DNA of 64,000 bases from NCBI RefSeq assembly GCF_019931195.1, contig NZ_JAIOUO010000006.1, positions 310,001-374,000 on the forward strand. Direction: 5' to 3'. Below, in pieces: positions 1 to 64,000 of the stretch; within the stretch, counting starts at the first letter, position 1; each line of letters starts with the position of its first letter. Under the pieces are notes generated by a model. The model searched no databases. It was not told where the DNA came from and was given only the letters and a program-made list of their open reading frames with translations. A program made the translations under genes and the position numbers. This stretch comes from Marinobacter sp. F4216 (GTDB lineage: Bacteria; Pseudomonadota; Gammaproteobacteria; Pseudomonadales; Oleiphilaceae).

Positions 1-421
1 CGGTTTGCCTTATGAAGCCTGCTGCCAGCCGGCCCACGCCGGGCAGGCCCCGGACACCCCCGAAGCGCTGATGCGTTCCCGCTACAGCGCCTTTGTTCTC
101 GGGCTTGTCGATTACCTGCTGGCCTCCTGGCACGCCAGCACCCGGCCGGGTTCTCTGAACCTGGACGATTCGCCCCGATGGGCCTCGCTGCAGGTGCTGG
201 ATCAACAGCAACGCGGTGACCGGGGGCAGGTACATTTCAGGGCGATGTATCAGGCAGGTTCTGGCTGGGGATTTCTGGAAGAGCGCTCGGACTTCGTGCG
301 GGAAGGCGGCCGCTGGTTTTATGTCTCCGGTGATACCGAGGAAGGCGTTCTGAAACCGGGCCGGAACGATCCCTGCCCCTGTGGCAGCGGGAGAAAGTAC
401 AAAGCCTGCTGCCTGAGGTAG
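1..421 (+). CDS. YchJ-like SEC-C motif protein, 5' end cut by the window edge
   Basis: The reading frame is already open at base 2 (Gly-Leu-Pro-Tyr-Glu-Ala-Cys-Cys), so the true start lies upstream. The visible TTG at base 5 is not a credible start, because it would cut a Cys-rich SEC-C motif in half. The protein ends in a complete SEC-C motif ([13 protein letters not shown]), which binds zinc. The central part ([20 protein letters not shown]) matches the NTF2-like middle domain of the YchJ/UPF0225 family. Family members have one SEC-C motif at each end, as here. The biological role is unknown in the family. It stands alone, followed by an 85 bp spacer. Confidence 0.85.
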
Positions 422-520
422 AGACAGCAGGCCTACCAAGAGGTGCCAAAGCCCGTCCCGGCCCGGCAGGCTGGTCTATACTGACGCCCGACGGTCGCTG
501 AGCAGGCAATGGAGGGTGCC

Positions 521-1525
521 ATGGCAAAACGAATTGTGATCTGCGCAGACGGGACCTGGAACCGGCCCGAAGAAGATCTTCAGAAGGATTTCCCTACCAA
601 CGTCCTGCGCATGGCGCGGGCGATTCGTCCGGTGGCCAGTGACGGCACCGATCAGCAGGTGTTCTACGACTGGGGGATTGGCTCTTACTACCAGACGGTG
701 GTTGGCGGAGTAACCGGCCAGGGTATCCACAAAAACATCATGGATGCGTACCGCTACATCGTGCAGAACTACGAGGCCGGGGCTGAGCTCTATTTCTTCG
801 GTTTCAGTCGCGGCGCCTATACCGTGAGGTCCCTGTGTGGGCTGATCAACAACTGCGGCATACTCAAGCGCCCCAATGCCCCGTTGATTCAGGAAGCCTT
901 CGAGCATTACAAGCGGACCAGCAAGCCTTTTGCACCGGAAGGCGAGAAATCAGTGCAGTTCCGGAAAAAACACTGCCACCCGTCCCGGAAAATCACCTTC
1001 GTGGGTGTCTGGGATACCGTCGGTGCGCTGGGTGTGCCGTTTTCTCTGCTGGGACTGTTTGAACGCACCGATGAGTTCTACGACACCAAGCTGGGGCCCA
1101 ATGTTGCTTTCGCCCGCCATGCCCTGGCCATCGATGAACGCCGGGAGGATTTCGAGCCTACACTCTGGCAGCCACGGGCCGGTCTGGATCTGAAGCAGGT
1201 CTGGTTTGCCGGTTCCCACAGTGACATCGGGGGCGGATACGAACCGGACGATAAAGGCCTGTTCAGTTCCGACATTGCACTGGCCTGGATGATTGACGAA
1301 GCGGCGGCAGTGGGCCTGGATATCGAGCCCCACCTGCCCAAGGGCGCCAGGCCCGATGCCCGGGCCAAACTGCATAACTCCCGCCGACACATATTCCGGT
1401 TCAAGAAGCCGTTGATCCGTGACCTTGACCCCGAGGGCATCGACACCAGCATCCACCCCTCAGTGCATGAACGCTGGAAGAAGGATCCGGAGTACCGGCC
1501 ACCCAACCTGAAACCTCAGGACTGA
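521..1525 (+). CDS. DUF2235 alpha/beta-hydrolase (Tle1-like phospholipase fold)
   Basis: A 334-residue protein. The ATG at 521 is chosen over the one at 509 because GGAGGG at 511-516 forms its ribosome binding site. It opens with the ICADGTWNRP signature of DUF2235. The nucleophile elbow is GFSRG (Ser96), followed by GVWDTVG (Asp165) and FAGSHSDIGGGY (His233), which look like a Ser-Asp-His triad. In the family, some members are type VI secretion phospholipase effectors (Tle1) and others are stand-alone housekeeping hydrolases. There is no signal peptide, no VgrG or immunity partner, and no toxin-style fusion here. A cytosolic lipase or esterase role is therefore the safer guess. The 3' end overlaps the convergent DCC gene by 10 bp. 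Confidence 0.85.
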   Translation: MAKRIVICADGTWNRPEEDLQKDFPTNVLRMARAIRPVASDGTDQQVFYDWGIGSYYQTVVGGVTGQGIHKNIMDAYRYIVQNYEAGAELYFFGFSRGAYTVRSLCGLINNCGILKRPNAPLIQEAFEHYKRTSKPFAPEGEKSVQFRKKHCHPSRKITFVGVWDTVGALGVPFSLLGLFERTDEFYDTKLGPNVAFARHALAIDERREDFEPTLWQPRAGLDLKQVWFAGSHSDIGGGYEPDDKGLFSSDIALAWMIDEAAAVGLDIEPHLPKGARPDARAKLHNSRRHIFRFKKPLIRDLDPEGIDTSIHPSVHERWKKDPEYRPPNLKPQD

Positions 1526-1893
1526 TCGGGTGATTGCCGCACAGCACACTGATATTTGCGCTCATACCGGCGATCGGCCCAGTTCTCGTAGACCCGGGTA
1601 GCGATGGCAAACACGCCGGGCCAGAGCAGTGGCTTGAACAGCACGCCAAACCGGGTGTGGGACCAGGCCCGAACGTTGGCCCGAAGGCCAACCACCCAGT
1701 GGCCGTCGCTGGTTCTCAGGTGCAACCGGCGCAGCAGCAATTCACGGCTCGGGATTCCGGCGGCCACTTTGTCGGATTTGTGAATGTCGACGAAGCTCAA
1801 TCCGCCGGTCTGAAGCTTGCGCAGGGTGTGTATTTCTCGCCGGCACAAGGGGCAGCGCCCGTCGTAAAACAGTGTGTCGCCCTGATTCGTCAT
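1516..1893 (-). CDS. DCC-family thiol-disulfide oxidoreductase (DUF393)
   Basis: A 125-residue protein. Start ATG at 1893 is preceded by GGGAGG at good spacing. An upstream in-frame TTG would place the RBS inside the gene. The diagnostic motif is FYDGRCPLC near residues 9-17, giving Cys14-x-x-Cys17 in a thioredoxin-like fold. The family is predicted to carry out thiol-disulfide exchange, but substrates are mostly unknown. The C-terminus is basic and Trp/Tyr-rich. The gene converges on the DUF2235 gene with a 10 bp overlap, so the two are probably transcribed separately. Confidence 0.85.
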   Translation of the reverse strand: MTNQGDTLFYDGRCPLCRREIHTLRKLQTGGLSFVDIHKSDKVAAGIPSRELLLRRLHLRTSDGHWVVGLRANVRAWSHTRFGVLFKPLLWPGVFAIATRVYENWADRRYERKYQCAVRQSPDQS

Positions 1894-2072
1894 AGGACCT
1901 CCCAACCAGCCAGACTCCTGAACCTGTGAAGTTCTGAAGTAGGTACGCCGTTGCGCCGTAAACCAGATGAGTCGTCGTGGAGCGGGGGCTTTCCGTGGGC
2001 GTTCGTTGCAAGCTACTATTCGGGCACATGGAATAAAAAAGATCGTAAAAACAACTCCGAAGGATGCCCAAC

Positions 2073-3140
2073 ATGATCAAACGTCTGACTTACGGGTTGG
2101 TGGCTTTGCTGTTGCTTGCTGCCGGGCCGCTCAGCCATGCCCAGGAAACCCACACCTTACGTCTGGCCCAGACCTGGGGGCCCAACACGCCTATTCTGGC
2201 GGAAACGGTGCAGCACATGGCCGATATGGCGGAAACGATGTCTGATGGCCGCCTGCAGATCCGCATCGATCCGGCCAACAAGCATAAAGCCCCGTTTGGC
2301 ATTTTCGACCTGGTGCGCAACGGGCAGTACGACATGGGGCACACCGCCTCCTATTACTACAAGGGAAGCATTCCCAACGCCATGTTCTTTACCACCGTGC
2401 CCTTTGGCATGATCGCGCCGGAGCAATATGCCTGGTTCTATCATGGCGAGGGCATGGAACTGATGCGCAAGGTGTACGAGCCTTTTGGCCTGCTGTCGTT
2501 TCCCGGTGGTAACACCGGCAACCAGATGGGCGGTTGGTTTCGCAAGGAGATCAATGCCGTAGAGGATCTGGACGGCCTGAAGATGCGGATTCCGGGCTTC
2601 GCCGGTGAAGTCATGGCAGAACTGGGCGTGGCGGTAACGAACATCCCGCCGGGCGAACTGTATACCTCGCTGGAGCGCGGAACCATCGATGCGGTGGAAT
2701 GGGTCGGGCCTGCGTTGGACTTCAATATGGGCTTCCACCAGATTGCGAACTACTATTACTCCGGATGGCAGGAGCCTGGTGCCGAGGTTCAGTTCCTGAT
2801 CAGTCAGAAGAGCTGGGAGAAGCTGCCGCCCGATCTGCAGGAGATTCTGCGCGTCGCCATGCGCACTGCGGCCTACGATATGTACATCCAAAGCACGCAC
2901 GCAAGTGGTGAAGCCTGGAGCCGGATGAAGGACGATTACCCGGATGTGACACACCGGACGTTCCCGGCGGAGGTGATCGAAGCCCTGCGAGCAGCCACCA
3001 ATAAGCGCCTGAAAGAGGTGGCCGAAGGTGACCCGCTGGCGCAGGAAATCATCTCATCCCAGCGCAACTATCTGAAGCAGGTTCGGCAGTGGACCAATAT
3101 TTCTGATAAGGCCTATCTGGACAGCGTCGCCGGCGAATAA
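2073..3140 (+). CDS. TakP-like TRAP transporter solute-binding protein (orphan)
   Basis: A 355-residue periplasmic binding protein of the DctP superfamily. The ATG at 2073 is preferred over 2064 because AAGGA lies 8 bases before it and the mature signal peptide begins MIKRLTYGLVALLLL, ending near SHAQ. The middle carries GGWFRKEI, GLKMRIPGFAGEV and GTIDAVEWVGP. These are hallmarks of the TakP subgroup, which binds 2-oxoacids such as pyruvate with sodium. No membrane subunit (DctQ/DctM type) lies next to it. The tea permeases 4.5 kb away have their own binding protein. It must borrow a distant permease or act as an orphan sensor component. A GC-rich hairpin follows the stop codon. Ligand assignment is inference. 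Confidence 0.87.
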   Translation: MIKRLTYGLVALLLLAAGPLSHAQETHTLRLAQTWGPNTPILAETVQHMADMAETMSDGRLQIRIDPANKHKAPFGIFDLVRNGQYDMGHTASYYYKGSIPNAMFFTTVPFGMIAPEQYAWFYHGEGMELMRKVYEPFGLLSFPGGNTGNQMGGWFRKEINAVEDLDGLKMRIPGFAGEVMAELGVAVTNIPPGELYTSLERGTIDAVEWVGPALDFNMGFHQIANYYYSGWQEPGAEVQFLISQKSWEKLPPDLQEILRVAMRTAAYDMYIQSTHASGEAWSRMKDDYPDVTHRTFPAEVIEALRAATNKRLKEVAEGDPLAQEIISSQRNYLKQVRQWTNISDKAYLDSVAGE

Positions 3141-3153
3141 ATTCCATTCATTC

Positions 3154-3178
3154 ACCCGGCGCGTCTGCGCCGGGTTTC
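3154..3178 (+). terminator. Intrinsic terminator after the TakP-like gene
   Basis: Arms ACCCGGCGC (3154-3162) and GCGCCGGGT (3167-3175) are perfectly complementary around a 4-base loop, followed by a short T run. It separates the binding-protein gene from potA, arguing for independent transcription. Confidence 0.7.
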
Positions 3179-3268
3179 GGAATATCCTGACATCCCCTTA
3201 TCACTGGCAAGCTTCTGTTGTCAGAGGCTTTCTGGAAGAATGGCGCCTTTTTTCAAGGGGGTGTGCCA

Positions 3269-4399
3269 ATGAAGAAGACATTGCTCTCGTTGAGCGGCCT
3301 GTCAAAGCATTTCGGTGATCGAACCGTACTGGATTCCCTCGATCTCGATATCCTGGACGGTGAGTTCATTACCTTGCTGGGCCCCTCCGGTTGCGGCAAG
3401 ACCACCCTGCTTCGGCTAATGGCCGGCTTCGAGCACCCTGACAGCGGCACAATAACCCTTGAAGGCACGGATCTGACCCATGTCGTGCCGGAATACCGCC
3501 CCTTGAATACCGTGTTCCAGCACTATGCGCTGTTTCCCCATATGTCGGTTTTCGACAACGTGGCCTATGGCCTGAAAATGGAAAAGCGCCCGAAGGATGA
3601 AATCCGCCAGCGGGTCAAAGACGTCCTCGACATGGTGCAGTTGGGGGAATTCGTTAACCGTAAACCCCACCAGCTATCCGGTGGCCAGCAGCAGCGGGTG
3701 GCCATTGCCCGGGCCGTGGTCAAGCGCCCCCGACTGTTGTTGCTGGATGAGCCGCTGTCGGCGCTGGATTACAAACTTCGACGCACCATGCAGGGGGAAC
3801 TCAAACGTCTGCAGCGGGAGCTGGGCATTACCTTTGTGTTTGTCACCCACGACCAGGAGGAAGCCCTGTCCATGTCCGACCGGGTGGTGGTCATGAAAGA
3901 CGGCCTCGTCCAGCAGCTGGGTACACCTCGGGAAGTCTACGAACGGCCAGCAAATCTGTTTACTGCCAGGTTTGTCGGCGAGACCAATTTCTTGCCCGGC
4001 GTTGTCGAGAGCCAGGAAGACAACACCATTGTGGTAGACGTGCACGGGCTGAAGCGCCGGCTCCGTCGTCCGGAATTTACCATCCGGGATGGTCAGCAAC
4101 TGCATGTCCTTCTGCGCCCCGAAGATATCCGCGTGCTGGAGCCTGATGACGAAGGTGGACTGGTGGGCAAAGTGGTTGAGCGGAACTACAAGGGCAGCAC
4201 GCTGGATTCAGTGATTCACCTGGTGGATGGTACGGAGGTCCTGGCCAGTGAATTCTTTGACGAGGACGACCCCAACTTCGACTATCGTCTGGGCGAGCCG
4301 GTGAAGGTCAGTTGGGTGGATGGCTGGGAGTGGTTGTTGCCGGAAGAGGAAGGGGAAACTTCAGGATCGGTGGAAGAGGCGTTGCAAGCCGATGCATAG
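3269..4399 (+). CDS. potA: Spermidine/putrescine ABC transporter ATPase PotA
   Basis: A 376-residue ATPase. The ATG at 3269 follows AAGGGGG at 3255-3261. The in-frame TTG at 3218 has no comparable site. Walker A is GPSGCGKT (residues 38-45), the signature is LSGGQQQR (from 136), and Walker B is LLLLDEP (from 156), followed by the H-loop THDQEEA. The C-terminal TOBE-like region ([10 protein letters not shown] onward) is typical of PotA. It energises uptake of polyamines by the PotBC channel fed by PotD. It is the first gene of a tight potABCD operon and overlaps potB by 8 bp. The substrate could be spermidine, putrescine or a relative. The family call is firm. Confidence 0.93.
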
Positions 4400-5249
4400 T
4401 ATCCGCCAACAACCCTTTAAATACGCAGTCCTGGCTCTGGTCTGGGGCTGGTTGCTGTTTCTGGTTCTGGCACCCAACCTGATGGTGGTGGGTGCCAGCC
4501 TCATGACCCGAGACCCGTCGTCGTTCATTTCTCTGCCGCTCAACCTGGACGCCTACCGGCAGTTGATGGACCCCCTGTACCTCGAAGTTTTCCTTCACTC
4601 CCTGTACATGGCCGCGATTACGACCCTGATCTGCCTTCTGATCGGCTATCCCTTTGCCTGGGCGCTGTCCAAGGTGGGCAAGCAACGGCAGGTTTTGCTT
4701 ATTTTCCTGCTGATTGTGCCGTTCTGGACCAACTCTCTGGTCCGGACCTACGCGCTCAAACTGATTCTGGCCACCAATGGCCTGTTGAATAACGGCCTGA
4801 TGTCTCTTGGACTGATCGAAGAGCCGCTCAAGCTGCTCTACACCGAAGGTGCCGTCATCATTGGGCTGGTTTACCTGTTGCTGCCGTTCATGATCCTGCC
4901 GCTGTACTCGGTGTTTGATGACCTGCGGGAAGAACTTTTGCTGGCATCCCACGATCTGGGGGGCGGTCGTTGGCCAACCTTTATCCACGTCATTGTCCCG
5001 TTGACGCTACCGGGGGTCATCGCGGGTGTCATGCTGGTTCTGCTGCCTGCCATGGGTCTGTTCTTCGTGCCGGATATCCTCGGTGGTTCCCGCAATCTGC
5101 TGGTGGGCAATGTGATCAAGAATCAGTTTCTGGATGCCCGAAACTGGCCCTTCGGGGCGGCGGCCAGCATTGTGCTGACACTGGCCATGGCGGTGTTGCT
5201 GCTGGCGCACCGGGTCAGTAAGCGGCGTCTCGGGGAGGAAGGCGCATGA
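4392..5249 (+). CDS. potB: Polyamine ABC transporter permease PotB
   Basis: A 285-residue inner-membrane protein with about six predicted transmembrane segments. The ATG at 4392 gives an N-terminus ([19 protein letters not shown]) that runs straight into the first membrane helix. The upstream in-frame start at 4320 would add a very basic tail coded inside potA. The EAA-type loop contacting the ATPase is visible as [18 protein letters not shown]. It pairs with PotC to form the polyamine channel. It overlaps potA by 8 bp and potC by 4 bp (ATGA), indicating translational coupling. Confidence 0.92.
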
Positions 5250-6016
5250 TCCGCTGGTTGCCCCGTGCCTACCTGACGCTGGTTTATGTGCTGTTGTACG
5301 TGCCCATCCTGGTTCTGGTGGTGTTTTCATTCAACGAGTCCCGCACGGGCTATGCCTGGGGTGGGTTCAGCCTGCGCTGGTACGAGGCCCTGTTCAATAA
5401 CCCGGCTATGGTTCAGGCCATGTGGAACTCGTTGTGGCTGGCCCTGTCTGCAGCCACGGTATCTACCCTGATCGGCGCGCTGACTGCTCTGGCGCTGCAT
5501 CGGTACCGATTCCGGGGCAAGAAAGTACTCAATGGCATGCTCTTTGTGGTGATGATGTCGCCGGAAATTGTGCTGGCCATATCACTGCTTGCCCTGTTCC
5601 TGCTGGTAGGGCTGCAGTTGGGGTATGTGTCGCTGTTGCTGGCGCACGTCACCTTCTGTCTGCCGTTTGTGGTGATTACCGTTATGGCACGACTGAGCGG
5701 CTTTGATGAGAGCTTGCCGGAGGCAGCCCGGGATCTGGGGGCGACGGACTTCGTTATGACTCGCACGGTGCTGATTCCGGCCATCATGCCGGCCCTGCTG
5801 GCGGGCTGGCTGCTGGGATTCACACTGTCCCTGGATGACGTGGTGGTCAGCACCTTTGTGAGCGGCCCCAGTTATGAAATCTTGCCCTTGCGCATTTACT
5901 CGATGGTGCGCGTCGGCCTGAAACCAGAGGTAAATGCTCTGGGTACCCTGTTGCTGGTGTTTTCACTGGTAATGCTGATGTTGTCTCAATGGATCCTGAT
6001 AAGGAGTAAACGATGA
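5246..6016 (+). CDS. potC: Polyamine ABC transporter permease PotC
   Basis: A 256-residue membrane protein with about six hydrophobic helices, normal for PotC. The EAA loop reads SLPEAARDLGATD, where the coupling helix docks on PotA. It begins with ATGA overlapping the end of potB and ends with ATGA overlapping potD, whose AAGGAG ribosome binding site (6001-6006) sits in the last codons of this gene. It forms the second half of the transmembrane pathway with PotB. Confidence 0.92.
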   Translation: MIRWLPRAYLTLVYVLLYVPILVLVVFSFNESRTGYAWGGFSLRWYEALFNNPAMVQAMWNSLWLALSAATVSTLIGALTALALHRYRFRGKKVLNGMLFVVMMSPEIVLAISLLALFLLVGLQLGYVSLLLAHVTFCLPFVVITVMARLSGFDESLPEAARDLGATDFVMTRTVLIPAIMPALLAGWLLGFTLSLDDVVVSTFVSGPSYEILPLRIYSMVRVGLKPEVNALGTLLLVFSLVMLMLSQWILIRSKR

Positions 6017-7053
6017 AAAAATTCGCACTGGCTGGTCTGCTGGCCGTCGTGCTGACCGGCTGTAGTTCCGAGGAGGCTCAGGTTCTCAACCTGTATAACT
6101 GGTCGGAATACATGCCACAGGAAGTGCTGGATCGTTTCCAGGAAGAGACGGGTATCCAGGTGGTTTACACCACCTACGACAGCAACGAAGCCATGTACGC
6201 CCGGCTCAAACTGCTGGACGACAGCGCGGCCTATGACCTGGCTGTGCCTTCTACCTATTATGTCAGCAAGATGCGGCAGGAAGACCTGCTGATGCCGATT
6301 GATCGAAGCAAGATCGAGGGTTTTGATAACCTGGACCAGGACCTGGTCAACCTGGATGTGGATCCGGACAACGAGTACAGCATTCCTTTCCTCTGGGGCA
6401 CCACCGGCCTGGGTGTGGACACCGCCGATGTGGATGGTGAGCCGGTCAAGGCCTGGGAAGATCTGTGGGATGAGCGCTTCGAGGGCCGGGTGAACCTGAC
6501 CAACGATATGCGGGAAGTGTTCCACGTCGGCCTGCGGGTCTTGGGCTACTCCGGCAACAGCACCAACCCGGAAGAGATCGAAGCCGCCTACGAGAAACTG
6601 AAAGCGTTGATGCCGTCGGTCCGTACCTTTAACTCCGATGCGCCCCGAATGCCCTTCCTGGAGGGCGAAGCCGACGTTGGCATGATCTGGAACGGTGAGG
6701 CCGTAATGGGACAGGAAACCCTGCCGTCCCTGGAATACGTCTATCCGGAAGAAGGCATCATCGCCTGGCTCGACAGCTTCGTGATCCCGAAGAATGCAAA
6801 GAACCCGGAAGCGGCGCACAAGTTCATCAGTTTTGTACTGCGACCGGAAATCTCGGCCCTGATCAGCGAGGACATCGGTTACGCTTCGCCGAACCTGGCG
6901 GCCCGGGAACTTCTGCCACCCGAGATCGCCAGCAACCGGGCCAGCTATCCGACGCCGGATGATATGGCCAACGCAGAATTCCAGACGGATATTGGCGATG
7001 AAGCCCTGCAAGTTTATGCAAAATACTGGGAGATGTTGAAATCTGGCCGGTAA
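6013..7053 (+). CDS. potD: Polyamine-binding lipoprotein PotD
   Basis: A 346-residue extracytoplasmic binding protein. The N-terminus MKKFALAGLLAVVLTGCSS is a lipoprotein signal with lipobox LTGC. The mature protein would be lipid-anchored, unlike the freely periplasmic E. coli PotD. LNLYNWSEYMP and FNSDAPRMPFLEGEADVGMIWNGE are strongly PotD/PotF-like. It delivers spermidine or putrescine to PotBC. It is the last gene of the operon, coupled to potC through ATGA, and is followed by a strong terminator. Specificity between spermidine and putrescine cannot be read safely by eye. Confidence 0.92.
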   Translation: MKKFALAGLLAVVLTGCSSEEAQVLNLYNWSEYMPQEVLDRFQEETGIQVVYTTYDSNEAMYARLKLLDDSAAYDLAVPSTYYVSKMRQEDLLMPIDRSKIEGFDNLDQDLVNLDVDPDNEYSIPFLWGTTGLGVDTADVDGEPVKAWEDLWDERFEGRVNLTNDMREVFHVGLRVLGYSGNSTNPEEIEAAYEKLKALMPSVRTFNSDAPRMPFLEGEADVGMIWNGEAVMGQETLPSLEYVYPEEGIIAWLDSFVIPKNAKNPEAAHKFISFVLRPEISALISEDIGYASPNLAARELLPPEIASNRASYPTPDDMANAEFQTDIGDEALQVYAKYWEMLKSGR

Positions 7054-7070
7054 TCGGCGCAGATGGAAAC

Positions 7071-7100
7071 AAAAACGGAGGCCGCTGGCCTCCGTTTTTT
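7071..7100 (+). terminator. Bidirectional terminator between potD and teaD
   Basis: The arms ACGGAGGCC and GGCCTCCGT flank a 3-base loop, with TTTTTT following on the plus strand. On the minus strand the hairpin is followed by TTTTTG. It can close both the pot operon (plus) and the tea operon (minus), which converge here. Confidence 0.85.
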
Positions 7101-7109
7101 ATGGCGGGT

Positions 7110-7550
7110 TTATACGATCAGAACGGGGCATTTGCTGTGTGAAGCAATCCGGTGGGACACGCTGCCGAGCACCAGGCCATCCCTGTCGCTGTTTGTGCCA
7201 TGGGAGCCAGTCACTATCAGATCAGCTTCCTTGTCCTGGGCAAAGGCCACAATGGTTTTGGATGGCTTACCGCCTTTGACGAACCCCCGAACTGAGTCCG
7301 CGCCCTGGGCCTTGGCGAACTCCTTGGCGTGGTTGACCACTTCCCGTGCGTATTCTGAGAGAATCTTGTCCGGGATATCCATACCCGCTGGCCGGTCGAT
7401 GGACAGGGATGCCTCAAACAGGCTGTGATGCTTGTAGACGCACAACAGATAGATTTCAGCGCCGGTCAGTTTCTGCAGCTCCACCGCTTTTCCCAACGCT
7501 TTGAGTGCGTTCTTGGAGCCGTCCACAGCAACCAGGATCCTGTTGAACAT
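7110..7550 (-). CDS. teaD: TeaD-like universal stress protein of the ectoine TRAP operon
   Basis: A 146-residue UspA-fold protein starting [12 protein letters not shown]. The ATP-binding loop is [18 protein letters not shown] near the C-terminus, so it belongs to the ATP-binding Usp class. It is the last gene after teaA-teaB-teaC, the same position as teaD in Halomonas elongata. There the protein binds ATP, oligomerises and lowers ectoine uptake by TeaABC. Position plus family makes a TeaD role likely here. It is 36 bp downstream of teaC and presumably co-transcribed. Confidence 0.88.
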
Positions 7551-7586
7551 GGCTTTCTCCTTGAGCGATTCCGGTCAGCACCCTCG

Positions 7587-8873
7587 CTAATCCCGGAAGG
7601 CAAGATCACGCAGGAACAGGGCAATGTCCGGGAATGCAATGATCAGCCCTGCTGCAGCGACCAGCATGAAAATAAATGGAGGCGTGCCCCGGATAACCTC
7701 AAGATAGGGGCGCTTGAATATGGCTATGGCGGTGAATATGTCACAGCCAAACGGCGGCGTGGCCGAACCAATGGCCACCTGCAAGGTAATCAGAACGCCC
7801 ACCAGTACCGGGTCCAGCCCGGTCGATTCTATGGCGGGTGCGAAGATCGGTGTCAGTACCAGGATTACTACAATCGGGTCCACGAACATACAGGCGATAA
7901 AGAACGCCACGCAGATGGCGATCAATACGCCGACCGGGCCTGCCTCGTTAACGCCAACGGCCGACAGGATGGCCTGGGGGATCTGGGCAAATGAAATGAT
8001 CCAGGAAAATCCGTTGCCCACGGCCACCAGAATAAACACCACCGCCGTGATCAGACCTGTGGATTTGGCAATCTTGTAAACGTCAGCGAGTTTCAGGGAG
8101 CGGAATACCACGAATTCCAGCAGGAAGGCGTAGAGCACGCACACAGCCGCAGCCTCGGTCGGGCTGAAAATGCCCCCGTAGATACCGCCAACGATTATGA
8201 CCGGGAAAAACAGCGGCCAGGTGGCCTCCCGCACCGCGACCGCCCGCTGACCCCAGCTGGCCTTCTCCTCGGTGGGAACGTTGTTCCTGTAGGCGTAAAT
8301 GAGACAGTAGATAGAGAACATGAACAGGATCAGAATGCCCGGTCCGATACCGGCGATGAACAGCTCGGCGATAGATGTTTCGGAAATAACCCCGTAAATG
8401 ATCATGCCGATACTGGGGGGAATCAGGAAGGCAATGTCACTGGCGTTGATAATCAGGGCCAGGGTGAACGGATCGGAATAACCGGCCTTGAGCATTTTCG
8501 GCCGAAGCGGGGAGCCCACGGCAACCACCGTTGCCTGGGTAGAGCCGGAAACTGCGCCAAACAGCGTACAGGAGGTGGCGGTACTGATGGCCAGGCCACC
8601 TTTCACATGGCCGATGAAGGCCATCACCATATTGATCAGGCGATCGGCCGACTGGCCCCGGGTCATGATGTCTGCCGCCAGTATGAACATGGGGACGGCA
8701 ATCAGGGAGGCGGGTCGAATACCGCCCATCATTTGCTGGACAAAGGTCCCCATCTGGCTAAAGCCATCAAACATCATCACGAAGCCGTAGATTGCACCGG
8801 CTATCAGGGGAACCATCATCGGGAAGCCCAGTAGCAGCAGCCCGATCATGATCAGCATCATTATGGTGGCCAT
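7587..8873 (-). CDS. teaC: Ectoine TRAP transporter large permease TeaC
   Basis: A 428-residue protein of the DctM family, very hydrophobic throughout with roughly a dozen membrane helices. It starts MATIMMLIMIGLLLLGFPM. Family landmarks include GAVSGSTQATVVAVGSPL and the SPTEAAAV motif in the second repeat. It is the sodium-coupled transport subunit that works with TeaB and with TeaA-bound ectoine. It lies 36 bp after teaB and before teaD. The assignment to ectoine rests on the TeaA match upstream. Confidence 0.92.
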   Translation of the reverse strand: MATIMMLIMIGLLLLGFPMMVPLIAGAIYGFVMMFDGFSQMGTFVQQMMGGIRPASLIAVPMFILAADIMTRGQSADRLINMVMAFIGHVKGGLAISTATSCTLFGAVSGSTQATVVAVGSPLRPKMLKAGYSDPFTLALIINASDIAFLIPPSIGMIIYGVISETSIAELFIAGIGPGILILFMFSIYCLIYAYRNNVPTEEKASWGQRAVAVREATWPLFFPVIIVGGIYGGIFSPTEAAAVCVLYAFLLEFVVFRSLKLADVYKIAKSTGLITAVVFILVAVGNGFSWIISFAQIPQAILSAVGVNEAGPVGVLIAICVAFFIACMFVDPIVVILVLTPIFAPAIESTGLDPVLVGVLITLQVAIGSATPPFGCDIFTAIAIFKRPYLEVIRGTPPFIFMLVAAAGLIIAFPDIALFLRDLAFRD

Positions 8874-8909
8874 GGTTTTGTTTCCTTACCTGATATGAGC
8901 TGCTGGGTT

Positions 8910-9506
8910 TTACAGAACTTCCGTTTCAGTGTCGCTATAGCCATCTTTTACACCGGTGGACAGGTACACATCCTTGCTGGTGAGGTTTTTGATGGCGGTC
9001 AGGAGATACTGGATGCCGGTAATCGCAAAGCCGATGGGCGCCCAGACGTAAATCATCCAGATTTCGATGCCAAGCGCCGGCAGAATCCGGCCCCGGCCAT
9101 ACAGGGTTTCGATGTACTGGTATGAGTAGTAGCAGAGGAAGAACATCACCGCCGAGGTGAACAGGGCAATAAAGATCATCAGCGCCTTGCGCGCCTTGTG
9201 CGGCAGAGCATCGTAAACGGCAGACATGCGAATATGGCGGCCGTGACGGGCTGCGTAGCCGATGCCAGCGAAGGTGATCAGTATGATGAGAATCCGGTTA
9301 ATTTCACCGGAGAAAAACAACCCTTCCCCAAACACATAGCGGGCGATCACGTTTACGCAGGTGTTGATGGCCATCAGGATCACGCCGAGGGCCAACATGA
9401 CGGCCTCTATTTTGCTGATCCAGGTGTCGATGGTACCCAGGAAACCGGGCAAGCCCGACTGGTAGCCGCTCGTATCGTCCGTGAGATCCGGGGAATTCTC
9501 GGCCAT
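8910..9506 (-). CDS. teaB: Ectoine TRAP transporter small permease TeaB
   Basis: A 198-residue DctQ-family protein with four hydrophobic segments after an approximately 30-residue polar N-terminus. The family motif region is seen at [16 protein letters not shown] and [17 protein letters not shown]. It associates with TeaC in the inner membrane and is required for TRAP function. It sits between teaA and teaC. The 107 bp gap to teaA carries a perfect hairpin that may reduce its expression relative to the binding protein. Confidence 0.9.
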
Positions 9507-9573
9507 GGAATGCTCTCCAGAACTTGCTGCCCCGAACGGAAGGCCAGGCCCCCGTGGGGTGTGGTTGAAGCTA

Positions 9574-9601
9574 GACTCCGTCAGCGAGTGCTGACGGAGT
9601 C
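9574..9601 (-). other. Perfect stem-loop in the teaA-teaB intergenic region
   Basis: Arms GACTCCGTCAGC (9574-9585) and GCTGACGGAGTC (9590-9601) are fully complementary around the 4-base loop GAGT. There is no T run on the minus strand after it. It therefore resembles an mRNA-stabilising or processing hairpin, or a weak attenuator, rather than a full terminator. It begins 12 bases beyond the teaA stop codon. Confidence 0.8.
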
Positions 9602-9613
9602 GATGGGCTCAGA

Positions 9614-10642
9614 TTACTCGCTCTGAACTTCTTCAAGGTCTTCCTTGAACTGGTTGAGCAGTTCCTCGCCGCTGTCACCGGTCATTTCGATAAACTTCTC
9701 TTCGACCTGCGGAGCGCGCTCCTTGAAGGCTTCGATCTGTTCATCGCTCAGGCGAGTAACGGTGACGTCGTCTGAAGCTTCCTGGATCTTGGCGAGGGAT
9801 TCGTCCGCCAGACCATCGATGTGCTGGATGATCTCTTCGAAAGCGAAATCCGCTGCGTCCTGAACCAGCTTCTTGTCTTCGTCGGACAGGCCGTCGTAGA
9901 AGCTCTTGTTGGCCATCATGGCGGTGGTGAACCAGCCGTGCTTGGTGAAGACCAGGTTCGGAGACACTTCATACAGGCCGCCGGACTCGATCCAGAAGAT
10001 CGGGTTTTCCTGACCCTGGATCATGTTGGTCTGCAGGGCACCGTATACTTCACCCCAAGGCAGCGGGGTGGGTGTGGCTCCAAAGGCTGCGTAGGTTTCG
10101 GACAGCAGCGGGTTGGTCATCACCCGGATCTTCTTGTTGTTGAAGTCGGCAGGCTCGGTGACCGGCTCATCCACGGTAACCACCATTTCGCCTTCCGGGT
10201 ACATCTTCAGCAGTTCCAGGCCCTTGTCGGCGTAAAGAGCCGGGAAGTCCTCGTTGATCGCTTCACTGGTGCGGAAGAACTCAACAACGGTCTCCATGTC
10301 CGTCGGCATCAGGTAAGGAATGAAGAAGATCTGTGCTTCCGGAATCAGCGAACCGGTAAAACCAGGCGACTGGTTGACGAAGTTCAGGATGCCCGCCTGG
10401 GTTTGCTCCATGATGTCATCGGATTCGCCCAGTTCACCAAAGCGGAACACCTGAAGGGTATGGTCTGAATTCTCTTCGATGTATTCCTTGAATTTGTATG
10501 CGTAAACGTCCTGAACGTCACCCTCGTATTCTTCGTGGGCATAACGCCAGTTGGCTGCGTTAGCCGAATTAACCGCGGTCATAGCCGCAAATGCGAAAGC
10601 GGAAATTCCGGCCAGTTTTCTGAATTTGCTCATCCTACTCAT
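9614..10642 (-). CDS. teaA: Ectoine-binding TRAP protein TeaA
   Basis: A 342-residue periplasmic protein. The ATG at 10642 has GGAG about 9 bases upstream and gives a normal signal peptide ending near NSANA. The mature start NWRYAHEEYEGDVQDV and later blocks FRFGELGESDDIMEQTQ, GSLIPEAQIFFIPYLMP and GEVYGALQTNMIQGQENP recall Halomonas elongata TeaA almost word for word. TeaA binds ectoine and hydroxyectoine and feeds the TeaBC permease for osmolyte recovery. The gene leads a teaA-teaB-teaC-teaD operon. A LacI-type palindrome lies 62-77 bases upstream of the start codon. Confidence 0.94.
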   Translation of the reverse strand: MSRMSKFRKLAGISAFAFAAMTAVNSANAANWRYAHEEYEGDVQDVYAYKFKEYIEENSDHTLQVFRFGELGESDDIMEQTQAGILNFVNQSPGFTGSLIPEAQIFFIPYLMPTDMETVVEFFRTSEAINEDFPALYADKGLELLKMYPEGEMVVTVDEPVTEPADFNNKKIRVMTNPLLSETYAAFGATPTPLPWGEVYGALQTNMIQGQENPIFWIESGGLYEVSPNLVFTKHGWFTTAMMANKSFYDGLSDEDKKLVQDAADFAFEEIIQHIDGLADESLAKIQEASDDVTVTRLSDEQIEAFKERAPQVEEKFIEMTGDSGEELLNQFKEDLEEVQSE

Positions 10643-10703
10643 CGGGTTTTCTCCGTTCCTTTTGTGTCTGAGTTTTATTGTTCCGTTATTTAAGATTGGC
10701 AAA

Positions 10704-10719
10704 GCGTAAACGTTTTCGC
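10704..10719. promoter_or_regulatory. LacI/GalR-like palindrome upstream of teaA
   Basis: The 16-mer GCGTAAACGTTTTCGC is a near-perfect palindrome (7 of 8 positions per half) centred on CG. That is the layout of LacI/GalR-family operators (AA-CG-TT core). It sits 62-77 bases upstream of the teaA start codon in an AT-rich promoter region. No lacI-type gene is present in the window. Functional assignment is inference. Confidence 0.4.
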
Positions 10720-10794
10720 AAGAAATTGGCCAAATTAGTCAAGGTGTTACCGAGTTTATGAACCGCTTGTAAGCTGCTGAAAAGCGACGCTGTC

Positions 10795-11322
10795 TCACAC
10801 TGCAAGGCATTTCCCGAGGAAGCTTCGGAATTCACTGGCTACCCGCTCCACACTGTTTTCAAGGCGATGTCCGTCAGGCAACACCAGCACCGGCAGTCTC
10901 TGGTCCCGGGCGAGTTCCAGAACCGGCATCACCGGAATCACATCGTCCTCCCAGCCAAGGATGATCTGTGTGAAGGTCGCCTGGATCTGTGGGCTGGATT
11001 GCGGGTACTGAGGCAGCGCGAGGGCTGGGGCCAGCAGGAAACAGCCGAGCACCGGCGTCTGGCTGCTGGTGTGAGCACAGACCCAGCCGCCCATGCTGGA
11101 GCCTGCCAGGATGGTGCGTGCAGGCACGGCGCCGGCTTCGGACATCGCCTCTGCCATTTGCCGGAATCGAACTTCCGGGTCTTTGGAGCTTCGATGGTCA
11201 ATGGCTGTGGCCGTCACCCCGGGAAAAGCGTCGGCAACGTCTTTCATCGCCTGAATCTTGGTGCTGCCTGGGCCGCTTTCCAGGCCGTGGGACAGGAAAA
11301 CGTGGAACTCTGGGGCTGTCAT
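10795..11322 (-). CDS. Small alpha/beta hydrolase (YqiA/YcjY-like)
   Basis: A 175-residue protein. The start is taken at ATG 11322; the TTG two codons earlier is less likely. FLSHGLESGPGS resembles the oxyanion region, GSSMGG is the nucleophile elbow, LGWEDDVIP supplies the acid and LPDGHRLE the histidine. That makes a complete Ser-Asp-His triad in an unusually short hydrolase. Such proteins are esterase or thioesterase-like, with unknown substrates. It has no signal peptide and so is cytosolic. It lies upstream of the teaA promoter in the same direction, and is probably a separate transcript because of the 150 bp gap. Confidence 0.75.
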   Translation of the reverse strand: MTAPEFHVFLSHGLESGPGSTKIQAMKDVADAFPGVTATAIDHRSSKDPEVRFRQMAEAMSEAGAVPARTILAGSSMGGWVCAHTSSQTPVLGCFLLAPALALPQYPQSSPQIQATFTQIILGWEDDVIPVMPVLELARDQRLPVLVLPDGHRLENSVERVASEFRSFLGKCLAV

Positions 11323-11443
11323 GGTCAATACCCTGTGTGAACCTGAGGGGAAGTTTAGCTATGGTGTCCGGCTTCGTGCCTGGATGTCCAGCCACTGACC
11401 TATGCTGTGTTCTTGTGTTTAACGAGGTATTTCGAGCTGATTC

Positions 11444-12298
11444 ATGCGCTTGATTCTGAGCCGAAAGGGTTTTGATTCCTCCGCCGGTGGCTGCCCCAGC
11501 CCGGTCATGCCGGACGGTAGTCTGTGTGTTTTACCCATACCCGATGCCCGGTCCGGTATCCGTTATGGCGATATTCGGGCCGGTGAACGAACGCTGGGCA
11601 GGCTGGTTCATGATTTGAGCGGCGGGCGAGTTCGTGGTGGTCATGGTGCCCATCTGGACCCGGATATCGTGGCGCCGGCCTATCCCCGGCTATCCGGCTG
11701 GCGGCCTGTGCTGGGTCAGGCGGGCTCCGCCCAGGGCCACTTGCGCAACCAGGGGGTGGGCGAAGGCGATCTGTTCCTGTTTTTCGGGGTGTTTCGCCAA
11801 GCAGAAGTCCGGAGCAGGCGTTGGCGGTTTGTGCCGGGCACCCGGCCATTTCATGCGATCTGGGGATGGTTGCACATTGGCGAGGTGGTGCCGGTAAGCA
11901 GTGAGACACCGGACCGCCTGCCGTGGGTCGCCTATCACCCGCACCTGCAAGGACACGGGGATGGGACCGATACGCTCTATCTGGCTTCGGACGGAGTCCG
12001 GGTGTCCGGGCAGGGCGGCGTCTATCCGGGCAGCGGCGCTTTCCCAATGCTTGAAGAGTCACTGGTACTGACCGATCCAGACGGGCGTTTGCCCACTCAG
12101 TGGCGTCTTCCTGAAGCCTTCTTCCCGGGCCCGGACCGGGCTCCGTTGAGTTATCACATGAAAGGCGATCGGTGGCACCATGAATCGCCCTGGTGTTACC
12201 TCTCCTGTGCCGCTCGCGGCCAGGAATTCGTGCTGGACCTGGACCACTACGCTGATTTGCTGCCCTGGATCGATGGGCTGCTTGCAGGGAGGGGATGA
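11444..12298 (+). CDS. Nmad3-like putative nucleotide-modification-associated protein
   Basis: A 284-residue cytosolic protein. The opening MRLILSRKGFDSSAGGCPSP, then MPDGSLCVLPIPD, RYGDI and HLDPD, match my recollection of the Nmad3 family (nucleotide modification-associated domain 3). That family was predicted from genomic context to take part in DNA or nucleotide base modification; no chemistry is proven. The protein is full length for the family and has no extra domain. Next on the same strand, 94 bp away, is an OvoA-C-like methyltransferase. A link between the two is only positional. Family assignment is from memory and should be verified by profile search. Confidence 0.65.
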   Translation: MRLILSRKGFDSSAGGCPSPVMPDGSLCVLPIPDARSGIRYGDIRAGERTLGRLVHDLSGGRVRGGHGAHLDPDIVAPAYPRLSGWRPVLGQAGSAQGHLRNQGVGEGDLFLFFGVFRQAEVRSRRWRFVPGTRPFHAIWGWLHIGEVVPVSSETPDRLPWVAYHPHLQGHGDGTDTLYLASDGVRVSGQGGVYPGSGAFPMLEESLVLTDPDGRLPTQWRLPEAFFPGPDRAPLSYHMKGDRWHHESPWCYLSCAARGQEFVLDLDHYADLLPWIDGLLAGRG

Positions 12299-12392
12299 TA
12301 GCCGGCCAGCGCGACTGGATTCGTACCGGGGCCGGTGAAACCTTGTAAGATGGTCAGTAGCACTCATTGATGCCTAAGCGGAGGCCATGGAT

Positions 12393-13148
12393 ATGCAATC
12401 CAACGGGTTTTATGAGCACGACGCCGCACTTGCACAATATCTGGAGTTCCACTTTGGTGAACTCTGGCACGGCGAGCCGAACTTCCCGAAGGAGCTGGCG
12501 GATGCGGCTCTGGAGGCGATGGATGGACGGTACTCTGGGCGGGCCCTGGATATCGGCTGTGCCTGCGGGCGCACCAGTTTCGAGCTGGCCAGAGTGTTCG
12601 ATCACGTCGATGGTATTGATTACTCCAACCGGTTTGTCCAGGCCTGCAAGGAAATGGCCACCCACAAGGTGATCCGCTACGCCCGCCCCGAAGAAGGCGA
12701 GCTGGTTACCCATCAGGAGCGCACGCTGGAACACCTGGGGCTGGAACAAACTCCGAAACGGGTGGTTTTCCACCAGGGCGATGCCTGTGATCTGCCACCC
12801 CAGTTCAAGGACTACGACCTTGTTCTGGCCGGCAATCTCATTGATCGCCTGTACGATCCGGCCAGATTCCTGACCACCATCCATGAGCGCCTCACCCACG
12901 ATGGCCTGCTGGTCATTGCTTCACCCTACACCTGGCTTGAGGAATACACGCCCCGGGAGTCCTGGGTGGGCGGTTTCCTGAAAGATGGCCAGCCGTACGG
13001 CACGCTCGATGGCCTGCGGGATACGCTGGCACCGAATTTTCGTCTGCTTGGGCAGCCCCGCAGTCTGCCGTTCGTGATTCGCGAAACCCGTAACAAATTC
13101 CAGCACAGTTTTTCCGAACTGACGGTCTGGCAGCGGGTGGACGTCTAG
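12393..13148 (+). CDS. Stand-alone OvoA C-terminal-type SAM methyltransferase
   Basis: A 251-residue class I methyltransferase. The ATG at 12393 is preferred because GGAGG (12380-12384) is 8 bases before it but only 2 bases before the ATG at 12387. Motif I is LDIGCACGRTSFELA (from residue 52), with the acidic residue of strand 2 in GIDYS (Asp76). The stretch SPYTWLEEYTP (177-187) is characteristic of the family annotated as putative 4-mercaptohistidine N1-methyltransferase, equivalent to the C-terminal domain of ovothiol synthase OvoA. The OvoA sulfoxide-synthase half is absent here and nearby. It may therefore act on ovothiol precursors made elsewhere, or on another imidazole or thiol substrate. 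Confidence 0.75.
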   Translation: MQSNGFYEHDAALAQYLEFHFGELWHGEPNFPKELADAALEAMDGRYSGRALDIGCACGRTSFELARVFDHVDGIDYSNRFVQACKEMATHKVIRYARPEEGELVTHQERTLEHLGLEQTPKRVVFHQGDACDLPPQFKDYDLVLAGNLIDRLYDPARFLTTIHERLTHDGLLVIASPYTWLEEYTPRESWVGGFLKDGQPYGTLDGLRDTLAPNFRLLGQPRSLPFVIRETRNKFQHSFSELTVWQRVDV

Positions 13149-13238
13149 CGCTTAAAACGTTGGTGACCACGCTACACTGAATTCGGCGCGGCATGGTTGT
13201 TGCTGCCGACAGTTCAGGGATGGATTTCAGAGAGCATC

Positions 13239-14651
13239 ATGCACCATCAATACGCATATCAATTGGGGGCACGTACCTGGAGGTTCCGGAATCTGGCGGA
13301 TTTAATGGCCAAAGCCACGCCAGCCCGTTCCGGAGACAGGCTCGCGGGCGTGGCCGCCAGTTCGGACGAAGAGCGGGTGGTCGCCCAGATGAAGCTGGCG
13401 GAGTTACCCCTGAGCGTGTTTCTGAACGAAGCACTGGTACCGTATGAGCAGGACGAGGTCACCCGGCTGATCCTGGATGAGCATGACGCCTCGGCCTTTA
13501 GTGCAGTATCCCACCTGACGGTGGGAGATTTTCGGAACTGGCTGCTCAGCGATCAGGCGTCTTCGGAAGCGCTGGAGGCACTCCGCCCCGGCCTTACCCC
13601 GGAAATGTTGGCGGCCGTCAGCAAGCTGATGCGCAACCAGGACCTGATCCTTGTGGCCCGGAAGTGCCAGGTGACGACAGCCTTCCGAAGTACCATCGGT
13701 TTGCCGGGTCGGTTCTCCACCCGCCTTCAGCCCAACCACCCAACCGATGATCTCACCGGCATCGCGGCGAGCATTCTGGATGGGCTTTTGTACGGCAGTG
13801 GTGATGCCGTCATCGGCATCAACCCGGCGACCGACAATCTGAGCCAGGCGAGCCGATTACTCAAGATGCTGGATGAGGTGATTCAGGAATACGACATTCC
13901 CACCCAGTCCTGTGTGCTGACCCATGTCACCAACACCCTGGAGGCCATTGAGCAGGGTGCGCCGGTCGACCTGGTGTTCCAGTCCATCGGCGGCACAGAG
14001 GCCACCAATCGCAGCTTCGGTTTTAATCTCAAAAACCTGGCTGAAGCCCGGGACGCGGCGCTGGCCCTGAACCGGGGAACGGTGGGTAACAACGTCATGT
14101 ACTTTGAAACCGGGCAGGGCAGCGCGTTATCGGCCAATGCCCATCATGGACTGGACCAGCAAACCTGTGAGGCCCGGGCCTACGCGGTGGCACGCAAGTT
14201 CGACCCGTTGCTGGTGAATACGGTGGTGGGCTTTATCGGCCCGGAATACCTGTTTGATGGCAAGGAGATTATCCGGGCAGGACTTGAGGACCACTTCTGC
14301 GGCAAGCTGCTGGGCCTGCCCATGGGCTGCGACATCTGCTACACCAACCACGCCGAGGCCGACCAGAATGATATGGATAACCTGCTCACCCTGCTGGGTG
14401 TAGCGGGCTGTAACTTCATCATGGGGGTGCCGGGGGCGGACGACATCATGCTCAATTACCAGGCTACCTCCTTTCACGATGCCCTTTATGTGCGGCGGGC
14501 CCTTGGCCTGAAGCCGGCACCGGAGTTCGAGCAGTGGCTGGCGAAAATGAACATTTTCAGGGATGTGAGTAGGTCTGAGCCGAGTGCGGTCATGCCGTCC
14601 GTATTCCGTGATCGACTCAAGGCGCTGCCAGGGGAGATTGCCAGTGAGTGA
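13239..14651 (+). CDS. eutB: Ethanolamine ammonia-lyase large subunit EutB
   Basis: A 470-residue protein starting MHHQYAYQLGARTWRFRNLADLM at ATG 13239, close to the usual EutB length of about 450. Conserved blocks such as VGDFRNWLLSD, VIGINPATDN, DLVFQSIGGTEATN, FETGQGSALSANAHHG and CDICYTNHAEADQND fit the active-site barrel. EutB and EutC form the adenosylcobalamin-dependent enzyme that converts ethanolamine to acetaldehyde and ammonia. It overlaps eutC by 8 bp. No eut microcompartment, reactivase (eutA), permease or regulator gene is nearby. Confidence 0.95.
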   Translation: MHHQYAYQLGARTWRFRNLADLMAKATPARSGDRLAGVAASSDEERVVAQMKLAELPLSVFLNEALVPYEQDEVTRLILDEHDASAFSAVSHLTVGDFRNWLLSDQASSEALEALRPGLTPEMLAAVSKLMRNQDLILVARKCQVTTAFRSTIGLPGRFSTRLQPNHPTDDLTGIAASILDGLLYGSGDAVIGINPATDNLSQASRLLKMLDEVIQEYDIPTQSCVLTHVTNTLEAIEQGAPVDLVFQSIGGTEATNRSFGFNLKNLAEARDAALALNRGTVGNNVMYFETGQGSALSANAHHGLDQQTCEARAYAVARKFDPLLVNTVVGFIGPEYLFDGKEIIRAGLEDHFCGKLLGLPMGCDICYTNHAEADQNDMDNLLTLLGVAGCNFIMGVPGADDIMLNYQATSFHDALYVRRALGLKPAPEFEQWLAKMNIFRDVSRSEPSAVMPSVFRDRLKALPGEIASE

Positions 14652-15465
14652 AGCGAAAACTCCGGTCGTCGCCAATCACTGGCGAGCGCTCAGACGTTTT
14701 ACCGACGCCCGTATTGGCCTGGGGCGGGCGGGTGTCAGCCTGCCCACCCCGGAGCTTCTCGCCTTTCAACTGGCTCACGCACGGGCCCGGGATGCGGTGC
14801 ACCTGCCGCTGGATGTTGCTGGTTTGATGGCGAACCTGACACCTGCCATTGAGAAGCACCTTCCGGAACCACCCATTATCCTTGAAAGCTGCGCCGGAGA
14901 TCGGTTCACCTATCTGCAGCGACCGGACCTTGGTCGGCAACTGAGTGACGAGAGCCGGGCCCGGCTACCGTCAGCGAGCTTGGATGAACCAGTGGACCTG
15001 GCCATTGTGATTGTCGATGGCCTGTCGTCCGTGGGTGTGCAGAACACGGCGCCTTCTATGGTCGGCGGACTTTTGAACGCGCTTGAACAGGATGATCACG
15101 ACTGGAAACTGGCCCTACTGACCGTGGTGGAGCAAGGGCGGGTGGCCATCGGAGATGAAATCGGCGAGCGGCTCAATGCCCGCATGGTCGTAGTGCTGAT
15201 TGGCGAGCGTCCGGGTTTGAGTTCGCCAGACAGTCTGGGGATCTACCTCACCTTCGGACCGGAAGCCGGGCTGACTGATGAACGCCGCAACTGCATATCC
15301 AATGTGCGGCCCGGAGGGCTGCCTGTGGAGGAAGCCAGCAGACGCCTGCTTTATCTGATGCGGGAAGCCCGTCGCCTGAAGTTAACGGGCGTGGGGCTAA
15401 AGGACAGAACGGAAGATACGGTGATCGAAGGTGGTGGGGCCAACAAGAATTTCCTGACTCGCTGA
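14644..15465 (+). CDS. eutC: Ethanolamine ammonia-lyase small subunit EutC
   Basis: A 273-residue protein. The start is GTG 14644, preceded by GGGGAG within the end of eutB, giving VSEAKTPVVANHWRALRRFT. The family blocks TDARIGLGRAG, VVIVDGLSSVGV-like (AIVIVDGLSSVGVQ), VVLIGERPGLSSPDSLGIYLT and CISNVRPGGL are present. EutC completes the cobalamin site at the EutB interface. An 8 bp overlap with eutB supports coupled translation. The gene converges on a small membrane-protein gene with a 26 bp gap. Confidence 0.95.
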   Translation: MSEAKTPVVANHWRALRRFTDARIGLGRAGVSLPTPELLAFQLAHARARDAVHLPLDVAGLMANLTPAIEKHLPEPPIILESCAGDRFTYLQRPDLGRQLSDESRARLPSASLDEPVDLAIVIVDGLSSVGVQNTAPSMVGGLLNALEQDDHDWKLALLTVVEQGRVAIGDEIGERLNARMVVVLIGERPGLSSPDSLGIYLTFGPEAGLTDERRNCISNVRPGGLPVEEASRRLLYLMREARRLKLTGVGLKDRTEDTVIEGGGANKNFLTR

Positions 15466-15491
15466 CCTGGAAACGGACCTGGATTCCCGTC

Positions 15492-15809
15492 TCAGAAGGG
15501 CAGTCCTTCCATCTGCCGGCGCTGGCGTTGTTGTGTCAGCAGGACATTAACGACCGCGAGGGTGACGAAAAGAGCAATGCCTTTGGGCACCATGGCGTGA
15601 ACTTCCGGGTTCGGGGCGGTTACGGCGGTGATCAGCACCATGCCGAGGGTGTTGCGAGCCAGGCGCACCATTAATGTCGCACCCAACAGGCCGGATTGCA
15701 GAGCGGTTTCAGCCGAACGAAAGCAGCGGCCCATAGCGGGCATCAGGTGCACGGTGTTAATCAGCAGAGCGATAAAGATCAGAGCTTGGGCGATGTTGAA
15801 TAACGGCAT
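15492..15809 (-). CDS. Small membrane protein of unknown function
   Basis: A 105-residue protein with three or so hydrophobic segments (FNIAQALIFIALLINTVHL; LARNTLGMVLITAV; IALFVTLAVVNVLL) and a basic, Gln-rich end. I do not recognise the family. The codon usage and the position after a palindromic operator-like site at 15827-15844 suggest a real gene. It is monocistronic, converging on eutC. Three helices and a positive tail suggest an inner-membrane protein. No function is proposed. Confidence 0.6.
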   Translation of the reverse strand: MPLFNIAQALIFIALLINTVHLMPAMGRCFRSAETALQSGLLGATLMVRLARNTLGMVLITAVTAPNPEVHAMVPKGIALFVTLAVVNVLLTQQRQRRQMEGLPF

Positions 15810-15826
15810 GGGACCTCTGTTCGAAA

Positions 15827-15844
15827 TTTAAACGGCTGTTTAAA
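15827..15844. promoter_or_regulatory. TetR/PsrA-type inverted repeat upstream of the 105-residue membrane protein
   Basis: TTTAAAC and GTTTAAA form perfect 7-base arms around GGCT, only 18 bases upstream of the start codon at 15809. The AAAC-N4-GTTT core resembles the binding site described for the TetR-family fatty-acid sensor PsrA. A bound repressor here would cover the start region. The regulator identity is inference. Confidence 0.4.
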
Positions 15845-18371
<2,527 letters not shown>

Positions 18372-18385
18372 AACTAGGAGGAAAG

Positions 18386-18412
18386 AAAGCCGCCCTACGG
18401 GGCGGCTTTTTT
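18386..18412 (+). terminator. katG terminator
   Basis: A perfect 10 bp stem, AAAGCCGCCC (18386-18395) and GGGCGGCTTT (18400-18409), encloses a TACG tetraloop and is followed by further Ts. The T tail overlaps the stop codon of the converging multiheme gene by two bases. Confidence 0.9.
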
Positions 18413-20702
18413 ACTGTGTTCGTAACTCCAAGTCTCGGACCACACTGTTCGCGTAATTGTCCTGAGGGTATAGCGACTGCATCCGACGCGCATAGCCCAG
18501 GGCTTTTTCCAGCTGCCCCTGCTCAATGAGAATGTGGATTGCAGCCTGCAGCAGGCCATAGTCATCCGGATGCTGCTTCAGGGATTTCGCCAGAACGTTC
18601 TCGGCGTCCTGCCAGCGTTTCTCCTGCCCCAATACCAGCGCGTGGTTGTAGCCGATCCTGGGATTATCCGGATTCAGCTCCGCTGCCTGCTCGAATCGCC
18701 TGAGCGCTGCCGGAGTGTTTCCCTGCTCCACCAGCACCAGCGCCAAGAGGTAGGTGAGGTGGCCTCGGTCCGTATCCGGAATTTCAGGTCTGTCCGCACC
18801 GGCCTTGAGGGTCTCCACTGCAAGGGGAAGATCACCCTGTTCGCTGGCCATGGTTGCCAGATTGACTCGGGCCGGGGTGAAGGTTGGATCCAGTGCAAGG
18901 GCCTGCTGGTAATGCTTCGAAGCTTCCGCATATCGCCCGGCCTGGTGCAGATAGGTGGCGTAATGAAATCGACTGCCGGGTAATGCGGCAAGGCTTGCCA
19001 GTCGGTTCTCGTAGTCTGCCTGGAACGCAGTGATCTCTTGCTGTTCGATCTCTGACCTACCTTCCAGGTCCACTCCGGCCAGCGCTCTCCATGCCTGATC
19101 CCGAACGGCTCTTGGTTGCGCCTGATCGAGCAGTTTGAGAAGAAAACTTTCGTTGCCTTCCGGAGATAGCTGGGTGAAGGCTCCGGCCGCGTAGGCCCGA
19201 ACCAGAGGCTCTTTAGCCAACAGACCGGAGCGGAGCGGTGATACTGCTTGCGGGCCGAAACTGGCCAGATGCTCAGCCGCCGTGGCGCGGGCAATGGCGG
19301 GCGTGCTGCGATCCCGGACCAGCCCGGCGAGCCGGCCGAAGGCACTCTGCTCCGCTCGCCGAAAAGCGCTCAGATCGGACGCAAAATGGTCTGAGAGCTT
19401 GCTGTCTGGATACCAGGTTTCCACCGTTTCCAGTGCCCACAGGGCATCTTTGTTCTGATGGCAGTCGTTGCAGGCGTTCGGTGCCCCGGTCGATAGCGTC
19501 AGGTCTGGCCTTGGAATGCGGAAACTGTGATCCCGGCGCGGGTCCACCACCATGTAAGTTTTCTCGGGCATATGACAGTTCACGCACTGGGCACCGGGCG
19601 AGCCGGCCGGGTGATGGTGGTGGTTCGGTGTATCGTAGTTTTTTAGCTGAAGCTGGGGAAAGCGCTCCGAGGGTGCCTCGTTATGGCATTGCAGGCACAA
19701 GCCGTTTCCTTCAACCAGTCGTTTGCCTGAGTGTGGGTCGTGGCAATCCAGGCAGGTGACACCGGCCGCGCTCATTTTGCTCTGGATAAAGGAACCGTAA
19801 ACGTAGACCTCGCCCAGAATCTGGCCATCCGGGTGGTAGAGGTCCGGGCGCAATACGGCGGGCAGTGCTTTGTCGAGGTAAGCCTCCTGAGCTTGCTGGC
19901 CGTCTTTCAGCGGTGAGCGTCGGCTGTGGCAGTAGGCGCAGGTTTCGACAACTTCGCCGGGTTCCATGGAAGGGAAGTCGACCAGTAATTTCATCTCACT
20001 GGTGGAGTACGAGGCGCCAGGTTCGGGTGACAATCCTTTTGCCCACTCCACATGCTGTTGGCCGGGGCCGTGGCAGCCCTGGCAACCCACATTCTGTTCC
20101 TGCCAGGTGGTGGCGAAGGTGTCTGAATCCGGGTCGTAGTCCATGGTCAGGAATGTGGAGTGGCAGTCCGCGCACATGGCATTCCAGTTCTGGTAGCGAC
20201 CGGTCCAGTGAAGCGGATCGTCCGGGGCAAAGGCCTGGCCCGGATAAAGCGAAAACCAGCGTTGGCCACCTTCAGCTTCTGAACGGCTGTCCCAAGCAAT
20301 GGTGAGCGCCTGAAGGCGGCCACCTGGCATTTCAACCAGGTATTGCTGGAGCGGGTAGTGGCCGAAGGTGTAACTGATTGGGAAGTTTTCCGGGCCATCC
20401 TTTCCCTCGATGTTTACCCAGTACTGATCGCCTCTTTGAAAAAAAGAGGCCTGCACCGAGCCGTCATCAAACTCCACATCATCGAAATCACCGAGGACGG
20501 AGGCGTTGTTGGCGGGCTGCATCGCCCAGGCATGATCAGAGTGGCGCCAGCTCTCCTGCTGGGTTTGGTGGCACTGTGCGCAGGATTCGGTGGGGGCATA
20601 CCCAAGATCTTCGGTGGACAGAGAGGGGGACTTTGCGCTGAGGGCATAGGAGGGCAGCGACAGCCCCAACAGGGCAAGGAGACAGGCTTGAATAAGCTTC
20701 AT
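18411..20702 (-). CDS. Octaheme c-type cytochrome with C-terminal TPR repeats
   Basis: A 763-residue exported protein with a signal peptide (MKLIQACLLALLGLSLPSYA). The first 430 residues carry eight CxxCH haem-binding motifs: CAQCH, CADCH, CQGCH, CAYCH, CLDCH, CLQCH, CVNCH and CNDCH. The second half is a helical solenoid with HEAT-like and then tetratricopeptide repeats. Proteins of this build are periplasmic or surface electron carriers of unknown specificity. The neighbours upstream on the same strand are a diheme cytochrome and a beta-helix lipoprotein, suggesting one redox module. A truncated second copy of its 3' end survives at 50.1-50.4 kb. Electron partner and substrate are unknown. 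Confidence 0.85.
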   Translation of the reverse strand: MKLIQACLLALLGLSLPSYALSAKSPSLSTEDLGYAPTESCAQCHQTQQESWRHSDHAWAMQPANNASVLGDFDDVEFDDGSVQASFFQRGDQYWVNIEGKDGPENFPISYTFGHYPLQQYLVEMPGGRLQALTIAWDSRSEAEGGQRWFSLYPGQAFAPDDPLHWTGRYQNWNAMCADCHSTFLTMDYDPDSDTFATTWQEQNVGCQGCHGPGQQHVEWAKGLSPEPGASYSTSEMKLLVDFPSMEPGEVVETCAYCHSRRSPLKDGQQAQEAYLDKALPAVLRPDLYHPDGQILGEVYVYGSFIQSKMSAAGVTCLDCHDPHSGKRLVEGNGLCLQCHNEAPSERFPQLQLKNYDTPNHHHHPAGSPGAQCVNCHMPEKTYMVVDPRRDHSFRIPRPDLTLSTGAPNACNDCHQNKDALWALETVETWYPDSKLSDHFASDLSAFRRAEQSAFGRLAGLVRDRSTPAIARATAAEHLASFGPQAVSPLRSGLLAKEPLVRAYAAGAFTQLSPEGNESFLLKLLDQAQPRAVRDQAWRALAGVDLEGRSEIEQQEITAFQADYENRLASLAALPGSRFHYATYLHQAGRYAEASKHYQQALALDPTFTPARVNLATMASEQGDLPLAVETLKAGADRPEIPDTDRGHLTYLLALVLVEQGNTPAALRRFEQAAELNPDNPRIGYNHALVLGQEKRWQDAENVLAKSLKQHPDDYGLLQAAIHILIEQGQLEKALGYARRMQSLYPQDNYANSVVRDLELRTQ

Positions 20703-20815
20703 TGTGTTGCCACCGGACGTCCTTTTCAGTTGCAGAGGCGATCGTGCTTTTTCGTAGCCCTCAGACTACAACCTTATGGGGATTTTGTCCTGTGGGTTAT
20801 GACGATGATGGAAGG

Positions 20816-20848
20816 TAGGGGTTCAACTGGTTCCGTGTTGAACCCCTA
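20816..20848. other. Perfect 12 bp stem-loop after the diheme cytochrome gene
   Basis: TAGGGGTTCAAC (20816-20827) and GTTGAACCCCTA (20837-20848) pair perfectly around a 9-base loop. It lies 23 bases past the stop of the diheme gene and before the start of the multiheme gene, on the same transcribed strand. With no clear T tail, it may be a terminator helped by other factors or an mRNA 3' stabiliser. Confidence 0.65.
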
Positions 20849-20870
20849 TCCTTTCAGGCCGCTTCGGTAG

Positions 20871-22085
20871 TTAGCCGCCGCAGGTGCCTGTCAGGCTGTT
20901 GATCCATGCGCCGATGAGAGCTACGCCTTCGGTGTGGACCAGAGAACGACCGATTTCTGGCATCCGGTCGCCAGGCTCATCCGAATTCATGCGGAAATGC
21001 ATAATGGATGAATTGGCATCGCCCGGCACGATATCAAAGCTCAAAGTGCCACCACCGTAAGCCACTGGGCGTTTACATACCCCGTGAGCTGTTTTGTTGG
21101 TTTCAAAATCACGCCAGAACTCCAGGTTCAAACCGGTGTTGCTGGCGCCACCCTCAGGACGATGGCAATGAGCACAGTTCGTATCGAGGTAGCCTTTAGC
21201 CAGATCCAGCAGTTCGGCATCGGTTTTACTGTCCAATCCCTGTTCGTCCCCATCCTTGTATGCAGGGATCTGTGGCACGCTGTTCATATCGGCGGGCAGT
21301 CCTGCCAGGATGCCTGCGTCACTCCAGTAAGTCAGCTGATTCAGCGTTCCGTCTTCGTAGTCAAAGTTGCCGTTCAGGCTACGTGCTTTAGGCCCAATTG
21401 GTGTGATCTTGCTGACCGAGCTGTTCGAGTCCTCCTTGAACTGGTGGCACTGCTTGCACTGATTGGCGTCCGGTACACGATAGGTGAAATCGAATTGGCT
21501 GCCGTTGTGGGTGATGGAGCGCTCGCTTGCGTCGCCTGCCAGGGCAAGCGTTGCTTTGGTGCCTGCATCGTTCCATACGTAAGGTAGTGCTATCCAGCCA
21601 TTTTCACGGTGTATCAGCAGTCGAGTTTCAATGAGAGTCTCGTTTTCATAACCTCTGTGAGCGGTGTCTGCTGGTAGGGCAAAGGTTTTGGTGATGACTG
21701 TGCCAACGGGGAAATCAAACGCTTCGTTTTCGCTGTACTGCGCCTGCTCGCCTTCCGGCACAAAAACAAACCGGTATTTGGTGGCGTAATCGGTAAACAG
21801 TGGGGTATTCAGGTCAAATGGAATGCCTGTCCCGTTAGGATTCGCGGTTGGGTTTGCGTCGTTCGCAAACAGACGATAACTGGACAAGGATGTGCAGTTT
21901 TCGCTGGCCAGCGCCTGCTGGTTGATCGTACCAGTCGTGCTCTCGCAGGCAGACTGAGTGGTGCCGGTATCGGTGTTGTCATTGGTGTCGGTGCTGGAAC
22001 CGCCGCCTCCACCCCCGCCGCAAGCGGTAAGGAGTGCCGCAACGGCAATACCAATGGTGGTTTTTGAAAGGTTTTCGAACTTCAT
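20871..22085 (-). CDS. SO2930-type diheme c-type cytochrome lipoprotein
   Basis: A 404-residue lipoprotein. The start is ATG 22085 with GGGAG upstream. The signal ends in the lipobox LTAC, followed by a Gly-rich linker (GGGGGGG) and an acidic, Asn/Thr-rich spacer. The haem motifs are CKQCH and CAHCH. The arrangement (LFTDYATKYRFVFVPEG, PVGTVITKTFALP, then the two haem sites) fits the family known as SO2930 diheme cytochromes. That family occurs as a two-gene cassette with a parallel beta-helix protein, exactly as here. It is likely a membrane-anchored periplasmic electron carrier. The partner reaction is not known. Confidence 0.85.
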   Translation of the reverse strand: MKFENLSKTTIGIAVAALLTACGGGGGGGSSTDTNDNTDTGTTQSACESTTGTINQQALASENCTSLSSYRLFANDANPTANPNGTGIPFDLNTPLFTDYATKYRFVFVPEGEQAQYSENEAFDFPVGTVITKTFALPADTAHRGYENETLIETRLLIHRENGWIALPYVWNDAGTKATLALAGDASERSITHNGSQFDFTYRVPDANQCKQCHQFKEDSNSSVSKITPIGPKARSLNGNFDYEDGTLNQLTYWSDAGILAGLPADMNSVPQIPAYKDGDEQGLDSKTDAELLDLAKGYLDTNCAHCHRPEGGASNTGLNLEFWRDFETNKTAHGVCKRPVAYGGGTLSFDIVPGDANSSIMHFRMNSDEPGDRMPEIGRSLVHTEGVALIGAWINSLTGTCGG

Positions 22086-22154
22086 GAATGACTCCCGAGG
22101 CATACCCACCGGGACAAGCCCGATGGGTATGCATGGATCAGAGGGTACTAGGAA

Positions 22155-23705
22155 TTAAAGTGCACAGGAGGCGGCGCTGGCGTCGCCGGTTTCGTCACTG
22201 CCACAGCCGTAGGATTTGCCCGCAATGGTTGCTTGAGAGGCTGGCAGGCGGGCCGGGACATTTTCACAGGCAAGCAGTTCGCTCTGGGTTTTTTCCAGCA
22301 ACAGGCGGGGTGCCGGTTCTACGACTGGGTTACCGTTCCCATCCAAAATCACATTGCCAGTTTCGTCCCTTACTGGAACCCAGTTCTGAGGGTCTTCTGG
22401 GTTTGTGCCAAAGACTTGGCCATAACTAATATTGCCGTTGTTCGCTGCGCAATTCGAGTCAGAGCCGTCCAGCGCGAAAGGTGTGCCAAGAGTGACTTCC
22501 AGTTCTCCCGTATTAGCCAAAAGCTCACCCAGTCCATCATAGAGAACAGCAGGCATCTCACCCTTCGAGGGATCCAGCAGGTAGCCCGCAATAATGTCGC
22601 TGATCAGTTTGCCGCGGGGATTGGTGCCTGAAACGCTGATGTCATTATCGTGCAGATGAACCCTGCGGGGAACAACCGGCCAGCCATCGTTCACGATGTT
22701 CATGTACTCCATGAACCCTTCTGCCGTCGGGTCTACGACCGCCGAGTCGGCTAACGCATAGCTTGTGATCGCCACGGCGAGGGTGTCGTGATCGGTGATG
22801 ATGTTGTTGTAAATTTCAACATCAGGCGTCGAAAGAACGATTACGCCCGTGCCAGGCGGGACGATATGGACCCCTGCTGCAAAATCGCTGGTGTTGGCGA
22901 AGTTGTCGGTATTATTGGCTTCAACCAGGTTGTCGAATACCCGAACGTTGGAGCCGTAGTAACCCTGGCCAATCGGCAGATCGAACACCAGAATACCGCC
23001 GGTGTTGCCTGTGGCTACGTTGTCATAAACATCCGCATTCACAGTGTTCTCGATTTCAATACCGGCAACGTTCTCTTCAGCGATGTTACGTCGTACAACC
23101 ACATTTTCTGCCTGGCCGACATAAATACCGGCATCCGCAGACCCGCGCACGTAGGAATCTTCAATCAGGATGTTCTGACACTGTACAGGGTACAGACCAT
23201 AAGCACCGTTTCCTGAGTTCAGTTCGCCTTCCCAGACGGTGGCAACGTCATCCAGGATGATGCCGTTGGTGTTGGTCATCTTGATGGCGTTATTGGGCGC
23301 TTCGTAAACCGCCAGATCGCGGACTTCGATGTCAGCGGCATTCTGGACAAAGATGCCATCGCCACCGCCGGAATTTTCAAAGTCCAGAATGGTCTTGTCT
23401 TTGCCGTAACCCATAATGGTGATGTTTTTGATGGGGATCCCGTCTCCATCGCTGTCGCCGTCGAAGGTCAGGGTATCGCTGATCTCAAAGCGGCCTTCAG
23501 GGAATACGATAACGTCACCGGATTCCGCGGTGATAAAAGCTTCCTTGGCGGCCTGGGTCAGGTTATCAGCCGGCAGCATGATGGCACCTTCCGGAAAGGA
23601 CATGCCGGAATCAGAGTCGCTGCCTCCGCAACCTGTGAGCATGACCGCGCAAATCGCGGTGCCCAGGATTGAGCGGCGAAAGAGGGGGGTAGAGCCTGTG
23701 GACAT
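22155..23705 (-). CDS. Parallel beta-helix repeat lipoprotein (cassette partner of the diheme cytochrome)
   Basis: A 516-residue lipoprotein. The ATG at 23705 has GGAG 8 bases upstream, with lipobox LTGC. The body is a right-handed beta-helix with recurring turns (GIFVQNAADIEVRDLAVYEAP, then NNAIKMTNTNGIILDDV and similar, about 23 residues each). The C-terminal part has several Cys (SNCAANN, CENV, YGCGSDE, CAL). The fold is that of polysaccharide lyases and Nos-type proteins, but I see no catalytic signature. It precedes the diheme gene by 69 bp in the same operon. The role could be binding or processing a surface polymer or organising the cytochromes. Confidence 0.85.
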   Translation of the reverse strand: MSTGSTPLFRRSILGTAICAVMLTGCGGSDSDSGMSFPEGAIMLPADNLTQAAKEAFITAESGDVIVFPEGRFEISDTLTFDGDSDGDGIPIKNITIMGYGKDKTILDFENSGGGDGIFVQNAADIEVRDLAVYEAPNNAIKMTNTNGIILDDVATVWEGELNSGNGAYGLYPVQCQNILIEDSYVRGSADAGIYVGQAENVVVRRNIAEENVAGIEIENTVNADVYDNVATGNTGGILVFDLPIGQGYYGSNVRVFDNLVEANNTDNFANTSDFAAGVHIVPPGTGVIVLSTPDVEIYNNIITDHDTLAVAITSYALADSAVVDPTAEGFMEYMNIVNDGWPVVPRRVHLHDNDISVSGTNPRGKLISDIIAGYLLDPSKGEMPAVLYDGLGELLANTGELEVTLGTPFALDGSDSNCAANNGNISYGQVFGTNPEDPQNWVPVRDETGNVILDGNGNPVVEPAPRLLLEKTQSELLACENVPARLPASQATIAGKSYGCGSDETGDASAASCAL

Positions 23706-23878
23706 TGCACGTTCTCCGTTGTTGTTATTGCTGGTTCTTTGTTGTAGATGCGTAATCAAACATTATGCGGGGAAGGGAGATGCTTGCCAGAACAACGGGT
23801 GTGCAGAACCGGGCTGGGCCTGTGCAAATATTGAAAATCTAATTATAACAACAAGGTAATGGTGTAAAATTTGGTAAT

Positions 23879-23916
23879 GAGCAAATCCTTCAATCTGTAT
23901 TTTGAAGGATTTGCTC
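23879..23916 (-). terminator. Perfect 15 bp hairpin at the 3' end of the AraC gene
   Basis: GAGCAAATCCTTCAA (23879-23893) and TTGAAGGATTTGCTC (23902-23916) are exact inverted repeats with an 8-base loop. The stop codon of the AraC gene at 23890-23892 lies inside one arm. The downstream minus-strand sequence is AT-rich (AAATTTTA), giving a plausible terminator that separates the regulator from the cytochrome cassette. Confidence 0.65.
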
Positions 23917-24963
23917 GGGTGTTTTGGCCATATTTTGTTCGCGAAATTTCGTGGGCGTGGTTTCCATGATGTCCCGGAACGCCCTGTTAAATGAGCTGAG
24001 TGTTCGATATCCGACATCAAGTGAAATGTTCAGGATAGGTGTTTCGGACTCGAGAACAAGCCGTCTGGCGGCTTCCTTGATTCTCAAATGGTTGATGTAG
24101 TCGTTGAAGTTTCGATAACCCAACGTTTGGTTAATGAGTTTTCGAACCCGGTATTCGGGAATTTCTAGAGCAATGGCCAATTGCTTTAGGGTCAGCTTTT
24201 CAGTGGTGAAAAATCCCCTTTGCATCAGGGCATTCAGGGCCTCCAGATCCTGATCATTTACCGGTTCAAATGCCTGCTGCGGCAGGTCTTCAATGAAGGT
24301 TTCTGTCGCAGGTGTTGCCGCCTCCAATTCCGTGGACGGCTTTTCCTGCGTCAGCGCAAGGATTCCCTCGCGCCCGCTCACCATGCAGATCAGGGATATC
24401 ATTGCGGCCAGGCTCACGATGATTCCGCGGCTGTAGTCATTCAACAGACCGAAATTGAGCGAAATAGTCGCGATGCCTACCGCCCCGCATACGATAACGA
24501 GAAAGACCAGTCGCGCCTTGCGTCTGGATTCAACGAGATCCTCTCGCCAATAGCGAATCACATAGTAAAGCCCGTGCAAAACCACCACATATTCAAACCA
24601 CTGGCCGAGTTTGAGGCCAAAGAAAACGGCCACCGGTGATGCGTCGCTGTCGGGAAGAAAGGGTTTGGCCAGAGCCGGCGCGAGAAAACTGTACAGGGCC
24701 ATCAGCCCCCAAATGGAGCGGAACTTTGGCTTGGGTGCAAAAATGAGCTGGCAGAGTACCCAGATGAGGCCGGGCGCCGCGGTTTGAAGATCAGCGACCA
24801 CCCATCGCCATTCCTGCGGAACCACCGGTGCAACCAGATAGGCGGTTGCCGCACACAGCAGCAGAAGGAACACCTGCCCAACCCGCAAGTGCCGGAAATC
24901 CCGGGCAATAATGAAAAACAGGCAAGCCAGGCAGCCCAGACCGAATCCTGTCAGAAGGAGCAA
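23890..24963 (-). CDS. Membrane-anchored AraC-family transcriptional regulator
   Basis: A 357-residue protein with about seven hydrophobic N-terminal helices (residues 1-200) and a C-terminal AraC/XylS helix-turn-helix domain (LKQLAIALEIPEYRVRKLIN and ILNISLDVGYRTLSSFNRAFR). The start is TTG 24963 with AGAGG 8 bases upstream; no ATG or GTG in frame precedes it before an in-frame TAG. A membrane sensor joined to an AraC domain suggests response to an envelope or lipophilic signal. It sits upstream of the beta-helix/diheme/octaheme genes in the same direction and is a likely regulator of them. Confidence 0.85.
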   Translation of the reverse strand: MLLLTGFGLGCLACLFFIIARDFRHLRVGQVFLLLLCAATAYLVAPVVPQEWRWVVADLQTAAPGLIWVLCQLIFAPKPKFRSIWGLMALYSFLAPALAKPFLPDSDASPVAVFFGLKLGQWFEYVVVLHGLYYVIRYWREDLVESRRKARLVFLVIVCGAVGIATISLNFGLLNDYSRGIIVSLAAMISLICMVSGREGILALTQEKPSTELEAATPATETFIEDLPQQAFEPVNDQDLEALNALMQRGFFTTEKLTLKQLAIALEIPEYRVRKLINQTLGYRNFNDYINHLRIKEAARRLVLESETPILNISLDVGYRTLSSFNRAFRDIMETTPTKFREQNMAKTPEQILQNTD

Positions 24964-25173
24964 AGCACGTACCTCTGTATCGCTCGTGTTTTGTTGTTCT
25001 ACTGGGCAACGAGCCTAATGCAATGGGCAGACTTTTTCAGCAGAAATTTGGCGATGGGTTGAGGCAGTCGCGAACACTTGTGGTGGGAGGTTATCTTCCA
25101 CGGGAACCAAAAGGCTCGCTGCTGGCTATTTTTTATTTGGGTGTGGTGTGCCAGGCAATATAGATCCCGAGCC
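24964..25173. other. Non-coding gap between the AraC and RND genes
   Basis: About 210 bases with no supported gene. It holds the upstream region of the AraC gene and the 3' region of the RND operon. No clear hairpin was found. Confidence 0.4.
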
Positions 25174-28100
25174 CTAAGTCCGGCCCCTCAGGAACCACGC
25201 GTAGTACATCAGGGGAACCACCAGAACCGTCAGAAGCGTCGACATCGCCAGCCCGAAGATCAGTGAAATGGCAATGCCGTTGAAGATGGGATCGTCAAGA
25301 ATGAAGTAGGCGCCCACCATCGCGGAAATGGCCGTCAGTGCGATGGGCTTGATGCGCACCGCGCCCGCCAGGCACACCGCTTCTTCAGCGGCGAACCCCT
25401 CGTCCAGCAGCTGACGGATGAACACCACCAGCAGTATGGAGTTGCGAACAATGATGCCAGCCAGGGCGATCATGCCGATCATGCTGGTGGCGGTGAATTC
25501 GCGGTCCAGCAACGCGTGCCCGGGCAGGATGCCGATCAGGGTCAGGGGAATAGGTGCCATGATTACCAGCGGCAGGCCGTAGGAGCTGAACTGGGCCACC
25601 AGCAGTAGGTAGATGATGAACACACCGACGGCGTAGGCGATCCCCATGTCCCTGAAGGTTTCATAGGTAATTTGCCACTCGCCATCCCATTTCAGCGACG
25701 TTTTATCGGGCCAGTCCGGCTGGCGGACATAATATTGCTCTGGCCCATCCGGCGCGCTTCGCAACTCTGCGGCCAGGTCGAACATGCCGTACAGCGGCGA
25801 ATCGATCTCGCCGGCCATGTCCGCGGTTACGTAGGTGACTGGCAGCAAATCCTTATGGAAAATGGCGCCCTGCCAGGTGACTTCTTCAATGTCGACAAAA
25901 CTCGCGAGCCGGACCAGTTCGCCGCTTCGACTGCGCACTGATAACGACAGCAGGGCCGGTAACTGGGCCTTGTCGCCTTCTGCCAGAATCGCCCGGATGG
26001 GGACGGGGTGCTTGGCATGCTCGTCGTGCAGGTAACTGACCGCCTGTTCGCCCAGAATGGTTTGCAGGGCCATGACGACCTGTGCCTGGGCAACCCCCAG
26101 CCGGGCGGCACGGTCCCGGTCCACCCGGATCTGCCACCGGTTGAATGGGGCCTCCAGGGTGGTGTCGATATCCACCAGGCCTTGGATATCCGCCATCTGG
26201 TGTTCAAGCTTGCGTGCCAGAGCCGCCCGTGACCCGGGGTCCGGGCCATAGACTTCGGCCACCAGTGGCGAGAGCACGGGCGGCCCGGGAGGTACCTCGA
26301 CAATCTTTACCGATGCACCGTATTGATCACCTATATTTTTCAGCGGGGGCCGAAGGCTCTGGGCAATGTCGTGAGACTGGCGCTCTCGCTTTTCGGCATC
26401 GACCAGGTTGATCTGAAGATCGCCCTGGTAAGGATTACGCCGCAGGTAATACTGACGCACCAGCCCATTGAAATTGATCGGCGATGCGGTGCCGGCATAG
26501 GCCTGCCAGTCGCGCACCTCGGCAACGCCTTCCAGATGCTGTCCCATCTCGGACAACACCCGCTGGGTCTGTTCCACGGGTGTGTTTTCCGGCAGATCCA
26601 CCACCACTTGCAGCTCGGACTTGTTGTCGAAGGGCAGCATTTTGAGAATGACCGACTGTGTGACCGGCAGGGCTGCCGCTGCCAGAGTGAGCAGAATCAC
26701 GCCGGCAGACAGTAACCACCGCCGCCACCGGTGTGGGCCCAGGAAGGGTTGGTGCACCACCTGGAAAAGCTTGAGCGCGGCGTTACTGACGCCGGAGGCC
26801 GAGTCTTCGTCGTCCCTGGATGCCTGTTCTGTTTGGCGTCGTTTCAACAGTCGAAGCGCGAGCCAGGGCGCCACCACGAAGGCAACGATCTGCGAGATCA
26901 CCATGCCCGCCGAGGCATTGATGGGAATCGGGCTCATGTAGGGGCCCATAAGTCCGGAGACGAAGGCCATGGGGAGCAGGGCGGCCATGATGGTCAGGCT
27001 GGCCATGATCGTCGGCGTACCGACCTCATCCACCGCACGGGGCACCAAGTCCCTGGGGTCGTAATGGGACGACTGCAGGCGACGATTGATGTTTTCGGTG
27101 ATAACGATGCCGTCGTCCACCAGGATGCCGATGGCAAAGATCAGGGCGAACAGCGATACCCGGTTGAGGGTAAAGCCCCAGGCCCAGGAAAACACCAGCG
27201 TCAGCAGCAGGGTTACCAGCACCGCGGTGCCGACAATCAGTGCCTGGCGCCAGCCCATGGCGGCCAGTACCAGCAGCATCACCGCCAGGGTGGCGGAGAT
27301 CAGATCATTGATCAGTTGCCGGGCTTTGTCGGCTGCCGTCTTGCCATAGTCCCGGGTAATGGCAATGGACACGTGGTCTGGGATCAGTTCGCCTTTCAGT
27401 CTCGACAGCTGCTGCTCAATGGCGGCGGCGATATCGACCGCGTTCTCGCCGGGCTTCTTGGCAATGGCGAGTGTGACAGCGGGGTAGAGCTCGCCCGCCG
27501 CCCGGCTGCCTTCCGGGCCAAAGCCCATCAGGATGCTTTGATCGGCCACCGTACCGCCGCGCATAACCTGCGCCACATCCGCCAGAAATACCGGGGCGCC
27601 CTGGTTGATACCCACCACCAGTTGCCTGACCTGGTCCACCGATTCCAGAAGACCTCCGGCCTGAACGGGAATCGACACGCCGTTGCGGGTAATCCGGGCT
27701 TCCTGAGTGCTGGCATTGGCCGCCTGCAGCGCCTGCTGGATATCGGTGACAGCCAGCCCGAATCCTTTCAGCAGCGCCGGATCAAAACGGATATCCACCC
27801 GGTCGGCAATACCGCCGACGGTGTACACCTCCCGGGTGCCCGGTACGCGTTTGAGCGCAACTTCCAGCGCATGGGCCAGGCGGGTCAGCTGCTCGGCGCC
27901 CTGGTGTTGTTCGGGATCGTACAGTGTGAGGGTCATGATGGGGACGTCATCAATGCCCCGTGGTTTGATGATGGGCTGTGATGCACCCAGATTGGCTGGC
28001 AACCAGTCGGCGTTGGAATAAACCTTGTTATAGAGGCGAACCAGTGCTTCCTGACGGGGCAGGCCAACTTCGAACTGTACCGTCAACAATGCCTGTCCTT

Positions 28101-28386
28101 GCCGGGACACCGAGTAAACGTGTTCAATGCCCTTGATTTCGTCCAGCATCTGCTCACCGGGCGTGGCAATCAGACTTTCGACCTCCCGTGGTGATGCGCC
28201 GGGAAAGCCCACCATGATGTCTGCCATGGTGACATCAATCTGCGGCTCTTCTTCCTTCGGCGTCGCAATGACCACGAGGATGCCCGCCAGGATGGCGACC
28301 ATGGCCAGCAGAGGCGTGAGCTGCGAGTTCTGGAACACCCTGGCAATCTGTCCGGATGGACCAACAGGGCGCAGTTCGCCACTCAC
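25174..28386 (-). CDS. RND efflux transporter inner-membrane pump
   Basis: A 1070-residue protein with the RND layout of two times six membrane helices and two large periplasmic loops. The proton-relay helix reads FAIGILVDDGIVITENINRR, with the paired Asp residues in place. The start is GTG 28386 overlapping the stop of the adaptor gene by 4 bp (GTGA). It forms an AcrAB-type pump with the upstream adaptor; an outer-membrane channel must be encoded elsewhere. It belongs to a branch with DD-GIV-TEN in the fourth helix, distinct from AcrB. The substrate is unknown. The gene lies next to the TusA-like gene, which may be coincidence. Confidence 0.9.
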   Translation of the reverse strand: MSGELRPVGPSGQIARVFQNSQLTPLLAMVAILAGILVVIATPKEEEPQIDVTMADIMVGFPGASPREVESLIATPGEQMLDEIKGIEHVYSVSRQGQALLTVQFEVGLPRQEALVRLYNKVYSNADWLPANLGASQPIIKPRGIDDVPIMTLTLYDPEQHQGAEQLTRLAHALEVALKRVPGTREVYTVGGIADRVDIRFDPALLKGFGLAVTDIQQALQAANASTQEARITRNGVSIPVQAGGLLESVDQVRQLVVGINQGAPVFLADVAQVMRGGTVADQSILMGFGPEGSRAAGELYPAVTLAIAKKPGENAVDIAAAIEQQLSRLKGELIPDHVSIAITRDYGKTAADKARQLINDLISATLAVMLLVLAAMGWRQALIVGTAVLVTLLLTLVFSWAWGFTLNRVSLFALIFAIGILVDDGIVITENINRRLQSSHYDPRDLVPRAVDEVGTPTIMASLTIMAALLPMAFVSGLMGPYMSPIPINASAGMVISQIVAFVVAPWLALRLLKRRQTEQASRDDEDSASGVSNAALKLFQVVHQPFLGPHRWRRWLLSAGVILLTLAAAALPVTQSVILKMLPFDNKSELQVVVDLPENTPVEQTQRVLSEMGQHLEGVAEVRDWQAYAGTASPINFNGLVRQYYLRRNPYQGDLQINLVDAEKRERQSHDIAQSLRPPLKNIGDQYGASVKIVEVPPGPPVLSPLVAEVYGPDPGSRAALARKLEHQMADIQGLVDIDTTLEAPFNRWQIRVDRDRAARLGVAQAQVVMALQTILGEQAVSYLHDEHAKHPVPIRAILAEGDKAQLPALLSLSVRSRSGELVRLASFVDIEEVTWQGAIFHKDLLPVTYVTADMAGEIDSPLYGMFDLAAELRSAPDGPEQYYVRQPDWPDKTSLKWDGEWQITYETFRDMGIAYAVGVFIIYLLLVAQFSSYGLPLVIMAPIPLTLIGILPGHALLDREFTATSMIGMIALAGIIVRNSILLVVFIRQLLDEGFAAEEAVCLAGAVRIKPIALTAISAMVGAYFILDDPIFNGIAISLIFGLAMSTLLTVLVVPLMYYAWFLRGRT

Positions 28387-29432
28387 AGACCGGGCTCCTC
28401 ATCGTCTGTGTTTTCGTTGGTGTCCGGCGCCGGTAGTTCAGGTTGCACGATGACCTGTTCGCCTTCGCTAAGCCCTGACAGTACTTCGACCTGATCGTCT
28501 GAACGGGAGCCAAGCCGGACCATGCGAAGCCTGGGTTCGGCCCCTGCTCGCTGAACATAGACCGCTCGCATTTCGCCACGGTGTACCACGCTCGATTGCG
28601 GAATCCAGAGCGCCGGGCGTGAGCCCACTGGGACGTTCACCTTCACCAGCATGCCCGGATAGAGGCTGCCATCAGGGGCTTCCAGTTCCATGCGCAGGCG
28701 GAACGTATGGGTTTGCTCGTTGGCGTAAGGAAAGAACGTCATTTTGCCGGTTTGCAGCTGCCGGCCGTTACCCAGCTCCACAGTGGCCCGGCGTTCGCGG
28801 CGGGCCAGATCCGCGTAGCGCTGAGGCAGATCCACCGCAACCCGGAGCTGTTGCAGGGAAAGGCCGCTCAGCAGTGGTTGTCCTGGCTGCACGGATTCGC
28901 CAACCTCCACATGCCGCTCGGTGAGAATGCCGCCATAGGGTGCGGTAACCCGGGTGTAGTTCAGCTGTTCGTTGGCTTCCTCAACAGCGGACTGGGCGCG
29001 TTCGAGACGGGCGCGGGCGGTGTCCACCGTGGTTTGAGCCTGATCGAATTCCGCCCGCGAGGCCAGGCCACGGTCGAAGATCTCCTTGATGCGCTCGAAC
29101 CGCCGGCGGGCTTCTGCCAGGCCAGTACGGGCTTCTTCCAGACCCGCCTGAGCCTGGCCAACGCGGGCCCGCTGTTCGGTGTCGTCGAGCCGGACAATCA
29201 GTGCGCCAGCCTCCACCGAGTCGTCGACATCGTAGGGAAGCTCGACCACCGTACCGGTCGTCTGGGCAGAGACCGTGCTTTGCTGAACGGCTTCGATCAG
29301 GCCATCAAGACGGACCGCTTCCTCGAGTTCCCGCTTTTGTACCGGAGCCGTTTGTTCTGCGCTGGCAGTCGTTGGCAGGCCGCACCAAAGCGCAATAAGG
29401 GTCAAAACCCTGATGTGAGGTGCCAGGTGCAT
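28383..29432 (-). CDS. RND efflux periplasmic adaptor (membrane fusion protein)
   Basis: A 349-residue HlyD/AcrA-type adaptor with a signal peptide (VLTLIALWCGLPTTASA). The first lipoyl-like half-motif, GTVVELPYDVDDSVEAGALI, is followed by a long alpha-hairpin (LEEARTGLAEARRRFERIKE onward), the second lipoyl half (TAPYGGILTERHVEVGESV) and a beta-barrel. It bridges the pump to an outer-membrane channel. It is first in a two-gene operon, coupled to the pump by a GTGA overlap. A short AT-rich inverted repeat sits just upstream. Confidence 0.9.
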   Translation of the reverse strand: MHLAPHIRVLTLIALWCGLPTTASAEQTAPVQKRELEEAVRLDGLIEAVQQSTVSAQTTGTVVELPYDVDDSVEAGALIVRLDDTEQRARVGQAQAGLEEARTGLAEARRRFERIKEIFDRGLASRAEFDQAQTTVDTARARLERAQSAVEEANEQLNYTRVTAPYGGILTERHVEVGESVQPGQPLLSGLSLQQLRVAVDLPQRYADLARRERRATVELGNGRQLQTGKMTFFPYANEQTHTFRLRMELEAPDGSLYPGMLVKVNVPVGSRPALWIPQSSVVHRGEMRAVYVQRAGAEPRLRMVRLGSRSDDQVEVLSGLSEGEQVIVQPELPAPDTNENTDDEEPGL

Positions 29433-29453
29433 GGGTGCATCCTTCCCAATTGG

Positions 29454-29467
29454 TTATATCCATATAA
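29454..29467. promoter_or_regulatory. AT-rich inverted repeat in the RND promoter
   Basis: TTATAT and ATATAA flank CC, 22-35 bases upstream of the adaptor start codon. On the minus strand the inner arm contains a -10-like TATAAC. A dimeric regulator binding here would occlude the promoter. ArsR-type regulators favour such AT-rich sites, but none is encoded nearby. Confidence 0.35.
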
Positions 29468-29559
29468 TGTAGGGGAAAGTTCACCGAAGAGAAAAGTGTC
29501 CGATTGGCAGCTAAGGACGAGCAGGAAAGGCAGGCCTTCAGCGAGAAGGCTGCGGGCGT

Positions 29560-29814
29560 TCAGGCGAGCGAGATACGATAACGAATAACCCCGGCATCTT
29601 CCTCGCGGATCCACTCTATCCGGTGGCCGGTGAGCTCGCACAAGGCCTGTAAGTCCTTTCGGCCACTGGGATCGTCGGCGAGAAACTCAACCTGGGTGCC
29701 CCGGGGAAGATCCTGAGTGCGCTTCTTGAAGCGCAGGATGGGAAGGGGGCACACCAGACCCACCGCATCGATCTGGTGTACCGCGGATTGATCAGTCAAG
29801 TCGAACACTCGCAC
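29560..29814 (-). CDS. TusA-family sulfur carrier in the formate dehydrogenase operon
   Basis: An 84-residue TusA/SirA-fold protein with the active-site motif VCPLPIL (Cys22-Pro-x-Pro). The family takes up persulfide sulfur on that Cys and hands it on. The likely start is GTG 29814, which overlaps the end of the 41-residue membrane peptide gene by 23 bp. The ribosome binding site is weak, so a nearby downstream start is possible. It is the last gene of the fdh run. FdhD, encoded 14 kb away in the same super-locus, needs sulfur to sulfurate the FDH cofactor. A dedicated sulfur-relay role is a natural inference, not shown. Confidence 0.8.
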   Translation of the reverse strand: MRVFDLTDQSAVHQIDAVGLVCPLPILRFKKRTQDLPRGTQVEFLADDPSGRKDLQALCELTGHRIEWIREEDAGVIRYRISLA

Positions 29815-29917
29815 TGCTGGTTTGCTCGGCTACGGACCAGCCGAACTGGTTCAGTACCATGGGTGCTGCAAAGGCGATCACCAGGGCAGCGACAAATGCG
29901 GAAAACATAACTTTCAC
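29792..29917 (-). CDS. 41-residue single-helix membrane peptide coupled to fdhC
   Basis: Starts at GTG 29917, overlapping the fdhC stop by GTGA, with a strong GGGGG site 8 bases upstream. It reads V-K-V-M-F-S-A-F-V-A-A-L-V-I-A-F-A-A-P-M followed by a polar tail ending in RLD. One membrane helix fills the first half. The tight coupling, good ribosome binding site and position between fdhC and the TusA gene argue that it is real. I do not recognise a family. It may be a small accessory or stabilising subunit of the membrane-bound FDH, like other one-helix subunits of respiratory enzymes. Confidence 0.65.
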   Translation of the reverse strand: MKVMFSAFVAALVIAFAAPMVLNQFGWSVAEQTSSASVRLD

Positions 29918-31086
29918 GATGAATTCCCCCTGTCCTGTTTGGATTCCACCTCGGCCACCCACAAGTCGTGGTGCTGGCGGGCCCATTCCCGGTCCACCTG
30001 GCCGGTGCCCATGGCATCGAACGCACCCTCCATGCCAACCGAGCCGATGTAGATGTGGGCAATAATAGCCACCATCATGGCGAACGCGACAATCGAGTGC
30101 CAGATATTGGCGTATTGCATCTCCTCATGCGGGGCCAGTACGGTGGGCAAATCCGTTCCGAAGATGCTGTTGATGACGTTGAAGGTCTTGGCGAACATCG
30201 GCATCTCGAACGGGAACAACATGGAAAGACCTGACAAGGAGACAGACAGGCCTAGTAGCATCACGGTCCAGAAGATAATCTTCTGTCCGGCATTAAACTT
30301 CCTCGCCGACGGGTGGGACTTGGTAAAGATTCCCCCACCGGCTTTCAGCCACTGCCAGTCCAGCTTGCTGGGGATGTTGTGCACCACCCACATGCAGAAG
30401 GTCATCACCAGGCCCAGCATGAAGGCCCAGGCAATGTTGTTGTGCAGCCATTTGGAGCCGTTCGCCAGCGGGGCGAAGGCCTCTTTGCCAATGACCGGAA
30501 TCAGGAAGCTGCGCCCCATGAGGGTGATCAGTCCTGTGATCGCCAGTGCGATGAACGAGCCTGCCAGTAGCCAGTGACCGAATCGTTCGATCGCCTTGAA
30601 TCGCTCGACGGTGGTGCCGGCTGGGCCACCGTCGATCATGATTTTGCCACGCACAAAGTAGAAAATGATCAGCAGCGCAATAACGGCCAGGAGTGCGCCG
30701 CCGCCATAGCTGATCAACGGTCCCTCACGCAGCTTGTACCAGGGCATGCCGGCGTCCTGAATCAGAACGCTGTTGGCGGGTCCGGGTGACTGAATGGAGG
30801 GATCGATCTTGTTATAGCGGATAGAGCGCCAGATGTCGGCGTCAGAGCGACCGCCCAGCGTACCGAGCGATTCGCTGATCGGCGCCGCACTGTCAGGGTT
30901 TCCCAGATTTTCAGAGCGGAAGGACTCGTCAATTTTAAGCTGTTCCTGACGAGCCATAATGTCTTCAAGGGTTTGCGCGCCGCCGGTCGAGGAGCGGTCA
31001 ACCGAAGCGGACTCCTGAGCCAGCGCAGGGGGACAGATCAGTGTCGTCAGTAACAGAATGACGGCACCCAGCAGTTTTGAATTCAT
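29914..31086 (-). CDS. fdhC: Formate dehydrogenase cytochrome b subunit FdhC
   Basis: A 390-residue protein. A signal peptide (VILLLTTLICPPALA) and about 110 mainly polar residues precede four or more membrane helices of the FdnI/FdoI cytochrome b type. Haem-ligating His residues are likely in ERFGHWLLAG, SKWLHNNIAW, VVHNIP and AFAMMVAIIAHIYIG. It anchors FdhAB to the outer face of the inner membrane and passes electrons to quinone. The long N-terminal extension is normal for the FDH3-type gamma subunit found in Shewanella-like operons. It is followed by a coupled 41-residue peptide gene. Confidence 0.92.
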   Translation of the reverse strand: MNSKLLGAVILLLTTLICPPALAQESASVDRSSTGGAQTLEDIMARQEQLKIDESFRSENLGNPDSAAPISESLGTLGGRSDADIWRSIRYNKIDPSIQSPGPANSVLIQDAGMPWYKLREGPLISYGGGALLAVIALLIIFYFVRGKIMIDGGPAGTTVERFKAIERFGHWLLAGSFIALAITGLITLMGRSFLIPVIGKEAFAPLANGSKWLHNNIAWAFMLGLVMTFCMWVVHNIPSKLDWQWLKAGGGIFTKSHPSARKFNAGQKIIFWTVMLLGLSVSLSGLSMLFPFEMPMFAKTFNVINSIFGTDLPTVLAPHEEMQYANIWHSIVAFAMMVAIIAHIYIGSVGMEGAFDAMGTGQVDREWARQHHDLWVAEVESKQDRGNSS

Positions 31087-31175
31087 GAAAGCACTCCAGC
31101 GGAATCAACAAGAAGACTTCGTTGCCTCGATGAATTCCGGGACCCCCTGGAGGGTCCCGGAACGCTCAGGCCTGC

Positions 31176-31784
31176 TTATGCACCCTTCTTCTCGTAAGCT
31201 GTGCCCCATCCCCAAGCGCCGGAACCGAAGCCCCGGTTTACGACACGCTGGCGATAGATGTCCGCTACCTCGTTGCCGTCTCCGGCCAGCAGTGCTTTGG
31301 TCGAGCACATCTCGGCGCAGAGTGGCAGCTTGCCCTCGGCAATACGGTTGCGTCCGTACTTGGAGAACTCTGCGTCAGAGTTGTCCTCTTCGGGGCCCCC
31401 GGCACAGAACGTGCATTTGTCCATCTTACCCCGGCTGCCAAAGTTCCCCGCCTGGGGGAACTGAGGAGCGCCGAACGGGCAGGCATAGAAGCAATACCCG
31501 CAGCCAATGCACAGATCCTTGGAGTGCAACACCACCCCGTCTTCGGTTTGGTAGAAGCAATCCACCGGGCAAACGGCCATACAGGGCGCGTCTGAACAGT
31601 GCATGCAGGCTACCGAGATCGAACGCTCGCCAGGTTTACCATCCTCGATGGTGACGACGCGTCGACGGTTGATGCCCCAGGGGACCTCGTTCTCGTTTTT
31701 ACAGGCCGTGACGCACGCATTGCATTCGATGCAGCGTTCGGCATCGCACAGGAATTTCGCTCGTGCTTGTCCTTCAAGTGCCAT
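31176..31784 (-). CDS. fdhB: Formate dehydrogenase iron-sulfur subunit FdhB
   Basis: A 202-residue ferredoxin-like subunit with four [4Fe-4S] clusters: CIECNACVTACKNENEVPWG, CMHCSDAPCMAVCPVDCFY, CIGCGYCFYACPFGAPQFP and the KCTFC / CAEMCSTKALL set. It is the FDH3-type beta subunit, shorter than E. coli FdnH and lacking its C-terminal membrane helix. It carries electrons from the catalytic FdhA to FdhC. It has no signal of its own, so it is probably co-exported with FdhA by the Tat system. Gap to fdhA is 14 bp. Confidence 0.93.
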   Translation of the reverse strand: MALEGQARAKFLCDAERCIECNACVTACKNENEVPWGINRRRVVTIEDGKPGERSISVACMHCSDAPCMAVCPVDCFYQTEDGVVLHSKDLCIGCGYCFYACPFGAPQFPQAGNFGSRGKMDKCTFCAGGPEEDNSDAEFSKYGRNRIAEGKLPLCAEMCSTKALLAGDGNEVADIYRQRVVNRGFGSGAWGWGTAYEKKGA

Positions 31785-31798
31785 GGTTTACCCCTCCA

Positions 31799-34684
31799 TT
31801 ATGCCGGCGCGATCGAACACAGGGTGGCCTTGGTCTCTTGCATCTGCGTGACCGAGTCATACCCGTATGTTTGAACGGTGTTAGTGGATTCACCCAGAAC
31901 AATGGGATCAGCGCCCTCGGGATATTTCTCCCTCAGGTCCTTGCCTTCCAGGTGCCCGCCGAAGTGGAATGGCATGAAGGCAACGCCTTCGCCAACCCGC
32001 TCGGTCACCATGGCCTTGACCTTGATGCGCGCGCCCTCAGGGCCGGACACCCAGACGTCGTTGCCGTCCCGAATGTTCAGGTTGTTCGCATCCCGCGGGT
32101 TCACCTCGATGAACATCTCCTGCTGCAACTCGGCCAGCCACGGGTTTGAACGGGTCTCATCACCACCACCTTCGTACTCAACCAGACGGCCGGACGTCAG
32201 AATGATGGGGTATTCCTTGCTGAAGTCCTTCTTCTGAATGGACTCGTACATGGTCGGTACGCGCCAGAAGGTTTTGTCCTCGTAGGTCGGGTAATCCTCA
32301 ACCAGATCCCGGCGCGAGGTGTACAGGGGTTCACGGTGAATGGGGACCGGATCCGGGAAGTTCCAGACCACGGCGCGCGCCTTGGCGTTACCGAAGGGCG
32401 CACATTCGTGCTTGATGGCCACCCGCTGGATACCGCCCGAAAGATCGGTCTTCCAGTTGGTTTCCGGCCCAGCCACCGCTTCAATGGCTGAGCGCTCCTC
32501 GTCCGTCAGGTCGCCATCCCAGCCCAGATCCATCAGCATCTGCATGGTAAATTCCGGGTAGCCGTCCTTGATCTCGGAATTCTTCGAGTAAACACCTTCG
32601 GCCAGCAGGTTCTCGCCGTCACGCTCGACACCAAACCGGGCCCGGAAGGTGAGACCACCCTCGGATACCGGCATCGACATATCGTAGAGATTCGGCGTAC
32701 CCGGGTGATTCATTTCCGGAGTGCCCCAGCAAGGCCATGGCATACCATAGACATCACCATCGCAGGGACCGCCAGCGGCTCGCAGGGTGGTCTTGTCGAA
32801 GTGATGTTGGTACTTCATGTGCTTCTGCAGGCGCTCGGGCGACTGACCGGTGTAGCCGATGGTCCACATGCCCCGGTTGAATTCCCGGGTGATGTCCTCA
32901 ATCGACGGTTCGTCACCCTCAATGGCAATGTTCCGGAACATGCGATCGGTGAAGCCGAACTTGTCCGCGAACAGCTTCATGATCTCGTGGTCAACCTTCG
33001 AGTCGAACAGCGGATCAATCACCTTCTCACGCCACTGTAGCGAGCGGTTGGAGGCAGTGACCGAACCGTAGGTCTCGAACTGGGTGGTTGTTGGTAGCAG
33101 ATAAGCGCCGTCTTTGCGGTCATGCAACACCGCGGATACGGTCGGGAAGGGGTCCACAACGACCAGCAGGTCGAGTTTTTCCATGGCCTCCTTCATTTCC
33201 AGCATCCGTGTCTGGGAGTTGGGCGCATGGCCCCACAGCACCATGGCCCGGGTGTTATCGGGCTGCTCCAGGTTTTCCTTGGCTTCCAGAACCCCATCGA
33301 TCCAGCGGGAAACCGGAATGCCTTTCTCGTTCATCATGGGTTTGGACTTGCCGCCCCGGTCGAGTGTGGCGAAGCGACCTTTCAGCCAATCCAGGTCTTC
33401 TTCCCAGACCCGTGCCCAGTGCGCCCAGGAACCGGCGGCCAGACCGTAGTAGCCGGGCAGGGTATCGGCCAGAACGCCAAGGTCGGTTGCGCCCTGCACG
33501 TTGTCGTGGCCACGGAAGATGTTGGTGCCTCCGCCGGTAACGCCCATGTTACCCAGTGCCAACTGCAGGATGCAGTAGGCCCGGGTGTTGTTGTTGCCGT
33601 TGGTGTGCTGGGTACCCCCCATGCACCAGATGACCGTGCCCGGGCGGTTGTTGGCCAGGGTGCGGGCAACACGCTCAAGCTGCGCTCCCGGGGCTCCGGT
33701 AACCCGCTCTACTTCTTCAGGATTCCAGCGCTTCACTTCTTCCCGGATGTCGTCCATGCCCCACACACGGGTGCGGATGAACTCTTTGTCTTCCCATCCG
33801 TTCTCGAAGATGTGCCAGAGAATGCCCCAGACCAGCGCGACGTCACTGCCCGGCCGGAAACGCACAAACTCATCCGCATGGGCGGCGGTGCGGGTAAAGC
33901 GCGGATCGCAGACGATCAGCGGCGCATTGTTTTCTTCCTTGGCTTTCAGGATATGCAGCAACGACACCGGGTGTGCTTCCGCAGGGTTACCCCCGATCAG
34001 GAAGATTGCCTTCGACTTGTGGATGTCGTTGTAGGAGTTGGTCATGGCCCCGTAGCCCCAGGTGTTGGCTACGCCGGCGACCGTGGTTGAGTGGCAGATG
34101 CGGGCCTGGTGATCTACGTTGTTGGTGCCCCAGTAGGCGGCGAACTTGCGGTAGAGGTAGGCTTGTTCGTTGTTGAACTTGGCGCTGCCCAGCCAGTAGA
34201 CCGAATCAGGGCCGCTCTCCTCGCGGATTTGCAGCATCTTGTCGCCGATCTCGTTGATCGCCTCGTCCCAGGAAATCTTCTGCCATTCCCCGTTGACCAT
34301 TTTCATCGGGCTCTTCAGGCGACGATCCCCATGAGCGTGCTCCCGTACTGAAGCACCTTTTGCACAATGGGCCCCCAGATTAAACGGGCTGTCCCAGCCG
34401 GGCTCCTGTCCGGTCCAGACGCCATTTTGAACCTCGGCTTCGACCGTGCAGCCAACCGAACAGTGAGTACATACCGATTTCCTGACTTCGGTTTTGCCTC
34501 CGGAATCCGATGGCGTAGCAGCCTCAACGCGTTTGCTCGTCAGTGACAAAGCGGCCAAACCACCCACGGTGACGCCTGAGGCCGCCAGAAATCCCCGACG
34601 GTCCATCGTCTTTGCCGCGAGGGATGAAAGTAAAGATCCTGCACGGGGGCCTTTCGCTACCCCGTTGGTCTTCTTCCGTAACAT
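31799..34684 (-). CDS. fdhA: Periplasmic formate dehydrogenase catalytic subunit FdhA
   Basis: A 961-residue molybdopterin oxidoreductase. Start ATG 34684 has AGGA about 8 bases upstream. A twin-arginine signal (MDRRGFLAAS, Arg29-Arg30) sits behind a 26-residue basic extension. The N-terminal [4Fe-4S] cluster is C72-x2-C75-x3-C79-x27-C107. The metal ligand is Cys197 in ICHSTTV, with the FDH-conserved His198; it is Cys and not selenocysteine, as the codon is TGC. Two bis-MGD-binding regions are complete. It oxidises formate to carbon dioxide. With TupABC in the same super-locus, tungsten is the likely metal (inference); molybdenum is not excluded. Confidence 0.94.
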   Translation of the reverse strand: MLRKKTNGVAKGPRAGSLLSSLAAKTMDRRGFLAASGVTVGGLAALSLTSKRVEAATPSDSGGKTEVRKSVCTHCSVGCTVEAEVQNGVWTGQEPGWDSPFNLGAHCAKGASVREHAHGDRRLKSPMKMVNGEWQKISWDEAINEIGDKMLQIREESGPDSVYWLGSAKFNNEQAYLYRKFAAYWGTNNVDHQARICHSTTVAGVANTWGYGAMTNSYNDIHKSKAIFLIGGNPAEAHPVSLLHILKAKEENNAPLIVCDPRFTRTAAHADEFVRFRPGSDVALVWGILWHIFENGWEDKEFIRTRVWGMDDIREEVKRWNPEEVERVTGAPGAQLERVARTLANNRPGTVIWCMGGTQHTNGNNNTRAYCILQLALGNMGVTGGGTNIFRGHDNVQGATDLGVLADTLPGYYGLAAGSWAHWARVWEEDLDWLKGRFATLDRGGKSKPMMNEKGIPVSRWIDGVLEAKENLEQPDNTRAMVLWGHAPNSQTRMLEMKEAMEKLDLLVVVDPFPTVSAVLHDRKDGAYLLPTTTQFETYGSVTASNRSLQWREKVIDPLFDSKVDHEIMKLFADKFGFTDRMFRNIAIEGDEPSIEDITREFNRGMWTIGYTGQSPERLQKHMKYQHHFDKTTLRAAGGPCDGDVYGMPWPCWGTPEMNHPGTPNLYDMSMPVSEGGLTFRARFGVERDGENLLAEGVYSKNSEIKDGYPEFTMQMLMDLGWDGDLTDEERSAIEAVAGPETNWKTDLSGGIQRVAIKHECAPFGNAKARAVVWNFPDPVPIHREPLYTSRRDLVEDYPTYEDKTFWRVPTMYESIQKKDFSKEYPIILTSGRLVEYEGGGDETRSNPWLAELQQEMFIEVNPRDANNLNIRDGNDVWVSGPEGARIKVKAMVTERVGEGVAFMPFHFGGHLEGKDLREKYPEGADPIVLGESTNTVQTYGYDSVTQMQETKATLCSIAPA

Positions 34685-34769
34685 GTCTCATTCCTCTCTC
34701 GTTATTCTCGTTTTTCTGGAGGTGTGACCATTCAAGGGCCTTTCGCAACCTTGAATGATTCACGCTTCC

Positions 34770-34958
34770 TTAAAAGCGAGCCGATTCGAAATATTTACGT
34801 GTGTGTTCAGTGTCACGTAAGCCACGGCTTTTCGGGGCGTCGTTGACGACCTGGGCGGCTGCGTTTGGTGCGACGGCCATGGCAACGGCAGCCGGAGCTG
34901 CGGATGCGGCCATCAGCAAGAAACGGCGACGACTGTTCTCACCTTGTTGTTTGTCCAT
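34770..34958 (-). CDS. FdhX: small Tat-signal protein of the formate dehydrogenase operon
   Basis: A 62-residue protein with a twin-arginine signal (SRRRFLLMAASAAPAAVAMA), then about 30 polar residues ending RKYFESARF. GGAGG precedes the start at ideal spacing. The same small protein sits just upstream of fdhA in Shewanella-type FDH operons and is treated as a formate dehydrogenase accessory protein or small subunit. Its function is not established. It lies 85 bp before fdhA and 41 bp after the chaperone gene. Confidence 0.85.
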   Translation of the reverse strand: MDKQQGENSRRRFLLMAASAAPAAVAMAVAPNAAAQVVNDAPKSRGLRDTEHTRKYFESARF

Positions 34959-34999
34959 CGGTTACCTCCACCTGGTTTAAGGGATTGGTTCGCTCCCGG

Positions 35000-35638
35000 T
35001 CATTGCATTGCAAAGGCGCCAGCCTCCACTTCCATGAACGCCTTCCCCAGCGAACCGACCGGGGCATAGAAGACGGAAGCCTTGGCGTTCTCTAAATCGG
35101 TAAAAAACAACGCTGCCCACTTGGCCAGGTGGGCGTCATAAAAGGCTTTCTGTGAGGGTAAGTCACTGTCGCACAGGTACTCACCGGTAATGATGCCCGC
35201 CATGATTTCGCACAGCGTGCTGATATGGTCTTCAGGTTCTTTGACTCCGCTGCTCGACTTGATGCCCCGGGTCATCAGATCGGTCCGCAAATTTGCAAGG
35301 GGTTTTTCGTTCAAAAAGCCGGTCAGGTAGTAGCTGGCGTAGGGCAGAAGTTCGCCACGACCGACTCCGACAAACAGGCTGTTGTATTCCCGTTCGACAT
35401 CACCGGGTTCGGTGCGTTCCGCAAGCACCGCCAGATTTTTGAGGGCAGATCCCAAAGGCGTGTCATCACCACGCAGGAAGGCCAAGCCTTGCAGCAGGTC
35501 AGCCGACGGTGGGCCATCGAGCAGGGAACTGAGTAACTGGTACATCTGGGCACGTGCGCGATCTTCCTCACTGATCGAGCGAGGGCACTGAGCTTCAGCC
35601 GTGTTGGTCAAAGTTACATCCTTTGAAATCGTGTTCAT
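35000..35638 (-). CDS. TorD/DmsD-like redox enzyme maturation chaperone (FdhT-like)
   Basis: A 212-residue, all-alpha cytosolic protein of the TorD family. It shows the typical segments YQLLSSLLDGPPS, EREYNSLFVGVGRGELLPYASYYLTGFLNEKPLA and HISTLCEIMAGIITGE, followed by FYDAHLAKWAALFFTDLENA. Chaperones of this class bind the Tat signal of FdhA and hold it until the cofactor is inserted. Its gene is directly upstream of fdhX-fdhA, matching the FdhT position in related operons. It is expected to serve FdhA, and possibly FdhX. Confidence 0.87.
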   Translation of the reverse strand: MNTISKDVTLTNTAEAQCPRSISEEDRARAQMYQLLSSLLDGPPSADLLQGLAFLRGDDTPLGSALKNLAVLAERTEPGDVEREYNSLFVGVGRGELLPYASYYLTGFLNEKPLANLRTDLMTRGIKSSSGVKEPEDHISTLCEIMAGIITGEYLCDSDLPSQKAFYDAHLAKWAALFFTDLENAKASVFYAPVGSLGKAFMEVEAGAFAMQ

Positions 35639-35706
35639 GTTTTAAGCATTGGTGATACTTGTATAGACCGGACCTGAGGTTGGCGCAACTATGTCGGCAA
35701 ATGCGA

Positions 35707-36354
35707 CTAATCGAAACGCATCCGCGGACGGTAGCGCAGGGTGGACTGCGCCTCGTTTTCAGATGCGTCCTCTGAGTCGTAGGGTTGCGGATCGATCAGC
35801 TGCACCATGGCCGGTTCAGGCTCTGACTTTGGTTCCGGTTTTTTAGGGAGAGGTTCAGTGGGGCTCACCCGCGAAACCTGATCGGCCGACTCGGAGACGT
35901 CACTCGGTTGATCATGTAGGACGCTGGCCGGCTCATCGGCGGGTTTGTCTCTCCTTGCGGATTTATCGAAGTAACCCTGGCCCACCTTGTAGAGGGTTTT
36001 AAATCCGCTGGTTACCGCAGCGGCGTTGGTGTAGTCCTCATCGTAGTCATTCAGTCCGTCCAGAACCGCCAGTACCGGATTGGAGCGCCAGAGCGAGCGA
36101 AGCGCCCTGCGGCGGAGGAATTCCGGAATTTCCTTGCGCATGAAACCGGTAATGTCGGTACCCAGTTCAATGGCATCCGGGTCCGGCAGGTCGTACTTGG
36201 CCAACAGCTCACGCTCGGACAGTGACTCATTAACAGCGAGCTCTTGTTCTTCGTGGGAGGGTTGGAATTCATCGGCTGCAGCGGGGGGAAGTTCCGCATC
36301 CTGACGAGCTTCGGTTTTCTTCCGCGACCAGCGCTCAAAACGTGACTCGGTCAT
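35707..36354 (-). CDS. DUF3306 protein of the formate dehydrogenase operon
   Basis: A 215-residue, highly charged protein starting MTESRFERWSRKKTEARQ, the typical opening of DUF3306. Residues 90-130 (LRSLWRSNPVLAVLDGLNDYDEDYT) are the conserved core; the remainder is low-complexity and rich in Pro, Glu and Ser. Its start overlaps the DUF3305 stop by one base (TGATG), so the two are probably translated together. The family tracks with FDH operons and is of unknown function. No membrane helix or metal motif is seen. Confidence 0.82.
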   Translation of the reverse strand: MTESRFERWSRKKTEARQDAELPPAAADEFQPSHEEQELAVNESLSERELLAKYDLPDPDAIELGTDITGFMRKEIPEFLRRRALRSLWRSNPVLAVLDGLNDYDEDYTNAAAVTSGFKTLYKVGQGYFDKSARRDKPADEPASVLHDQPSDVSESADQVSRVSPTEPLPKKPEPKSEPEPAMVQLIDPQPYDSEDASENEAQSTLRYRPRMRFD

Positions 36355-36932
36355 CAGTGAACCCTCGGCTTCTTGATGTTGGAGGGCGCTCGGTAAACAT
36401 CGCTTTCCTGCCGGATACGGGCATCACCCTTGCCATCCTCGTTACCATCAATTCGCTGCTTGTCACGACGGCGCTTCTTGAAAGGCTCTTCGACATAGTG
36501 CATGTCGATGAATTCCTTGATCCAGGCCGCCATGGACTCGGGGATGGGAACCGCCTCCACGATGCTTTCGCCACTGTCCAGAGCATCCTGTGCCTCGTAG
36601 GCGCTGGCGGTAATGGTGCTGACAAACCAGCCGGATGGGGATTGGCGGCTCTCGTCGCGGTCCATGATCACCCACACTGAAGGCACTTTCATGTTCAGGG
36701 AAATCAGGTAGGCCTCGACATCCGCACGGAACAGTTCCATGTCCACTGTGCCCGCGTGGTAATCAACCGTATCGCCGTCCCGAATCATCTCTTTCCAGAA
36801 TGCCTCCGGCGCGCCAGGTATAACCGCTACCGGCTTCCAGATTTCTCGCGCCCACTGGGTTACCCCCGGCGAGCGTCGAACGACGGCTCCGACTTTCAGT
36901 TCGCGTTTCCAGTTTTCGATACGACGGCTCAT
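36354..36932 (-). CDS. DUF3305 protein of the formate dehydrogenase operon
   Basis: A 192-residue protein beginning MSRRIENWKRELKVGAVVRR. The central KPVAVIPGAPEAFWKEM, FRADVEAYLISLNMKVPSVWVIM and TASAYEAQDALDSGE are the conserved DUF3305 pieces. The C-terminus is very basic (KKRRRDKQR) and polar. It is first in the minus-strand fdh run and is coupled to DUF3306. Both families occur beside the divergent Fe-S/Mrp/ligase-like gene set in other bacteria. Function is unknown; it may help cofactor insertion or enzyme assembly. Confidence 0.82.
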   Translation of the reverse strand: MSRRIENWKRELKVGAVVRRSPGVTQWAREIWKPVAVIPGAPEAFWKEMIRDGDTVDYHAGTVDMELFRADVEAYLISLNMKVPSVWVIMDRDESRQSPSGWFVSTITASAYEAQDALDSGESIVEAVPIPESMAAWIKEFIDMHYVEEPFKKRRRDKQRIDGNEDGKGDARIRQESDVYRAPSNIKKPRVH

Positions 36933-37027
36933 GGCAACTCTCTTTTCTTTTAGAAGCTAGCAGAGCTGAAAGAAATATCCAGAGGATCTCTTACAAACCC
37001 CGGCTGATTACTCGACAGGCGTAAAAA

Positions 37028-37075
37028 GGTATTCTTAACTACTCTTATAAAAATAATGACGCGAGTAAGAATTCC
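37028..37075. promoter_or_regulatory. Inverted repeat in the divergent fdh promoter region
   Basis: GGTATTCTTA (37028-37037) and TAAGAATTCC (37066-37075) are inverted copies matching at 9 of 10 positions, 28 bases apart. Between them lies a TATAAAAAT element that could be a -10 box for the rightward transcript. The right arm abuts the chosen start codon at 37077. This looks like an operator for both divergent fdh transcripts. It does not match the ModE consensus. Confidence 0.4.
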
Positions 37076-37076
37076 G

Positions 37077-39056
37077 ATGCCGGCATCTAAAACCCTACTG
37101 TTATGTTCCTGTGATAAAACCCAGTCTTTTGACCCCGAGGCTTTGCAACTGGCTGCGGACGCGGAGCACGTTGTAGTCGTCGATCAGTTGTGCGGTGGCG
37201 ATATGCAAATCGCTGCCGAGTATCTGGGCGGAATGAATGAAGTTCTCATCGCCTGTGGCCAGCAGGCGCCTCTGTTCGAGCGTTTGAGCGAAGAGATTGA
37301 AGCGGAGTTTCAGCAGGTCGCTCCTTTAAGCTCCATCGATATTCGGGATCGTGCGGGCTGGAGTTCAGCGGATGCCAATCCCAGGCGCCTGCACGCCAAG
37401 CAGGCCGCTCTTGTGGCTGCGGCTCAATTACCGTCGCCGATGGTGCCGGTGAAGAACATCGAGTCCAACGGGATATGCTGCATCGTCGGTCCCACCGAAC
37501 AGGCCGTGAGAATGGCCGAGCTGGTACAGGACGAACTGGGCGTTACCTGTGTGGTGAATGATGCCGGGCCTATCCAGTTGCCCTCTGCCGGTTACGATGT
37601 GGCCAGGGGGCAGTTGACGTCGGCCTATGGCGCGCTGGGGAATTTCAAACTGGAGTTTGCCCGGCTGCAAACCCTGAATCCGGCTGGTCGGGGCGCCCCC
37701 GGATTTGGCGAGATGAAAGCCACCGCCCGCAGTGAGTGCGATGTGTTTATCGACCTGCGTGGAGGAGAGCCGGCGTTTCCAAGTCATCAGAAACGCAATG
37801 GTTACTTCTGGGCCGATCCGGCCAAATCGGGAGAACTTGAACGTATCGCGGTGACGGCCCGGGAGCGGGTCGGTGAGTTTGAGAAGACCGTGTTCTTCAA
37901 GCTGGAAACCTCATTGTGTGCCCACTCCCGGGCGAGTAAGCCTGGCTGTACCCGGTGCCTGGACGTGTGCCCGACCGAAGCCATCTTCTCTGCCGGCGAT
38001 CACATCCAGATCGACTCCGATATCTGCGCTGGCTGCGGATCCTGTGCAGCGGTGTGTCCCACCTCGGCCGTGACCATGAACGAAACGCCGTTCGAAGCTC
38101 TGGTGCAGGCCATGGATGTCATGGCGCGGGTTTATCGCGAGCACGCCAGTGAATCCCCCCGGCTGGTATTCCATACCCTGAACGAGGGCGCGGAAGCCAT
38201 TGCCCGCCTCGCACGCTACGGCAATGGGCTGGCGGACGACCTGATCCCTCTGGCGCTTGAGCATGTCGATCGGGTAGGCCATGCCGAGATTATGGCAGCA
38301 TTGGGCGCCGGCTATGTCGAAGTCCTGATCCTGCCCGACAACGACACGGACCGTGAGGCGGTGGCATCTGAAGTTACCCTGGCCCAGGCGATGCTCAGCG
38401 GAGCCCACCACGCCCCGGGTCGGGTCCGGGTGGTGACTGTCGATGAACTCAGCAATCCCGGCGACAACGCCGGGCGGGTGAGCGACCCGGTTCTGCTGGT
38501 AGGTGGTCGCAGGGACATTACCCGGGTCACCGTCAGCGCCATGGTGGAGGAAATCGAAGCGCCGATTCCGCTGCCCACCGGTGCCCCCTACGGCGCCATC
38601 GAAATTGATTCCGACAAGTGTACTTTGTGCCTGGCCTGCGTATCCCTGTGCCCTACCGGTGCCCTTGGTGACCATCCGGACCGGCCGGAAGTTCGGTTCA
38701 CCGAAAACGCCTGTGTTCAGTGCGGCATCTGCGAAAGTACCTGTCCAGAAACGGCCATCATCCTCAAGCCCCAGCTGGACTTGTCGAAGGACGCGCTGAG
38801 TGCCCGGCCACTGCATGGCGAAGACCCGTTTGAATGCGTTCGGTGTGGTACACCGTTTGGCGTTGCCAGCACCATCAACCGTATTGTTGAAAAACTGGAA
38901 AATCAGCACTGGATGTACGACAACTCGGATAAGGTTGAGCTCATCAAGATGTGCGACGACTGTCGGGTCAAGGCCCAGTTTCATGGGGACAGTGCACCTA
39001 TGGCCGGGCGCGAACGCCCGCGGGTGCGCACCAGCGACGACTATCTGGACAACTAA
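37077..39056 (+). CDS. Multi-cluster 4Fe-4S ferredoxin-type protein of the FDH accessory set
   Basis: A 659-residue cytosolic protein. The start at 37077 (MPASKTLLLCSCDKTQ) is preferred to the ATG at 37056, which sits within the operator region; neither has a strong ribosome binding site. Four ferredoxin-like Cys groups are seen: CTRCLDVCP, CAGCGSCAAVCP, CTLCLACVSLCP and CVQCGICESTCP, each followed by distal Cys-Pro. C-terminal CVRCG and CDDC pairs could bind zinc or another cluster. It has no flavin or molybdopterin domain. It heads a plus-strand operon with Mrp, the ligase-like and DUF6505 genes. Likely an Fe-S or electron supply protein for FDH maturation; the exact role is unknown. Confidence 0.85.
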   Translation: MPASKTLLLCSCDKTQSFDPEALQLAADAEHVVVVDQLCGGDMQIAAEYLGGMNEVLIACGQQAPLFERLSEEIEAEFQQVAPLSSIDIRDRAGWSSADANPRRLHAKQAALVAAAQLPSPMVPVKNIESNGICCIVGPTEQAVRMAELVQDELGVTCVVNDAGPIQLPSAGYDVARGQLTSAYGALGNFKLEFARLQTLNPAGRGAPGFGEMKATARSECDVFIDLRGGEPAFPSHQKRNGYFWADPAKSGELERIAVTARERVGEFEKTVFFKLETSLCAHSRASKPGCTRCLDVCPTEAIFSAGDHIQIDSDICAGCGSCAAVCPTSAVTMNETPFEALVQAMDVMARVYREHASESPRLVFHTLNEGAEAIARLARYGNGLADDLIPLALEHVDRVGHAEIMAALGAGYVEVLILPDNDTDREAVASEVTLAQAMLSGAHHAPGRVRVVTVDELSNPGDNAGRVSDPVLLVGGRRDITRVTVSAMVEEIEAPIPLPTGAPYGAIEIDSDKCTLCLACVSLCPTGALGDHPDRPEVRFTENACVQCGICESTCPETAIILKPQLDLSKDALSARPLHGEDPFECVRCGTPFGVASTINRIVEKLENQHWMYDNSDKVELIKMCDDCRVKAQFHGDSAPMAGRERPRVRTSDDYLDN

Positions 39057-39074
39057 CTCTTATCAGGACATACC

Positions 39075-39920
39075 ATGGTTCAATACACCGAGGTTGGTAA
39101 AGACAACCTGATCGGTACCGACGCCCCACGGCCACAGGATAAAAATCCCCAAGGGATCGACCGCATTATTGCCATTGCCTCCGGCAAGGGTGGCGTTGGC
39201 AAATCCACCGTATCGTCTAATCTGGCGGTGGCACTGGCTTCCAAGGGGCTGAAGGTTGGCCTGCTGGATGCCGACGTTTACGGGCCGAGCCAGCCGCGGA
39301 TGCTGGGGGTGTCCGGCCGCCCGTCCAGCCCCGATGGCCATACCATCCTGCCTTTGCGGAATCATGGTGTGACCCTGATGTCCCTTGGCCTGATGGCTCC
39401 GGATGATGAAGCGATTGTCTGGCGCGGTCCGATGCTGATGGGGGCGTTGCAGCAGATGATGAACCAGGTGGATTGGGGCCGGTTGGATGTGTTGCTGGTG
39501 GACCTTCCCCCGGGTACCGGGGATGTGCAGATGACCCTGAGCCAGAAGTTTCATGTGGCGGGCGCGGTGGTGGTCTCAACGCCCCAGGACATCGCCCTGA
39601 TGGACGCCCGCAAGGGCATTGATATGTTCAAGCGGATGGAAGTACCGCTGTTTGGCCTGATCGAGAATATGGCGTCCTTCGTCTGCGACGGTTGCGGCAA
39701 GCAGCACTATCCCTTTGGCTCCGGCGGCGCCCGGGCCGAGGCGGAAAAGCTGGGCGCGCCGTTTCTCGGGGACATCCCGCTCGATCTGGATATCCGAATT
39801 GGCTCCGACGGGGGCGTTCCCATCGTGGTGTCCAAACCGGAAAGCCCGCAGGCCCAGGCCTTTCAGCGCATCGCCGACGAAATCATCCATTCCGATACCT
39901 ACGCCCGGGCCATCCTATGA
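39075..39920 (+). CDS. Mrp/NBP35-family Fe-S cluster carrier ATPase
   Basis: A 281-residue P-loop ATPase. The deviant Walker A is SGKGGVGKST (from residue 36), followed by DADVYGPSQPRML, DLPPGTGD and the C-terminal CDGC pair (in ENMASFVCDGCGKQH). The CxxC pair binds a bridging [4Fe-4S] cluster in the Mrp/ApbC/NBP35 family, which delivers clusters to target enzymes. It lies 18 bp after the ferredoxin-type gene and overlaps the ligase-like gene by ATGA. It is probably a specialised copy for FDH, distinct from the housekeeping mrp; this is inferred from location. Confidence 0.9.
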   Translation: MVQYTEVGKDNLIGTDAPRPQDKNPQGIDRIIAIASGKGGVGKSTVSSNLAVALASKGLKVGLLDADVYGPSQPRMLGVSGRPSSPDGHTILPLRNHGVTLMSLGLMAPDDEAIVWRGPMLMGALQQMMNQVDWGRLDVLLVDLPPGTGDVQMTLSQKFHVAGAVVVSTPQDIALMDARKGIDMFKRMEVPLFGLIENMASFVCDGCGKQHYPFGSGGARAEAEKLGAPFLGDIPLDLDIRIGSDGGVPIVVSKPESPQAQAFQRIADEIIHSDTYARAIL

Positions 39921-40621
39921 TCGAATCGCCCCAGTTTCCGCCGCTGTTCTCGGGTGAAGCGGTTACCAGACACACAGACCCTTTTGACAAGGCTGTAAGC
40001 CGGGCCATTGCCGGCGTGGATTCAGGCACAATTTTCTACTCTGAATCCAGTGACACTCTGCGGGCAGCACTGGTGTTGGCGCCGGAAACGCCCCTGGAAG
40101 AGGCCATTCAGGCCGTCTATGTGGCCCAGATCGGGCTGGCCGAGAGTCTGGGGGCTCTGGCGCCGCCCGAGGTGCCTGTGTATTTTCAGTGGCCCGATCG
40201 TATCAAGGTCAACGGAGCCGTGTGCGGTGGCGTTCGATTTGCCACGGATGTGTCAGATCCCCAGGCCCACCCTAACTGGCTGGTGATTGGCATTGAGGTG
40301 CCGTTTTTGCCTTCGGGTGATGAGCCGGGAGAAAACCCGAACCAAACCTGTCTGTACTTCGAGGGTTGTGGGGAAATCACTCCCATGGCGTTGCTGGAAA
40401 GCTGGTCCAAGCACACGTTACTGTGGCTGACCTATTACATGGACAGTGGTTTCCAGCGGGTCCATGACGAGTGGCGGCCAAGATGTGACACCCTGGGTAA
40501 AATGATTGAGCAGCCACGGCCCGGTGTCTTTGTTGGTCTGGACGAAAAAGGCCGGATGCTGTTGCGTGAGGGTGTTATGACCGAAACCGTTAGCCTGATT
40601 GAATTCGCGGAGCGTGCATGA
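39917..40621 (+). CDS. Biotin/lipoate protein ligase-like protein lacking the usual catalytic lysine
   Basis: A 234-residue protein with the BPL/LplA fold. WPDRIKVNGAVCGGVRF (from residue 92) aligns with the BirA motif WPNDLYLQDRKLAGIL. The lysine that activates the carboxylate in BirA aligns with Val102, and Asn-Asp are changed to Asp-Arg. PNWLVIGIEVPF and PMALLESWSKHTLLWLTYYMDSGF are further family blocks, with a small C-terminal DUF4444-like region. Coupled by ATGA to both neighbours (Mrp and DUF6505). No lipoyl or biotinyl acceptor domain is encoded here. It could be a degenerate ligase used as a binding protein, or use other chemistry. Confidence 0.75.
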   Translation: MIESPQFPPLFSGEAVTRHTDPFDKAVSRAIAGVDSGTIFYSESSDTLRAALVLAPETPLEEAIQAVYVAQIGLAESLGALAPPEVPVYFQWPDRIKVNGAVCGGVRFATDVSDPQAHPNWLVIGIEVPFLPSGDEPGENPNQTCLYFEGCGEITPMALLESWSKHTLLWLTYYMDSGFQRVHDEWRPRCDTLGKMIEQPRPGVFVGLDEKGRMLLREGVMTETVSLIEFAERA

Positions 40622-41094
40622 AACTGGCCCGAACCCTGAGACTCGATATATCCGATGAGAACGTTTTTGAATTGCCTGCGGCGAGCGGTGAGTGGGCGAT
40701 TTCCGGTGGGTTTGAGTTCTCCAACTGGACCGAAGCGGACCTGATGGGCAAGGCCCGTCAGGCGTTCAGCAACGGTTGGTACAGCATCGAATCCGGCGGG
40801 CGCGCCAGTTTTGTTGGCGTCTGCCACATCACCGACGCAGAACTGGAGCAGTTGCGTCAGACCCTGGCGAAGACCTTTGTCGAGATCTATGGCGCGCCGG
40901 ACATCGATACGGCCTACCCCGTTGCCTGCGAAGAAATCGACCAGATGCGCAGCATGTGTGAAGACTTTGAAGACAACACCCTGCTTATGGTGAGCCGCGA
41001 GCTGACCGAACTGGGTGTGGAAGAGACCTACCGCTCCCGGGCGCCGCAGGATGCCTCGCTGGAAGCCTTCGCGGTGCATGGCAGTGTCGAGTGA
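40618..41094 (+). CDS. DUF6505-family protein of the FDH accessory operon
   Basis: A 158-residue soluble, acidic protein starting MKLARTLRLDISDENVFELP. Visible features are EWAISGGFEFSNW, GKARQAFSNGWYSIESGGRASFVGV and a C-terminal EEIDQMRSMCEDFEDNTLLMVSRELTE, split here into recognisable pieces. I recall it as DUF6505, a family of unknown function that travels with the ligase-like and Mrp genes. It overlaps the previous gene by ATGA and ends immediately before the converging moeA stop, with no spacer at all. No motif for catalysis was found. Confidence 0.75.
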   Translation: MKLARTLRLDISDENVFELPAASGEWAISGGFEFSNWTEADLMGKARQAFSNGWYSIESGGRASFVGVCHITDAELEQLRQTLAKTFVEIYGAPDIDTAYPVACEEIDQMRSMCEDFEDNTLLMVSRELTELGVEETYRSRAPQDASLEAFAVHGSVE

Positions 41095-42342
41095 CTAGAG
41101 GCCGAAACTGCCGTAGGGAATAAATCGAACCGGAGTGCCTGGTTCAATCTGCTGGGCGCTTCCGTCGAGTTCCACCAACCCCTCGGACCACGCCAGACCG
41201 GTGACCCGGCCGGAACCTTCTGAACCAAAAACTTCCACCTGACCATCGCGAACCCGGGCGCGCAACATCTCGCTGCGCCCCGGCTTCTTGTTCTTGGAAA
41301 AGTTAGCAGGCAGGACATAACCCTGGGGTTCGAACCACTCGCCCCCGGCCAGCAATGCCATTGCTGGCGCGCCAAAGCGCAGCGCACACACCCAGGCGGC
41401 CACCGGGTTTCCGGGCAGACCCACCACAGGCGTGCCCTGGAACATGGCCAGTGCCAGAGGGCGGCCGGGTTTGATCGCAATACGCCAGTTGCTGATCTCG
41501 CCATGGGCTTTCAGGGTTTTCGAAACGTGGTCTTCATCGCCGGCCGAAATCCCGCCGCTGGTCAGGATCAGGTCACACTGATCGGCGCCTCGCTCAAGTG
41601 CGGCTTTGACCTCGTCGGCCCGGTCCGGCACATGTCCCAGGTCCACCACCTGATAGCCAAGCTGCGCCACCAGTGCGCTGAGCATCGGGTGATTGGCGTC
41701 GTAGATCTGCCAGTCCGAGACCGCCGAGCCCACCGGCTTTACCTCGTCCCCGGTGGACAGAATGCCCACGCGCAACGGCTGGTAGACGTCGACCGACTCA
41801 ATACCCACGCTGGCAAGCACTGAAATCCTGGTTGGCGTGATGCGCGTCCCCGAGGTGAGAATCCGGTCCTGTGCCTGGATGTCTTCTCCGGCCTGGCGAC
41901 GGTTGGCACCGGCTTTGAGGGTGCCTTTCAGATGAAGCTGCCCGTCGATCACGTCGCAGTCTTCGTCCAGCACCACTGTGTCGGTGCCGTCCGGAATCAC
42001 CGCGCCGGTCAGGATCCGGATGGCGTGGCCTGCGGGTACCCGGCCTGTATACGGTGCGCCGGCGGCACTGCGGCCATCAACCAGGGGCAGCGTGCAGGGT
42101 GCCTCGGTAATCGGGCCGGCAAACGCATAGCCATCGACGGCGGAATTGCTGCTGGGAGGATGAGCGCGGGGGGCAATCACATCGCTGGCCAGTATCCGGC
42201 CATTGGCCCGGGACAGCGGAACGGCATGCTCCACACCCACTACCGGATGGAGCCGGGAACGCAACCGCTCGAGCGCCTCCTCGACAGGCGTCCAGTTAAC
42301 GCCGGGGGGCAGGGCAAAGCAGTCGTTGCGCAGTGGCTTCAT
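41095..42342 (-). CDS. moeA: Molybdopterin molybdenumtransferase MoeA
   Basis: A 415-residue protein. The ATG at 42342 follows GGA and lies 2 bases after the mobB stop; the in-frame ATGs at 42357 and 42366 would lie inside mobB. Sequence blocks include ANGRILASDV, SSNSAVDGYAF, PVFSTGDE-like (ILSTGDEVKPVG), ILTSGGISAGDEDHV, AIKPGRPLALA and GLPGNPVAAWVC, standard for MoeA. It inserts molybdate or tungstate into adenylated molybdopterin. It is the last gene of the tup-fdhD-mob-moe run. It may be the FDH-specific copy; no moaABCDE genes are in the window. Confidence 0.94.
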   Translation of the reverse strand: MKPLRNDCFALPPGVNWTPVEEALERLRSRLHPVVGVEHAVPLSRANGRILASDVIAPRAHPPSSNSAVDGYAFAGPITEAPCTLPLVDGRSAAGAPYTGRVPAGHAIRILTGAVIPDGTDTVVLDEDCDVIDGQLHLKGTLKAGANRRQAGEDIQAQDRILTSGTRITPTRISVLASVGIESVDVYQPLRVGILSTGDEVKPVGSAVSDWQIYDANHPMLSALVAQLGYQVVDLGHVPDRADEVKAALERGADQCDLILTSGGISAGDEDHVSKTLKAHGEISNWRIAIKPGRPLALAMFQGTPVVGLPGNPVAAWVCALRFGAPAMALLAGGEWFEPQGYVLPANFSKNKKPGRSEMLRARVRDGQVEVFGSEGSGRVTGLAWSEGLVELDGSAQQIEPGTPVRFIPYGSFGL

Positions 42343-42343
42343 G

Positions 42344-42844
42344 TTATTTCCGTTCATGGGTATCAAGGCCCAGAATAAAGTCGGCTATTCCGGGCACGTC
42401 GTTCAGGTCAAAAGCGGGCCCTGCGAAGTCGGACGGGTAGTCCGTCGCCACCGCAATAATACTCGGGTCGGTCTGGTGCAGTGGGCCACGGGCACAGTCT
42501 TGGCGGTGGACTTCAATCTTGGGGTGCGCGTGGGCTTTAAACCCTTCTATCACAACCCAGTCGCAAGGGCCGAGCCGGGCCAGCAGTTCTTCCGGTGTTG
42601 GCTCTTCGGTATCACGCAGCTCATGCATGATGGCGAAGCGTTGACCTCCCACCAGAATGACCTCGCGGGCGCCCGCCTCACGGTGCCGGTAGCTGTCGGT
42701 GCCGGGCTGGTCCACATCCACTGAATGGTGCGCGTGCTTGATCGAGTTGACCGTTAAACCCCGGTCAGACATCTCCCGGATCAGTGCGGTGGCCAGTGTC
42801 GTCTTACCGCAGTTTTTCCAGCCTACAATGCCTATCACCTTCAC
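42344..42844 (-). CDS. mobB: Molybdopterin-guanine dinucleotide biosynthesis protein MobB
   Basis: A 166-residue GTP-binding protein. The start is GTG 42844, overlapping the mobA stop by GTGA. Walker A is GIVGWKNCGKTTL at the N-terminus. IKHAHHSVDVDQPGTDSYRHREAGA is present in family-typical form, and CDWVVIEGFK follows. MobB binds GTP and assists MobA in adding GMP to molybdopterin. Its stop is 2 bases from the moeA start. Confidence 0.92.
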   Translation of the reverse strand: MKVIGIVGWKNCGKTTLATALIREMSDRGLTVNSIKHAHHSVDVDQPGTDSYRHREAGAREVILVGGQRFAIMHELRDTEEPTPEELLARLGPCDWVVIEGFKAHAHPKIEVHRQDCARGPLHQTDPSIIAVATDYPSDFAGPAFDLNDVPGIADFILGLDTHERK

Positions 42845-43428
42845 GTCAGGTTCTGCTCCGCCCAGGCCAGGTCTTCCGGTGTGTTGATATTGAAAAAGTC
42901 GTCTTCGCCGAACACCACCAGCGATTCGCCCTGGGCCTGGGTCCATTGCCGGATTTTACGAACGCCACCGTTCAGGGCAGCACGCAAATCGTCCCGCAGA
43001 GCCACCTGCCAGCGGCCGAAGGTGGGCTGGGGCAGGCGGCCCCGTTCCGGGTCCGGCGTTGCTGCCAGCACCACAGGGGTGTCTTTTTCGGCCAGACGTT
43101 GCGCCAGGTCCAGGGGAAACGACGGAGTATCTGCGGCCACACTGATCAGCCACTCATGCCCCTGCTCGGCCGCCCAGTCCATGCCGGCCAGGACGCCCGC
43201 CAGAGGGCCGGCGTAGCCGGTTACGGAGTCCGCGACAACGGGCAAGCCAAGATCCTCGAAGCGGCTCAGGTCACCATTGGCGTTCAGTACAACGGCATCG
43301 ACCTGCGGCGTGATCCGATCAATGACACGCTGGATCAGGGTCTGGTCGCCCAGCATCAATCGTCCTTTATCACCCCCGCCCATCCTGCGTGCCTGGCCAC
43401 CGGCCAGGATAACTGCGCAATCCGTCAT
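42841..43428 (-). CDS. mobA: Molybdenum cofactor guanylyltransferase MobA
   Basis: A 195-residue nucleotidyltransferase. The signature LAGGQARRMGGGDKG at residues 9-23 is the GTP-binding loop; LGDQTLIQRVIDR and AADTPSFP are further MobA landmarks. It converts the cofactor to bis-MGD, the form used by FdhA. It is coupled to mobB by a 4 bp overlap and lies 10 bp after fdhD. Confidence 0.93.
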   Translation of the reverse strand: MTDCAVILAGGQARRMGGGDKGRLMLGDQTLIQRVIDRITPQVDAVVLNANGDLSRFEDLGLPVVADSVTGYAGPLAGVLAGMDWAAEQGHEWLISVAADTPSFPLDLAQRLAEKDTPVVLAATPDPERGRLPQPTFGRWQVALRDDLRAALNGGVRKIRQWTQAQGESLVVFGEDDFFNINTPEDLAWAEQNLT

Positions 43429-43437
43429 GTTCGGTCC

Positions 43438-44310
43438 CTATCCATCGTCCCGTGCGCCCTTGCGACGCATTTTTTTGTCGTCATCCGGTACCTGCGACAG
43501 GTCCTGATCAAACACCAGGCGGTGCTGGCCGCTGAGGCAGGTGAATTTCTTGCCACGCATCCGGCCGATCAGGGTCAGGCCAACCTGTTGGGCGATATCC
43601 ACACCCCAGGCGGTAAAGCCGGACCGGCTGATGAGTGTGGGAATCCCCATCAGGGCGGTCTTGATCACCATCTCGGAGGTTAGCCTGCCAGTGGTGTAAA
43701 GCACCTTATCCGCCGCCGGGATGTCGTTCAAATGCATCCAGCCGGCAATCTTGTCGACCGCGTTGTGGCGCCCGACGTCTTCCATATACGCCAGAACCTG
43801 CTGTCCGTGGCACAGGGCAGTGCCATGAATGGCACCGGTTTCCATATACAGGCTGGGGGTATGGTTAATCTTGAAGGAGAGGTCGTAGAAGGTGCTGGTG
43901 TGCACCGGTGTATCTGGCAGGGACAGCCCGTCTAGCCCGGCCATCATATCGCCAAACACCGTACCGACGGCGCAGCCCGAGGTGCGGGTTTTTTTCTGCA
44001 GTTTGTCCTCGACGTCTGTAGTTCCGGCGGTGCGTACCACCGCGACTTCCAGCTCTTCGTCGAAATCGATTCTGGTGACCTGATCGGTGTCTTTCAGCAT
44101 GCCCTGGTTCAGCAGAAATCCGAGGGCCAGGTATTCGGGGTAATCGCCAATGGTCATGGCTGTCACGATTTCCTGGCTGTTCAGGTAGATGGTCAGGGGG
44201 CGTTCTTCGATCACGCTGATGGACTTGGCCTGGCCGGTTTCATCAATCCCGGTAACCTGGCGGGACAGCCGGGGATCGGAGGGATTGGGGAGCAGGGATG
44301 AAATCGTCAT
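43438..44310 (-). CDS. fdhD: Formate dehydrogenase sulfurtransferase FdhD
   Basis: A 290-residue protein with the FdhD core: IEERPLTIYLNSQEIVTAM, RTSGCAVGTVFGD and the C-terminal VGRHNAVDKIAGW and RSGFTAWGVDIAQQVGLTLIG. FdhD takes sulfur from a desulfurase and transfers it to the bis-MGD cofactor of FDH. In E. coli FdhD the sulfur-carrying Cys121 is part of a CxxC motif. Here the same loop has only one Cys (Cys113 in SGCAVG). The gene is between tupA and mobA, linking metal uptake to cofactor sulfuration. Confidence 0.93.
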   Translation of the reverse strand: MTISSLLPNPSDPRLSRQVTGIDETGQAKSISVIEERPLTIYLNSQEIVTAMTIGDYPEYLALGFLLNQGMLKDTDQVTRIDFDEELEVAVVRTAGTTDVEDKLQKKTRTSGCAVGTVFGDMMAGLDGLSLPDTPVHTSTFYDLSFKINHTPSLYMETGAIHGTALCHGQQVLAYMEDVGRHNAVDKIAGWMHLNDIPAADKVLYTTGRLTSEMVIKTALMGIPTLISRSGFTAWGVDIAQQVGLTLIGRMRGKKFTCLSGQHRLVFDQDLSQVPDDDKKMRRKGARDDG

Positions 44311-44378
44311 TATTGTTGTAATCCTTTCAGGAACATCACTTCTTTAAGTCTAGATGACCGGTGCCAGCGGCCAATGCC

Positions 44379-45176
44379 TCAGTTGGCATTCGGGAAAAAT
44401 AACTGTTTGCCATCAACTTCATAGGCGGCAATGGCGGCTTGTCCGGTTGCGGACAACAACCACTCGGTAAAGACCCTGGCGGCATCCTGTTTCACTTTCG
44501 GACACTTGTCCGCGCTTACCGGGATGATACCGTATTGGTTGAACAGGGCGGGGTCTCCTTCAAACAGAATGACCGCATCCTGCTTGTTGGCGAACGTGAT
44601 CCAGGTGGCCCTGTCGGTCAGTACGTAGGCTGTCAGGCCCACTCCGGTATTCAGGGTGGCACCCATGCCGCTGCCCGTTTCCAGATACCACTGGCCGGAC
44701 CCGGCATCCGGGTCGATACTGGCTTTCTCCCACAATGCGCGTTCTTTCTTGTGGGTGCCAGAATCATCGCCGCGAGAGGCAAACTTGGCGCCGGCCGCTT
44801 TGATTCGGCCAAGGGCCTCAACCGCATTGCTGGCGCTGGCTATACCGGCAGGATCGGACCCCGGGCCGACGATGACAAAGTCGTTGTACATCAGGTCCCG
44901 GCGATATTCCCCGTAGCCTTGTGCGACGAACTCCTCCTCGGCGGACTTGGCGTGCACCAACAGTACGTCACCATCACAGCGCATGGCGTTCTTGATCGCC
45001 TGGCCTGTACCTACTGCAACCACATTTGCCTGAATACCGGTATCTTTTTTCAGCAATGGCAGCAGATAGTCATACAGGCCGCTGTTTTTGGTAGATGTGG
45101 TGGACTGGACGATGAGGGTGTCTGCCACTGTGTACGTGCTGAATATCAATGTAAGGCAGGCGAGCATCTGTTTCAT
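44379..45176 (-). CDS. tupA: Tungstate-binding protein TupA
   Basis: A 265-residue periplasmic protein with a signal peptide (MKQMLACLTLIFSTYTVAD). The mature start LIVQSTTSTKNSGLYDYLLP contains the TTTS-type oxyanion motif (here TTST), and FASRGDDSGTHKKER is the second binding block. Both are typical of TupA, which is selective for tungstate over molybdate, and differ from ModA. It is last of tupB-tupC-tupA, 30 bp after tupC and 68 bp before fdhD. It argues that the neighbouring FDH is a tungsten enzyme. Confidence 0.9.
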   Translation of the reverse strand: MKQMLACLTLIFSTYTVADTLIVQSTTSTKNSGLYDYLLPLLKKDTGIQANVVAVGTGQAIKNAMRCDGDVLLVHAKSAEEEFVAQGYGEYRRDLMYNDFVIVGPGSDPAGIASASNAVEALGRIKAAGAKFASRGDDSGTHKKERALWEKASIDPDAGSGQWYLETGSGMGATLNTGVGLTAYVLTDRATWITFANKQDAVILFEGDPALFNQYGIIPVSADKCPKVKQDAARVFTEWLLSATGQAAIAAYEVDGKQLFFPNAN

Positions 45177-45206
45177 GGTGGTGCTCCTTATAGTTATTGT
45201 TTATCC

Positions 45207-45917
45207 CTAACACGGAATTTCACCGGCCAGGTACGCTTTGGCCACCGGGGTTCTGGGCGCGGCAAAAAACGCATCCGCCGGGCTTTGCTCGGCGACCTGC
45301 CCATTCGATATAAACACGATTTCATCGGCCAGTCGGCGTGCCTGTCCCTGATCATGACTGACCAGAATGACCTTGGTTCCCCGGGCGATCTGGGTTTTGA
45401 GCAGGGATTCGATCAGCAGCACGGACGCGGGGTCCAGACTGGCGGTCGCTTCGTCGAGCAGCAGCAGGGCGGGCTTGCCCAGCAGCGCCCGCGCCAGTGA
45501 AAGCCGCTGCTGCTCACCACCGGACAGCATCCGGGCCGGTTGGTCGGCCAGGTGCGCCAGCAGGACCGATTCCAGTGCCTGCATCAGTCGTTTGGGTTCA
45601 GTCCTGGCCATCTCGGGTGCCGCAAAGGCCAGGTTCTGCAGCACGGTTCTGCGCAGCAGGACGGGTTGCTGAAAGACCATGGCCTGCTGGTTGCGGCTGT
45701 CTGTGACTTTAAGCTGGCCAAGGGTAATTTGCCCGTGGTCCGGTTGGATCAGCCCATGCAGGCAGCGCAGCAGCAGGCTCTTACCTGCACCGTTGGGCCC
45801 CATGATGACGGTGATGCCGGGTTCCTGGATTGTCAGGTCCACGCCATCCAGCACCGCTCTGTCTCGCTTGTTCAGGCGCAGGTCTGAGATGCGAATGGGT
45901 AACAACGAATCAGGCAT
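45207..45917 (-). CDS. tupC: Tungstate ABC transporter ATPase TupC
   Basis: A 236-residue ATPase. ATG 45917 gives an 8 bp overlap with tupB; an ATG at 45947 would overlap much further. Walker A is GPNGAGKS (residues 40-47), the signature LSGGEQQRLSLARAL, and Walker B LLLLDEAT with the D-loop SLD. The short length lacks a molbindin domain, as is usual for TupC. It powers TupB. Confidence 0.88.
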   Translation of the reverse strand: MPDSLLPIRISDLRLNKRDRAVLDGVDLTIQEPGITVIMGPNGAGKSLLLRCLHGLIQPDHGQITLGQLKVTDSRNQQAMVFQQPVLLRRTVLQNLAFAAPEMARTEPKRLMQALESVLLAHLADQPARMLSGGEQQRLSLARALLGKPALLLLDEATASLDPASVLLIESLLKTQIARGTKVILVSHDQGQARRLADEIVFISNGQVAEQSPADAFFAAPRTPVAKAYLAGEIPC

Positions 45918-46605
45918 ACTGGCGCTTCTCCGCGTATTCACGAACACCGATCACCAGGGCGTTAACCAGCAGTGACATGGTCAGCAGAACCGCACCCAGG
46001 GCCAGGGCCAGGGTTAGATTGCCCTTCGAGGTTTCCAGGGCGATGGCGGTGGTCATCACACGGGTCAGGTGATCGATGTTACCTCCAACGATAATGACCG
46101 CGCCCACCTCGGCAATGGCCCGGCCGAAGCCAGCCAGAATGCAGGTGGTCAGTGCATAGCGGGCATCCACCAGATAGGCAGCGACCGCACGGCGCCCGGT
46201 TACCCCCATCGAGTAGAAGGTGTCGTGGTATTCCTGATGAAGACTTTCGATCACCTGATTCGACAGGGCCGCGATGATCGGTGTGATCAACACCACCTGC
46301 GCGATAATCATCGCCGTTGGTGTGTACAGCAGACCCATCCAGCCAAGGGGGCCGGAGCGTGACAGCAGCAGGTACACCATCAACCCCACCACAACCGGAG
46401 GCATGCCCATGAGGGCGTTGAGCAAAAGAATGCAGAGCTTGCGTCCCGGAAAGTGGGTGATCGCCAGGTAGGTTCCGAGTGGCAATCCGATAACAGCTGC
46501 AATGGCCAGCGCGACCAGGCTGACCCGGATGGACAGCCAGAGAATCTCGTACAGATCCGCATCCAGCGTGATAATCAGTCGAAAGGCTTCAGCCAAAGCA
46601 TCCAT
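45910..46605 (-). CDS. tupB: Tungstate ABC transporter permease TupB
   Basis: A 231-residue permease. The ATG at 46605 (MDALAEAFRLIITLDADLYEI) is favoured because it matches the usual family N-terminus; a longer form from 46686 would add a basic tail. About five membrane helices are visible. The loop YSMGVTGRRAVAAYLVDARYAL corresponds to the ATPase-contacting EAA region. First gene of the tup-fdhD-mobA-mobB-moeA run; its promoter should lie in the next 300 bases. Confidence 0.87.
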   Translation of the reverse strand: MDALAEAFRLIITLDADLYEILWLSIRVSLVALAIAAVIGLPLGTYLAITHFPGRKLCILLLNALMGMPPVVVGLMVYLLLSRSGPLGWMGLLYTPTAMIIAQVVLITPIIAALSNQVIESLHQEYHDTFYSMGVTGRRAVAAYLVDARYALTTCILAGFGRAIAEVGAVIIVGGNIDHLTRVMTTAIALETSKGNLTLALALGAVLLTMSLLVNALVIGVREYAEKRQYA

Positions 46606-46925
46606 GTATAGGCGGAGTCCTGCACCAGTAAGTCGAAGATTGCACGCTCTATCCCTCAGATTTGCAGGGGTTTGCTTTGCAGTCAACTGAATTGTAGAAA
46701 AAAAGTGTTTCGTTTCAGTAAGTAAGATCCTCTCATTTCGGTCTATCCTGTTGGCCTACCCGGCAGTTAAGCGCGCTGCCTGAGATGCCAGTATCGAATC
46801 GATCAGACATTAGGGAGAGGTATTTGGGTTCGGCAAAAAGGTTTCTTGAACGACGCTCAGTCCCGACTGACGGATATCTATGATCGGCTGGACGACCGTA
46901 CACGAACTGGACCTGTCCTTCAGAT
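46606..46925. other. Gap of 320 bases between the thioesterase and tupB
   Basis: No supported gene. It must contain the promoter of the tup-fdhD-mob-moe run. A 52-codon open stretch on the plus strand (46771-46929) has no plausible start or ribosome binding site. No ModE-type palindrome was found. Confidence 0.45.
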
Positions 46926-47393
46926 CTAATCGAAATGGTGGACGACGATCTGCTCCAGGGCCTGGCGAATAGACTCCGGTATGCGGGTAGCTGTGTTGTG
47001 TTCTCTGCTGACAAAGACATGCACGACCTGGCCATGTGCTGATGCCTCGGTTTCAGAATCTCTGAAGATGCCGGTTTCATAGGTCACCGAGCTGTGGCCG
47101 ATCTTCGCAACGCGAAGCCCAACGGAAATGGCGTCAGGGTAGGCAAGTGGTTTTCGAAACTGGCAGTTTGAGCTGACCACGAAACCGACCACGTCTGAGG
47201 CGTGGATGTTAAGCCCGCCTTTTTCTATCAGAAACCGGTTGATGGCCGAGTCAAAGTACGAGTAGTAGGTCACGTTGTTCACGTGCCCATAGATGTCGTT
47301 GTCCATCCAGCGAGTCTGCATGGGATAGAAAATCGGAAAGTCGCTTCGTTCCACCTTGGGCCTCCCTGCGAGTAAATCAGCGCTCCGGCTCAT
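46926..47393 (-). CDS. Acyl-CoA thioesterase of the 4HBT hot-dog family
   Basis: A 155-residue hot-dog-fold protein. TRWMDNDIYGHVNNVTYYSYFDSA carries the catalytic Asp and Gly-His-Val-Asn-Asn loop of the 4-hydroxybenzoyl-CoA thioesterase class. A C-terminal HVFVSREHNTATRIPE completes the fold. It hydrolyses an acyl-CoA thioester; the acyl group is unknown. It follows the iron-type alcohol dehydrogenase by 28 bp in the same direction, so they probably form an operon concerned with alcohol or acyl metabolism. Confidence 0.85.
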   Translation of the reverse strand: MSRSADLLAGRPKVERSDFPIFYPMQTRWMDNDIYGHVNNVTYYSYFDSAINRFLIEKGGLNIHASDVVGFVVSSNCQFRKPLAYPDAISVGLRVAKIGHSSVTYETGIFRDSETEASAHGQVVHVFVSREHNTATRIPESIRQALEQIVVHHFD

Positions 47394-47421
47394 GCCATTT
47401 CAACCTGTACAGTCAATCGGT

Positions 47422-48579
47422 TCAAAGTGCGGCCTTGTAGATTGCCAGGGCATCGGCTTCGGACACGTCCCTTGGGTTATTCACCAGCAGCCGGGTCTGT
47501 TTCATGGCATCGGAAGCGAGTCTTGGCAGGTCGGCATCACTGATTCCTACCTCTCGCAGCGTCTGTTCCAGACCCAGATCGGCGCTCAGCACCTCAAGCC
47601 GGTCGATGAACTGTCCTACCCGCTGCTCGGCGGGCACGGATGTGAGGTCCGGGAAGGCATCGGTGGCCAACGTAGCATAGGCATCGGCACATGCTCTGGC
47701 GTTGAAGCGCATCACGTGGGGCAGTACCAAAGCGTTCGACAGGCCATGGGGAACGTGGAAGATGCCGCCAATCGGGTATGCCAGGGCGTGGACGGCCGCC
47801 ACCGGTGAGTTGGCGAAAGCCTGGCCAGCGAGCATGGCGCCCAGAAGCATGTTGGAACGGGCCTGCACATCGCGCCCGCTTTTCACGGCGGTTTCAATAT
47901 TGGCACCTAACAGTCTAAGGGCTTCCCGGGCCAGGGTCTTTGAGACCGCGTTGTTGTTAGCGGAGGCTGACGTATAGCTTTCAATGGCATGAACCATGGC
48001 GTCGATGCCGGTTGCAGCGGTCACCGGGGCGGGAAGGCCCAGTGTCAACTCGGCGTCGAGCAGGGCAATGTCTGGCAGAAGCTGGGGAGCAACCACACCC
48101 TTTTTTTCGGTTTCACCCACCGTAATGATGGAAATGGGTGTGACCTCCGAGCCGGTGCCGGCGGTTGTCGGGATCTGGATGAGCGGTAGTCGCTGTCCTT
48201 TCGCATTGCCCACGCCATAGATGTCGTCCAGCTTTTCTCCGCCACCCATCAGCAGGGCGATCAGCTTGGCTACGTCCATGGACGAGCCACCGCCAAAGCC
48301 TATAACACCGTCGATGTCGGCAGCCCGGGCGTCAGCAACAGCCGCGTCAACAATGGCGACCGGCGGATCGGCGATGACCCCGTCAAAGACACGATACTGC
48401 ACGCCGGCTTCGTCGAGAGCACGGGTGGCCGCTTCGAGCAGGCCGGCCTTGATCAAACCAGAGTCGGTAACCAGCAACACCCGTTTGCCAATCTGTTCAC
48501 TGACAAGATTGCCCAGGCGTTTGATGGCGCCCGGTTCGCAGATAACACTCTTGGTTGTGTTGAAGGTAAATCTAGTCAT
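47422..48579 (-). CDS. Iron-containing (group III) alcohol dehydrogenase
   Basis: A 385-residue enzyme. VIGFGGGSSMDVAKL is the nucleotide-binding loop; IPTTAGTGSEVT is the second family signature. GIDAMVHAIESYTSASAN supplies metal-binding His, and PHGLSNALVLPHVMRFN the others. It interconverts an alcohol and an aldehyde using NAD(P). The gene is downstream of an AraC-family regulator (72 bp) and upstream of the thioesterase. The substrate is unknown; the family covers propanediol, butanol and long-chain alcohol enzymes. Confidence 0.9.
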   Translation of the reverse strand: MTRFTFNTTKSVICEPGAIKRLGNLVSEQIGKRVLLVTDSGLIKAGLLEAATRALDEAGVQYRVFDGVIADPPVAIVDAAVADARAADIDGVIGFGGGSSMDVAKLIALLMGGGEKLDDIYGVGNAKGQRLPLIQIPTTAGTGSEVTPISIITVGETEKKGVVAPQLLPDIALLDAELTLGLPAPVTAATGIDAMVHAIESYTSASANNNAVSKTLAREALRLLGANIETAVKSGRDVQARSNMLLGAMLAGQAFANSPVAAVHALAYPIGGIFHVPHGLSNALVLPHVMRFNARACADAYATLATDAFPDLTSVPAEQRVGQFIDRLEVLSADLGLEQTLREVGISDADLPRLASDAMKQTRLLVNNPRDVSEADALAIYKAAL

Positions 48580-48651
48580 GATTCCTCCTGGTCGAGTGAG
48601 GAGAGAGGGGCATTGCCTCTACCATCGGCAGTTGTGGCACCCAGCGCTACT

Positions 48652-49674
48652 CTAATGGCTAGTGACGGCTACCTCCTCCCGGAAGGTTTTGGGCGATTTA
48701 CCAAACCAGCGCATGCAGGCCCGGTTGAAGGAGCTTTGCTGCCCATAACCGATGAGGCCGGCAATCTGGCTGATCGTCATTCGTTGATCCGAGAGATAGT
48801 CTTTTGCCAATTCGCGACGCACCTCATCGACCAGGCCTTCAAATACGATGTTCTCTTTCTTGAGTCGGCGCTGAAGTGTCCGCTCACTCATTACCAGATG
48901 CTTGGCAATTAGTGGAATGGTACAGCGCCGTTCCAGCGGCAATAGTGAGATAACCAGGGAACGAACGTTTTCCTGCAGTGAGTAAGCCGTGGTATCGATA
49001 TTCTGGGTAACATACTCTTCCATCATCTGCTTGAGCGCCGGATCCCGGCTGCGAATCTCCGCTGCCAGTGCGTCCGTTGGTATGTATACAGTATTCGAGT
49101 TGGTTTCAAAGGTCACAGGTGTTTTGTAGGCCGCTCGATAACGAGCCAGCGGGCTCACTCTGGGGTGGCGGAAATGAAGCGGCAGCAGCCGATTTTCGTC
49201 ACCGATCAGTGCACGGATCACCTTCGTTGCCAATAACAGACTCATCTCGATGGTTTGAGCGCGAGTCTGCCCCTGAGTGATCGCTATTTCAAAGTGAAGC
49301 CCGCGATACTTTTCCGGGGTAGGCGGGTCCAATCGCAAATGGATGGACGGGCTGTGGTAGCTGATGTATTTGATGATGTGCTGCAGGGCGTTTTCGACCG
49401 TTGCCGAGTTTTCGGCGATGACGGCGATGGGGCCGAGTACACTAAGCCCCTGTTTGAGACCCACCCGAATCCCGAAGTCCGGACAGTTGAAATCCACGGC
49501 CGCCCTTTCAAGCATCTGAATCAGGGTCAGGTAGGGAATCATTTGCTTGGGGTTGCTGCTCATCTCCTCGTTGAGATGAAAGTCCGCCAGGAACCTTTTC
49601 GGGTCACCGCCCAATTCCCTGATGGTTTCAGCTACCCCCGTCATGGACCGGGCGCGGAGCATCGTATGGGTCAT
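48652..49674 (-). CDS. AraC-family regulator with an Arabinose_bd-type N-terminus
   Basis: A 340-residue regulator. The N-terminal 200 residues (MIPYLTLIQMLERAAVDFNCPDFGIRVG) are the Arabinose_bd domain found in regulators such as OruR and ArgR-type AraC proteins. The C-terminal HTH reads IPLIAKHLVMSERTLQRRLK and ISQIAGLIGYGQQSSFNRAC. It lies directly upstream of the alcohol dehydrogenase gene in the same direction, so it probably controls it. No signal molecule can be inferred. Confidence 0.88.
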   Translation of the reverse strand: MTHTMLRARSMTGVAETIRELGGDPKRFLADFHLNEEMSSNPKQMIPYLTLIQMLERAAVDFNCPDFGIRVGLKQGLSVLGPIAVIAENSATVENALQHIIKYISYHSPSIHLRLDPPTPEKYRGLHFEIAITQGQTRAQTIEMSLLLATKVIRALIGDENRLLPLHFRHPRVSPLARYRAAYKTPVTFETNSNTVYIPTDALAAEIRSRDPALKQMMEEYVTQNIDTTAYSLQENVRSLVISLLPLERRCTIPLIAKHLVMSERTLQRRLKKENIVFEGLVDEVRRELAKDYLSDQRMTISQIAGLIGYGQQSSFNRACMRWFGKSPKTFREEVAVTSH

Positions 49675-49736
49675 TATGTTCTCGCAAATTTTTGTTCTAA
49701 ATACTGTTTCTCGAACATGCTGAGGACCTGAGGGAT

Positions 49737-49785
49737 GGCCGCCTGCTGCTATCCGAAGCTGGTGTCGAGGGCGGCCTTTTTATTT
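49737..49785 (+). terminator. Terminator-like hairpin with no associated gene
   Basis: GGCCGCC (49737-49743) and GGCGGCC (49770-49776) pair with a 26-base loop, followed by TTTTTATTTT. The plus-strand polarity implies a gene upstream, but only the minus-strand AraC gene is there. This may be a relic of a lost plus-strand gene, or the loop may make it non-functional. Confidence 0.4.
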
Positions 49786-49975
49786 TGATGGATCCTCTGC
49801 TCTTCATTGTAATTTTTTTAGCCTGACCTGTCTTGGCGTCAAAAGCTAAAAGTTTGTCATCGCAGATTAAACACAGGTGTTCCTGCTTGGCAATATTGGG
49901 CCGGACTCTAAAACATAAAACAAGACTCGCACAGCGCATCGCTTCTATGTGCTATGGGCGGGAGATCAGACCACG

Positions 49976-50449
49976 ATGCATAACAACATGTACTTTTCTT
50001 TAAGCAACAAGCTATCCGCAGGTGTCGCCTTGGCGATGGCCCTGGGCGGCTTTCCAGTGTGGCCAACGGCTTCACCTTCGATGCGGGGGAGTGGGATGGC
50101 GCGTTAAATACCACTGTGTCAATTGGCTCGAGCTGGCGACGCTGCCCGGCACCCGCCTGAATCTCGCCACCTATCTGCAGCGCGCGGGGCGCCCCTCCGA
50201 AGAGTTGCCTATAACCATGGCCTTGTTCTTGCCCGAGTGGGCAAGTTTGAAAACGCGGAAACAGTGCTCTCTGAAGGGTTGTCCAGACACCCTGAGGATC
50301 CGGGCCTGCTCAATGCCATGGTGTTTTTCACGCTCCAGCAGGGGCGGATGCGGGAGACGCTGGACTACGCCCGCCGGCTGCAGCGGGTGGCCCCGGGTGA
50401 TCCTCAGGTCAGGTCGTTAATCCGGGATCTGGAACAGCGATTAAATTAA
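49976..50449 (+). pseudogene. Mosaic pseudogene: DUF1302-like start joined to the end of an octaheme-TPR paralogue
   Basis: From ATG 49976 or 49988 an exported N-terminus (SLSNKLSAGVALAMALGG) is read, then stops at a TAA at 50104-50106. One frame over, SSVANGFTFDAGEWDGALN and TTVSIGSSWR continue the DUF1302 N-terminal pattern, so a one-base shift near 50045 broke it. A third frame then gives LPGTRLNLATYLQRAGRPSEE, like LPGSRFHYATYLHQAGRY in the octaheme-TPR protein. The last frame (to 50449) reads YNHGLVLARVGKFENAE and VRSLIRDLEQRLN, matching its end (YNHALVLGQEKRWQDAE and VVRDLELRTQ). Two genes were fused by deletion and decayed. The end overlaps batD by 4 bp. Confidence 0.75.
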
Positions 50450-51753
50450 TCCGCCTCGTTGAGGGGAGGAAGCACTCGGCGCTGCGGTTTTCCCCGGAGG
50501 GGCCCAGGCCGTTTCGCCAGAGCGCCAATAACACGCCTGAGTCTTCGTTGACCGCGAGCCGGAGCCGGGTTTTCACCAAAGCATTCGCTGAGCCCCCGCT
50601 TTATTTCCTCGCGTTTTCTCGGCGCAAGGTCCTGGTCAATGTCCGGCAGCAACCGCTCGGATCGACGGTTCCGGGCCTGGAGCCGGTAGAGGCCTATCAG
50701 GTCCGGAGGATTGTTGTTAAGCAGGCGCTGGGCGCGATAACGCAGATGCAATCGCGAACTTTGCCATCGGGCCTTCATTTTCTGTAGACAACGATGAAGC
50801 TTTCGGAATCCTTGCAGTAGTGGTTTCCGGGCGCACCACACCAGAGCCAATGCCACCGCCGACCAGAGCCACGCTGGCAACTGGCCGTCTACACGCCGCT
50901 GCAATGTCGCCAGTTTCGATTCTGTCGCAAATGGCGAAGATGCCCGGGGGGACGGCTGCACCATCACCTCTGTGGCAGGAATGAGGGTTTCGGTGAGCTT
51001 GCCGGTGGTAGTGTCCCACCAAGTGACGGAAAACGACGGCAAGGTCAGTTTTCCGGGGGATTCCGCCACATAGGTGATGGCATCAATCCGCTGTGCGCCG
51101 ACTGCCTGGCCGCGCTCATTGGTCAGGTCAGTGATCACAGGAGGCTTGCGCTCGCCCTTTGCACCATTTGGATCCGGAATCGCCGGGGCGGGAAAGGTGA
51201 TCGTTCGGGCGCCCATGGCCTTGAGCGTCACTTCACGGGTCAGGACGGCACCGACGGCCAGCCTGGATGGCTCCGGGAGAACGCTCTGGATCGCCTCCAC
51301 GGATGACGCCATCAGCGTAGGGCCTCGGCCCGCAAGGGCCGCCGGAAGCTTTGATTCAAACCTGACGGGTTCAGTCTGCAGGGACGTTGACCCCTCGGCC
51401 CGGCCCGCCTTCAGGTTCAGCGTCAGCGACGGAATCTGAAACTCGCCGGCTCTTGTGGGAACAATCTGGTAACTGAAGGTGAGGCCATAGTAGGGCTTGC
51501 CGTCCCGAGAACGGTGCAGGTTGCGCCCCTGCGATCCGTCGAAGGTTATCCGGGCACCTTCAAGCGTCCAGGCTTCGAAACGCGGCGGTTCGACAAACCA
51601 GGTGTCGACAAGAACATCAATCTCCAGCGTTGCAGTACTGCCAACGGTCACCTCGTTACCCGGTTCCAGGCGTGTTTCGAGCCAGTACTCCGGGCTTGCG
51701 TGCGTCAGCCACGGCCATGCCAGTAGTAGCCAGAGGGCGAGTCGGATACTCAT
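50446..51753 (-). CDS. BatD-like protein of the MoxR/Bat operon
   Basis: A 435-residue protein with a signal peptide (LALWLLLAWPWLTHA), periplasmic beta-rich domains, one membrane helix near residue 300 (AWLWSAVALALVWCA) and a basic cytoplasmic tail. The BatD pattern of repeated Ig-like beta domains (VTVGSTATLEIDVL, LTREVTLKAMG) fits. Its start overlaps the upstream VWA-TPR gene by ATGA. Bat proteins work with MoxR ATPases in envelope or enzyme assembly, with no agreed biochemical role. Confidence 0.8.
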   Translation of the reverse strand: MSIRLALWLLLAWPWLTHASPEYWLETRLEPGNEVTVGSTATLEIDVLVDTWFVEPPRFEAWTLEGARITFDGSQGRNLHRSRDGKPYYGLTFSYQIVPTRAGEFQIPSLTLNLKAGRAEGSTSLQTEPVRFESKLPAALAGRGPTLMASSVEAIQSVLPEPSRLAVGAVLTREVTLKAMGARTITFPAPAIPDPNGAKGERKPPVITDLTNERGQAVGAQRIDAITYVAESPGKLTLPSFSVTWWDTTTGKLTETLIPATEVMVQPSPRASSPFATESKLATLQRRVDGQLPAWLWSAVALALVWCARKPLLQGFRKLHRCLQKMKARWQSSRLHLRYRAQRLLNNNPPDLIGLYRLQARNRRSERLLPDIDQDLAPRKREEIKRGLSECFGENPAPARGQRRLRRVIGALAKRPGPLRGKPQRRVLPPLNEAD

Positions 51754-53276
51754 GGTTCAGAGCCTCCGCCTGAATGATTCTGGTACTGGAACTTGCGGCG
51801 CAGAAAGGCCTTGGGCGAGGTGCTCAGGTTTTCCAGCCAAACCGCTTCGGTCAGCGACCGGGATTGGGCCTCCTCCCGCTGCTTACCCTGATCGAGCTCG
51901 GAATCGAACGTGACGTCATCGGCGCTCATATCCGGAGTTTCACTGCGCTGCTGTTCGAGGCTGCTTTGCAGTTCGAGGACCGTATCCAGATTGTCCCTGG
52001 CGGCCGGAAAGTCCGGCTGGCGGCTCAGTGCCTGCTCGTAAGTGCTGATGGCTTGTTTCAGCTTCACCTGCTTGGCAAGGCTGTTACCGCGGTAGAACCA
52101 GGCCTGTGCGGTGTCCACTTGCCGGAAACTGGCGACGGCCAGGTCGTACTGTGCCGCCCGGTACGCGGCCAGACCACGCAGATACGGATCCTGGAACAGC
52201 CGGGCAGCGTCTGCGAACCTACCTGCCTCATAGGCCAGTTGTCCTTGCTGATCCGGTGTCAGAAAGGCATCGGCTAACGGGCCCGCTGTGGCTGGCGGCA
52301 CGAACCCCGGGCTGTTTAGGAGCAGAGCGAGGACAACCGCCGGCAGGGACCAGCCTCGTCTCACGCCGAGTAGGGTCAGGGCGAGAATGGGCCACACCAG
52401 CCAGTAGCCCATGTCTTTCCAGTGCAGGCCTGCGTCCTGGAGCCCGGCATCACGGAAGTGCAGGAGGGCGGAAAGCTCCAGCCACCGAAGGTCATCGCTG
52501 TTGGCCGTGGTACTGGCGATGTCCGCGTTGATCGTATCAGCAAAGCGTTTCATGGCCTCGGTGGTGTCCGGCGTTTCCGGGTTGTCCGCCGCTGTCATCA
52601 GCATCAGCACTTGCAGGTCTGAACCCTGCAGTTGTTGGAGGGTGCCCTGGGCTTGCGCCGGGTCGATGCCATCGGTGATGAAAACCAGCGTGCCCGGGAT
52701 CTGGCTGGCGGCCAGCAGCCTTTTAGCTTCTTTCACCACAGCCGACGTATTCCGCCCCGGGCCTGGAATCAGGTCCGACGAGAGGGCTTCCAGGTACAGA
52801 TTGATCAAGTCGGCGTCACGGGTCGGCGGCAGCACAAGGTGGGCCGAGCCGGCGTAGGCGATCAGGCCGAACCGGGTCGATGGGTTGCGTGAAACCAGCG
52901 CCCGGGCCTTCGCTTTGGCCAGCTCCAGGCGCGACGGTGTGACGTCGGCCCGATTCATGCTCTTGGACAGATCCACCGCCAGGATAATCGGCGCTCTGTT
53001 CTCCATGAAGGCAGGTCGCTGTTTATCCCAGCTCGGACCCGCAACGCCAAGCCCCCCCAGAATGAGCAATGCACTGAGCAGATGTATCGGGTGAAACCTG
53101 TGCGAATTATCGGTTTTTACCACCAGATGGCGTGCCAGACGCTCCGGGATGAGTTCGGAAAAGTGACGGGTTCGGGCCTGGTAACGGCGCCAGAGCAATG
53201 GAAGCAGTCCGCCTGCCACCGTGAAAATCAGGCCCCAGGGCCGCAGCAGGTGCAGCGCCTCCAGATCAATCCCCAT
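51750..53276 (-). CDS. BatB-type VWA protein fused to TPR repeats (BatB-BatC fusion)
   Basis: A 508-residue protein starting MGIDLEALHLLRPWG at ATG 53276. Two N-terminal membrane helices precede a von Willebrand factor A domain with MIDAS motif DLSKSMN and, further on, FITDGIDP. A third membrane helix pair follows (near LVWPILALTLLGV). The C-terminal third has TPR repeats (AYRAAQYDLAVASFRQVD, AISTYEQALSRQPDFPAARD), equivalent to a separate BatC in other bacteria. It overlaps batA by 11 bp and batD by 4 bp. Confidence 0.87.
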   Translation of the reverse strand: MGIDLEALHLLRPWGLIFTVAGGLLPLLWRRYQARTRHFSELIPERLARHLVVKTDNSHRFHPIHLLSALLILGGLGVAGPSWDKQRPAFMENRAPIILAVDLSKSMNRADVTPSRLELAKAKARALVSRNPSTRFGLIAYAGSAHLVLPPTRDADLINLYLEALSSDLIPGPGRNTSAVVKEAKRLLAASQIPGTLVFITDGIDPAQAQGTLQQLQGSDLQVLMLMTAADNPETPDTTEAMKRFADTINADIASTTANSDDLRWLELSALLHFRDAGLQDAGLHWKDMGYWLVWPILALTLLGVRRGWSLPAVVLALLLNSPGFVPPATAGPLADAFLTPDQQGQLAYEAGRFADAARLFQDPYLRGLAAYRAAQYDLAVASFRQVDTAQAWFYRGNSLAKQVKLKQAISTYEQALSRQPDFPAARDNLDTVLELQSSLEQQRSETPDMSADDVTFDSELDQGKQREEAQSRSLTEAVWLENLSTSPKAFLRRKFQYQNHSGGGSEP

Positions 53277-54276
53277 GAGCCACCTCTTTCCTCGGCAAAT
53301 CCAGCACCCCCGTTCTTCGATCGCGGATAATTTCAATCGCCAAAACCAGAAGCAGTAACCCCGAGGACAGCGCCAAGGGTAGCCAGAACCATTCGATTTT
53401 TGGCTGGAACGACAGGGTGGTGCTCTGTCGGGGCGTCAGTTCGTTGAGTGTTGCGTAGACCGACGCCAGGGCCTCCCGGTCCGAGGCCAGGAAGAACTGG
53501 CCGCCGGTCGCCGTGGCAATAGCCTGCAGGCTTTTAATATCCACCGCATCCTCAGTGCCGGTATCGGGATCGCCGACAGCGACGGTGTAAATCCGAAGGT
53601 TCTTGCGGGCCGCGATGTTCGCCGCCTGGAGCGGCTGAATTCGACTGGCTGTGTCGTTTCCATCAGTAAGCAGGATCAAGACATTATCGCCCTCGGTGTC
53701 CTCCTCAAGCATGCGTATGGTCAGTCCGATCGCATCGCCAATGGCCGTGCTTGGGCCGGCCATGCCAGTGGTCGTTTCCGTCAGTAGTCGGAAGACTGTG
53801 GCATGGTCGGTGGTTGGGCTGGCCTGCACAAACGCCCGGTCACCAAACACCAGAAGGCCGATGCGATCGTCCTGGCGCCTTTGAATGAAGTCTCCGACCA
53901 CGGCTTTGACCGCCGACAGCCGATCGGTGGTTGAACCGTCCACTTGCCGGTAATCGCTGGTGTCCATCGACTGGGATAGATCGATCGCCAGAACCAGGCT
54001 GCGGGTGGGTTCCTCAACAACTATCGGAGATGGCAACTCAACCGGCCTCGCTGCGGCGACGAGTGCTAGCAGCCATGCCACCCAATACGCAAATAACCAC
54101 AGATGACGACGGCCTGATGCGCGTGCTTCCACCGAGCCAGGCAGTGCCGAGTGGAGCTCATGGGTGTAGGTAACACGCAGTGCCGAATGCTCCTGCCGGT
54201 AGGGGGGCAGGAAACGATATCCCAGCAAGGGCAATGGGGTCAGCAGCAGAAGGTACGGGTATTCAAGCTGGAACAT
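53266..54276 (-). CDS. BatA-type VWA membrane protein
   Basis: A 336-residue protein starting MFQLEYPYLLLLTPLPLLGY at ATG 54276, with GGAG upstream. Two membrane helices are followed by a VWA domain: MIDAS motif AIDLSQSMDTSD, then LLVFGDRAF and ILLTDGND. A C-terminal membrane helix ends it (FWLPLALSSGLLLLVLAIEI). It overlaps DUF4381 by 14 bp and the BatB gene by 11 bp. Part of the MoxR-associated complex. Confidence 0.88.
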   Translation of the reverse strand: MFQLEYPYLLLLTPLPLLGYRFLPPYRQEHSALRVTYTHELHSALPGSVEARASGRRHLWLFAYWVAWLLALVAAARPVELPSPIVVEEPTRSLVLAIDLSQSMDTSDYRQVDGSTTDRLSAVKAVVGDFIQRRQDDRIGLLVFGDRAFVQASPTTDHATVFRLLTETTTGMAGPSTAIGDAIGLTIRMLEEDTEGDNVLILLTDGNDTASRIQPLQAANIAARKNLRIYTVAVGDPDTGTEDAVDIKSLQAIATATGGQFFLASDREALASVYATLNELTPRQSTTLSFQPKIEWFWLPLALSSGLLLLVLAIEIIRDRRTGVLDLPRKEVAHGD

Positions 54277-54748
54277 GGTGAGTCTCCAGCCAGAGGCGGG
54301 TTTGTTGGAGCAGGTCCTCGGGATCCAGTGCCAGCAAACGGTGGTCGGGGGCGTAGGCCAGATCAGCAAGGCGGCTGCCCAGATCCTCTGTCAGAGGATG
54401 GTGTGCCAGTTCACCAAGCGCCATTGCCAGCGACGGTGGGGGCGCAGCGGTGCTGGCTTTCCCGTACAGATAAATTACCACTCGTTTCAGCAGGCTTGGC
54501 AGTGTTCGCAGGGGTGCGACATGGGCCGGATTTTGCCGCCATGCCTGCTCAAGTTCGTCCAGCTCAGCCAGTGCCTCCCTCCGGTAGCGGTTGCGGTAGT
54601 GGGTGCGAAAACGACGCGCGACAAGCGCCACGAACGCCAGTCCAATCAGACCAAACAGCAGCCACCAGCCCCAGGTCTGCGGCCACAGGCCGGGCATCTC
54701 CGGCGGCGGCAGTTCCCTGAGGTTGGCCAACTGCTGGGACAGGCTCAT
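54263..54748 (-). CDS. DUF4381 membrane protein of the MoxR/Bat operon
   Basis: A 161-residue protein beginning MSLSQQLANLRELPPPEMPG at ATG 54748, which overlaps the DUF58 stop by ATGA. A membrane helix (TWGWWLLFGLIGLAFVALVA) is followed by an alpha-helical cytoplasmic domain. DUF4381 genes almost always sit between DUF58 and BatA in these operons. Function is unknown. Confidence 0.85.
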   Translation of the reverse strand: MSLSQQLANLRELPPPEMPGLWPQTWGWWLLFGLIGLAFVALVARRFRTHYRNRYRREALAELDELEQAWRQNPAHVAPLRTLPSLLKRVVIYLYGKASTAAPPPSLAMALGELAHHPLTEDLGSRLADLAYAPDHRLLALDPEDLLQQTRLWLETHHVPA

Positions 54749-55734
54749 CGCTGCCATCCAGCGCGGCCGGCCAGGGCGCGCCGGTATTGCCCTGCGGTAG
54801 CTTCACCGGCGCTGATCATGCAAAGAGGAATTCGGCTCTTGCGCATCAGGTCCGCCACCCTGGCCAGCCGGCCTTTCAGGAAATCGGCAACCGGCTTGTG
54901 GATCGACTTTTTGCCAAGATGCAGTGGCACCTGAAGGTTTCCGTCAACTAACGTGACCCGGCTTCTCTGGGGAAGGTTCAGGGCAACGGGGTCATACACC
55001 TGAAAGGCAATGACATTGTTGTGTTGCGAAAGCTGGCGCATACGCCGGAGTGTGGATTCACCAATCCCCGAAAAATCGCTGATCAGGCAGATGGTGTGGT
55101 CATGATGGGCCATGTTCAGGCAGCGGATCAGCACCTGATCGAGCGTGGTGTGGTCGATCCGGCCGGGCTGTTGCGCATGGAGTGCCCGATTGTGCCGAAC
55201 AACCGTCGCAAAAAACTGTTGCAGGCGCTGCCGGGAGCGATGCGCGGGGACCGTTTCAACCCACTGATCGTTGAACACCAGGCCGCCGACCCGATCCCCC
55301 GAGTGAAAGGCGCTCCAGGCCACCAGGGCAGCCAGCTCGGCGGCGGTGAGGGATTTGAAGTTCAGGGACGATCCGAAAAACATGTCCATGCGCTGATCGC
55401 ATACCACCAGGGTGGGGCGATCCCGCTCTTCGGTGAAGCTGCGCACAAACGGTTTCCCGGTCCGTCTGGTTGCCCGCCAATCCAGATGTCTGAGATCGTC
55501 GCCAGGCTGATAATGCTTGAGTTCCTCAAAGTCCAAACCGCGCCCGCGAAGACGGGACTTGTGGTGTCCCGTCAACTGACTGCTGTGGCCGAAGGGAGGT
55601 CGGAAATTTATCAGTCTGCCTTCGGTTTCCAGACCCATCAGTCGGCGCAGGTCGACGTAAACCGCGGGATCGTCCAGCAGGCTTTCGTCGGTGTCGGGCT
55701 TTTTGAGTGGGGCTGGTCCTGAGCGCATGGCCAA
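54745..55734 (-). CDS. DUF58 protein of the MoxR/Bat operon
   Basis: A 329-residue cytosolic protein with the DUF58 core: SRLRGRGLDFEELKHYQPGDDLRHLDWRAT (split across residues 60-90) and the degenerate VWA-like region that follows (PTLVVCDQRMDMFFGS). A start two codons later, at 55728, is equally possible. It lies 4 bp after the moxR stop and overlaps DUF4381. Member of a conserved operon with an AAA+ MoxR protein. Confidence 0.88.
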   Translation of the reverse strand: MAMRSGPAPLKKPDTDESLLDDPAVYVDLRRLMGLETEGRLINFRPPFGHSSQLTGHHKSRLRGRGLDFEELKHYQPGDDLRHLDWRATRRTGKPFVRSFTEERDRPTLVVCDQRMDMFFGSSLNFKSLTAAELAALVAWSAFHSGDRVGGLVFNDQWVETVPAHRSRQRLQQFFATVVRHNRALHAQQPGRIDHTTLDQVLIRCLNMAHHDHTICLISDFSGIGESTLRRMRQLSQHNNVIAFQVYDPVALNLPQRSRVTLVDGNLQVPLHLGKKSIHKPVADFLKGRLARVADLMRKSRIPLCMISAGEATAGQYRRALAGRAGWQR

Positions 55735-55738
55735 AACC

Positions 55739-56716
55739 TCAAGTGGGTATGGAAACCCGATCCAGTAATCGGTCTATGATCTGGTCGGCCTGCACCTCGT
55801 TGGCGATCGCCTCGTAATTGAGTCGCAGGCGGTGTCGAAGTACCGGTTGGCACACCGCACGGACGTTGTCCGGGGTGACGTGGTCCTGTCCCGCCAGCCA
55901 GGCATGGGCACGGGCGGCGCGGTCCAGGGCGATGACACCGCGCGGGCTGACGCCGGTCTCGACCCAGTTGCGGATGGTCTCGTCCGATGTCACCTCTGGC
56001 CGAGTCGCGTGAACCAGGTCCACCACGTAGCTGTCGATGGCCGGGGATACAAAAAGTTCGCTGATTTCCTTGCGTGCCTGAAGAACCGATTCACTGGCAA
56101 TCGGTTGCTGGTTTCCCGAGCCCCCGGTGTCACTGGCAATTTCCTCGCCTCTGACCAGTCGCAGCACTTCGCACTCCTGCTCGTGAGACGGGTAACCCAG
56201 TGTAATTTTCATCAGAAAACGATCCATCTGGGCTTCTGGCAGCAGGTAGGTGCCTTCCTGCTCAATCGGATTCTGGGTTGCCAGAACCATGAACAGGGAC
56301 GGCATTGTATGCGTGTGGCCGGCTACCGTGATCTGTCTTTCTTCCATGGCTTCCAGGAGAGCGGCCTGCACCTTGGCGGGCGCCCGGTTGATCTCATCGG
56401 CAAGAATCAGGTTGCCAAAGAGGGGGCCCGGCTCGAAATGGAAGCTCTGATGCTGACCATCATGATGCAGCACCTCCGAGCCGGTGAGGTCCGATGGCAG
56501 CAGGTCGGGGGTGAACTGGATGCGTTTCATCGTCGCATCCAGTGCCTGGGCCAGTGTTTTTGCGGTCCGGGTTTTGGCGAGCCCCGGTTGGCTCTCGAGC
56601 AGAACATGGCCGTTGGCAAGCAATGCCACGATCAGTTGATCGACCAGTTCCGACTGGCCCAGGATCTGACTGTTGACCCTTTCCCGGAGGGCGTTCATTG
56701 CTTGCCAGGGGCTCAT
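55739..56716 (-). CDS. MoxR-family AAA+ ATPase
   Basis: A 325-residue ATPase. The P-loop is SQPGLAKTRTAK, the Walker B region ILADEINRAPAKVQAALLEAM, and sensor 1 is VLATQNPIEQEGTY, all matching the MoxR clade. The C-terminal lid has VTPDNVRAVCQPVLRHRLRL. It is first in the moxR-DUF58-DUF4381-batA-batB/C-batD operon. MoxR proteins are chaperone-like ATPases acting with VWA partners on protein complexes or metal-dependent enzymes. No client is encoded next to it. Confidence 0.92.
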   Translation of the reverse strand: MSPWQAMNALRERVNSQILGQSELVDQLIVALLANGHVLLESQPGLAKTRTAKTLAQALDATMKRIQFTPDLLPSDLTGSEVLHHDGQHQSFHFEPGPLFGNLILADEINRAPAKVQAALLEAMEERQITVAGHTHTMPSLFMVLATQNPIEQEGTYLLPEAQMDRFLMKITLGYPSHEQECEVLRLVRGEEIASDTGGSGNQQPIASESVLQARKEISELFVSPAIDSYVVDLVHATRPEVTSDETIRNWVETGVSPRGVIALDRAARAHAWLAGQDHVTPDNVRAVCQPVLRHRLRLNYEAIANEVQADQIIDRLLDRVSIPT

Positions 56717-56733
56717 GCCTTACTCCTCACTTA

Positions 56734-58281
56734 CTAGTCGTAGCTCAGGTACTGCTCCATGATCTGGTCAATCGTGAAGGTGGCCGGTCGCTGTCTGGGC
56801 GGGTATTCCTTGAACGTCTCCAGGAACTGCTTGACCCGGATTACGCCCGGAATGCCTCGGGCCTGAAGTTTCCGGTCGAGCCAACGTTCATAGACATTGG
56901 AATTCTGGTCGGCCCGCTCGTACGGATCCTGACGCAGGTTGAAGATCTTCGGAATTCTCAGTTTCACAAACGGATTCCGCCAGACCTCAAAGGTTTTCGC
57001 CCGCTGCTCGGCAAACACCAGTTTCCAGTCGCCATCGCGCAGGCCGATGATGTCGCCGTCATCGCTGGCGTAAATGAACTGCTCCCGCGGGCCTTTCTCC
57101 GCCTCACCGGTCAGGTAGGGCAGGAAGTTGTGGCCATCCAGATGTACGTTGAAGGATTTGCCGGCAGCGTCATGCCCATCCAGCAACTTCTGCTTGATGT
57201 TGGGCTCGCCCACGGCGGCCATCAGTGTCGGCACCCAGTCCAGGTGGGCCATAATGTCGTTGGAGACCGTATTGGCCTCGATTTTTCCCGGCCAGCGAAC
57301 GAAGGCGGGCACCCGGAAGCCACCCTCCCAGTTGGTGTTTTTCTCGCCGCGGAACGGGGTAATGCCTGCATCCGGCCACTGGTTGAAGTGAACGCCATTG
57401 TCGGTGGTGTAAAGGACAATGGTGTTATCCGCGATGCCTAACTGGTCGAGCTTGTCCAGCAGTTCGCCCACGTGATTGTCGTGCTCAACCATGCCATCGT
57501 TATAGAAGCCCTGGCCGGACAACCCTTTGGTTTCGTCTTTGATATGGGTGTAATAGTGCATGCGGGTGGAATTGAACCAGGCAAAGAACGGCTTTTCCTC
57601 GGCATGGGCGCGATCGATGAAACTCAGCGTGGCTTGCAGGAATTCCTCGTCGATGGTTTCCATGCGCTGGGTATTCAGCGGACCCAGGTCCTCAACCTTG
57701 CCATCGGAGCTGCTGCGAATAACGCCACGGGGGGTGACCAGCTTGGCGATCTGGGGGTCGTCTGGCCAGGCGGGATCTTCCGGGGCCTCTTCGGCATTCA
57801 GGTGGTAGAGGTTGCCGAAGAACTCGTCAAAGCCGTGGTTGGTAGGCAGGAATTCATCCCGGTCGCCGAGATGGTTTTTGCCAAACTGCCCGGACACGTA
57901 ACCCAGCGGCTTGAGCAGTTCGGCCAGGGTGGGGTCCTCGGGCTGGATGCCAATTGGCGCACCCGGTACGCCGACCTTGGTTAGGCCGGTGCGGATGGGG
58001 TGCTGGCCGGTAATGAACGCTGACCGGCCGGCCGTGCAGCTCTGCTCGCCGTAATAGTCAGTAAACATCATGCCTTCATTACCGAGGCGATCAATATTCG
58101 GGGTTTTGTAGCCCATCAGGCCGTGGCTGTATTTGCTGATATTGGTGATACCGATATCATCCCCCATAATGACGAGGATGTTCGGCCGTTCGGCGGCCTG
58201 AATGGCGTGAGACAGCATCGCGGTCACAAAGACTGTGAGGCTTGTCAGCAGTCGGGTCAGGCCGGTTCGCTTGTTGTTCAT
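56734..58281 (-). CDS. Exported arylsulfatase
   Basis: A 515-residue sulfatase. ATG 58281 follows GGGAG and opens a signal peptide ending at SHAIQAA; an earlier ATG would overlap the divergent regulator promoter. NILVIMGDDIG supplies metal-binding Asp residues. The nucleophile motif is SCTAGRSAF (Cys82), a Cys-x-Ala-x-Arg variant of the usual Cys-x-Pro-x-Arg converted to formylglycine. GQFGKNHLGD and YTTDNGVHF complete the active site. It hydrolyses a sulfate ester in the periplasm. The nearest gene, divergent, is a Crp-type regulator. Substrate unknown. Confidence 0.9.
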   Translation of the reverse strand: MNNKRTGLTRLLTSLTVFVTAMLSHAIQAAERPNILVIMGDDIGITNISKYSHGLMGYKTPNIDRLGNEGMMFTDYYGEQSCTAGRSAFITGQHPIRTGLTKVGVPGAPIGIQPEDPTLAELLKPLGYVSGQFGKNHLGDRDEFLPTNHGFDEFFGNLYHLNAEEAPEDPAWPDDPQIAKLVTPRGVIRSSSDGKVEDLGPLNTQRMETIDEEFLQATLSFIDRAHAEEKPFFAWFNSTRMHYYTHIKDETKGLSGQGFYNDGMVEHDNHVGELLDKLDQLGIADNTIVLYTTDNGVHFNQWPDAGITPFRGEKNTNWEGGFRVPAFVRWPGKIEANTVSNDIMAHLDWVPTLMAAVGEPNIKQKLLDGHDAAGKSFNVHLDGHNFLPYLTGEAEKGPREQFIYASDDGDIIGLRDGDWKLVFAEQRAKTFEVWRNPFVKLRIPKIFNLRQDPYERADQNSNVYERWLDRKLQARGIPGVIRVKQFLETFKEYPPRQRPATFTIDQIMEQYLSYD

Positions 58282-58396
58282 CTTGTTCTCCCGTGTAAAC
58301 CTTGCTAGTGGAGTCCGGGCCGAGTCATTGGTGTCGGCTTGCTGTAGTCTACGGCGGGAGTGAAGAGAAACACCGTTAATAGAATAACAATTATCC

Positions 58397-59092
58397 ATGT
58401 CTGAAACGTCGCAAATACTGTCCCGCTGTGCCCTCTTCGCTGGTTTTCCCCCGGAAGGTCTGGAAGAGGCAGCCAGCCTATGCACTTACAAAAGCTTCCA
58501 AGAAGAACAGGCGCTGTATATCAAAGGCGCCAGTGGTAAGGCTCTGACCGTGATCGTTTCGGGTTCGGTTCGGGTAACGTCCACGCTGCCCTCCGGACGC
58601 GAATCCATACTGACCATCGTGGGTGCGGGCAACTGGTTGGGTGATGCGGTTTTTTGTTCTCTACCGGCCAGGGTCTATGGGGCGATAGCCCATGAACCTG
58701 TGGAGGTGCTGGAGTTTTCCGAGGCGCGGGTTCATAGACTGTTGGCCACCTACCCGCAGGCTTACCCGGTGATTGTGGATCAGTTAGCACGGCGGATGTG
58801 TGCAGCCATGATGATCATCGAGGATGACACTGCCCGCAGTATTCCGGTGCGGGTGGGGCGTCGGCTTTTGTTTCTGCAAATTTTCCAGGGCGACGGCAAA
58901 ATCACCGAGCAGCCGATGCGACTGCGGTTAACCCGTGAACAGGTGGGCAACATGGTCGGGCTGACTCGGCAGGCCGCTCAGAAAGCCATACGTGTGTTTG
59001 AGCAAGAGAATCTGGTGAGTCTGGAATACGGCACCATCACCTTGACTAACCCAGCCCGCTTCGAAACGTTTCTGACCGGTCTCGATGAATAG
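58397..59092 (+). CDS. Crp/Fnr-family transcriptional regulator
   Basis: A 231-residue protein. Residues 1-140 form a cyclic-nucleotide-binding-like barrel (ALYIKGASGKALTVIVSGSVRVT), followed by a dimer helix and a winged HTH (LTREQVGNMVGLTRQAAQKAIRVF, shown as two parts LTREQVGNMVGLTR and QAAQKAIRVF). The N-terminal Cys set of Fnr is absent (only two Cys in the first 30 residues), so it is not an oxygen-sensing Fnr. No ribosome binding site precedes the ATG. Divergent from the arylsulfatase gene, which it may control. Confidence 0.85.
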   Translation: MSETSQILSRCALFAGFPPEGLEEAASLCTYKSFQEEQALYIKGASGKALTVIVSGSVRVTSTLPSGRESILTIVGAGNWLGDAVFCSLPARVYGAIAHEPVEVLEFSEARVHRLLATYPQAYPVIVDQLARRMCAAMMIIEDDTARSIPVRVGRRLLFLQIFQGDGKITEQPMRLRLTREQVGNMVGLTRQAAQKAIRVFEQENLVSLEYGTITLTNPARFETFLTGLDE

Positions 59093-59211
59093 GCCTATCC
59101 TGCAAGTGTTCGCCCGGTGGCGTAAGAAGACAAAAAAAGGGCATGGGAAGAAACCTGACCCGTAATTATTTTCTTCATGATTGGATCAATTGGTAATTGT
59201 TCGGATCATGG

Positions 59212-60216
59212 ATGGTGAATAAAGAAACTTGGTCAACACGCTATGCCCGCCCTGAACTGCATCTTGGCTTCAGGTCCCGTTGCGTTCTCGTCTGTCTGCG
59301 CTGGATTGTAAGACCTTTACTCGCCTTTGTTATCAGGGGAGGAGAGCGCCGGGTCGCGAAAGCGCAGCTGAATCTTGCGGCCCGTTTTCCGCGCAACGGT
59401 CAACTTGCCAACTTCGACTACCAGATCTTAGGCGATAACGAGCAGGCGGTGCCGGGGCATATCCTTGGCGAGTCCTTCGCTCCATCGGATAAGCCGGTTC
59501 TTCTGTGGCTGCATGGTGGAGCCTTTGTTCTTCCAGCCCTGCCTGATGGCCATCTCACCTTTGTCCAGCGCCTGTGCCGTTCGCTTGATGCCGACGCTTT
59601 TGTTCCGGACTATCGGCTTGCACCGGCCAACCCGTATCCGGCAGGGCTGGACGATTGTGAACGGGCCTACCGGTTCCTGCTGAATGCCGGCATCGATCCC
59701 CAGCGCATCGTGATTGGCGGTGAGTCGGCCGGCGGAAATCTGCTTGTCGCCCTTCTTTTTAGAATTCGAAAGGCTGGGCTGCCCATGCCTGCGTGTGCCG
59801 TGCCTGTGTCGCCGGTTCTGGATCTTGCGCGGCTGCATGGTGCGGCTTCCCGCTCAGTCTACGCCCGTACGGATGCAATGCTGCCCCTGGCCGACCTTGC
59901 CCGGGCGCGCGACTGGTACGTCGGTGAGGCTGACGCCTCGTGCCCGGAAATTTCGCCGCTCATGGGCGAATGCAAGGGGCTGCCCCCGCTTTTGATTTTC
60001 TCCGGTAGTTCCGAACTCCTGGCGGATGACAGTGCGCTGTTGGCGCGTAAGGCCAGCGCCGCTGGTGTGTCGGTGGAGCTCGCACAGTGGCCCGGCATGC
60101 CTCACGCCTTTCCGCTTCTGGAGGATTGGATGCCGGAGGCGAGGCAAGCGCGGGATGACATGACAGCGTTCATCAAACAACACCTCACTGATAACAGAAA
60201 CACAGAGATAACATGA
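59212..60216 (+). CDS. HSL-type alpha/beta hydrolase (esterase/lipase)
   Basis: A 334-residue enzyme of the hormone-sensitive lipase family. LLWLHGGAF is the HGG oxyanion motif, IGGESAGGNLL the nucleophile elbow, LADDSALLARKA the acid region and GMPHAFPL the His. ATG 59212 is chosen; a TTG at 59197 gives a slightly longer form, and neither has a strong ribosome binding site. It overlaps the wax ester synthase gene by ATGA, so the two are made together. The likely substrates are short- to medium-chain esters, perhaps neutral lipids. Confidence 0.87.
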   Translation: MVNKETWSTRYARPELHLGFRSRCVLVCLRWIVRPLLAFVIRGGERRVAKAQLNLAARFPRNGQLANFDYQILGDNEQAVPGHILGESFAPSDKPVLLWLHGGAFVLPALPDGHLTFVQRLCRSLDADAFVPDYRLAPANPYPAGLDDCERAYRFLLNAGIDPQRIVIGGESAGGNLLVALLFRIRKAGLPMPACAVPVSPVLDLARLHGAASRSVYARTDAMLPLADLARARDWYVGEADASCPEISPLMGECKGLPPLLIFSGSSELLADDSALLARKASAAGVSVELAQWPGMPHAFPLLEDWMPEARQARDDMTAFIKQHLTDNRNTEIT

Positions 60217-61589
60217 CTTACAAACGACTCTCCGCAATGGATTCCGCCTTTGTTCAGCTGGAAAGCCCCTCTGCCCCCATGCATGTAGCTGGCCTCATGG
60301 TGTTCGAGCGTCCGGCGAAAGCGGGCGAGCAGTTTGTCCGAAAACTGGTCGATGATTGGCGCAGTGAGACCCGTATCTGCGCCCCGTGGAACCAGAAGCT
60401 GCGCTCGCCGTCACGGTGGCAATTGGCGCCGGTCATGGAGGAAACCTTTGATCCTGACCTTGAATACCATGTGCGTCATCTGTCGCTGCCGAAACCCGGT
60501 GGTGAAAGAGAGCTCGGACAAATGGTCGCCCGCCTCCACAGCCAGCCCATGGACATGCGCAAGCCGCTCTGGGAGTGTTATTTCATCGATGGCCTTGAAG
60601 GCAGGCGTTTTGCCATTTACGTCAAGTTTCATCATGCGCTGGTTGATGGCATCAGCGCGTCCAACCTGCTGATGCGGGGGTTGTCGGAAAGCGCTACGGA
60701 CCATCGTATGCCTCCCTTCTGGGTTCACCCGGCGCCGGAAAAGCCCTTTCAGATGAGCGCAGCCCGGGGGCTTCCTTCTACCCAGGCACTGTTGGGGACC
60801 GCCGGTAAGCTGGTCCGTCTGTTCAGTAGTGACGAACGACTGACGACGCTTCGTTCTGCACCAAAGACGGCCATCAACGGCGCCATCAGCGCCCAGCGGC
60901 GATTCGCGACCCAGGCCTTCGAGCTTGACCGGCTAAAGACTGTCGCCAGCCGCGCAGGGGTTACTCTGAACGATGTCATGGTTACCCTGGTTGGGGGGAG
61001 CCTGCGCCATTACCTCAAAGAAAAAACGGCGCTGCCAGAAACAAGCCTGACCGCCGCGATTCCCATGTCCCTGCGTTCGGAAGGCGACCAGAGTATTGGT
61101 AACTCGGTGGGCATGATTTACAGCATGATCGGCACCAACATTGCCGATCCGGTGTTGCGGCTGAAAAAGGTCAGTGAGTCCACCAGCATTGCCAAGGAGC
61201 AAATCCTTGACCTTGAACCACAAATGAGGACGCCATACTCGATCCTGAGCATGTTGCCGTCGATTGCCTCTATGATGACCGGTGCGGCCAAACACGTTGC
61301 GCCGATGTTCAATACGGTCGTCTCCAATGTGCCGGGAGGCAAGAAAGAAAAGTATCTTCGGGGTGCGCGTCTGCTACATCTCTATCCTGCCAACATTGTT
61401 TTCCCGGGATTGGCAGTAAGCTTTACCTGTTACAGTCATGCCGGTTTCCTGAATGTCGGGATTATTGCTTGCAGAGATACGCTGCCGCAGATGCAGCGCC
61501 TGGCAACCGGGCTGGAGGATGCCTTGAGCGAACTGGAACGCGAGCTGGGGATCAGCCCTGCGTTGCAGTCCGTAGACGAGGTCGGGTGA
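60213..61589 (+). CDS. Wax ester synthase / diacylglycerol acyltransferase (WS/DGAT)
   Basis: A 458-residue acyltransferase. The catalytic motif HHALVDG spans residues 140-146; PLW (118-120) and a second conserved block NDVMVTLVGGSLRHYL are in place. It starts MTYKRLSAMDSAFVQLESPS, typical of the family. It joins fatty acyl-CoA to a fatty alcohol (wax ester) or diacylglycerol (triacylglycerol) at the inner membrane face. Coupled to the esterase gene by ATGA, and followed by a strong terminator. Marinobacter carries several such enzymes; this may be one of the lesser-used copies. Confidence 0.93.
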   Translation: MTYKRLSAMDSAFVQLESPSAPMHVAGLMVFERPAKAGEQFVRKLVDDWRSETRICAPWNQKLRSPSRWQLAPVMEETFDPDLEYHVRHLSLPKPGGERELGQMVARLHSQPMDMRKPLWECYFIDGLEGRRFAIYVKFHHALVDGISASNLLMRGLSESATDHRMPPFWVHPAPEKPFQMSAARGLPSTQALLGTAGKLVRLFSSDERLTTLRSAPKTAINGAISAQRRFATQAFELDRLKTVASRAGVTLNDVMVTLVGGSLRHYLKEKTALPETSLTAAIPMSLRSEGDQSIGNSVGMIYSMIGTNIADPVLRLKKVSESTSIAKEQILDLEPQMRTPYSILSMLPSIASMMTGAAKHVAPMFNTVVSNVPGGKKEKYLRGARLLHLYPANIVFPGLAVSFTCYSHAGFLNVGIIACRDTLPQMQRLATGLEDALSELERELGISPALQSVDEVG

Positions 61590-61662
61590 GTTGCCTGCAG
61601 ATTTTTGTGAGCACGTTACTTGGTTCAGCCTTTATTGAGGGTGTTGAACGGTTGTACTCCAC

Positions 61663-61695
61663 AAAAGAGCCCGCTAGTTAGCGGGCTCTTTTTTT
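61663..61695 (+). terminator. Terminator after the wax ester synthase gene
   Basis: AAGAGCCCGC and GCGGGCTCTT pair perfectly around TAGTTA and are followed by a run of Ts. It closes the esterase-WS/DGAT operon. The hairpin is preceded by A residues, so it could also work on the minus strand. Confidence 0.88.
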
Positions 61696-61843
61696 CCTGA
61701 AATATGGCCTGCCCGAGAGAGTTCGAGTCTCTGACCCCCTGCCTCAGGAGGTGGTAGGGGTAAACTTGACGAAATTTTAACCAGACCTAATCTGTTTATG
61801 AGATGTATTTCATAAACAAAAGAACAATACGGATGGTTCAACA

Positions 61844-63133
61844 ATGATGAAAAAGTCCTCCTACATACGTTATGTGAGTGCCGTTGCGGCCTCGTCGGTA
61901 TTGCTGGGGTTGCCGATGAGCTTGCAGGCCCAACCGGCCCAAATCAATCAAACTGTTTTCATGGATGGCCTCGACAAGCCTTGGGATATAGCCTTCCTGT
62001 CCGATGGAACCATGTTTGTTACTGAAAAGTGTAAAGGCCTCTCGGTCCGACTACCGGATGGTACGGTCAATAATCTGCTTGGCATGGGCGGCACCGAAGG
62101 CTATTCCATGACCGCCGACGATCTGTTCTGTCATGGACAAGCGGGCATGAATGGTGTGGCTCTGGATCCGGATTTCGACAGCAACCGGACTGTTTTCGTT
62201 TATTCCGCCTCCCGCATGGGTGACGACCCTGCGACGAACCGCGTGTTACGACTGACCGTCAGCGATGATTTTTCCAGTGTCTCGGACCGCACAGACATTG
62301 TGGAGAACATTCCCTATAAACAGGCTCCTACAGATCACCCCTTCGGTGACGCTGGGGCTCATAATGGAGGCCGCATCCGCTTTAATCCGGGTGATGGTTT
62401 TCTCTACGTGACCACCGGTGACAATCACAACAGCAGCCTGCCGCAATTCGGAGACAATCTGGGCTCCAAGGTCTTGCGTATCGACCGTGACGGCAAGGCA
62501 GCCCCGATGAACGCTGACGCGTTACCGGATGGATTCGATGCCCGCACCTACACTTACGGCCACCGCAACGTTCAGGGCATCGCCTTTCATCCGAAAAGTC
62601 ATCAGCCGATTATTACTGAACATGGCCCATGGCATACCGATGAAGTAAATGCCCTGGTGCCCGGTGGTAACAGTGGATGGGACCCCCGGCCTAATATGGC
62701 AGGACGTGGCGATTGTCCGGACAACTACTGCGGCTATGAGCCAAACCAGAATGACGGCATGGACCCTAACGAAAGAAGGAAATACATGCCGATGACCGAT
62801 TACGAAACCTACCCGGATGCCATGAAGCCACTGTGGACCAATAACAATTATTCTCAGGGCATCAGCAGTGCGGCGTTCCTGGAGGGTGAGCAGTGGGGTG
62901 ACTGGAACGGTCGTCTGGTGGTCAGTTTCCTGGGCATTGGTTTCGGTGACACGCCTGTAGGCCAGCGTATTAATGTCATCAACCTGGTGCCCGAGGGGCC
63001 AGAAATTGTGGATAACACAGAGATGCCTCTGTCAGCCGGTCCGGCCCGTTTCCGTGGCTTGGTGATGGGACCGGATGGTTCTCTCTATGTCGCAACGGAT
63101 GAAGGTCAGATTCATCGGTTTACCGCCGAGTAA
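61844..63133 (+). CDS. PQQ-dependent aldose sugar dehydrogenase-like protein
   Basis: A 429-residue exported protein; a signal peptide ends near LQAQ. The six-bladed beta-propeller signature is visible: GLDKPWDIAFLSDGTMFVTEK, the NGGRIRFNPGDGFLYVTTGD turn, and YGHRNVQGIAFHP, which carry the PQQ- and calcium-binding residues. The Asd/YliI type oxidises aldose sugars, passing electrons from PQQ to a cytochrome. The first ATG at 61844 is doubled by another at 61847. A small cytochrome c is encoded downstream and may be its electron acceptor. Confidence 0.88.
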   Translation: MMKKSSYIRYVSAVAASSVLLGLPMSLQAQPAQINQTVFMDGLDKPWDIAFLSDGTMFVTEKCKGLSVRLPDGTVNNLLGMGGTEGYSMTADDLFCHGQAGMNGVALDPDFDSNRTVFVYSASRMGDDPATNRVLRLTVSDDFSSVSDRTDIVENIPYKQAPTDHPFGDAGAHNGGRIRFNPGDGFLYVTTGDNHNSSLPQFGDNLGSKVLRIDRDGKAAPMNADALPDGFDARTYTYGHRNVQGIAFHPKSHQPIITEHGPWHTDEVNALVPGGNSGWDPRPNMAGRGDCPDNYCGYEPNQNDGMDPNERRKYMPMTDYETYPDAMKPLWTNNNYSQGISSAAFLEGEQWGDWNGRLVVSFLGIGFGDTPVGQRINVINLVPEGPEIVDNTEMPLSAGPARFRGLVMGPDGSLYVATDEGQIHRFTAE

Positions 63134-63142
63134 AAACGGCCG

Positions 63143-63168
63143 ACCGCACTGCCACAGGGCAGTGCGGT
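63143..63168 (+). terminator. Hairpin between the PQQ dehydrogenase and cytochrome c genes
   Basis: ACCGCACTGCC (63143-63153) and GGCAGTGCGGT (63158-63168) form a perfect 11 bp stem with a 4-base loop and a TTT tail. As both flanking genes run rightwards, it may be a terminator, or an attenuator or stabiliser that sets cytochrome levels. Confidence 0.65.
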
Positions 63169-63194
63169 TTCCACCAGACAATTGAGGACAACCT

Positions 63195-63506
63195 GTGCTG
63201 CGTATTCTGATGTGTGCGATAACCATCGCTCTGACCTCCACTGCCCTGCAGGCGGCGGATCTGGAGGCGGGTAAAAAGCTGTTTGCGAATAATTGTGCCC
63301 AGTGCCACGGTCCCAAAGCCCAAGGCATGGCGAGCTTTCCATCCCTTGCAGGACGTGATGCGAGTTACATTCAATCTCGTCTAGAAACCTATCGCGCTGG
63401 CGAGAGGGTGGGAGCAAACTCCGGGCTGATGATTCCGAATGCGCGAAATTTGAGTGATGAAGATATAGCCAACCTTTCAGGCTTCATCTCCCAGATTGGT
63501 AAGTAG
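63195..63506 (+). CDS. Small soluble cytochrome c
   Basis: A 103-residue periplasmic protein with a signal peptide ending at LQAA. A single haem motif CAQCH sits at residues 34-38, and Met in GLMIPNARNLSDED is the likely axial ligand. GTG 63195 is the start, with GAGGA 6 bases upstream. It is in line with the PQQ dehydrogenase gene and is a good candidate for its electron acceptor. Confidence 0.87.
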   Translation: MLRILMCAITIALTSTALQAADLEAGKKLFANNCAQCHGPKAQGMASFPSLAGRDASYIQSRLETYRAGERVGANSGLMIPNARNLSDEDIANLSGFISQIGK

Positions 63507-63530
63507 GCAAGCCTCCCGACGAGCGCGTAA

Positions 63531-64000
63531 TCAGCGTTGCAGGCACTGTCGGTAAAATACGGCCAGTCGAGTCAGCATATCCGCCTGATTCGACGCCTTT
63601 CGAAAGCCGTGCCCCTCATCGGGATACACCTGTACGAACGACTCCCAGCCGTTTGCACGTATCGCCGTTGCTATAAGTTGAGTCTGTTCGGGAACCACAA
63701 TGGTATCCTGTCCACCCTGGAAAAAAGCCGTGGGTTGCTGGATGCGGTCAGCCTGCATCAGGGGCGAACGCTCCCTCCATCGATCCGGCACTTCCTCGAA
63801 GGAACCGAGGAGCCAGTCCAGATAGCCCGATTCAAATCGATGGGTCAGTTCCCGCAAGCGTTTGGGGTCACTGACTCCGAACTGACTCACGCCGGCGGTG
63901 AAATAAGCTGATGAGATCAGTGCCATCAGTGCCGTGTAGCCGCCCGAACTGCGCCCTTGAATAAAGGCGGCCTGAGCGCTGGCCTTACCCTCACTGACAA
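63531..64000 (-). CDS. S9-family prolyl oligopeptidase-like protein, 3' part cut by the window edge
   Basis: The reading frame runs off the right edge; only about 155 C-terminal residues are present. The nucleophile motif GRSSGGYTAL is visible near the edge, FQGGQDTIVVPEQ has the catalytic Asp, and YPDEGHGFRK the His, so the catalytic triad of a prolyl oligopeptidase/acylaminoacyl peptidase-like hydrolase is complete. It converges on the cytochrome gene. The N-terminal propeller is not visible, so subtype cannot be judged. Confidence 0.8.
   Translation of the reverse strand, partial: VSEGKASAQAAFIQGRSSGGYTALMALISSAYFTAGVSQFGVSDPKRLRELTHRFESGYLDWLLGSFEEVPDRWRERSPLMQADRIQQPTAFFQGGQDTIVVPEQTQLIATAIRANGWESFVQVYPDEGHGFRKASNQADMLTRLAVFYRQCLQR

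Follow-up and report, generated by a model that had tools for sequence, protein, structure and literature searches.

A Marinobacter locus for a probable FDH3-class tungsten formate dehydrogenase with candidate assembly factors

The window analysed here, a 64,000-nucleotide stretch of Marinobacter DNA, contains a locus of 20 genes on both strands (29,560-46,686), defined by open reading frames (ORFs), family profile matches and sequences. All genes named in an initial annotation are present, with the junction overlaps that it gave, as judged from ORFs, families, sequences and coordinates. The matches of TupA, TupB, TupC, FdhX, TusA and FdhD to their NCBIfam models fall below the equivalog cut-offs, and profile searches of the 20 genes yielded no match to the FdhE family.

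The enzyme and its small partners are encoded on the minus strand. FdhA, the catalytic subunit (31799..34684), carries in its translation a twin-arginine motif near the N-terminus (DRRGFLAASG) and a Cys rather than Sec ligand at the active site (RICHSTTVAGV). The iron-sulfur subunit FdhB (31176..31784) passes the FDH3 beta model NF038355 (347.4 bits, cut-off 240), and the cytochrome b subunit FdhC (29914..31086), which has an N-terminal extension of about 160 aa, scores 133.1 bits with TIGR01583 (cut-off 115.85). The nearest PDB chains are 9vap_A for FdhA (1426.7 bits, residues 24-960) and 9vap_B for FdhB (335.2 bits). Judged by sequence, the locus encodes a formate dehydrogenase (FDH) of FDH3 type that has a Cys ligand and is exported by Tat. 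FdhX, a 62-aa protein of the formate_TAT family (34770..34958) with the twin-arginine motif NSRRRFL, scores 38 bits with TIGR02811 (cut-off 48.45), and its gene position is that expected of the family, a small Tat-motif protein encoded directly before fdhA. A TorD/DmsD-like chaperone (35000..35638; PF02613, 100.5 bits) is encoded on the same strand.

At the other end of this series, a 41-aa peptide with a GTG start and, by eye, one hydrophobic stretch (29792..29917, minus strand) overlaps the fdhC stop by the four bases GTGA (29914-29917). Its homologues, 41-43 aa long, occur in three other Marinobacter-genus genomes, in Sulfitobacter indolifex (annotated as a hypothetical protein) and in three further genomes, and differ most often at codon position 3; on these comparisons the peptide is a real gene. 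The initial annotation had counted it among the members of the unit, which holds for Sulfitobacter and for 6 of 15 other FDH3 loci, where a homologue directly follows fdhC, but not for the remainder examined. The adjoining gene, also on the minus strand, encodes a TusA-like sulfur carrier (29560..29814, start possibly nearer 29799) that reaches the PF01206 cut-off (58.9 versus 28.6 bits) and falls below that of NF001423 (44 versus 78 bits); a TusA homologue lies downstream of the peptide in all three other genomes of the genus examined.

Upstream of the chaperone gene, and on its strand, are genes for a 215-aa DUF3306 protein (35707..36354; PF11748) and a 192-aa DUF3305 protein (36354..36932; family match), which share base 36354 in a TGATG junction. 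In NF011058, a model of a MobA-DUF3305 fusion, DUF3305 matches the C-terminal portion, and the MobA and DUF3305 of the locus together match the model piecewise. The predicted DUF3305 structure (pLDDT 82) gave no fold match in a search of solved structures. Four genes follow on the plus strand. The first encodes a 666-aa 4Fe-4S protein (37056..39056), recognised by family match and cysteine patterns, whose invariant Cys suffice for four [4Fe-4S] clusters. It has further Cys at N-terminal positions 17, 19, 46 and 67 and in a C-terminal CxxC...CxxC pair, and from these patterns an Fe-S role would be expected. The second product is an Mrp/ApbC-type P-loop NTPase of 281 aa (39075..39920; PF10609, 332.6 bits, cut-off 27.1). 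It is paralogous to another Mrp of the same genome (48% identity) and covers only positions 104-350 of the 369 in the ApbC/Mrp model NF008669, below the cut-off (316.7 versus 348); at 1071 bp, the corresponding Sulfitobacter gene is longer. A ligase-like protein with a biotin/lipoate-ligase fold (39917..40621; PF16917, 241.8 bits, cut-off 27) and a 158-aa DUF6505 protein (40618..41094; family match) complete the series through ATGA overlaps at 39917-39920 and 40618-40621. The ligase-like gene starts near the ATG at 39917, and a 309-aa ORF from 39692 runs into Mrp. The predicted DUF6505 structure (pLDDT 82.1) likewise gave no fold match to solved structures.

The DUF6505 gene ends at 41094 and meets moeA, which ends at 41095, in a convergent junction of zero bases, and all remaining genes are on the minus strand. 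MoeA, the metal insertase (41095..42366; family match), and MobB (42344..42946) are given as longest ORFs, and the latter overlaps MobA, the guanylyltransferase (42841..43428; TIGR02665, 189.4 bits, cut-off 151.85), so that the real start of MobB is probably further in. FdhD (43438..44310; PF02634, 249.5 bits, cut-off 27.2) is just under the TIGR00129 cut-off (138.1 versus 140.9 bits) and retains the first Cys of the E. coli CXXC motif, with Gly at the second; as CXXC is reported not to be conserved across FdhD proteins (PMC6239281), the missing Cys does not bar membership. The binding protein (44379..45176) matches NF041772 with E 1.4e-62 at 211.5 of the 400 bits required, and TupA matches are below this cut-off in all 44 matched genomes of the panel described below; we therefore call it TupA-like, and its tungstate specificity is putative. 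A TupC-like ABC ATPase (45207..45947) scores 115.4 bits with NF041774 (cut-off 400), equalled or exceeded by many ABC models, and a TupB-like permease (45910..46686, longest ORF) passes NF038017 (255.1 versus 100 bits) and is under the TupB model NF041773 (173.2 versus 320). The gene set of Rhodobacteraceae loci has no MoeA, MobA, MobB or FdhD beside it.

The metal pocket of the locus MoeA contains Arg302 and Ala323 (numbering of the longest ORF), the same pair as R291 and A312 of the tungsten-selective MoeA1 of Methylorubrum extorquens (PMC13197769), with positions located by way of the IKPGR motif and of E. coli Ser303 as given there rather than by alignment of the MoeA1 sequence itself. Of 63 MoeAs from related loci, 62 have the pair and one has Arg/Gly; the pair also occurs in 4/4 from other FDH- or fdhD-mobA-linked clusters, and in none of 11 control MoeAs, one of which has the Arg alone and three the Ala alone; a second MoeA in one FDH3 locus has Lys/Ser. 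By its pocket residues the locus MoeA is of tungsten type, with a predicted role in W insertion. In the 9VAP structure of Shewanella oneidensis SoFdhAB, W is reported in FdhA, at a Cys-W site, and four clusters in FdhB (PMC13397495). Taking this structure together with the MoeA residues and the co-occurrence of TupA, the product is most likely a tungsten enzyme; its metal content and membrane topology in a Marinobacter-like host are predictions.

Co-occurrence of FDH3 beta, DUF3305, DUF3306, the 4Fe-4S protein, FdhX, TupA, DUF6505 and the ligase-like protein was profiled in a panel of 219 Pseudomonadota genomes. FDH3 beta, DUF3305 and DUF3306 occupy an identical set of 36 genomes (Fisher p 4e-42, without correction for relatedness), with both DUFs always less than 30 kb from FDH3. 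The 4Fe-4S protein is found in all 36, within 30 kb of FDH3 in 35, and in one extra genome, near divergent FDH genes; 35/36 have an FdhX match at a distance of a few kilobases from FDH3 beta. These four proteins accompany FDH3 in the window's own class and in others, and in three mixed families FDH3, DUF3305 and TupA occur together in 3/9, 4/7 and 2/3 genomes, the remaining genomes having none of them. Within the panel, DUF6505 and the ligase-like protein are confined to FDH3 genomes (20 and 19, respectively), defining a second tier within the set. None of DUF3305, DUF3306, the 4Fe-4S protein, DUF6505 and the ligase-like protein usually occurs without fdhA in this profiling. The earlier proposal of a dedicated unit for making a tungsten FDH thus stands as regards one functional unit, but its members fall into two tiers.

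TupA is present in 36/36 FDH3 genomes and 8/183 others, and 17 of the former have it on a different contig from FDH3 or over 30 kb away (at 32-39 kb in two of them), so hitch-hiking alone does not explain its distribution. The eight TupA-only genomes, three of which belong to one FDH3-containing family and one to another, contain neither DUF3305 nor DUF3306 nor the 4Fe-4S protein, which therefore serve the enzyme and not tungsten as such: their assignment to a tungsten-FDH unit is borne out for FDH3 but not for tungstate uptake. Since the FDH3-tied proteins hardly ever occur without the enzyme in the genomes examined, they are, by their distribution, good candidates for an FDH3 assembly machinery not described so far.

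We consider it likely that the locus specifies a quinone-linked, Tat-exported tungsten FDH of the FDH3 class together with its own assembly line. TupABC would bring tungstate in, MoeA with MobB would put W into the pterin, and MobA would add GMP to give W-bis-MGD; FdhD would sulfurate the cofactor, perhaps with sulfur from TusA, and insert it into FdhA while the TorD-like chaperone holds this subunit. MoeA1, MobB and FdhD are needed by another W-FDH (PMC13197769). DUF3305 and DUF3306 may act in hand-over or folding specifically for FDH3; the 4Fe-4S protein may, together with Mrp in the Marinobacter lineage, supply or repair Fe-S clusters or give electrons during maturation. FdhAB would be exported with FdhX as a Tat-bearing partner and dock in the membrane with FdhC and the 41-aa peptide, with DUF6505 and the pseudo-ligase as an auxiliary pair of some lineages. 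For the DUF proteins, the 4Fe-4S protein, Mrp and TusA these steps are proposals, and that the uncharacterised proteins are cofactor-pathway steps, rather than Fe-S, export or structural factors, we infer. More tentatively, and with less than even confidence, we suggest that DUF3305, DUF3306 and the 4Fe-4S protein form a previously undescribed loading machine that is obligatory for FDH3. In it, MobA would pass W-bis-MGD to DUF3305, and the 4Fe-4S protein, together with Mrp, would either build Fe-S clusters or hold the cofactor in its reduced state up to the sealing and export of FdhAB. An ancestral biotin/lipoate ligase, its lysine pair lost, would have been recruited with DUF6505 as a cofactor- or apoprotein-binding chaperone (Marinobacter and some alphaproteobacteria, among them roseobacters and Sinorhizobium).

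The same proteins could instead be working partners of the enzyme: the 4Fe-4S protein might accept or donate electrons as an alternative partner, and DUF3305 and DUF3306 might be subunits or regulators of formate respiration. Co-occurrence by itself cannot separate a partner from an assembly factor, the cysteines for four clusters and the extra Cys sets have a wire-like look, and DUF3305/DUF3306 have been termed putative membrane proteins (PMC4464133). Against this, FdhA and FdhX have Tat motifs, whereas the 4Fe-4S protein, DUF3305 and DUF3306 lack an export signal or membrane stretch by eye (no predictor) and should therefore sit on the opposite side of the membrane; with the MobA-DUF3305 fusion model also arguing for assembly, we regard a working-partner role as unlikely. 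Still less probable, in our judgement, is a molybdenum or metal-flexible FDH beside tup genes retained for another reason. Such an enzyme would fit the sub-threshold TupA scores, the TupA-only genomes and the presence of two tup types at the same place in Marinobacter, but not the constant and often distant TupA of FDH3 genomes, the Cys-W site of the nearest structure (PMC13397495) or the Arg/Ala pocket.

Mrp, the ligase-like protein and DUF6505 might also belong to a module of their own, linked to lipoate or biotin and only carried along by the locus. In 80/80 loci retrieved by DUF6505 their genes overlap in a single cassette, once without FDH genes within 10 kb, and 16 and 17 of the 36 FDH3 genomes lack DUF6505 and the ligase-like protein, respectively; one genome has DUF6505 without FdhA within the 20 kb of sequence examined. 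However, DUF6505 and the locus-type ligase-like protein are absent from the 183 panel genomes without FDH3, fdhA is also present in 66 of the 67 DUF6505 loci with at least 8 kb of upstream sequence, and the cassette contains no lipoyl-domain gene. The signature lysines (KWPND...K) of biotin/lipoate protein ligases have a catalytic role. Both are missing from the window protein and 19/19 panel proteins; in the 80 named loci the first is absent from all and the second from 77, the three that keep it being a point for a separate module. The pair is complete in 0/99 ligase-like rows and in 11/11 ordinary ligases, so the protein is probably not a ligase. Its place in the unit is upheld by the 19 genomes of the FDH3 set, though as a protein without the ligase lysine pair. 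Taken together, we find a separate module quite unlikely, a little less so than a molybdenum enzyme.

Oxygen-tolerant tungsten FDHs are sought as CO2-reducing catalysts, and E. coli is reported to be a poor host for another W-FDH, losing the alpha subunit post-translationally, with no help from general chaperones (PMC13396061). FDH-specific factors are obvious targets to seek; for the FDH3 class the short list would be DUF3305, DUF3306 and the 4Fe-4S protein, with DUF6505 and the pseudo-ligase in some lineages. The two-residue MoeA signature makes metal choice directly testable.

Among known systems, E. coli Fdh-O is likewise a three-subunit respiratory FDH with FdhD and is exported by Tat; fdhE adjoins fdoGHI there, whereas the locus has no FdhE match, and the locus FdhD differs in its second CXXC position. 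The ligase-like protein is homologous over ORF residues 76-302 (E 4.8e-61) to PDB 3bfm, by title a biotin protein ligase-like protein of unknown function. SoFdhAB, FDH3-like and the best PDB match for FdhA and FdhB, has the Cys ligand in common with the locus, which adds Mrp, the ligase-like protein, DUF6505, a long FdhC, the 41-aa peptide and TusA; six FDH3 genomes of one family, Shewanella-like by guess, are without DUF6505 and the ligase-like protein. The locus unites moeA, mobB, tup and fdhD, the kinds of gene known from W-FDH1 maturation in Methylorubrum extorquens (moeA1-mobB-tupBCA, fdhD; PMC13197769). In the incomplete gene table of a 17-kb M. radiotolerans stretch with a related NAD-type FDH, mobB and moeA, neither DUF3305 nor DUF3306 nor a large 4Fe-4S protein is annotated. 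Methylorubrum FDH1 is a two-subunit, NAD-linked enzyme, unlike the locus FDH. The neighbourhood of DUF3305/DUF3306 with FDH operons is already known from a 2015 report, which places them upstream in 60% of dmsD-fdhGHI operons, possibly regulated with them, and names an fdh Tat protein and a 4Fe-4S protein in a figure legend; the portion of that account available to us mentions neither tungsten, MoeA type, DUF6505 nor the ligase-like protein (PMC4464133). Similar in content are the plasmid-borne FDH3 clusters of Sulfitobacter indolifex, with an extra DUF6494 and the longer Mrp, and Sinorhizobium sp. K101, with an extra DUF6352 and no Mrp annotated in the stretch. Unlike the locus, neither lists TusA beside fdhC, but both share with it, by NCBI-type annotation, fdh3B, the TorD family, DUF3306, DUF3305, DUF6505, the biotin/lipoate ligase family and the 4Fe-4S protein.

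The 20-gene locus at 29,560-46,686 of the window contains all of the genes named in the initial annotation, as established by an open reading frame listing and Pfam and NCBIfam scans. DUF3305, DUF3306, a TorD/DmsD-like chaperone, FdhX, FdhA, FdhB, FdhC, a 41-aa peptide, and TusA are encoded on the minus strand, while the plus strand encodes a 666-aa 4Fe-4S protein (37056..39056), Mrp, a biotin/lipoate-ligase-fold protein (PF16917, 39917..40621; hereafter, the ligase-like protein), and DUF6505; MoeA, MobB, MobA, FdhD, TupA, TupC, and TupB lie convergent with this plus-strand set. FdhB scores above the equivalog cut-off for the beta subunit of the formate dehydrogenase (FDH) class FDH3 (347.4 versus 240 bits), and FdhA carries a twin-arginine motif and has Cys in place of Sec. 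The best solved relative of FdhA is by far 9vap_A (1426.7 bits), and that of FdhB is 9vap_B. These chains belong to Shewanella oneidensis SoFdhAB (9VAP), which is reported to be oxygen-tolerant, with FdhA holding a Cys-W site plus a single cluster and FdhB four clusters (PMC13397495). By analogy with 9VAP, the metal of the window enzyme would be tungsten, and the product of the locus is most likely a tungsten FDH3. Besides FdhA, the window genome (G000) has four more molybdopterin oxidoreductase matches, so that molybdenum and tungsten handling are presumably needed side by side.

On the far side of TusA, an RND efflux pump and an HlyD-type partner (25174-29432) show no evidence of belonging to the unit, and tupB is followed by genes for a thioesterase-like protein, an iron-containing alcohol dehydrogenase, and an AraC-type regulator (46926-49674). 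Alignment of the divergent intergenic region (36933-37055, 123 bp) across 49 loci gave nothing usable for a promoter; blocks common to most of these related loci are not fully kept by the window.

The initial annotation had proposed that these genes, including those for the DUF proteins, form one dedicated unit making a tungsten-loaded periplasmic FDH. A separate profile search was run for each of eight protein families (FDH3 beta, DUF3305, DUF3306, the 4Fe-4S protein, TupA, DUF6505, the ligase-like protein, and FdhX) across a panel of 219 Pseudomonadota genomes. FDH3 beta (over its cut-off), DUF3305, and DUF3306 are each found in 36 of the 219 genomes, and these are the identical 36 genomes, indicating that the unit is real. 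The 4Fe-4S protein (25-member profile, E 1e-30) occurs in 37, namely the 36 FDH3 genomes and G333, and TupA (E 0.001) in 44, comprising all 36 FDH3 genomes and eight more, two of which (G182 and G350) were identified by partial matches. FdhX lies a few kb from FDH3 beta in 35 of the 36 FDH3 genomes, with no clear FdhX found for the remaining one, G260, in the TIGR02811 search of the panel. TIGR02811 matches were obtained in 135 of the 219 genomes at E 0.01; among the matches listed, those outside FDH3 genomes reach at most 32.8 bits and look like bare Tat matches.

The remaining two families are less widespread. DUF6505 is present in 20 of the 219 genomes, all inside the 36 FDH3 genomes, and the locus-type ligase-like protein in 19, all inside the 20 DUF6505 genomes; the count is 19 rather than 20 because the PF16917 match of G171 (95.9 bits) proved to be an ordinary ligase with both signature lysines. 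The unit as originally drawn holds, with two tiers of assembly candidates: a first that goes with FDH3 across the whole panel, and a second, DUF6505 and the ligase-like protein, limited to some lineages.

Fisher values for co-occurrence, in which relatedness is ignored, ranged from 4e-42 to 8e-18, and the same coupling was seen among closer relatives in within-family counts (families f147, f93, f156, f165, f175, and f182). Hitch-hiking alone does not explain the presence of TupA, as its gene is located more than 30 kb from FDH3 or on another contig in 17 of the 36 FDH3 genomes (two of the 17 at 32-39 kb). Nor do the accessory proteins follow tungsten uptake in general: DUF3305, DUF3306, and the 4Fe-4S protein are found in none of the eight TupA-only panel genomes, which argues that they track the FDH3 enzyme. 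In a separate class sample, DUF6505 was found in three of 158 genomes: the window genome, G138, where it sits beside FDH genes in a stretch with no Mrp or ligase-like match, and G080, where no FdhA was found in the surrounding 20 kb and an FdhC-like match lies 15 kb away.

Using DUF6505 as bait, we retrieved 80 named-genome loci, the best 80 of 290 places, among which the closest named relatives of the window gene are from Marinobacter, placing the window genome in the Marinobacter group. The order DUF3306-DUF3305 / 4Fe-4S-Mrp-ligase-DUF6505 is nearly constant across Marinobacter, Litoricola-like, and Rhodobacteraceae loci. In the first two of these groups, DUF6505 is followed by MoeA, MobB, MobA, and FdhD, an arrangement missing from the third (L072-L085). 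Genes for Mrp and the ligase-like protein occur in 80 of these best 80 loci, fdhA in 66 of the 67 with at least 8 kb of upstream sequence, and the 4Fe-4S protein and DUF3305 in 70 of the 72 with at least 4.5 kb upstream, while among the 73 loci with at least 6 kb of downstream sequence TupA is present in 51 and FdhD in 59. The clear exception is L079, a contig of a Paracoccaceae metagenome-assembled genome on which Mrp, the ligase-like protein, and DUF6505 have no FDH gene within 10 kb, perhaps owing to the assembly or to a split of the locus. Among L006-L085, Marinobacter tupABC, which follows fdhD, comes in two types at one and the same position, with TupA sharing either about 50% or about 70-80% identity with the window protein; L026 has both types in tandem. 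One TupA candidate from the same genus as the window (G307:C1:3342088-3342843) contains one in-frame TAG.

In Methylorubrum extorquens, the tungsten enzyme W-FDH1 is reported to need moeA1, mobB, and fdhD, with moeA1-mobB-tupBCA clustered, and Arg291 and Ala312 of MoeA1 to replace the Lys and Ser of ordinary MoeAs and give a bias to tungsten (PMC13197769). Arg302 and Ala323 of the window MoeA occupy these two positions, which are Lys and Ser in the MoeA of E. coli K-12. The Arg/Ala pair is found in 62 of 63 MoeAs from related loci (the other being Arg/Gly) and in all five MoeAs from FDH- or fdhD-mobA-linked clusters (the window, L258, L259, L260, and L271), compared to none of 11 control MoeAs, one with Arg alone and three with Ala alone; other residue pairs are seen in those controls whose neighbours are genes for nitrate reductase, arsenite oxidase, or molybdate uptake. 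Eleven MoeA rows were taken of 30 listed, 10 of them controls and one (H32) FDH-linked. Among panel FDH3 loci, Arg/Ala is present in the MoeAs of L236 and L251 and in one of L247, the second L247 MoeA being Lys/Ser. MoeA-like paralogues of other subfamilies (L262b, L271b, L271c, and L260_+0) were aligned and left out of the counts; L271c and L260_+0 are Lys/Ser, and L262b did not align. From these residues we predict that the window MoeA would select tungsten.

Sulfur transfer to the cofactor may also be served from within the locus. The window FdhD (43438-44310), like those of 11 other loci and 62 close relatives, retains a single Cys of the CXXC motif present in E. coli, the second Cys being missing. 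The CXXC is described as not conserved across FdhD proteins, and the first Cys of E. coli FdhD as stimulating IscS (PMC6239281). The gene for TusA closes the fdh operon, here as in three other genomes of the genus, and its product could be the sulfur source for FdhD. Directly after fdhC, 41- or 43-aa homologues of the small peptide with one hydrophobic stretch are found in three same-genus genomes and in three f182 genomes (L249, L276, and L277), whereas the remaining nine of 15 inspected loci showed no such open reading frame. A 41-aa version is present in Sulfitobacter indolifex. Within the genus, differences between peptide genes are commonest at codon position 3 in six of six pairs, which fits a translated gene, and its product is most likely a small membrane protein that acts as a subunit or stabilises FdhC.

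The ligase-like protein is homologous to 3bfm, a PDB protein of unknown function. The lysines of the KWPND...K motif matter for ligase catalysis. Both are kept in 11 of 11 ordinary ligases from the same family search, and both have been lost from all 19 FDH-locus-type proteins of the panel. Of the 80 named loci, none retains the first lysine and three (L068, L070, and L074) retain the second, which is missing from the other 77. The pair is thus kept in none of 99 rows, although some genomes are common to both sets. Of the weaker PF16917 matches elsewhere, L165-L174 were inspected and all are ordinary, and the remainder were taken as ordinary by score. A thiol-ligase activity was considered for the Cys of an NGAxCG motif, which is nearly invariant in near relatives; because several of the 19 panel proteins lack it, those of G167, G186, and G362 among them, we do not claim a conserved catalytic Cys.

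The invariant cysteines of the 4Fe-4S protein fit four classic [4Fe-4S] sites (residues 288-334 and 522-563), and further invariant cysteines form a C-terminal CxxC...CxxC and lie at N-terminal positions 17, 19, 46, and 67. A resemblance of the N-terminal 290 residues to HdrA was considered. No domain was recognised there: the best PDB match of a 20-member profile did not fall below E 0.22, and no Pfam family matched the window member, so this idea was dropped. A long form of the protein (at least 650 bits) is present in 21 genomes, 20 of which carry DUF6505, and the locus Mrp is 48% identical to the second Mrp of the same genome. Together, the cysteine pattern, the long form accompanying DUF6505, and the distinct Mrp make the supply of Fe-S clusters, or of electrons while the enzyme is assembled, the favoured candidate function. 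The G333 homologue (175.7 bits; L248, G333:C1:806000-825900) has divergent FdhA/FdhB-like genes nearby, although its genome lacks both DUF3305 and DUF3306, and perhaps reflects an older association with FDH.

The window MobA fits the first part of the NCBIfam MobA-DUF3305 fusion model NF011058 (156.3 bits) and DUF3305 the last part (78.8 bits). Both scores are well below the full-length cut-off of 820, which is what separate genes should give; these part-by-part matches would place DUF3305 next to the guanylylation step. AlphaFold models of DUF6505 (pLDDT 82.1, pTM 0.77) and DUF3305 (pLDDT 82.0, pTM 0.69) had no Foldseek match in the PDB at E <=0.001, which does not show a new fold, and their best VIA-align Z values were 2.1 and 2.2, respectively. 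Another family, DUF6352, is encoded between DUF6505 and DUF3305 in Sinorhizobium sp. K101 and L232-L236. In 79 chosen genomes, it was found in 13 of the 36 with FDH3, far from FDH3 in four (G091, G171, G323, and G341), and in none of the 43 others; the window genome has none. This protein of unknown function was also noted at L259.

A comparable set is annotated together on a Sulfitobacter indolifex plasmid: tup-like ABC genes, DUF6505, the ligase family, Mrp, DUF6494, 4Fe-4S, DUF3305, and DUF3306, continuing with the TorD family, a small Tat-motif protein, FdhA, fdh3B, FdhC, and the 41-aa protein. This FDH3 cluster differs from that of the window, where no DUF6494 gene was seen, in having one between the Mrp and 4Fe-4S genes (L280:4273-4476). 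FDH3 beta homologues (E 1e-60) were found on 96 plasmid records, mostly of Pseudosulfitobacter and Sulfitobacter, placing the roseobacter cluster on extrachromosomal replicons. In the papers retrieved from an open-access library, we did not find the exact coupling, the pseudo-ligase, or a tungsten-type MoeA in such a locus, nor DUF6505, DUF6352, or DUF4444; DUF3305 was found in PMC4464133 alone, and DUF3306 there and in one unrelated paper. The DUF3305/DUF3306 neighbourhood, as that source describes it, has been in print since 2015 (PMC4464133), and the class of system to which the locus belongs, a molybdo- or tungsto-enzyme with its own maturation genes, is already known.

Follow-up and report, generated by a model that had tools for sequence, protein, structure and literature searches.

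The window analysed here is a stretch of 64,000 nucleotides from Marinobacter sp. F4216. Its minus strand carries an FDH3-type formate dehydrogenase (FDH) operon, made up of genes for DUF3305 and DUF3306 proteins, a TorD-like chaperone and a TAT-target protein, then fdhA, fdhB and fdhC, and finally a short open reading frame and a TusA-like gene (Table 1). The same cluster includes fdhD, mobB and moeA, farther upstream of the fdh genes. The operon is assigned to FDH3 on the scores of FdhB and FdhC, which exceed the cut-offs of NF038355 and TIGR01583, respectively. The metal site of FdhA has cysteine, not selenocysteine, and the frame reads through. DUF3305 and DUF3306 are repeatedly accompanied, at FDH3 loci of genera as far apart as Marinobacter and Sinorhizobium, by a biotin/lipoate-ligase-like protein and DUF6505 (for example at 39692-41094 on the plus strand of the window and at loci L324, L326 and L332); to my knowledge, no role in FDH has been described for either of these two.

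Table 1. Features of the FDH3-type operon and its surroundings, in window coordinates.
Feature	Position	Strand	Evidence
TusA-like sulfur carrier, CPLP motif	29560..29814	-	PF01206 E=4e-16
gene of the 41-aa single-helix peptide, starting at GTG and overlapping the fdhC stop as GTGA	29792..29917	-	sequence, pN/pS, profile
GGGGG ribosome-binding site of the peptide, within the 3' end of fdhC	29926..29930	-	sequence; relatives have AAGGAGG
fdhC, cytochrome b gamma subunit	29914..31086	-	TIGR01583 133 bits vs cut-off 115.85
fdhB, FDH3 beta subunit	31176..31784	-	NF038355 347 bits vs cut-off 240
fdhA, molybdopterin catalytic subunit, twin-arginine signal	31799..34684	-	closest solved chain 9vap_A
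FDH-region TAT-target small protein	34770..34958	-	TIGR02811 38 bits, under cut-off 48.45
TorD/DmsD-like chaperone	35000..35638	-	PF02613 1e-28
DUF3306 protein of the FDH operon	35707..36354	-	
DUF3305 protein of the FDH operon	36354..36932	-	
fdhD, FDH-specific cofactor sulfuration protein	43438..44310	-	PF02634 5e-74

The arrangement recalls E. coli FDH-N (FdnGHI, PDB 1KQF), in which a periplasmic alpha-beta pair sits on a cytochrome b gamma subunit, and FdhC aligns to chain 1kqf_C. By hydropathy, the N terminus of FdhC resembles a signal, and the protein has a periplasmic extension and one transmembrane helix more than FdnI. FdhB, which falls short of the FDH-beta model by about 80 residues, has no transmembrane helix by the same measure, in contrast to the FDH-N beta subunit (FdnH), which has one. 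The nearest solved relative is PDB 9VAP, an FDH3-type FdhA with FdhB, whose chains A and B match the window's FdhA (E=0) and FdhB (2e-99); the predicted model of FdhB that was meant for a fold match with 9VAP was poor (pLDDT 32). Neither a PDB chain matching the short reading frame nor an FdhC-like chain of the 9VAP type was found.

The short reading frame begins where fdhC ends. The fdhC gene ends in ...GGGGGAATTCATCGTGA, and the peptide, which starts at the GTG there (29917-29915), shares four bases with the fdhC stop (29916-29914). The first-pass annotation had noticed this overlap, and also the GGGGG site, which lies 8 nt upstream of the start. The frame has 41 codons and closes with a TGA whose last base is 29792; its translation is MKVMFSAFVAALVIAFAAPMVLNQFGWSVAEQTSSASVRLD. 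The same 4-bp overlap with fdhC, as ATGA or GTGA, occurs in 24 genomes of the genus and in one Litoricolaceae genome, that is in all 25 of those first compared, and the consensus of the peptide among them is MKVM..FVAALVIA..APVVLNQFGWSSAEQ.SS.SVRLD. In one genome (G036, C1:2880560-2881674; L055, L058), fdhC is split into two overlapping frames, through either sequencing error or decay, and the peptide and tusA genes are intact.

The peptide is, on its pattern of substitution, under purifying selection. Among 31 Marinobacter sequences of the same genus, pN/pS is 0.23, and of the 31 codons compared the third position varies in 29, the first in 15 and the second in 15, while the remaining two reading frames of the region show the reverse pattern. 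A chance reading frame is ruled out by the pN/pS value and the codon-position pattern, and that selection, taken with the independent occurrence of homologues at FDH3 operons in other classes, places the peptide beyond chance. No family in Pfam or NCBIfam matches it, nor any PDB chain, and PHROGs gave weak matches only. An identity with TraQ, considered for the form of the peptide found in Azospirillum, came at 6e-4, under the cut-off, and was judged a chance match.

Homologues of the peptide reach far outside Marinobacter. A profile of the peptide, which took in two distant copies adjoining DUF3306 in another gammaproteobacterial family, was searched against 398 genomes of the phylum at a threshold of E<=0.001. 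It gave 15 matches, four from the window's own genus and 11 from outside the class, and all 15 lie beside an FDH3-type operon; for the 11 outside the class, 19 kb was inspected per locus, and the peptide gene either follows fdhC or lies a gene or two beyond. In the class-level sample, three of four profile matches are at FDH3 operons, the fourth being weak (7e-4) and within a frame of 1157 codons. FDH3 occurs in 31 genomes of a 239-genome sample of the phylum, and the strict profile finds the peptide in 12 of these and in none of the others listed, on the assumption that all 239 are among the 398 genomes searched. A wider profile finds a convincing peptide in 14 of the sample's 16 FDH3 genomes from outside the Gammaproteobacteria; the remaining gammaproteobacterial FDH3 loci were searched, and the peptide was not found in them.

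In the FDH operons of Roseobacteraceae, RefSeq labels the peptide "hypothetical protein". Its gene immediately follows fdhC in Sulfitobacter sp. D7 (WP_259950196.1) and in Pseudosulfitobacter (WP_263480987.1), whereas in Sagittula (WP_005864008.1) the preceding gene is that of a cytochrome. Longer and more divergent forms, with the ending GARVSDPG..L.GP, are found in Methylobacterium, Microvirga and at other loci. At many of these loci, the gene of a secreted WD40-repeat protein lies between fdhC and the peptide gene or close to them (L312, L313, L314, L316, L318, L319, L321 and L322), and that of Sagittula (L331:9988-11268) is annotated as a c-type cytochrome. Other small reading frames also accompany FDH3. 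Some other FDH3 lineages have, in place of the peptide, one or two lipoprotein-like frames of about 65 aa between or near fdhB and fdhC, one with the motif Y.PGVYKG..DPLL and one with EPWV (L072, L082, L083, L085, L097 and L099), and rhizobial-type loci have, downstream of fdhC on the opposite strand, a different small membrane frame with the ending ..DRSVLF.... (L326:9667-9876, L345:9688-9897, L349:9711-9914 and L351:11468-11683).

A tree of 105 FdhB sequences indicates that the peptide is the mark of one large branch of FDH3 operons. All 43 peptide loci fall in a single branch of 50 (ultrafast bootstrap 97, SH-aLRT 93), and none of the 52 entries with fdhC outside it has the peptide (Fisher p 2e-22, a value that treats related genomes as independent). 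Six members of the branch were scored as negative: L114, whose contig stops inside fdhC; L330 (Loktanella), where a divergent reading frame overlaps the end of fdhC; and four that are rhizobia-like. Several rhizobial loci within the branch gave weak or no match to the peptide.

By hydropathy and AlphaFold, the peptide consists of one helix (residues 2-24) followed by a short tail, and both this short single-helix form and the linkage to the gene of a membrane subunit are those of a one-helix respiratory subunit. Since the peptide is found at FDH3 loci without TusA, its partner should be FDH, and because it is a conserved companion of one FDH3 branch far past Marinobacter, a one-helix partner of FdhC is plausible. 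An extra helix beside FdhC is also structurally reasonable, given that FdhB has none where the FDH-N beta subunit has one, though FdhC already exceeds FdnI by a helix. Lys2, ahead of the helix, suggests an N-in/C-out topology, from which I infer that the conserved tail faces the same side as FdhA and FdhB. The closest parallels are CydX of the E. coli bd oxidase and CioY of C. jejuni CioAB, each a tiny single-helix protein encoded beside a respiratory membrane subunit; CioY, of 34 aa, emerged from translation mapping in C. jejuni and co-precipitates with CioA (PMC11955535). The likeness is one of architecture, and the present peptide differs in having FDH as its partner and in its predicted periplasmic tail with the conserved VRLD end.

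The peptide is thus probably an overlooked extra FDH subunit or an assembly factor, and I judge the first roughly twice as probable as the second. In the second case, the peptide would be a non-stoichiometric factor of assembly or quality control, binding FdhC transiently during heme insertion or the docking of FdhAB. This lesser though real possibility draws on the several lineages in which the peptide gene lies outside fdhABC (after the WD40/cytochrome gene, after DUF3306 on the other strand, or beside torD), a variability of position that is more common for accessory proteins. Against it, the peptide gene directly follows fdhC in Marinobacter, Litoricolaceae and some Roseobacteraceae, and the 4-bp coupling to fdhC in Marinobacter suits matched synthesis. 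It is highly improbable that the peptide is a mere leader whose translation couples fdhC to tusA, as the overlaps at both its ends might suggest, for selection acts at the level of its amino acids and it is conserved in other classes where no tusA follows.

The gene after the peptide encodes a protein that passes the Pfam TusA model (58.9 bits against a cut-off of 28.6), and its CPLP cysteine, Cys22, is invariant in 16 FDH-linked sequences. The first-pass annotation had given the overlap between the peptide and tusA genes as 23 bp. The overlap exists, and its length depends on the start: GTG 29814 gives 84 aa and 23 bp, whereas TTG 29799 gives 79 aa and 8 bp. An in-frame TTG at a constant position, with the 8-bp overlap, is present in 51 of 58 distinct relatives, which makes TTG 29799 the likelier start, though the Leu-Asp codons at the C terminus of the peptide could themselves account for some of this conservation.

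The TusA-like gene goes with the FDH. Of 58 related genomes, the 25 with this fdhC all give a strong match (E<1e-14), and none of the 33 that lack it does. Orthologous fdhD occurs in the same 25 genomes and in one more that is 87% complete. The cassette was also found in the named collection at 28 loci of Marinobacter/Oleiphilaceae type and Litoricolaceae type from MAGs or isolates, plus five more of Litoricolaceae type; the other TusA matches in that collection, mostly alpha- and betaproteobacterial, have no such FDH3 operon adjoining. In the window, the next gene, about 130 bp from tusA, belongs to an RND efflux system, and a scan between tusA and hlyD found neither a sigma-70 promoter nor a terminator. 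That tusA is part of this efflux operon, a conservation that the first-pass annotation had named as the observation that would speak against its reading, may be dismissed, since an HlyD/RND gene appears in none of 33 relatives within up to 6 kb downstream. The perfect co-occurrence with fdhC, together with the want of a conserved RND neighbour, indicates that the TusA gene belongs to the FDH, and co-occurrence and linkage agree with the earlier assignment of both small genes to the fdh operon. No TusA was found at the FDH3 loci examined outside Marinobacter and Litoricolaceae, so TusA is no general requirement of FDH3, and the FDH-linked gene appears to be confined to these two groups only.

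It would be possible to see in this protein a second general TusA, serving molybdopterin synthesis or tRNA thiolation and merely ending the fdh operon, as TusA proteins serve several acceptors, molybdenum cofactor synthesis among them (PMC7759655). I consider this unlikely. Its presence and absence track fdhC perfectly, and the genome has a canonical TusA besides, scoring 103.6 on the equivalog NF001423, where the FDH-linked copy reaches 44 bits against a cut-off of 78. In a rough tree of few columns, moreover, the FDH-linked proteins form a group of their own (support 88/96, the canonical clade having 99/100), which also takes in one long-branched second paralogue from Litoricolaceae.

TusA-like proteins have been tied to related processes before. 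In Pseudomonas aeruginosa, molybdenum homeostasis is influenced by one of them, PA1006 (PMC7759655). The nearest precedent is FdhU, which with FdhT serves the FDH of Campylobacter jejuni (Shaw 2012; Pryjma 2012) and which is a TusA/SirA-like protein dedicated to FDH biogenesis (cited in PMC5322559 and PMC4178425). The FDH of C. jejuni contains selenocysteine, and FdhT is the partner of FdhU there, whereas in the window FdhA has cysteine and tusA lies inside the structural operon, with no FdhT-like gene among the adjoining genes, which are those of FdhC, the peptide and the RND adaptor. By analogy, the TusA-like protein might carry selenium rather than sulfur, as has been proposed around FdhU/FdhT: by the title of Shaw 2012 (through PMC5322559), FdhTU governs selenium-dependent FDH biogenesis in C. 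jejuni, and the genome has a selD match above cut-off. The cysteine in FdhA and the lack of an adjoining FdhT-like membrane gene make this very unlikely.

For the sulfur itself, the candidate recipient is FdhD. FdhD sulfurates the FDH cofactor; in E. coli it takes sulfur straight from IscS, and not every FdhD has the CXXC motif (PMC6239281). The FdhD of the window has the motif SGCAVGT, with the first cysteine of CXXC kept and the second absent. The same single cysteine is found in all 30 aligned FDH3-type sequences, taken from genomes outside the genus sample, whether TusA is present or absent (with an E. coli sequence included for reference), and a tie between the presence of TusA and the loss of the second cysteine is thereby ruled out. 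Two other occurrences of fdhD in the genus may be recorded. A Marinobacter genome without this FDH retains fragments of an FDH-type fdhD (G005, contig C33:194922-195113), in pieces 84% and 67% identical, one of them interrupted by an internal TGA, as a remnant of the lost system; and a second, distant FdhD (30% identity) is encoded at G000, C9:182344-183042, and likewise in members of the genus without this FDH.

A cytoplasmic persulfide carrier strictly kept with an FDH and its FdhD would most economically act as a relay, and the simplest position for it would be between a cysteine desulfurase and FdhD. Counting against a simple, necessary relay, the FDH3 loci examined outside Marinobacter and Litoricolaceae lack a linked TusA and have the same single-cysteine FdhD, and in E. 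coli IscS serves FdhD with no carrier between them; the protein may alternatively deliver sulfur to molybdopterin synthesis for the FDH.

The first-pass annotation had proposed a dedicated sulfur relay from TusA to FdhD and a one-helix subunit for FdhC, neither of them, to its knowledge, described in this arrangement. Its coordinates and its observation are correct; its interpretation was half right and understated the case for the peptide. As to novelty, the TusA half has the precedent of FdhU (cited in PMC5322559 and PMC4178425), while full-text literature searches, whose coverage leaves out most subscription journals, turned up no account of the peptide; a survey of FDH-linked operons (PMC4464133) lists fdhGHI, the TAT protein, DUF3305 and DUF3306 and, in its accessible part, mentions no such peptide. 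The FDH3 set known from fdh3ABC (NF038355) comprises FdhABC, the TAT-target protein, the TorD-like chaperone, DUF3305, DUF3306 and FdhD. To this set, one branch adds the one-helix protein, and Marinobacter and Litoricolaceae add tusA too.

The explanation that best joins these observations, and which I hold with somewhat better than even confidence, is that the peptide is a one-helix membrane partner of an FDH3 branch and the TusA paralogue a lineage-specific sulfur donor for FDH maturation. The peptide would be inserted N-in/C-out next to FdhC, with its conserved 17-residue tail (FGWSSAE..S..VRLD) facing the periplasm, the site of FdhA and FdhB, and would stabilise the quinone-reducing membrane arm or aid its assembly, in the manner of CydX and CioY in bd-type oxidases. 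Marinobacter and Litoricolaceae would later have added the TusA-like protein, a cytoplasmic carrier of persulfide retained only alongside this FDH, whose sulfur would feed the maturation of the FDH cofactor before Tat export. A bolder version, tentative and rather doubtful, has the FDH3 of the whole branch, from rhizobia and roseobacters to Marinobacter, as a four-subunit enzyme with a missed subunit of 41 to 67 residues, to which Marinobacter and Litoricolaceae would add a private TusA passing sulfur to a single-cysteine FdhD.

Enzymes of the FDH3 type are widespread and oxidise formate in respiration. The TusA gene offers a natural test of the sulfur route to an FdhD without the second cysteine of the CXXC motif, a motif that is not universal (PMC6239281). 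If the peptide is a subunit, then recombinant FDH3 made from fdhABC alone would miss a conserved part, and the missing subunit, if true, would bear on the structure of these enzymes, on their coupling to quinone and on their uses in CO2 reduction.
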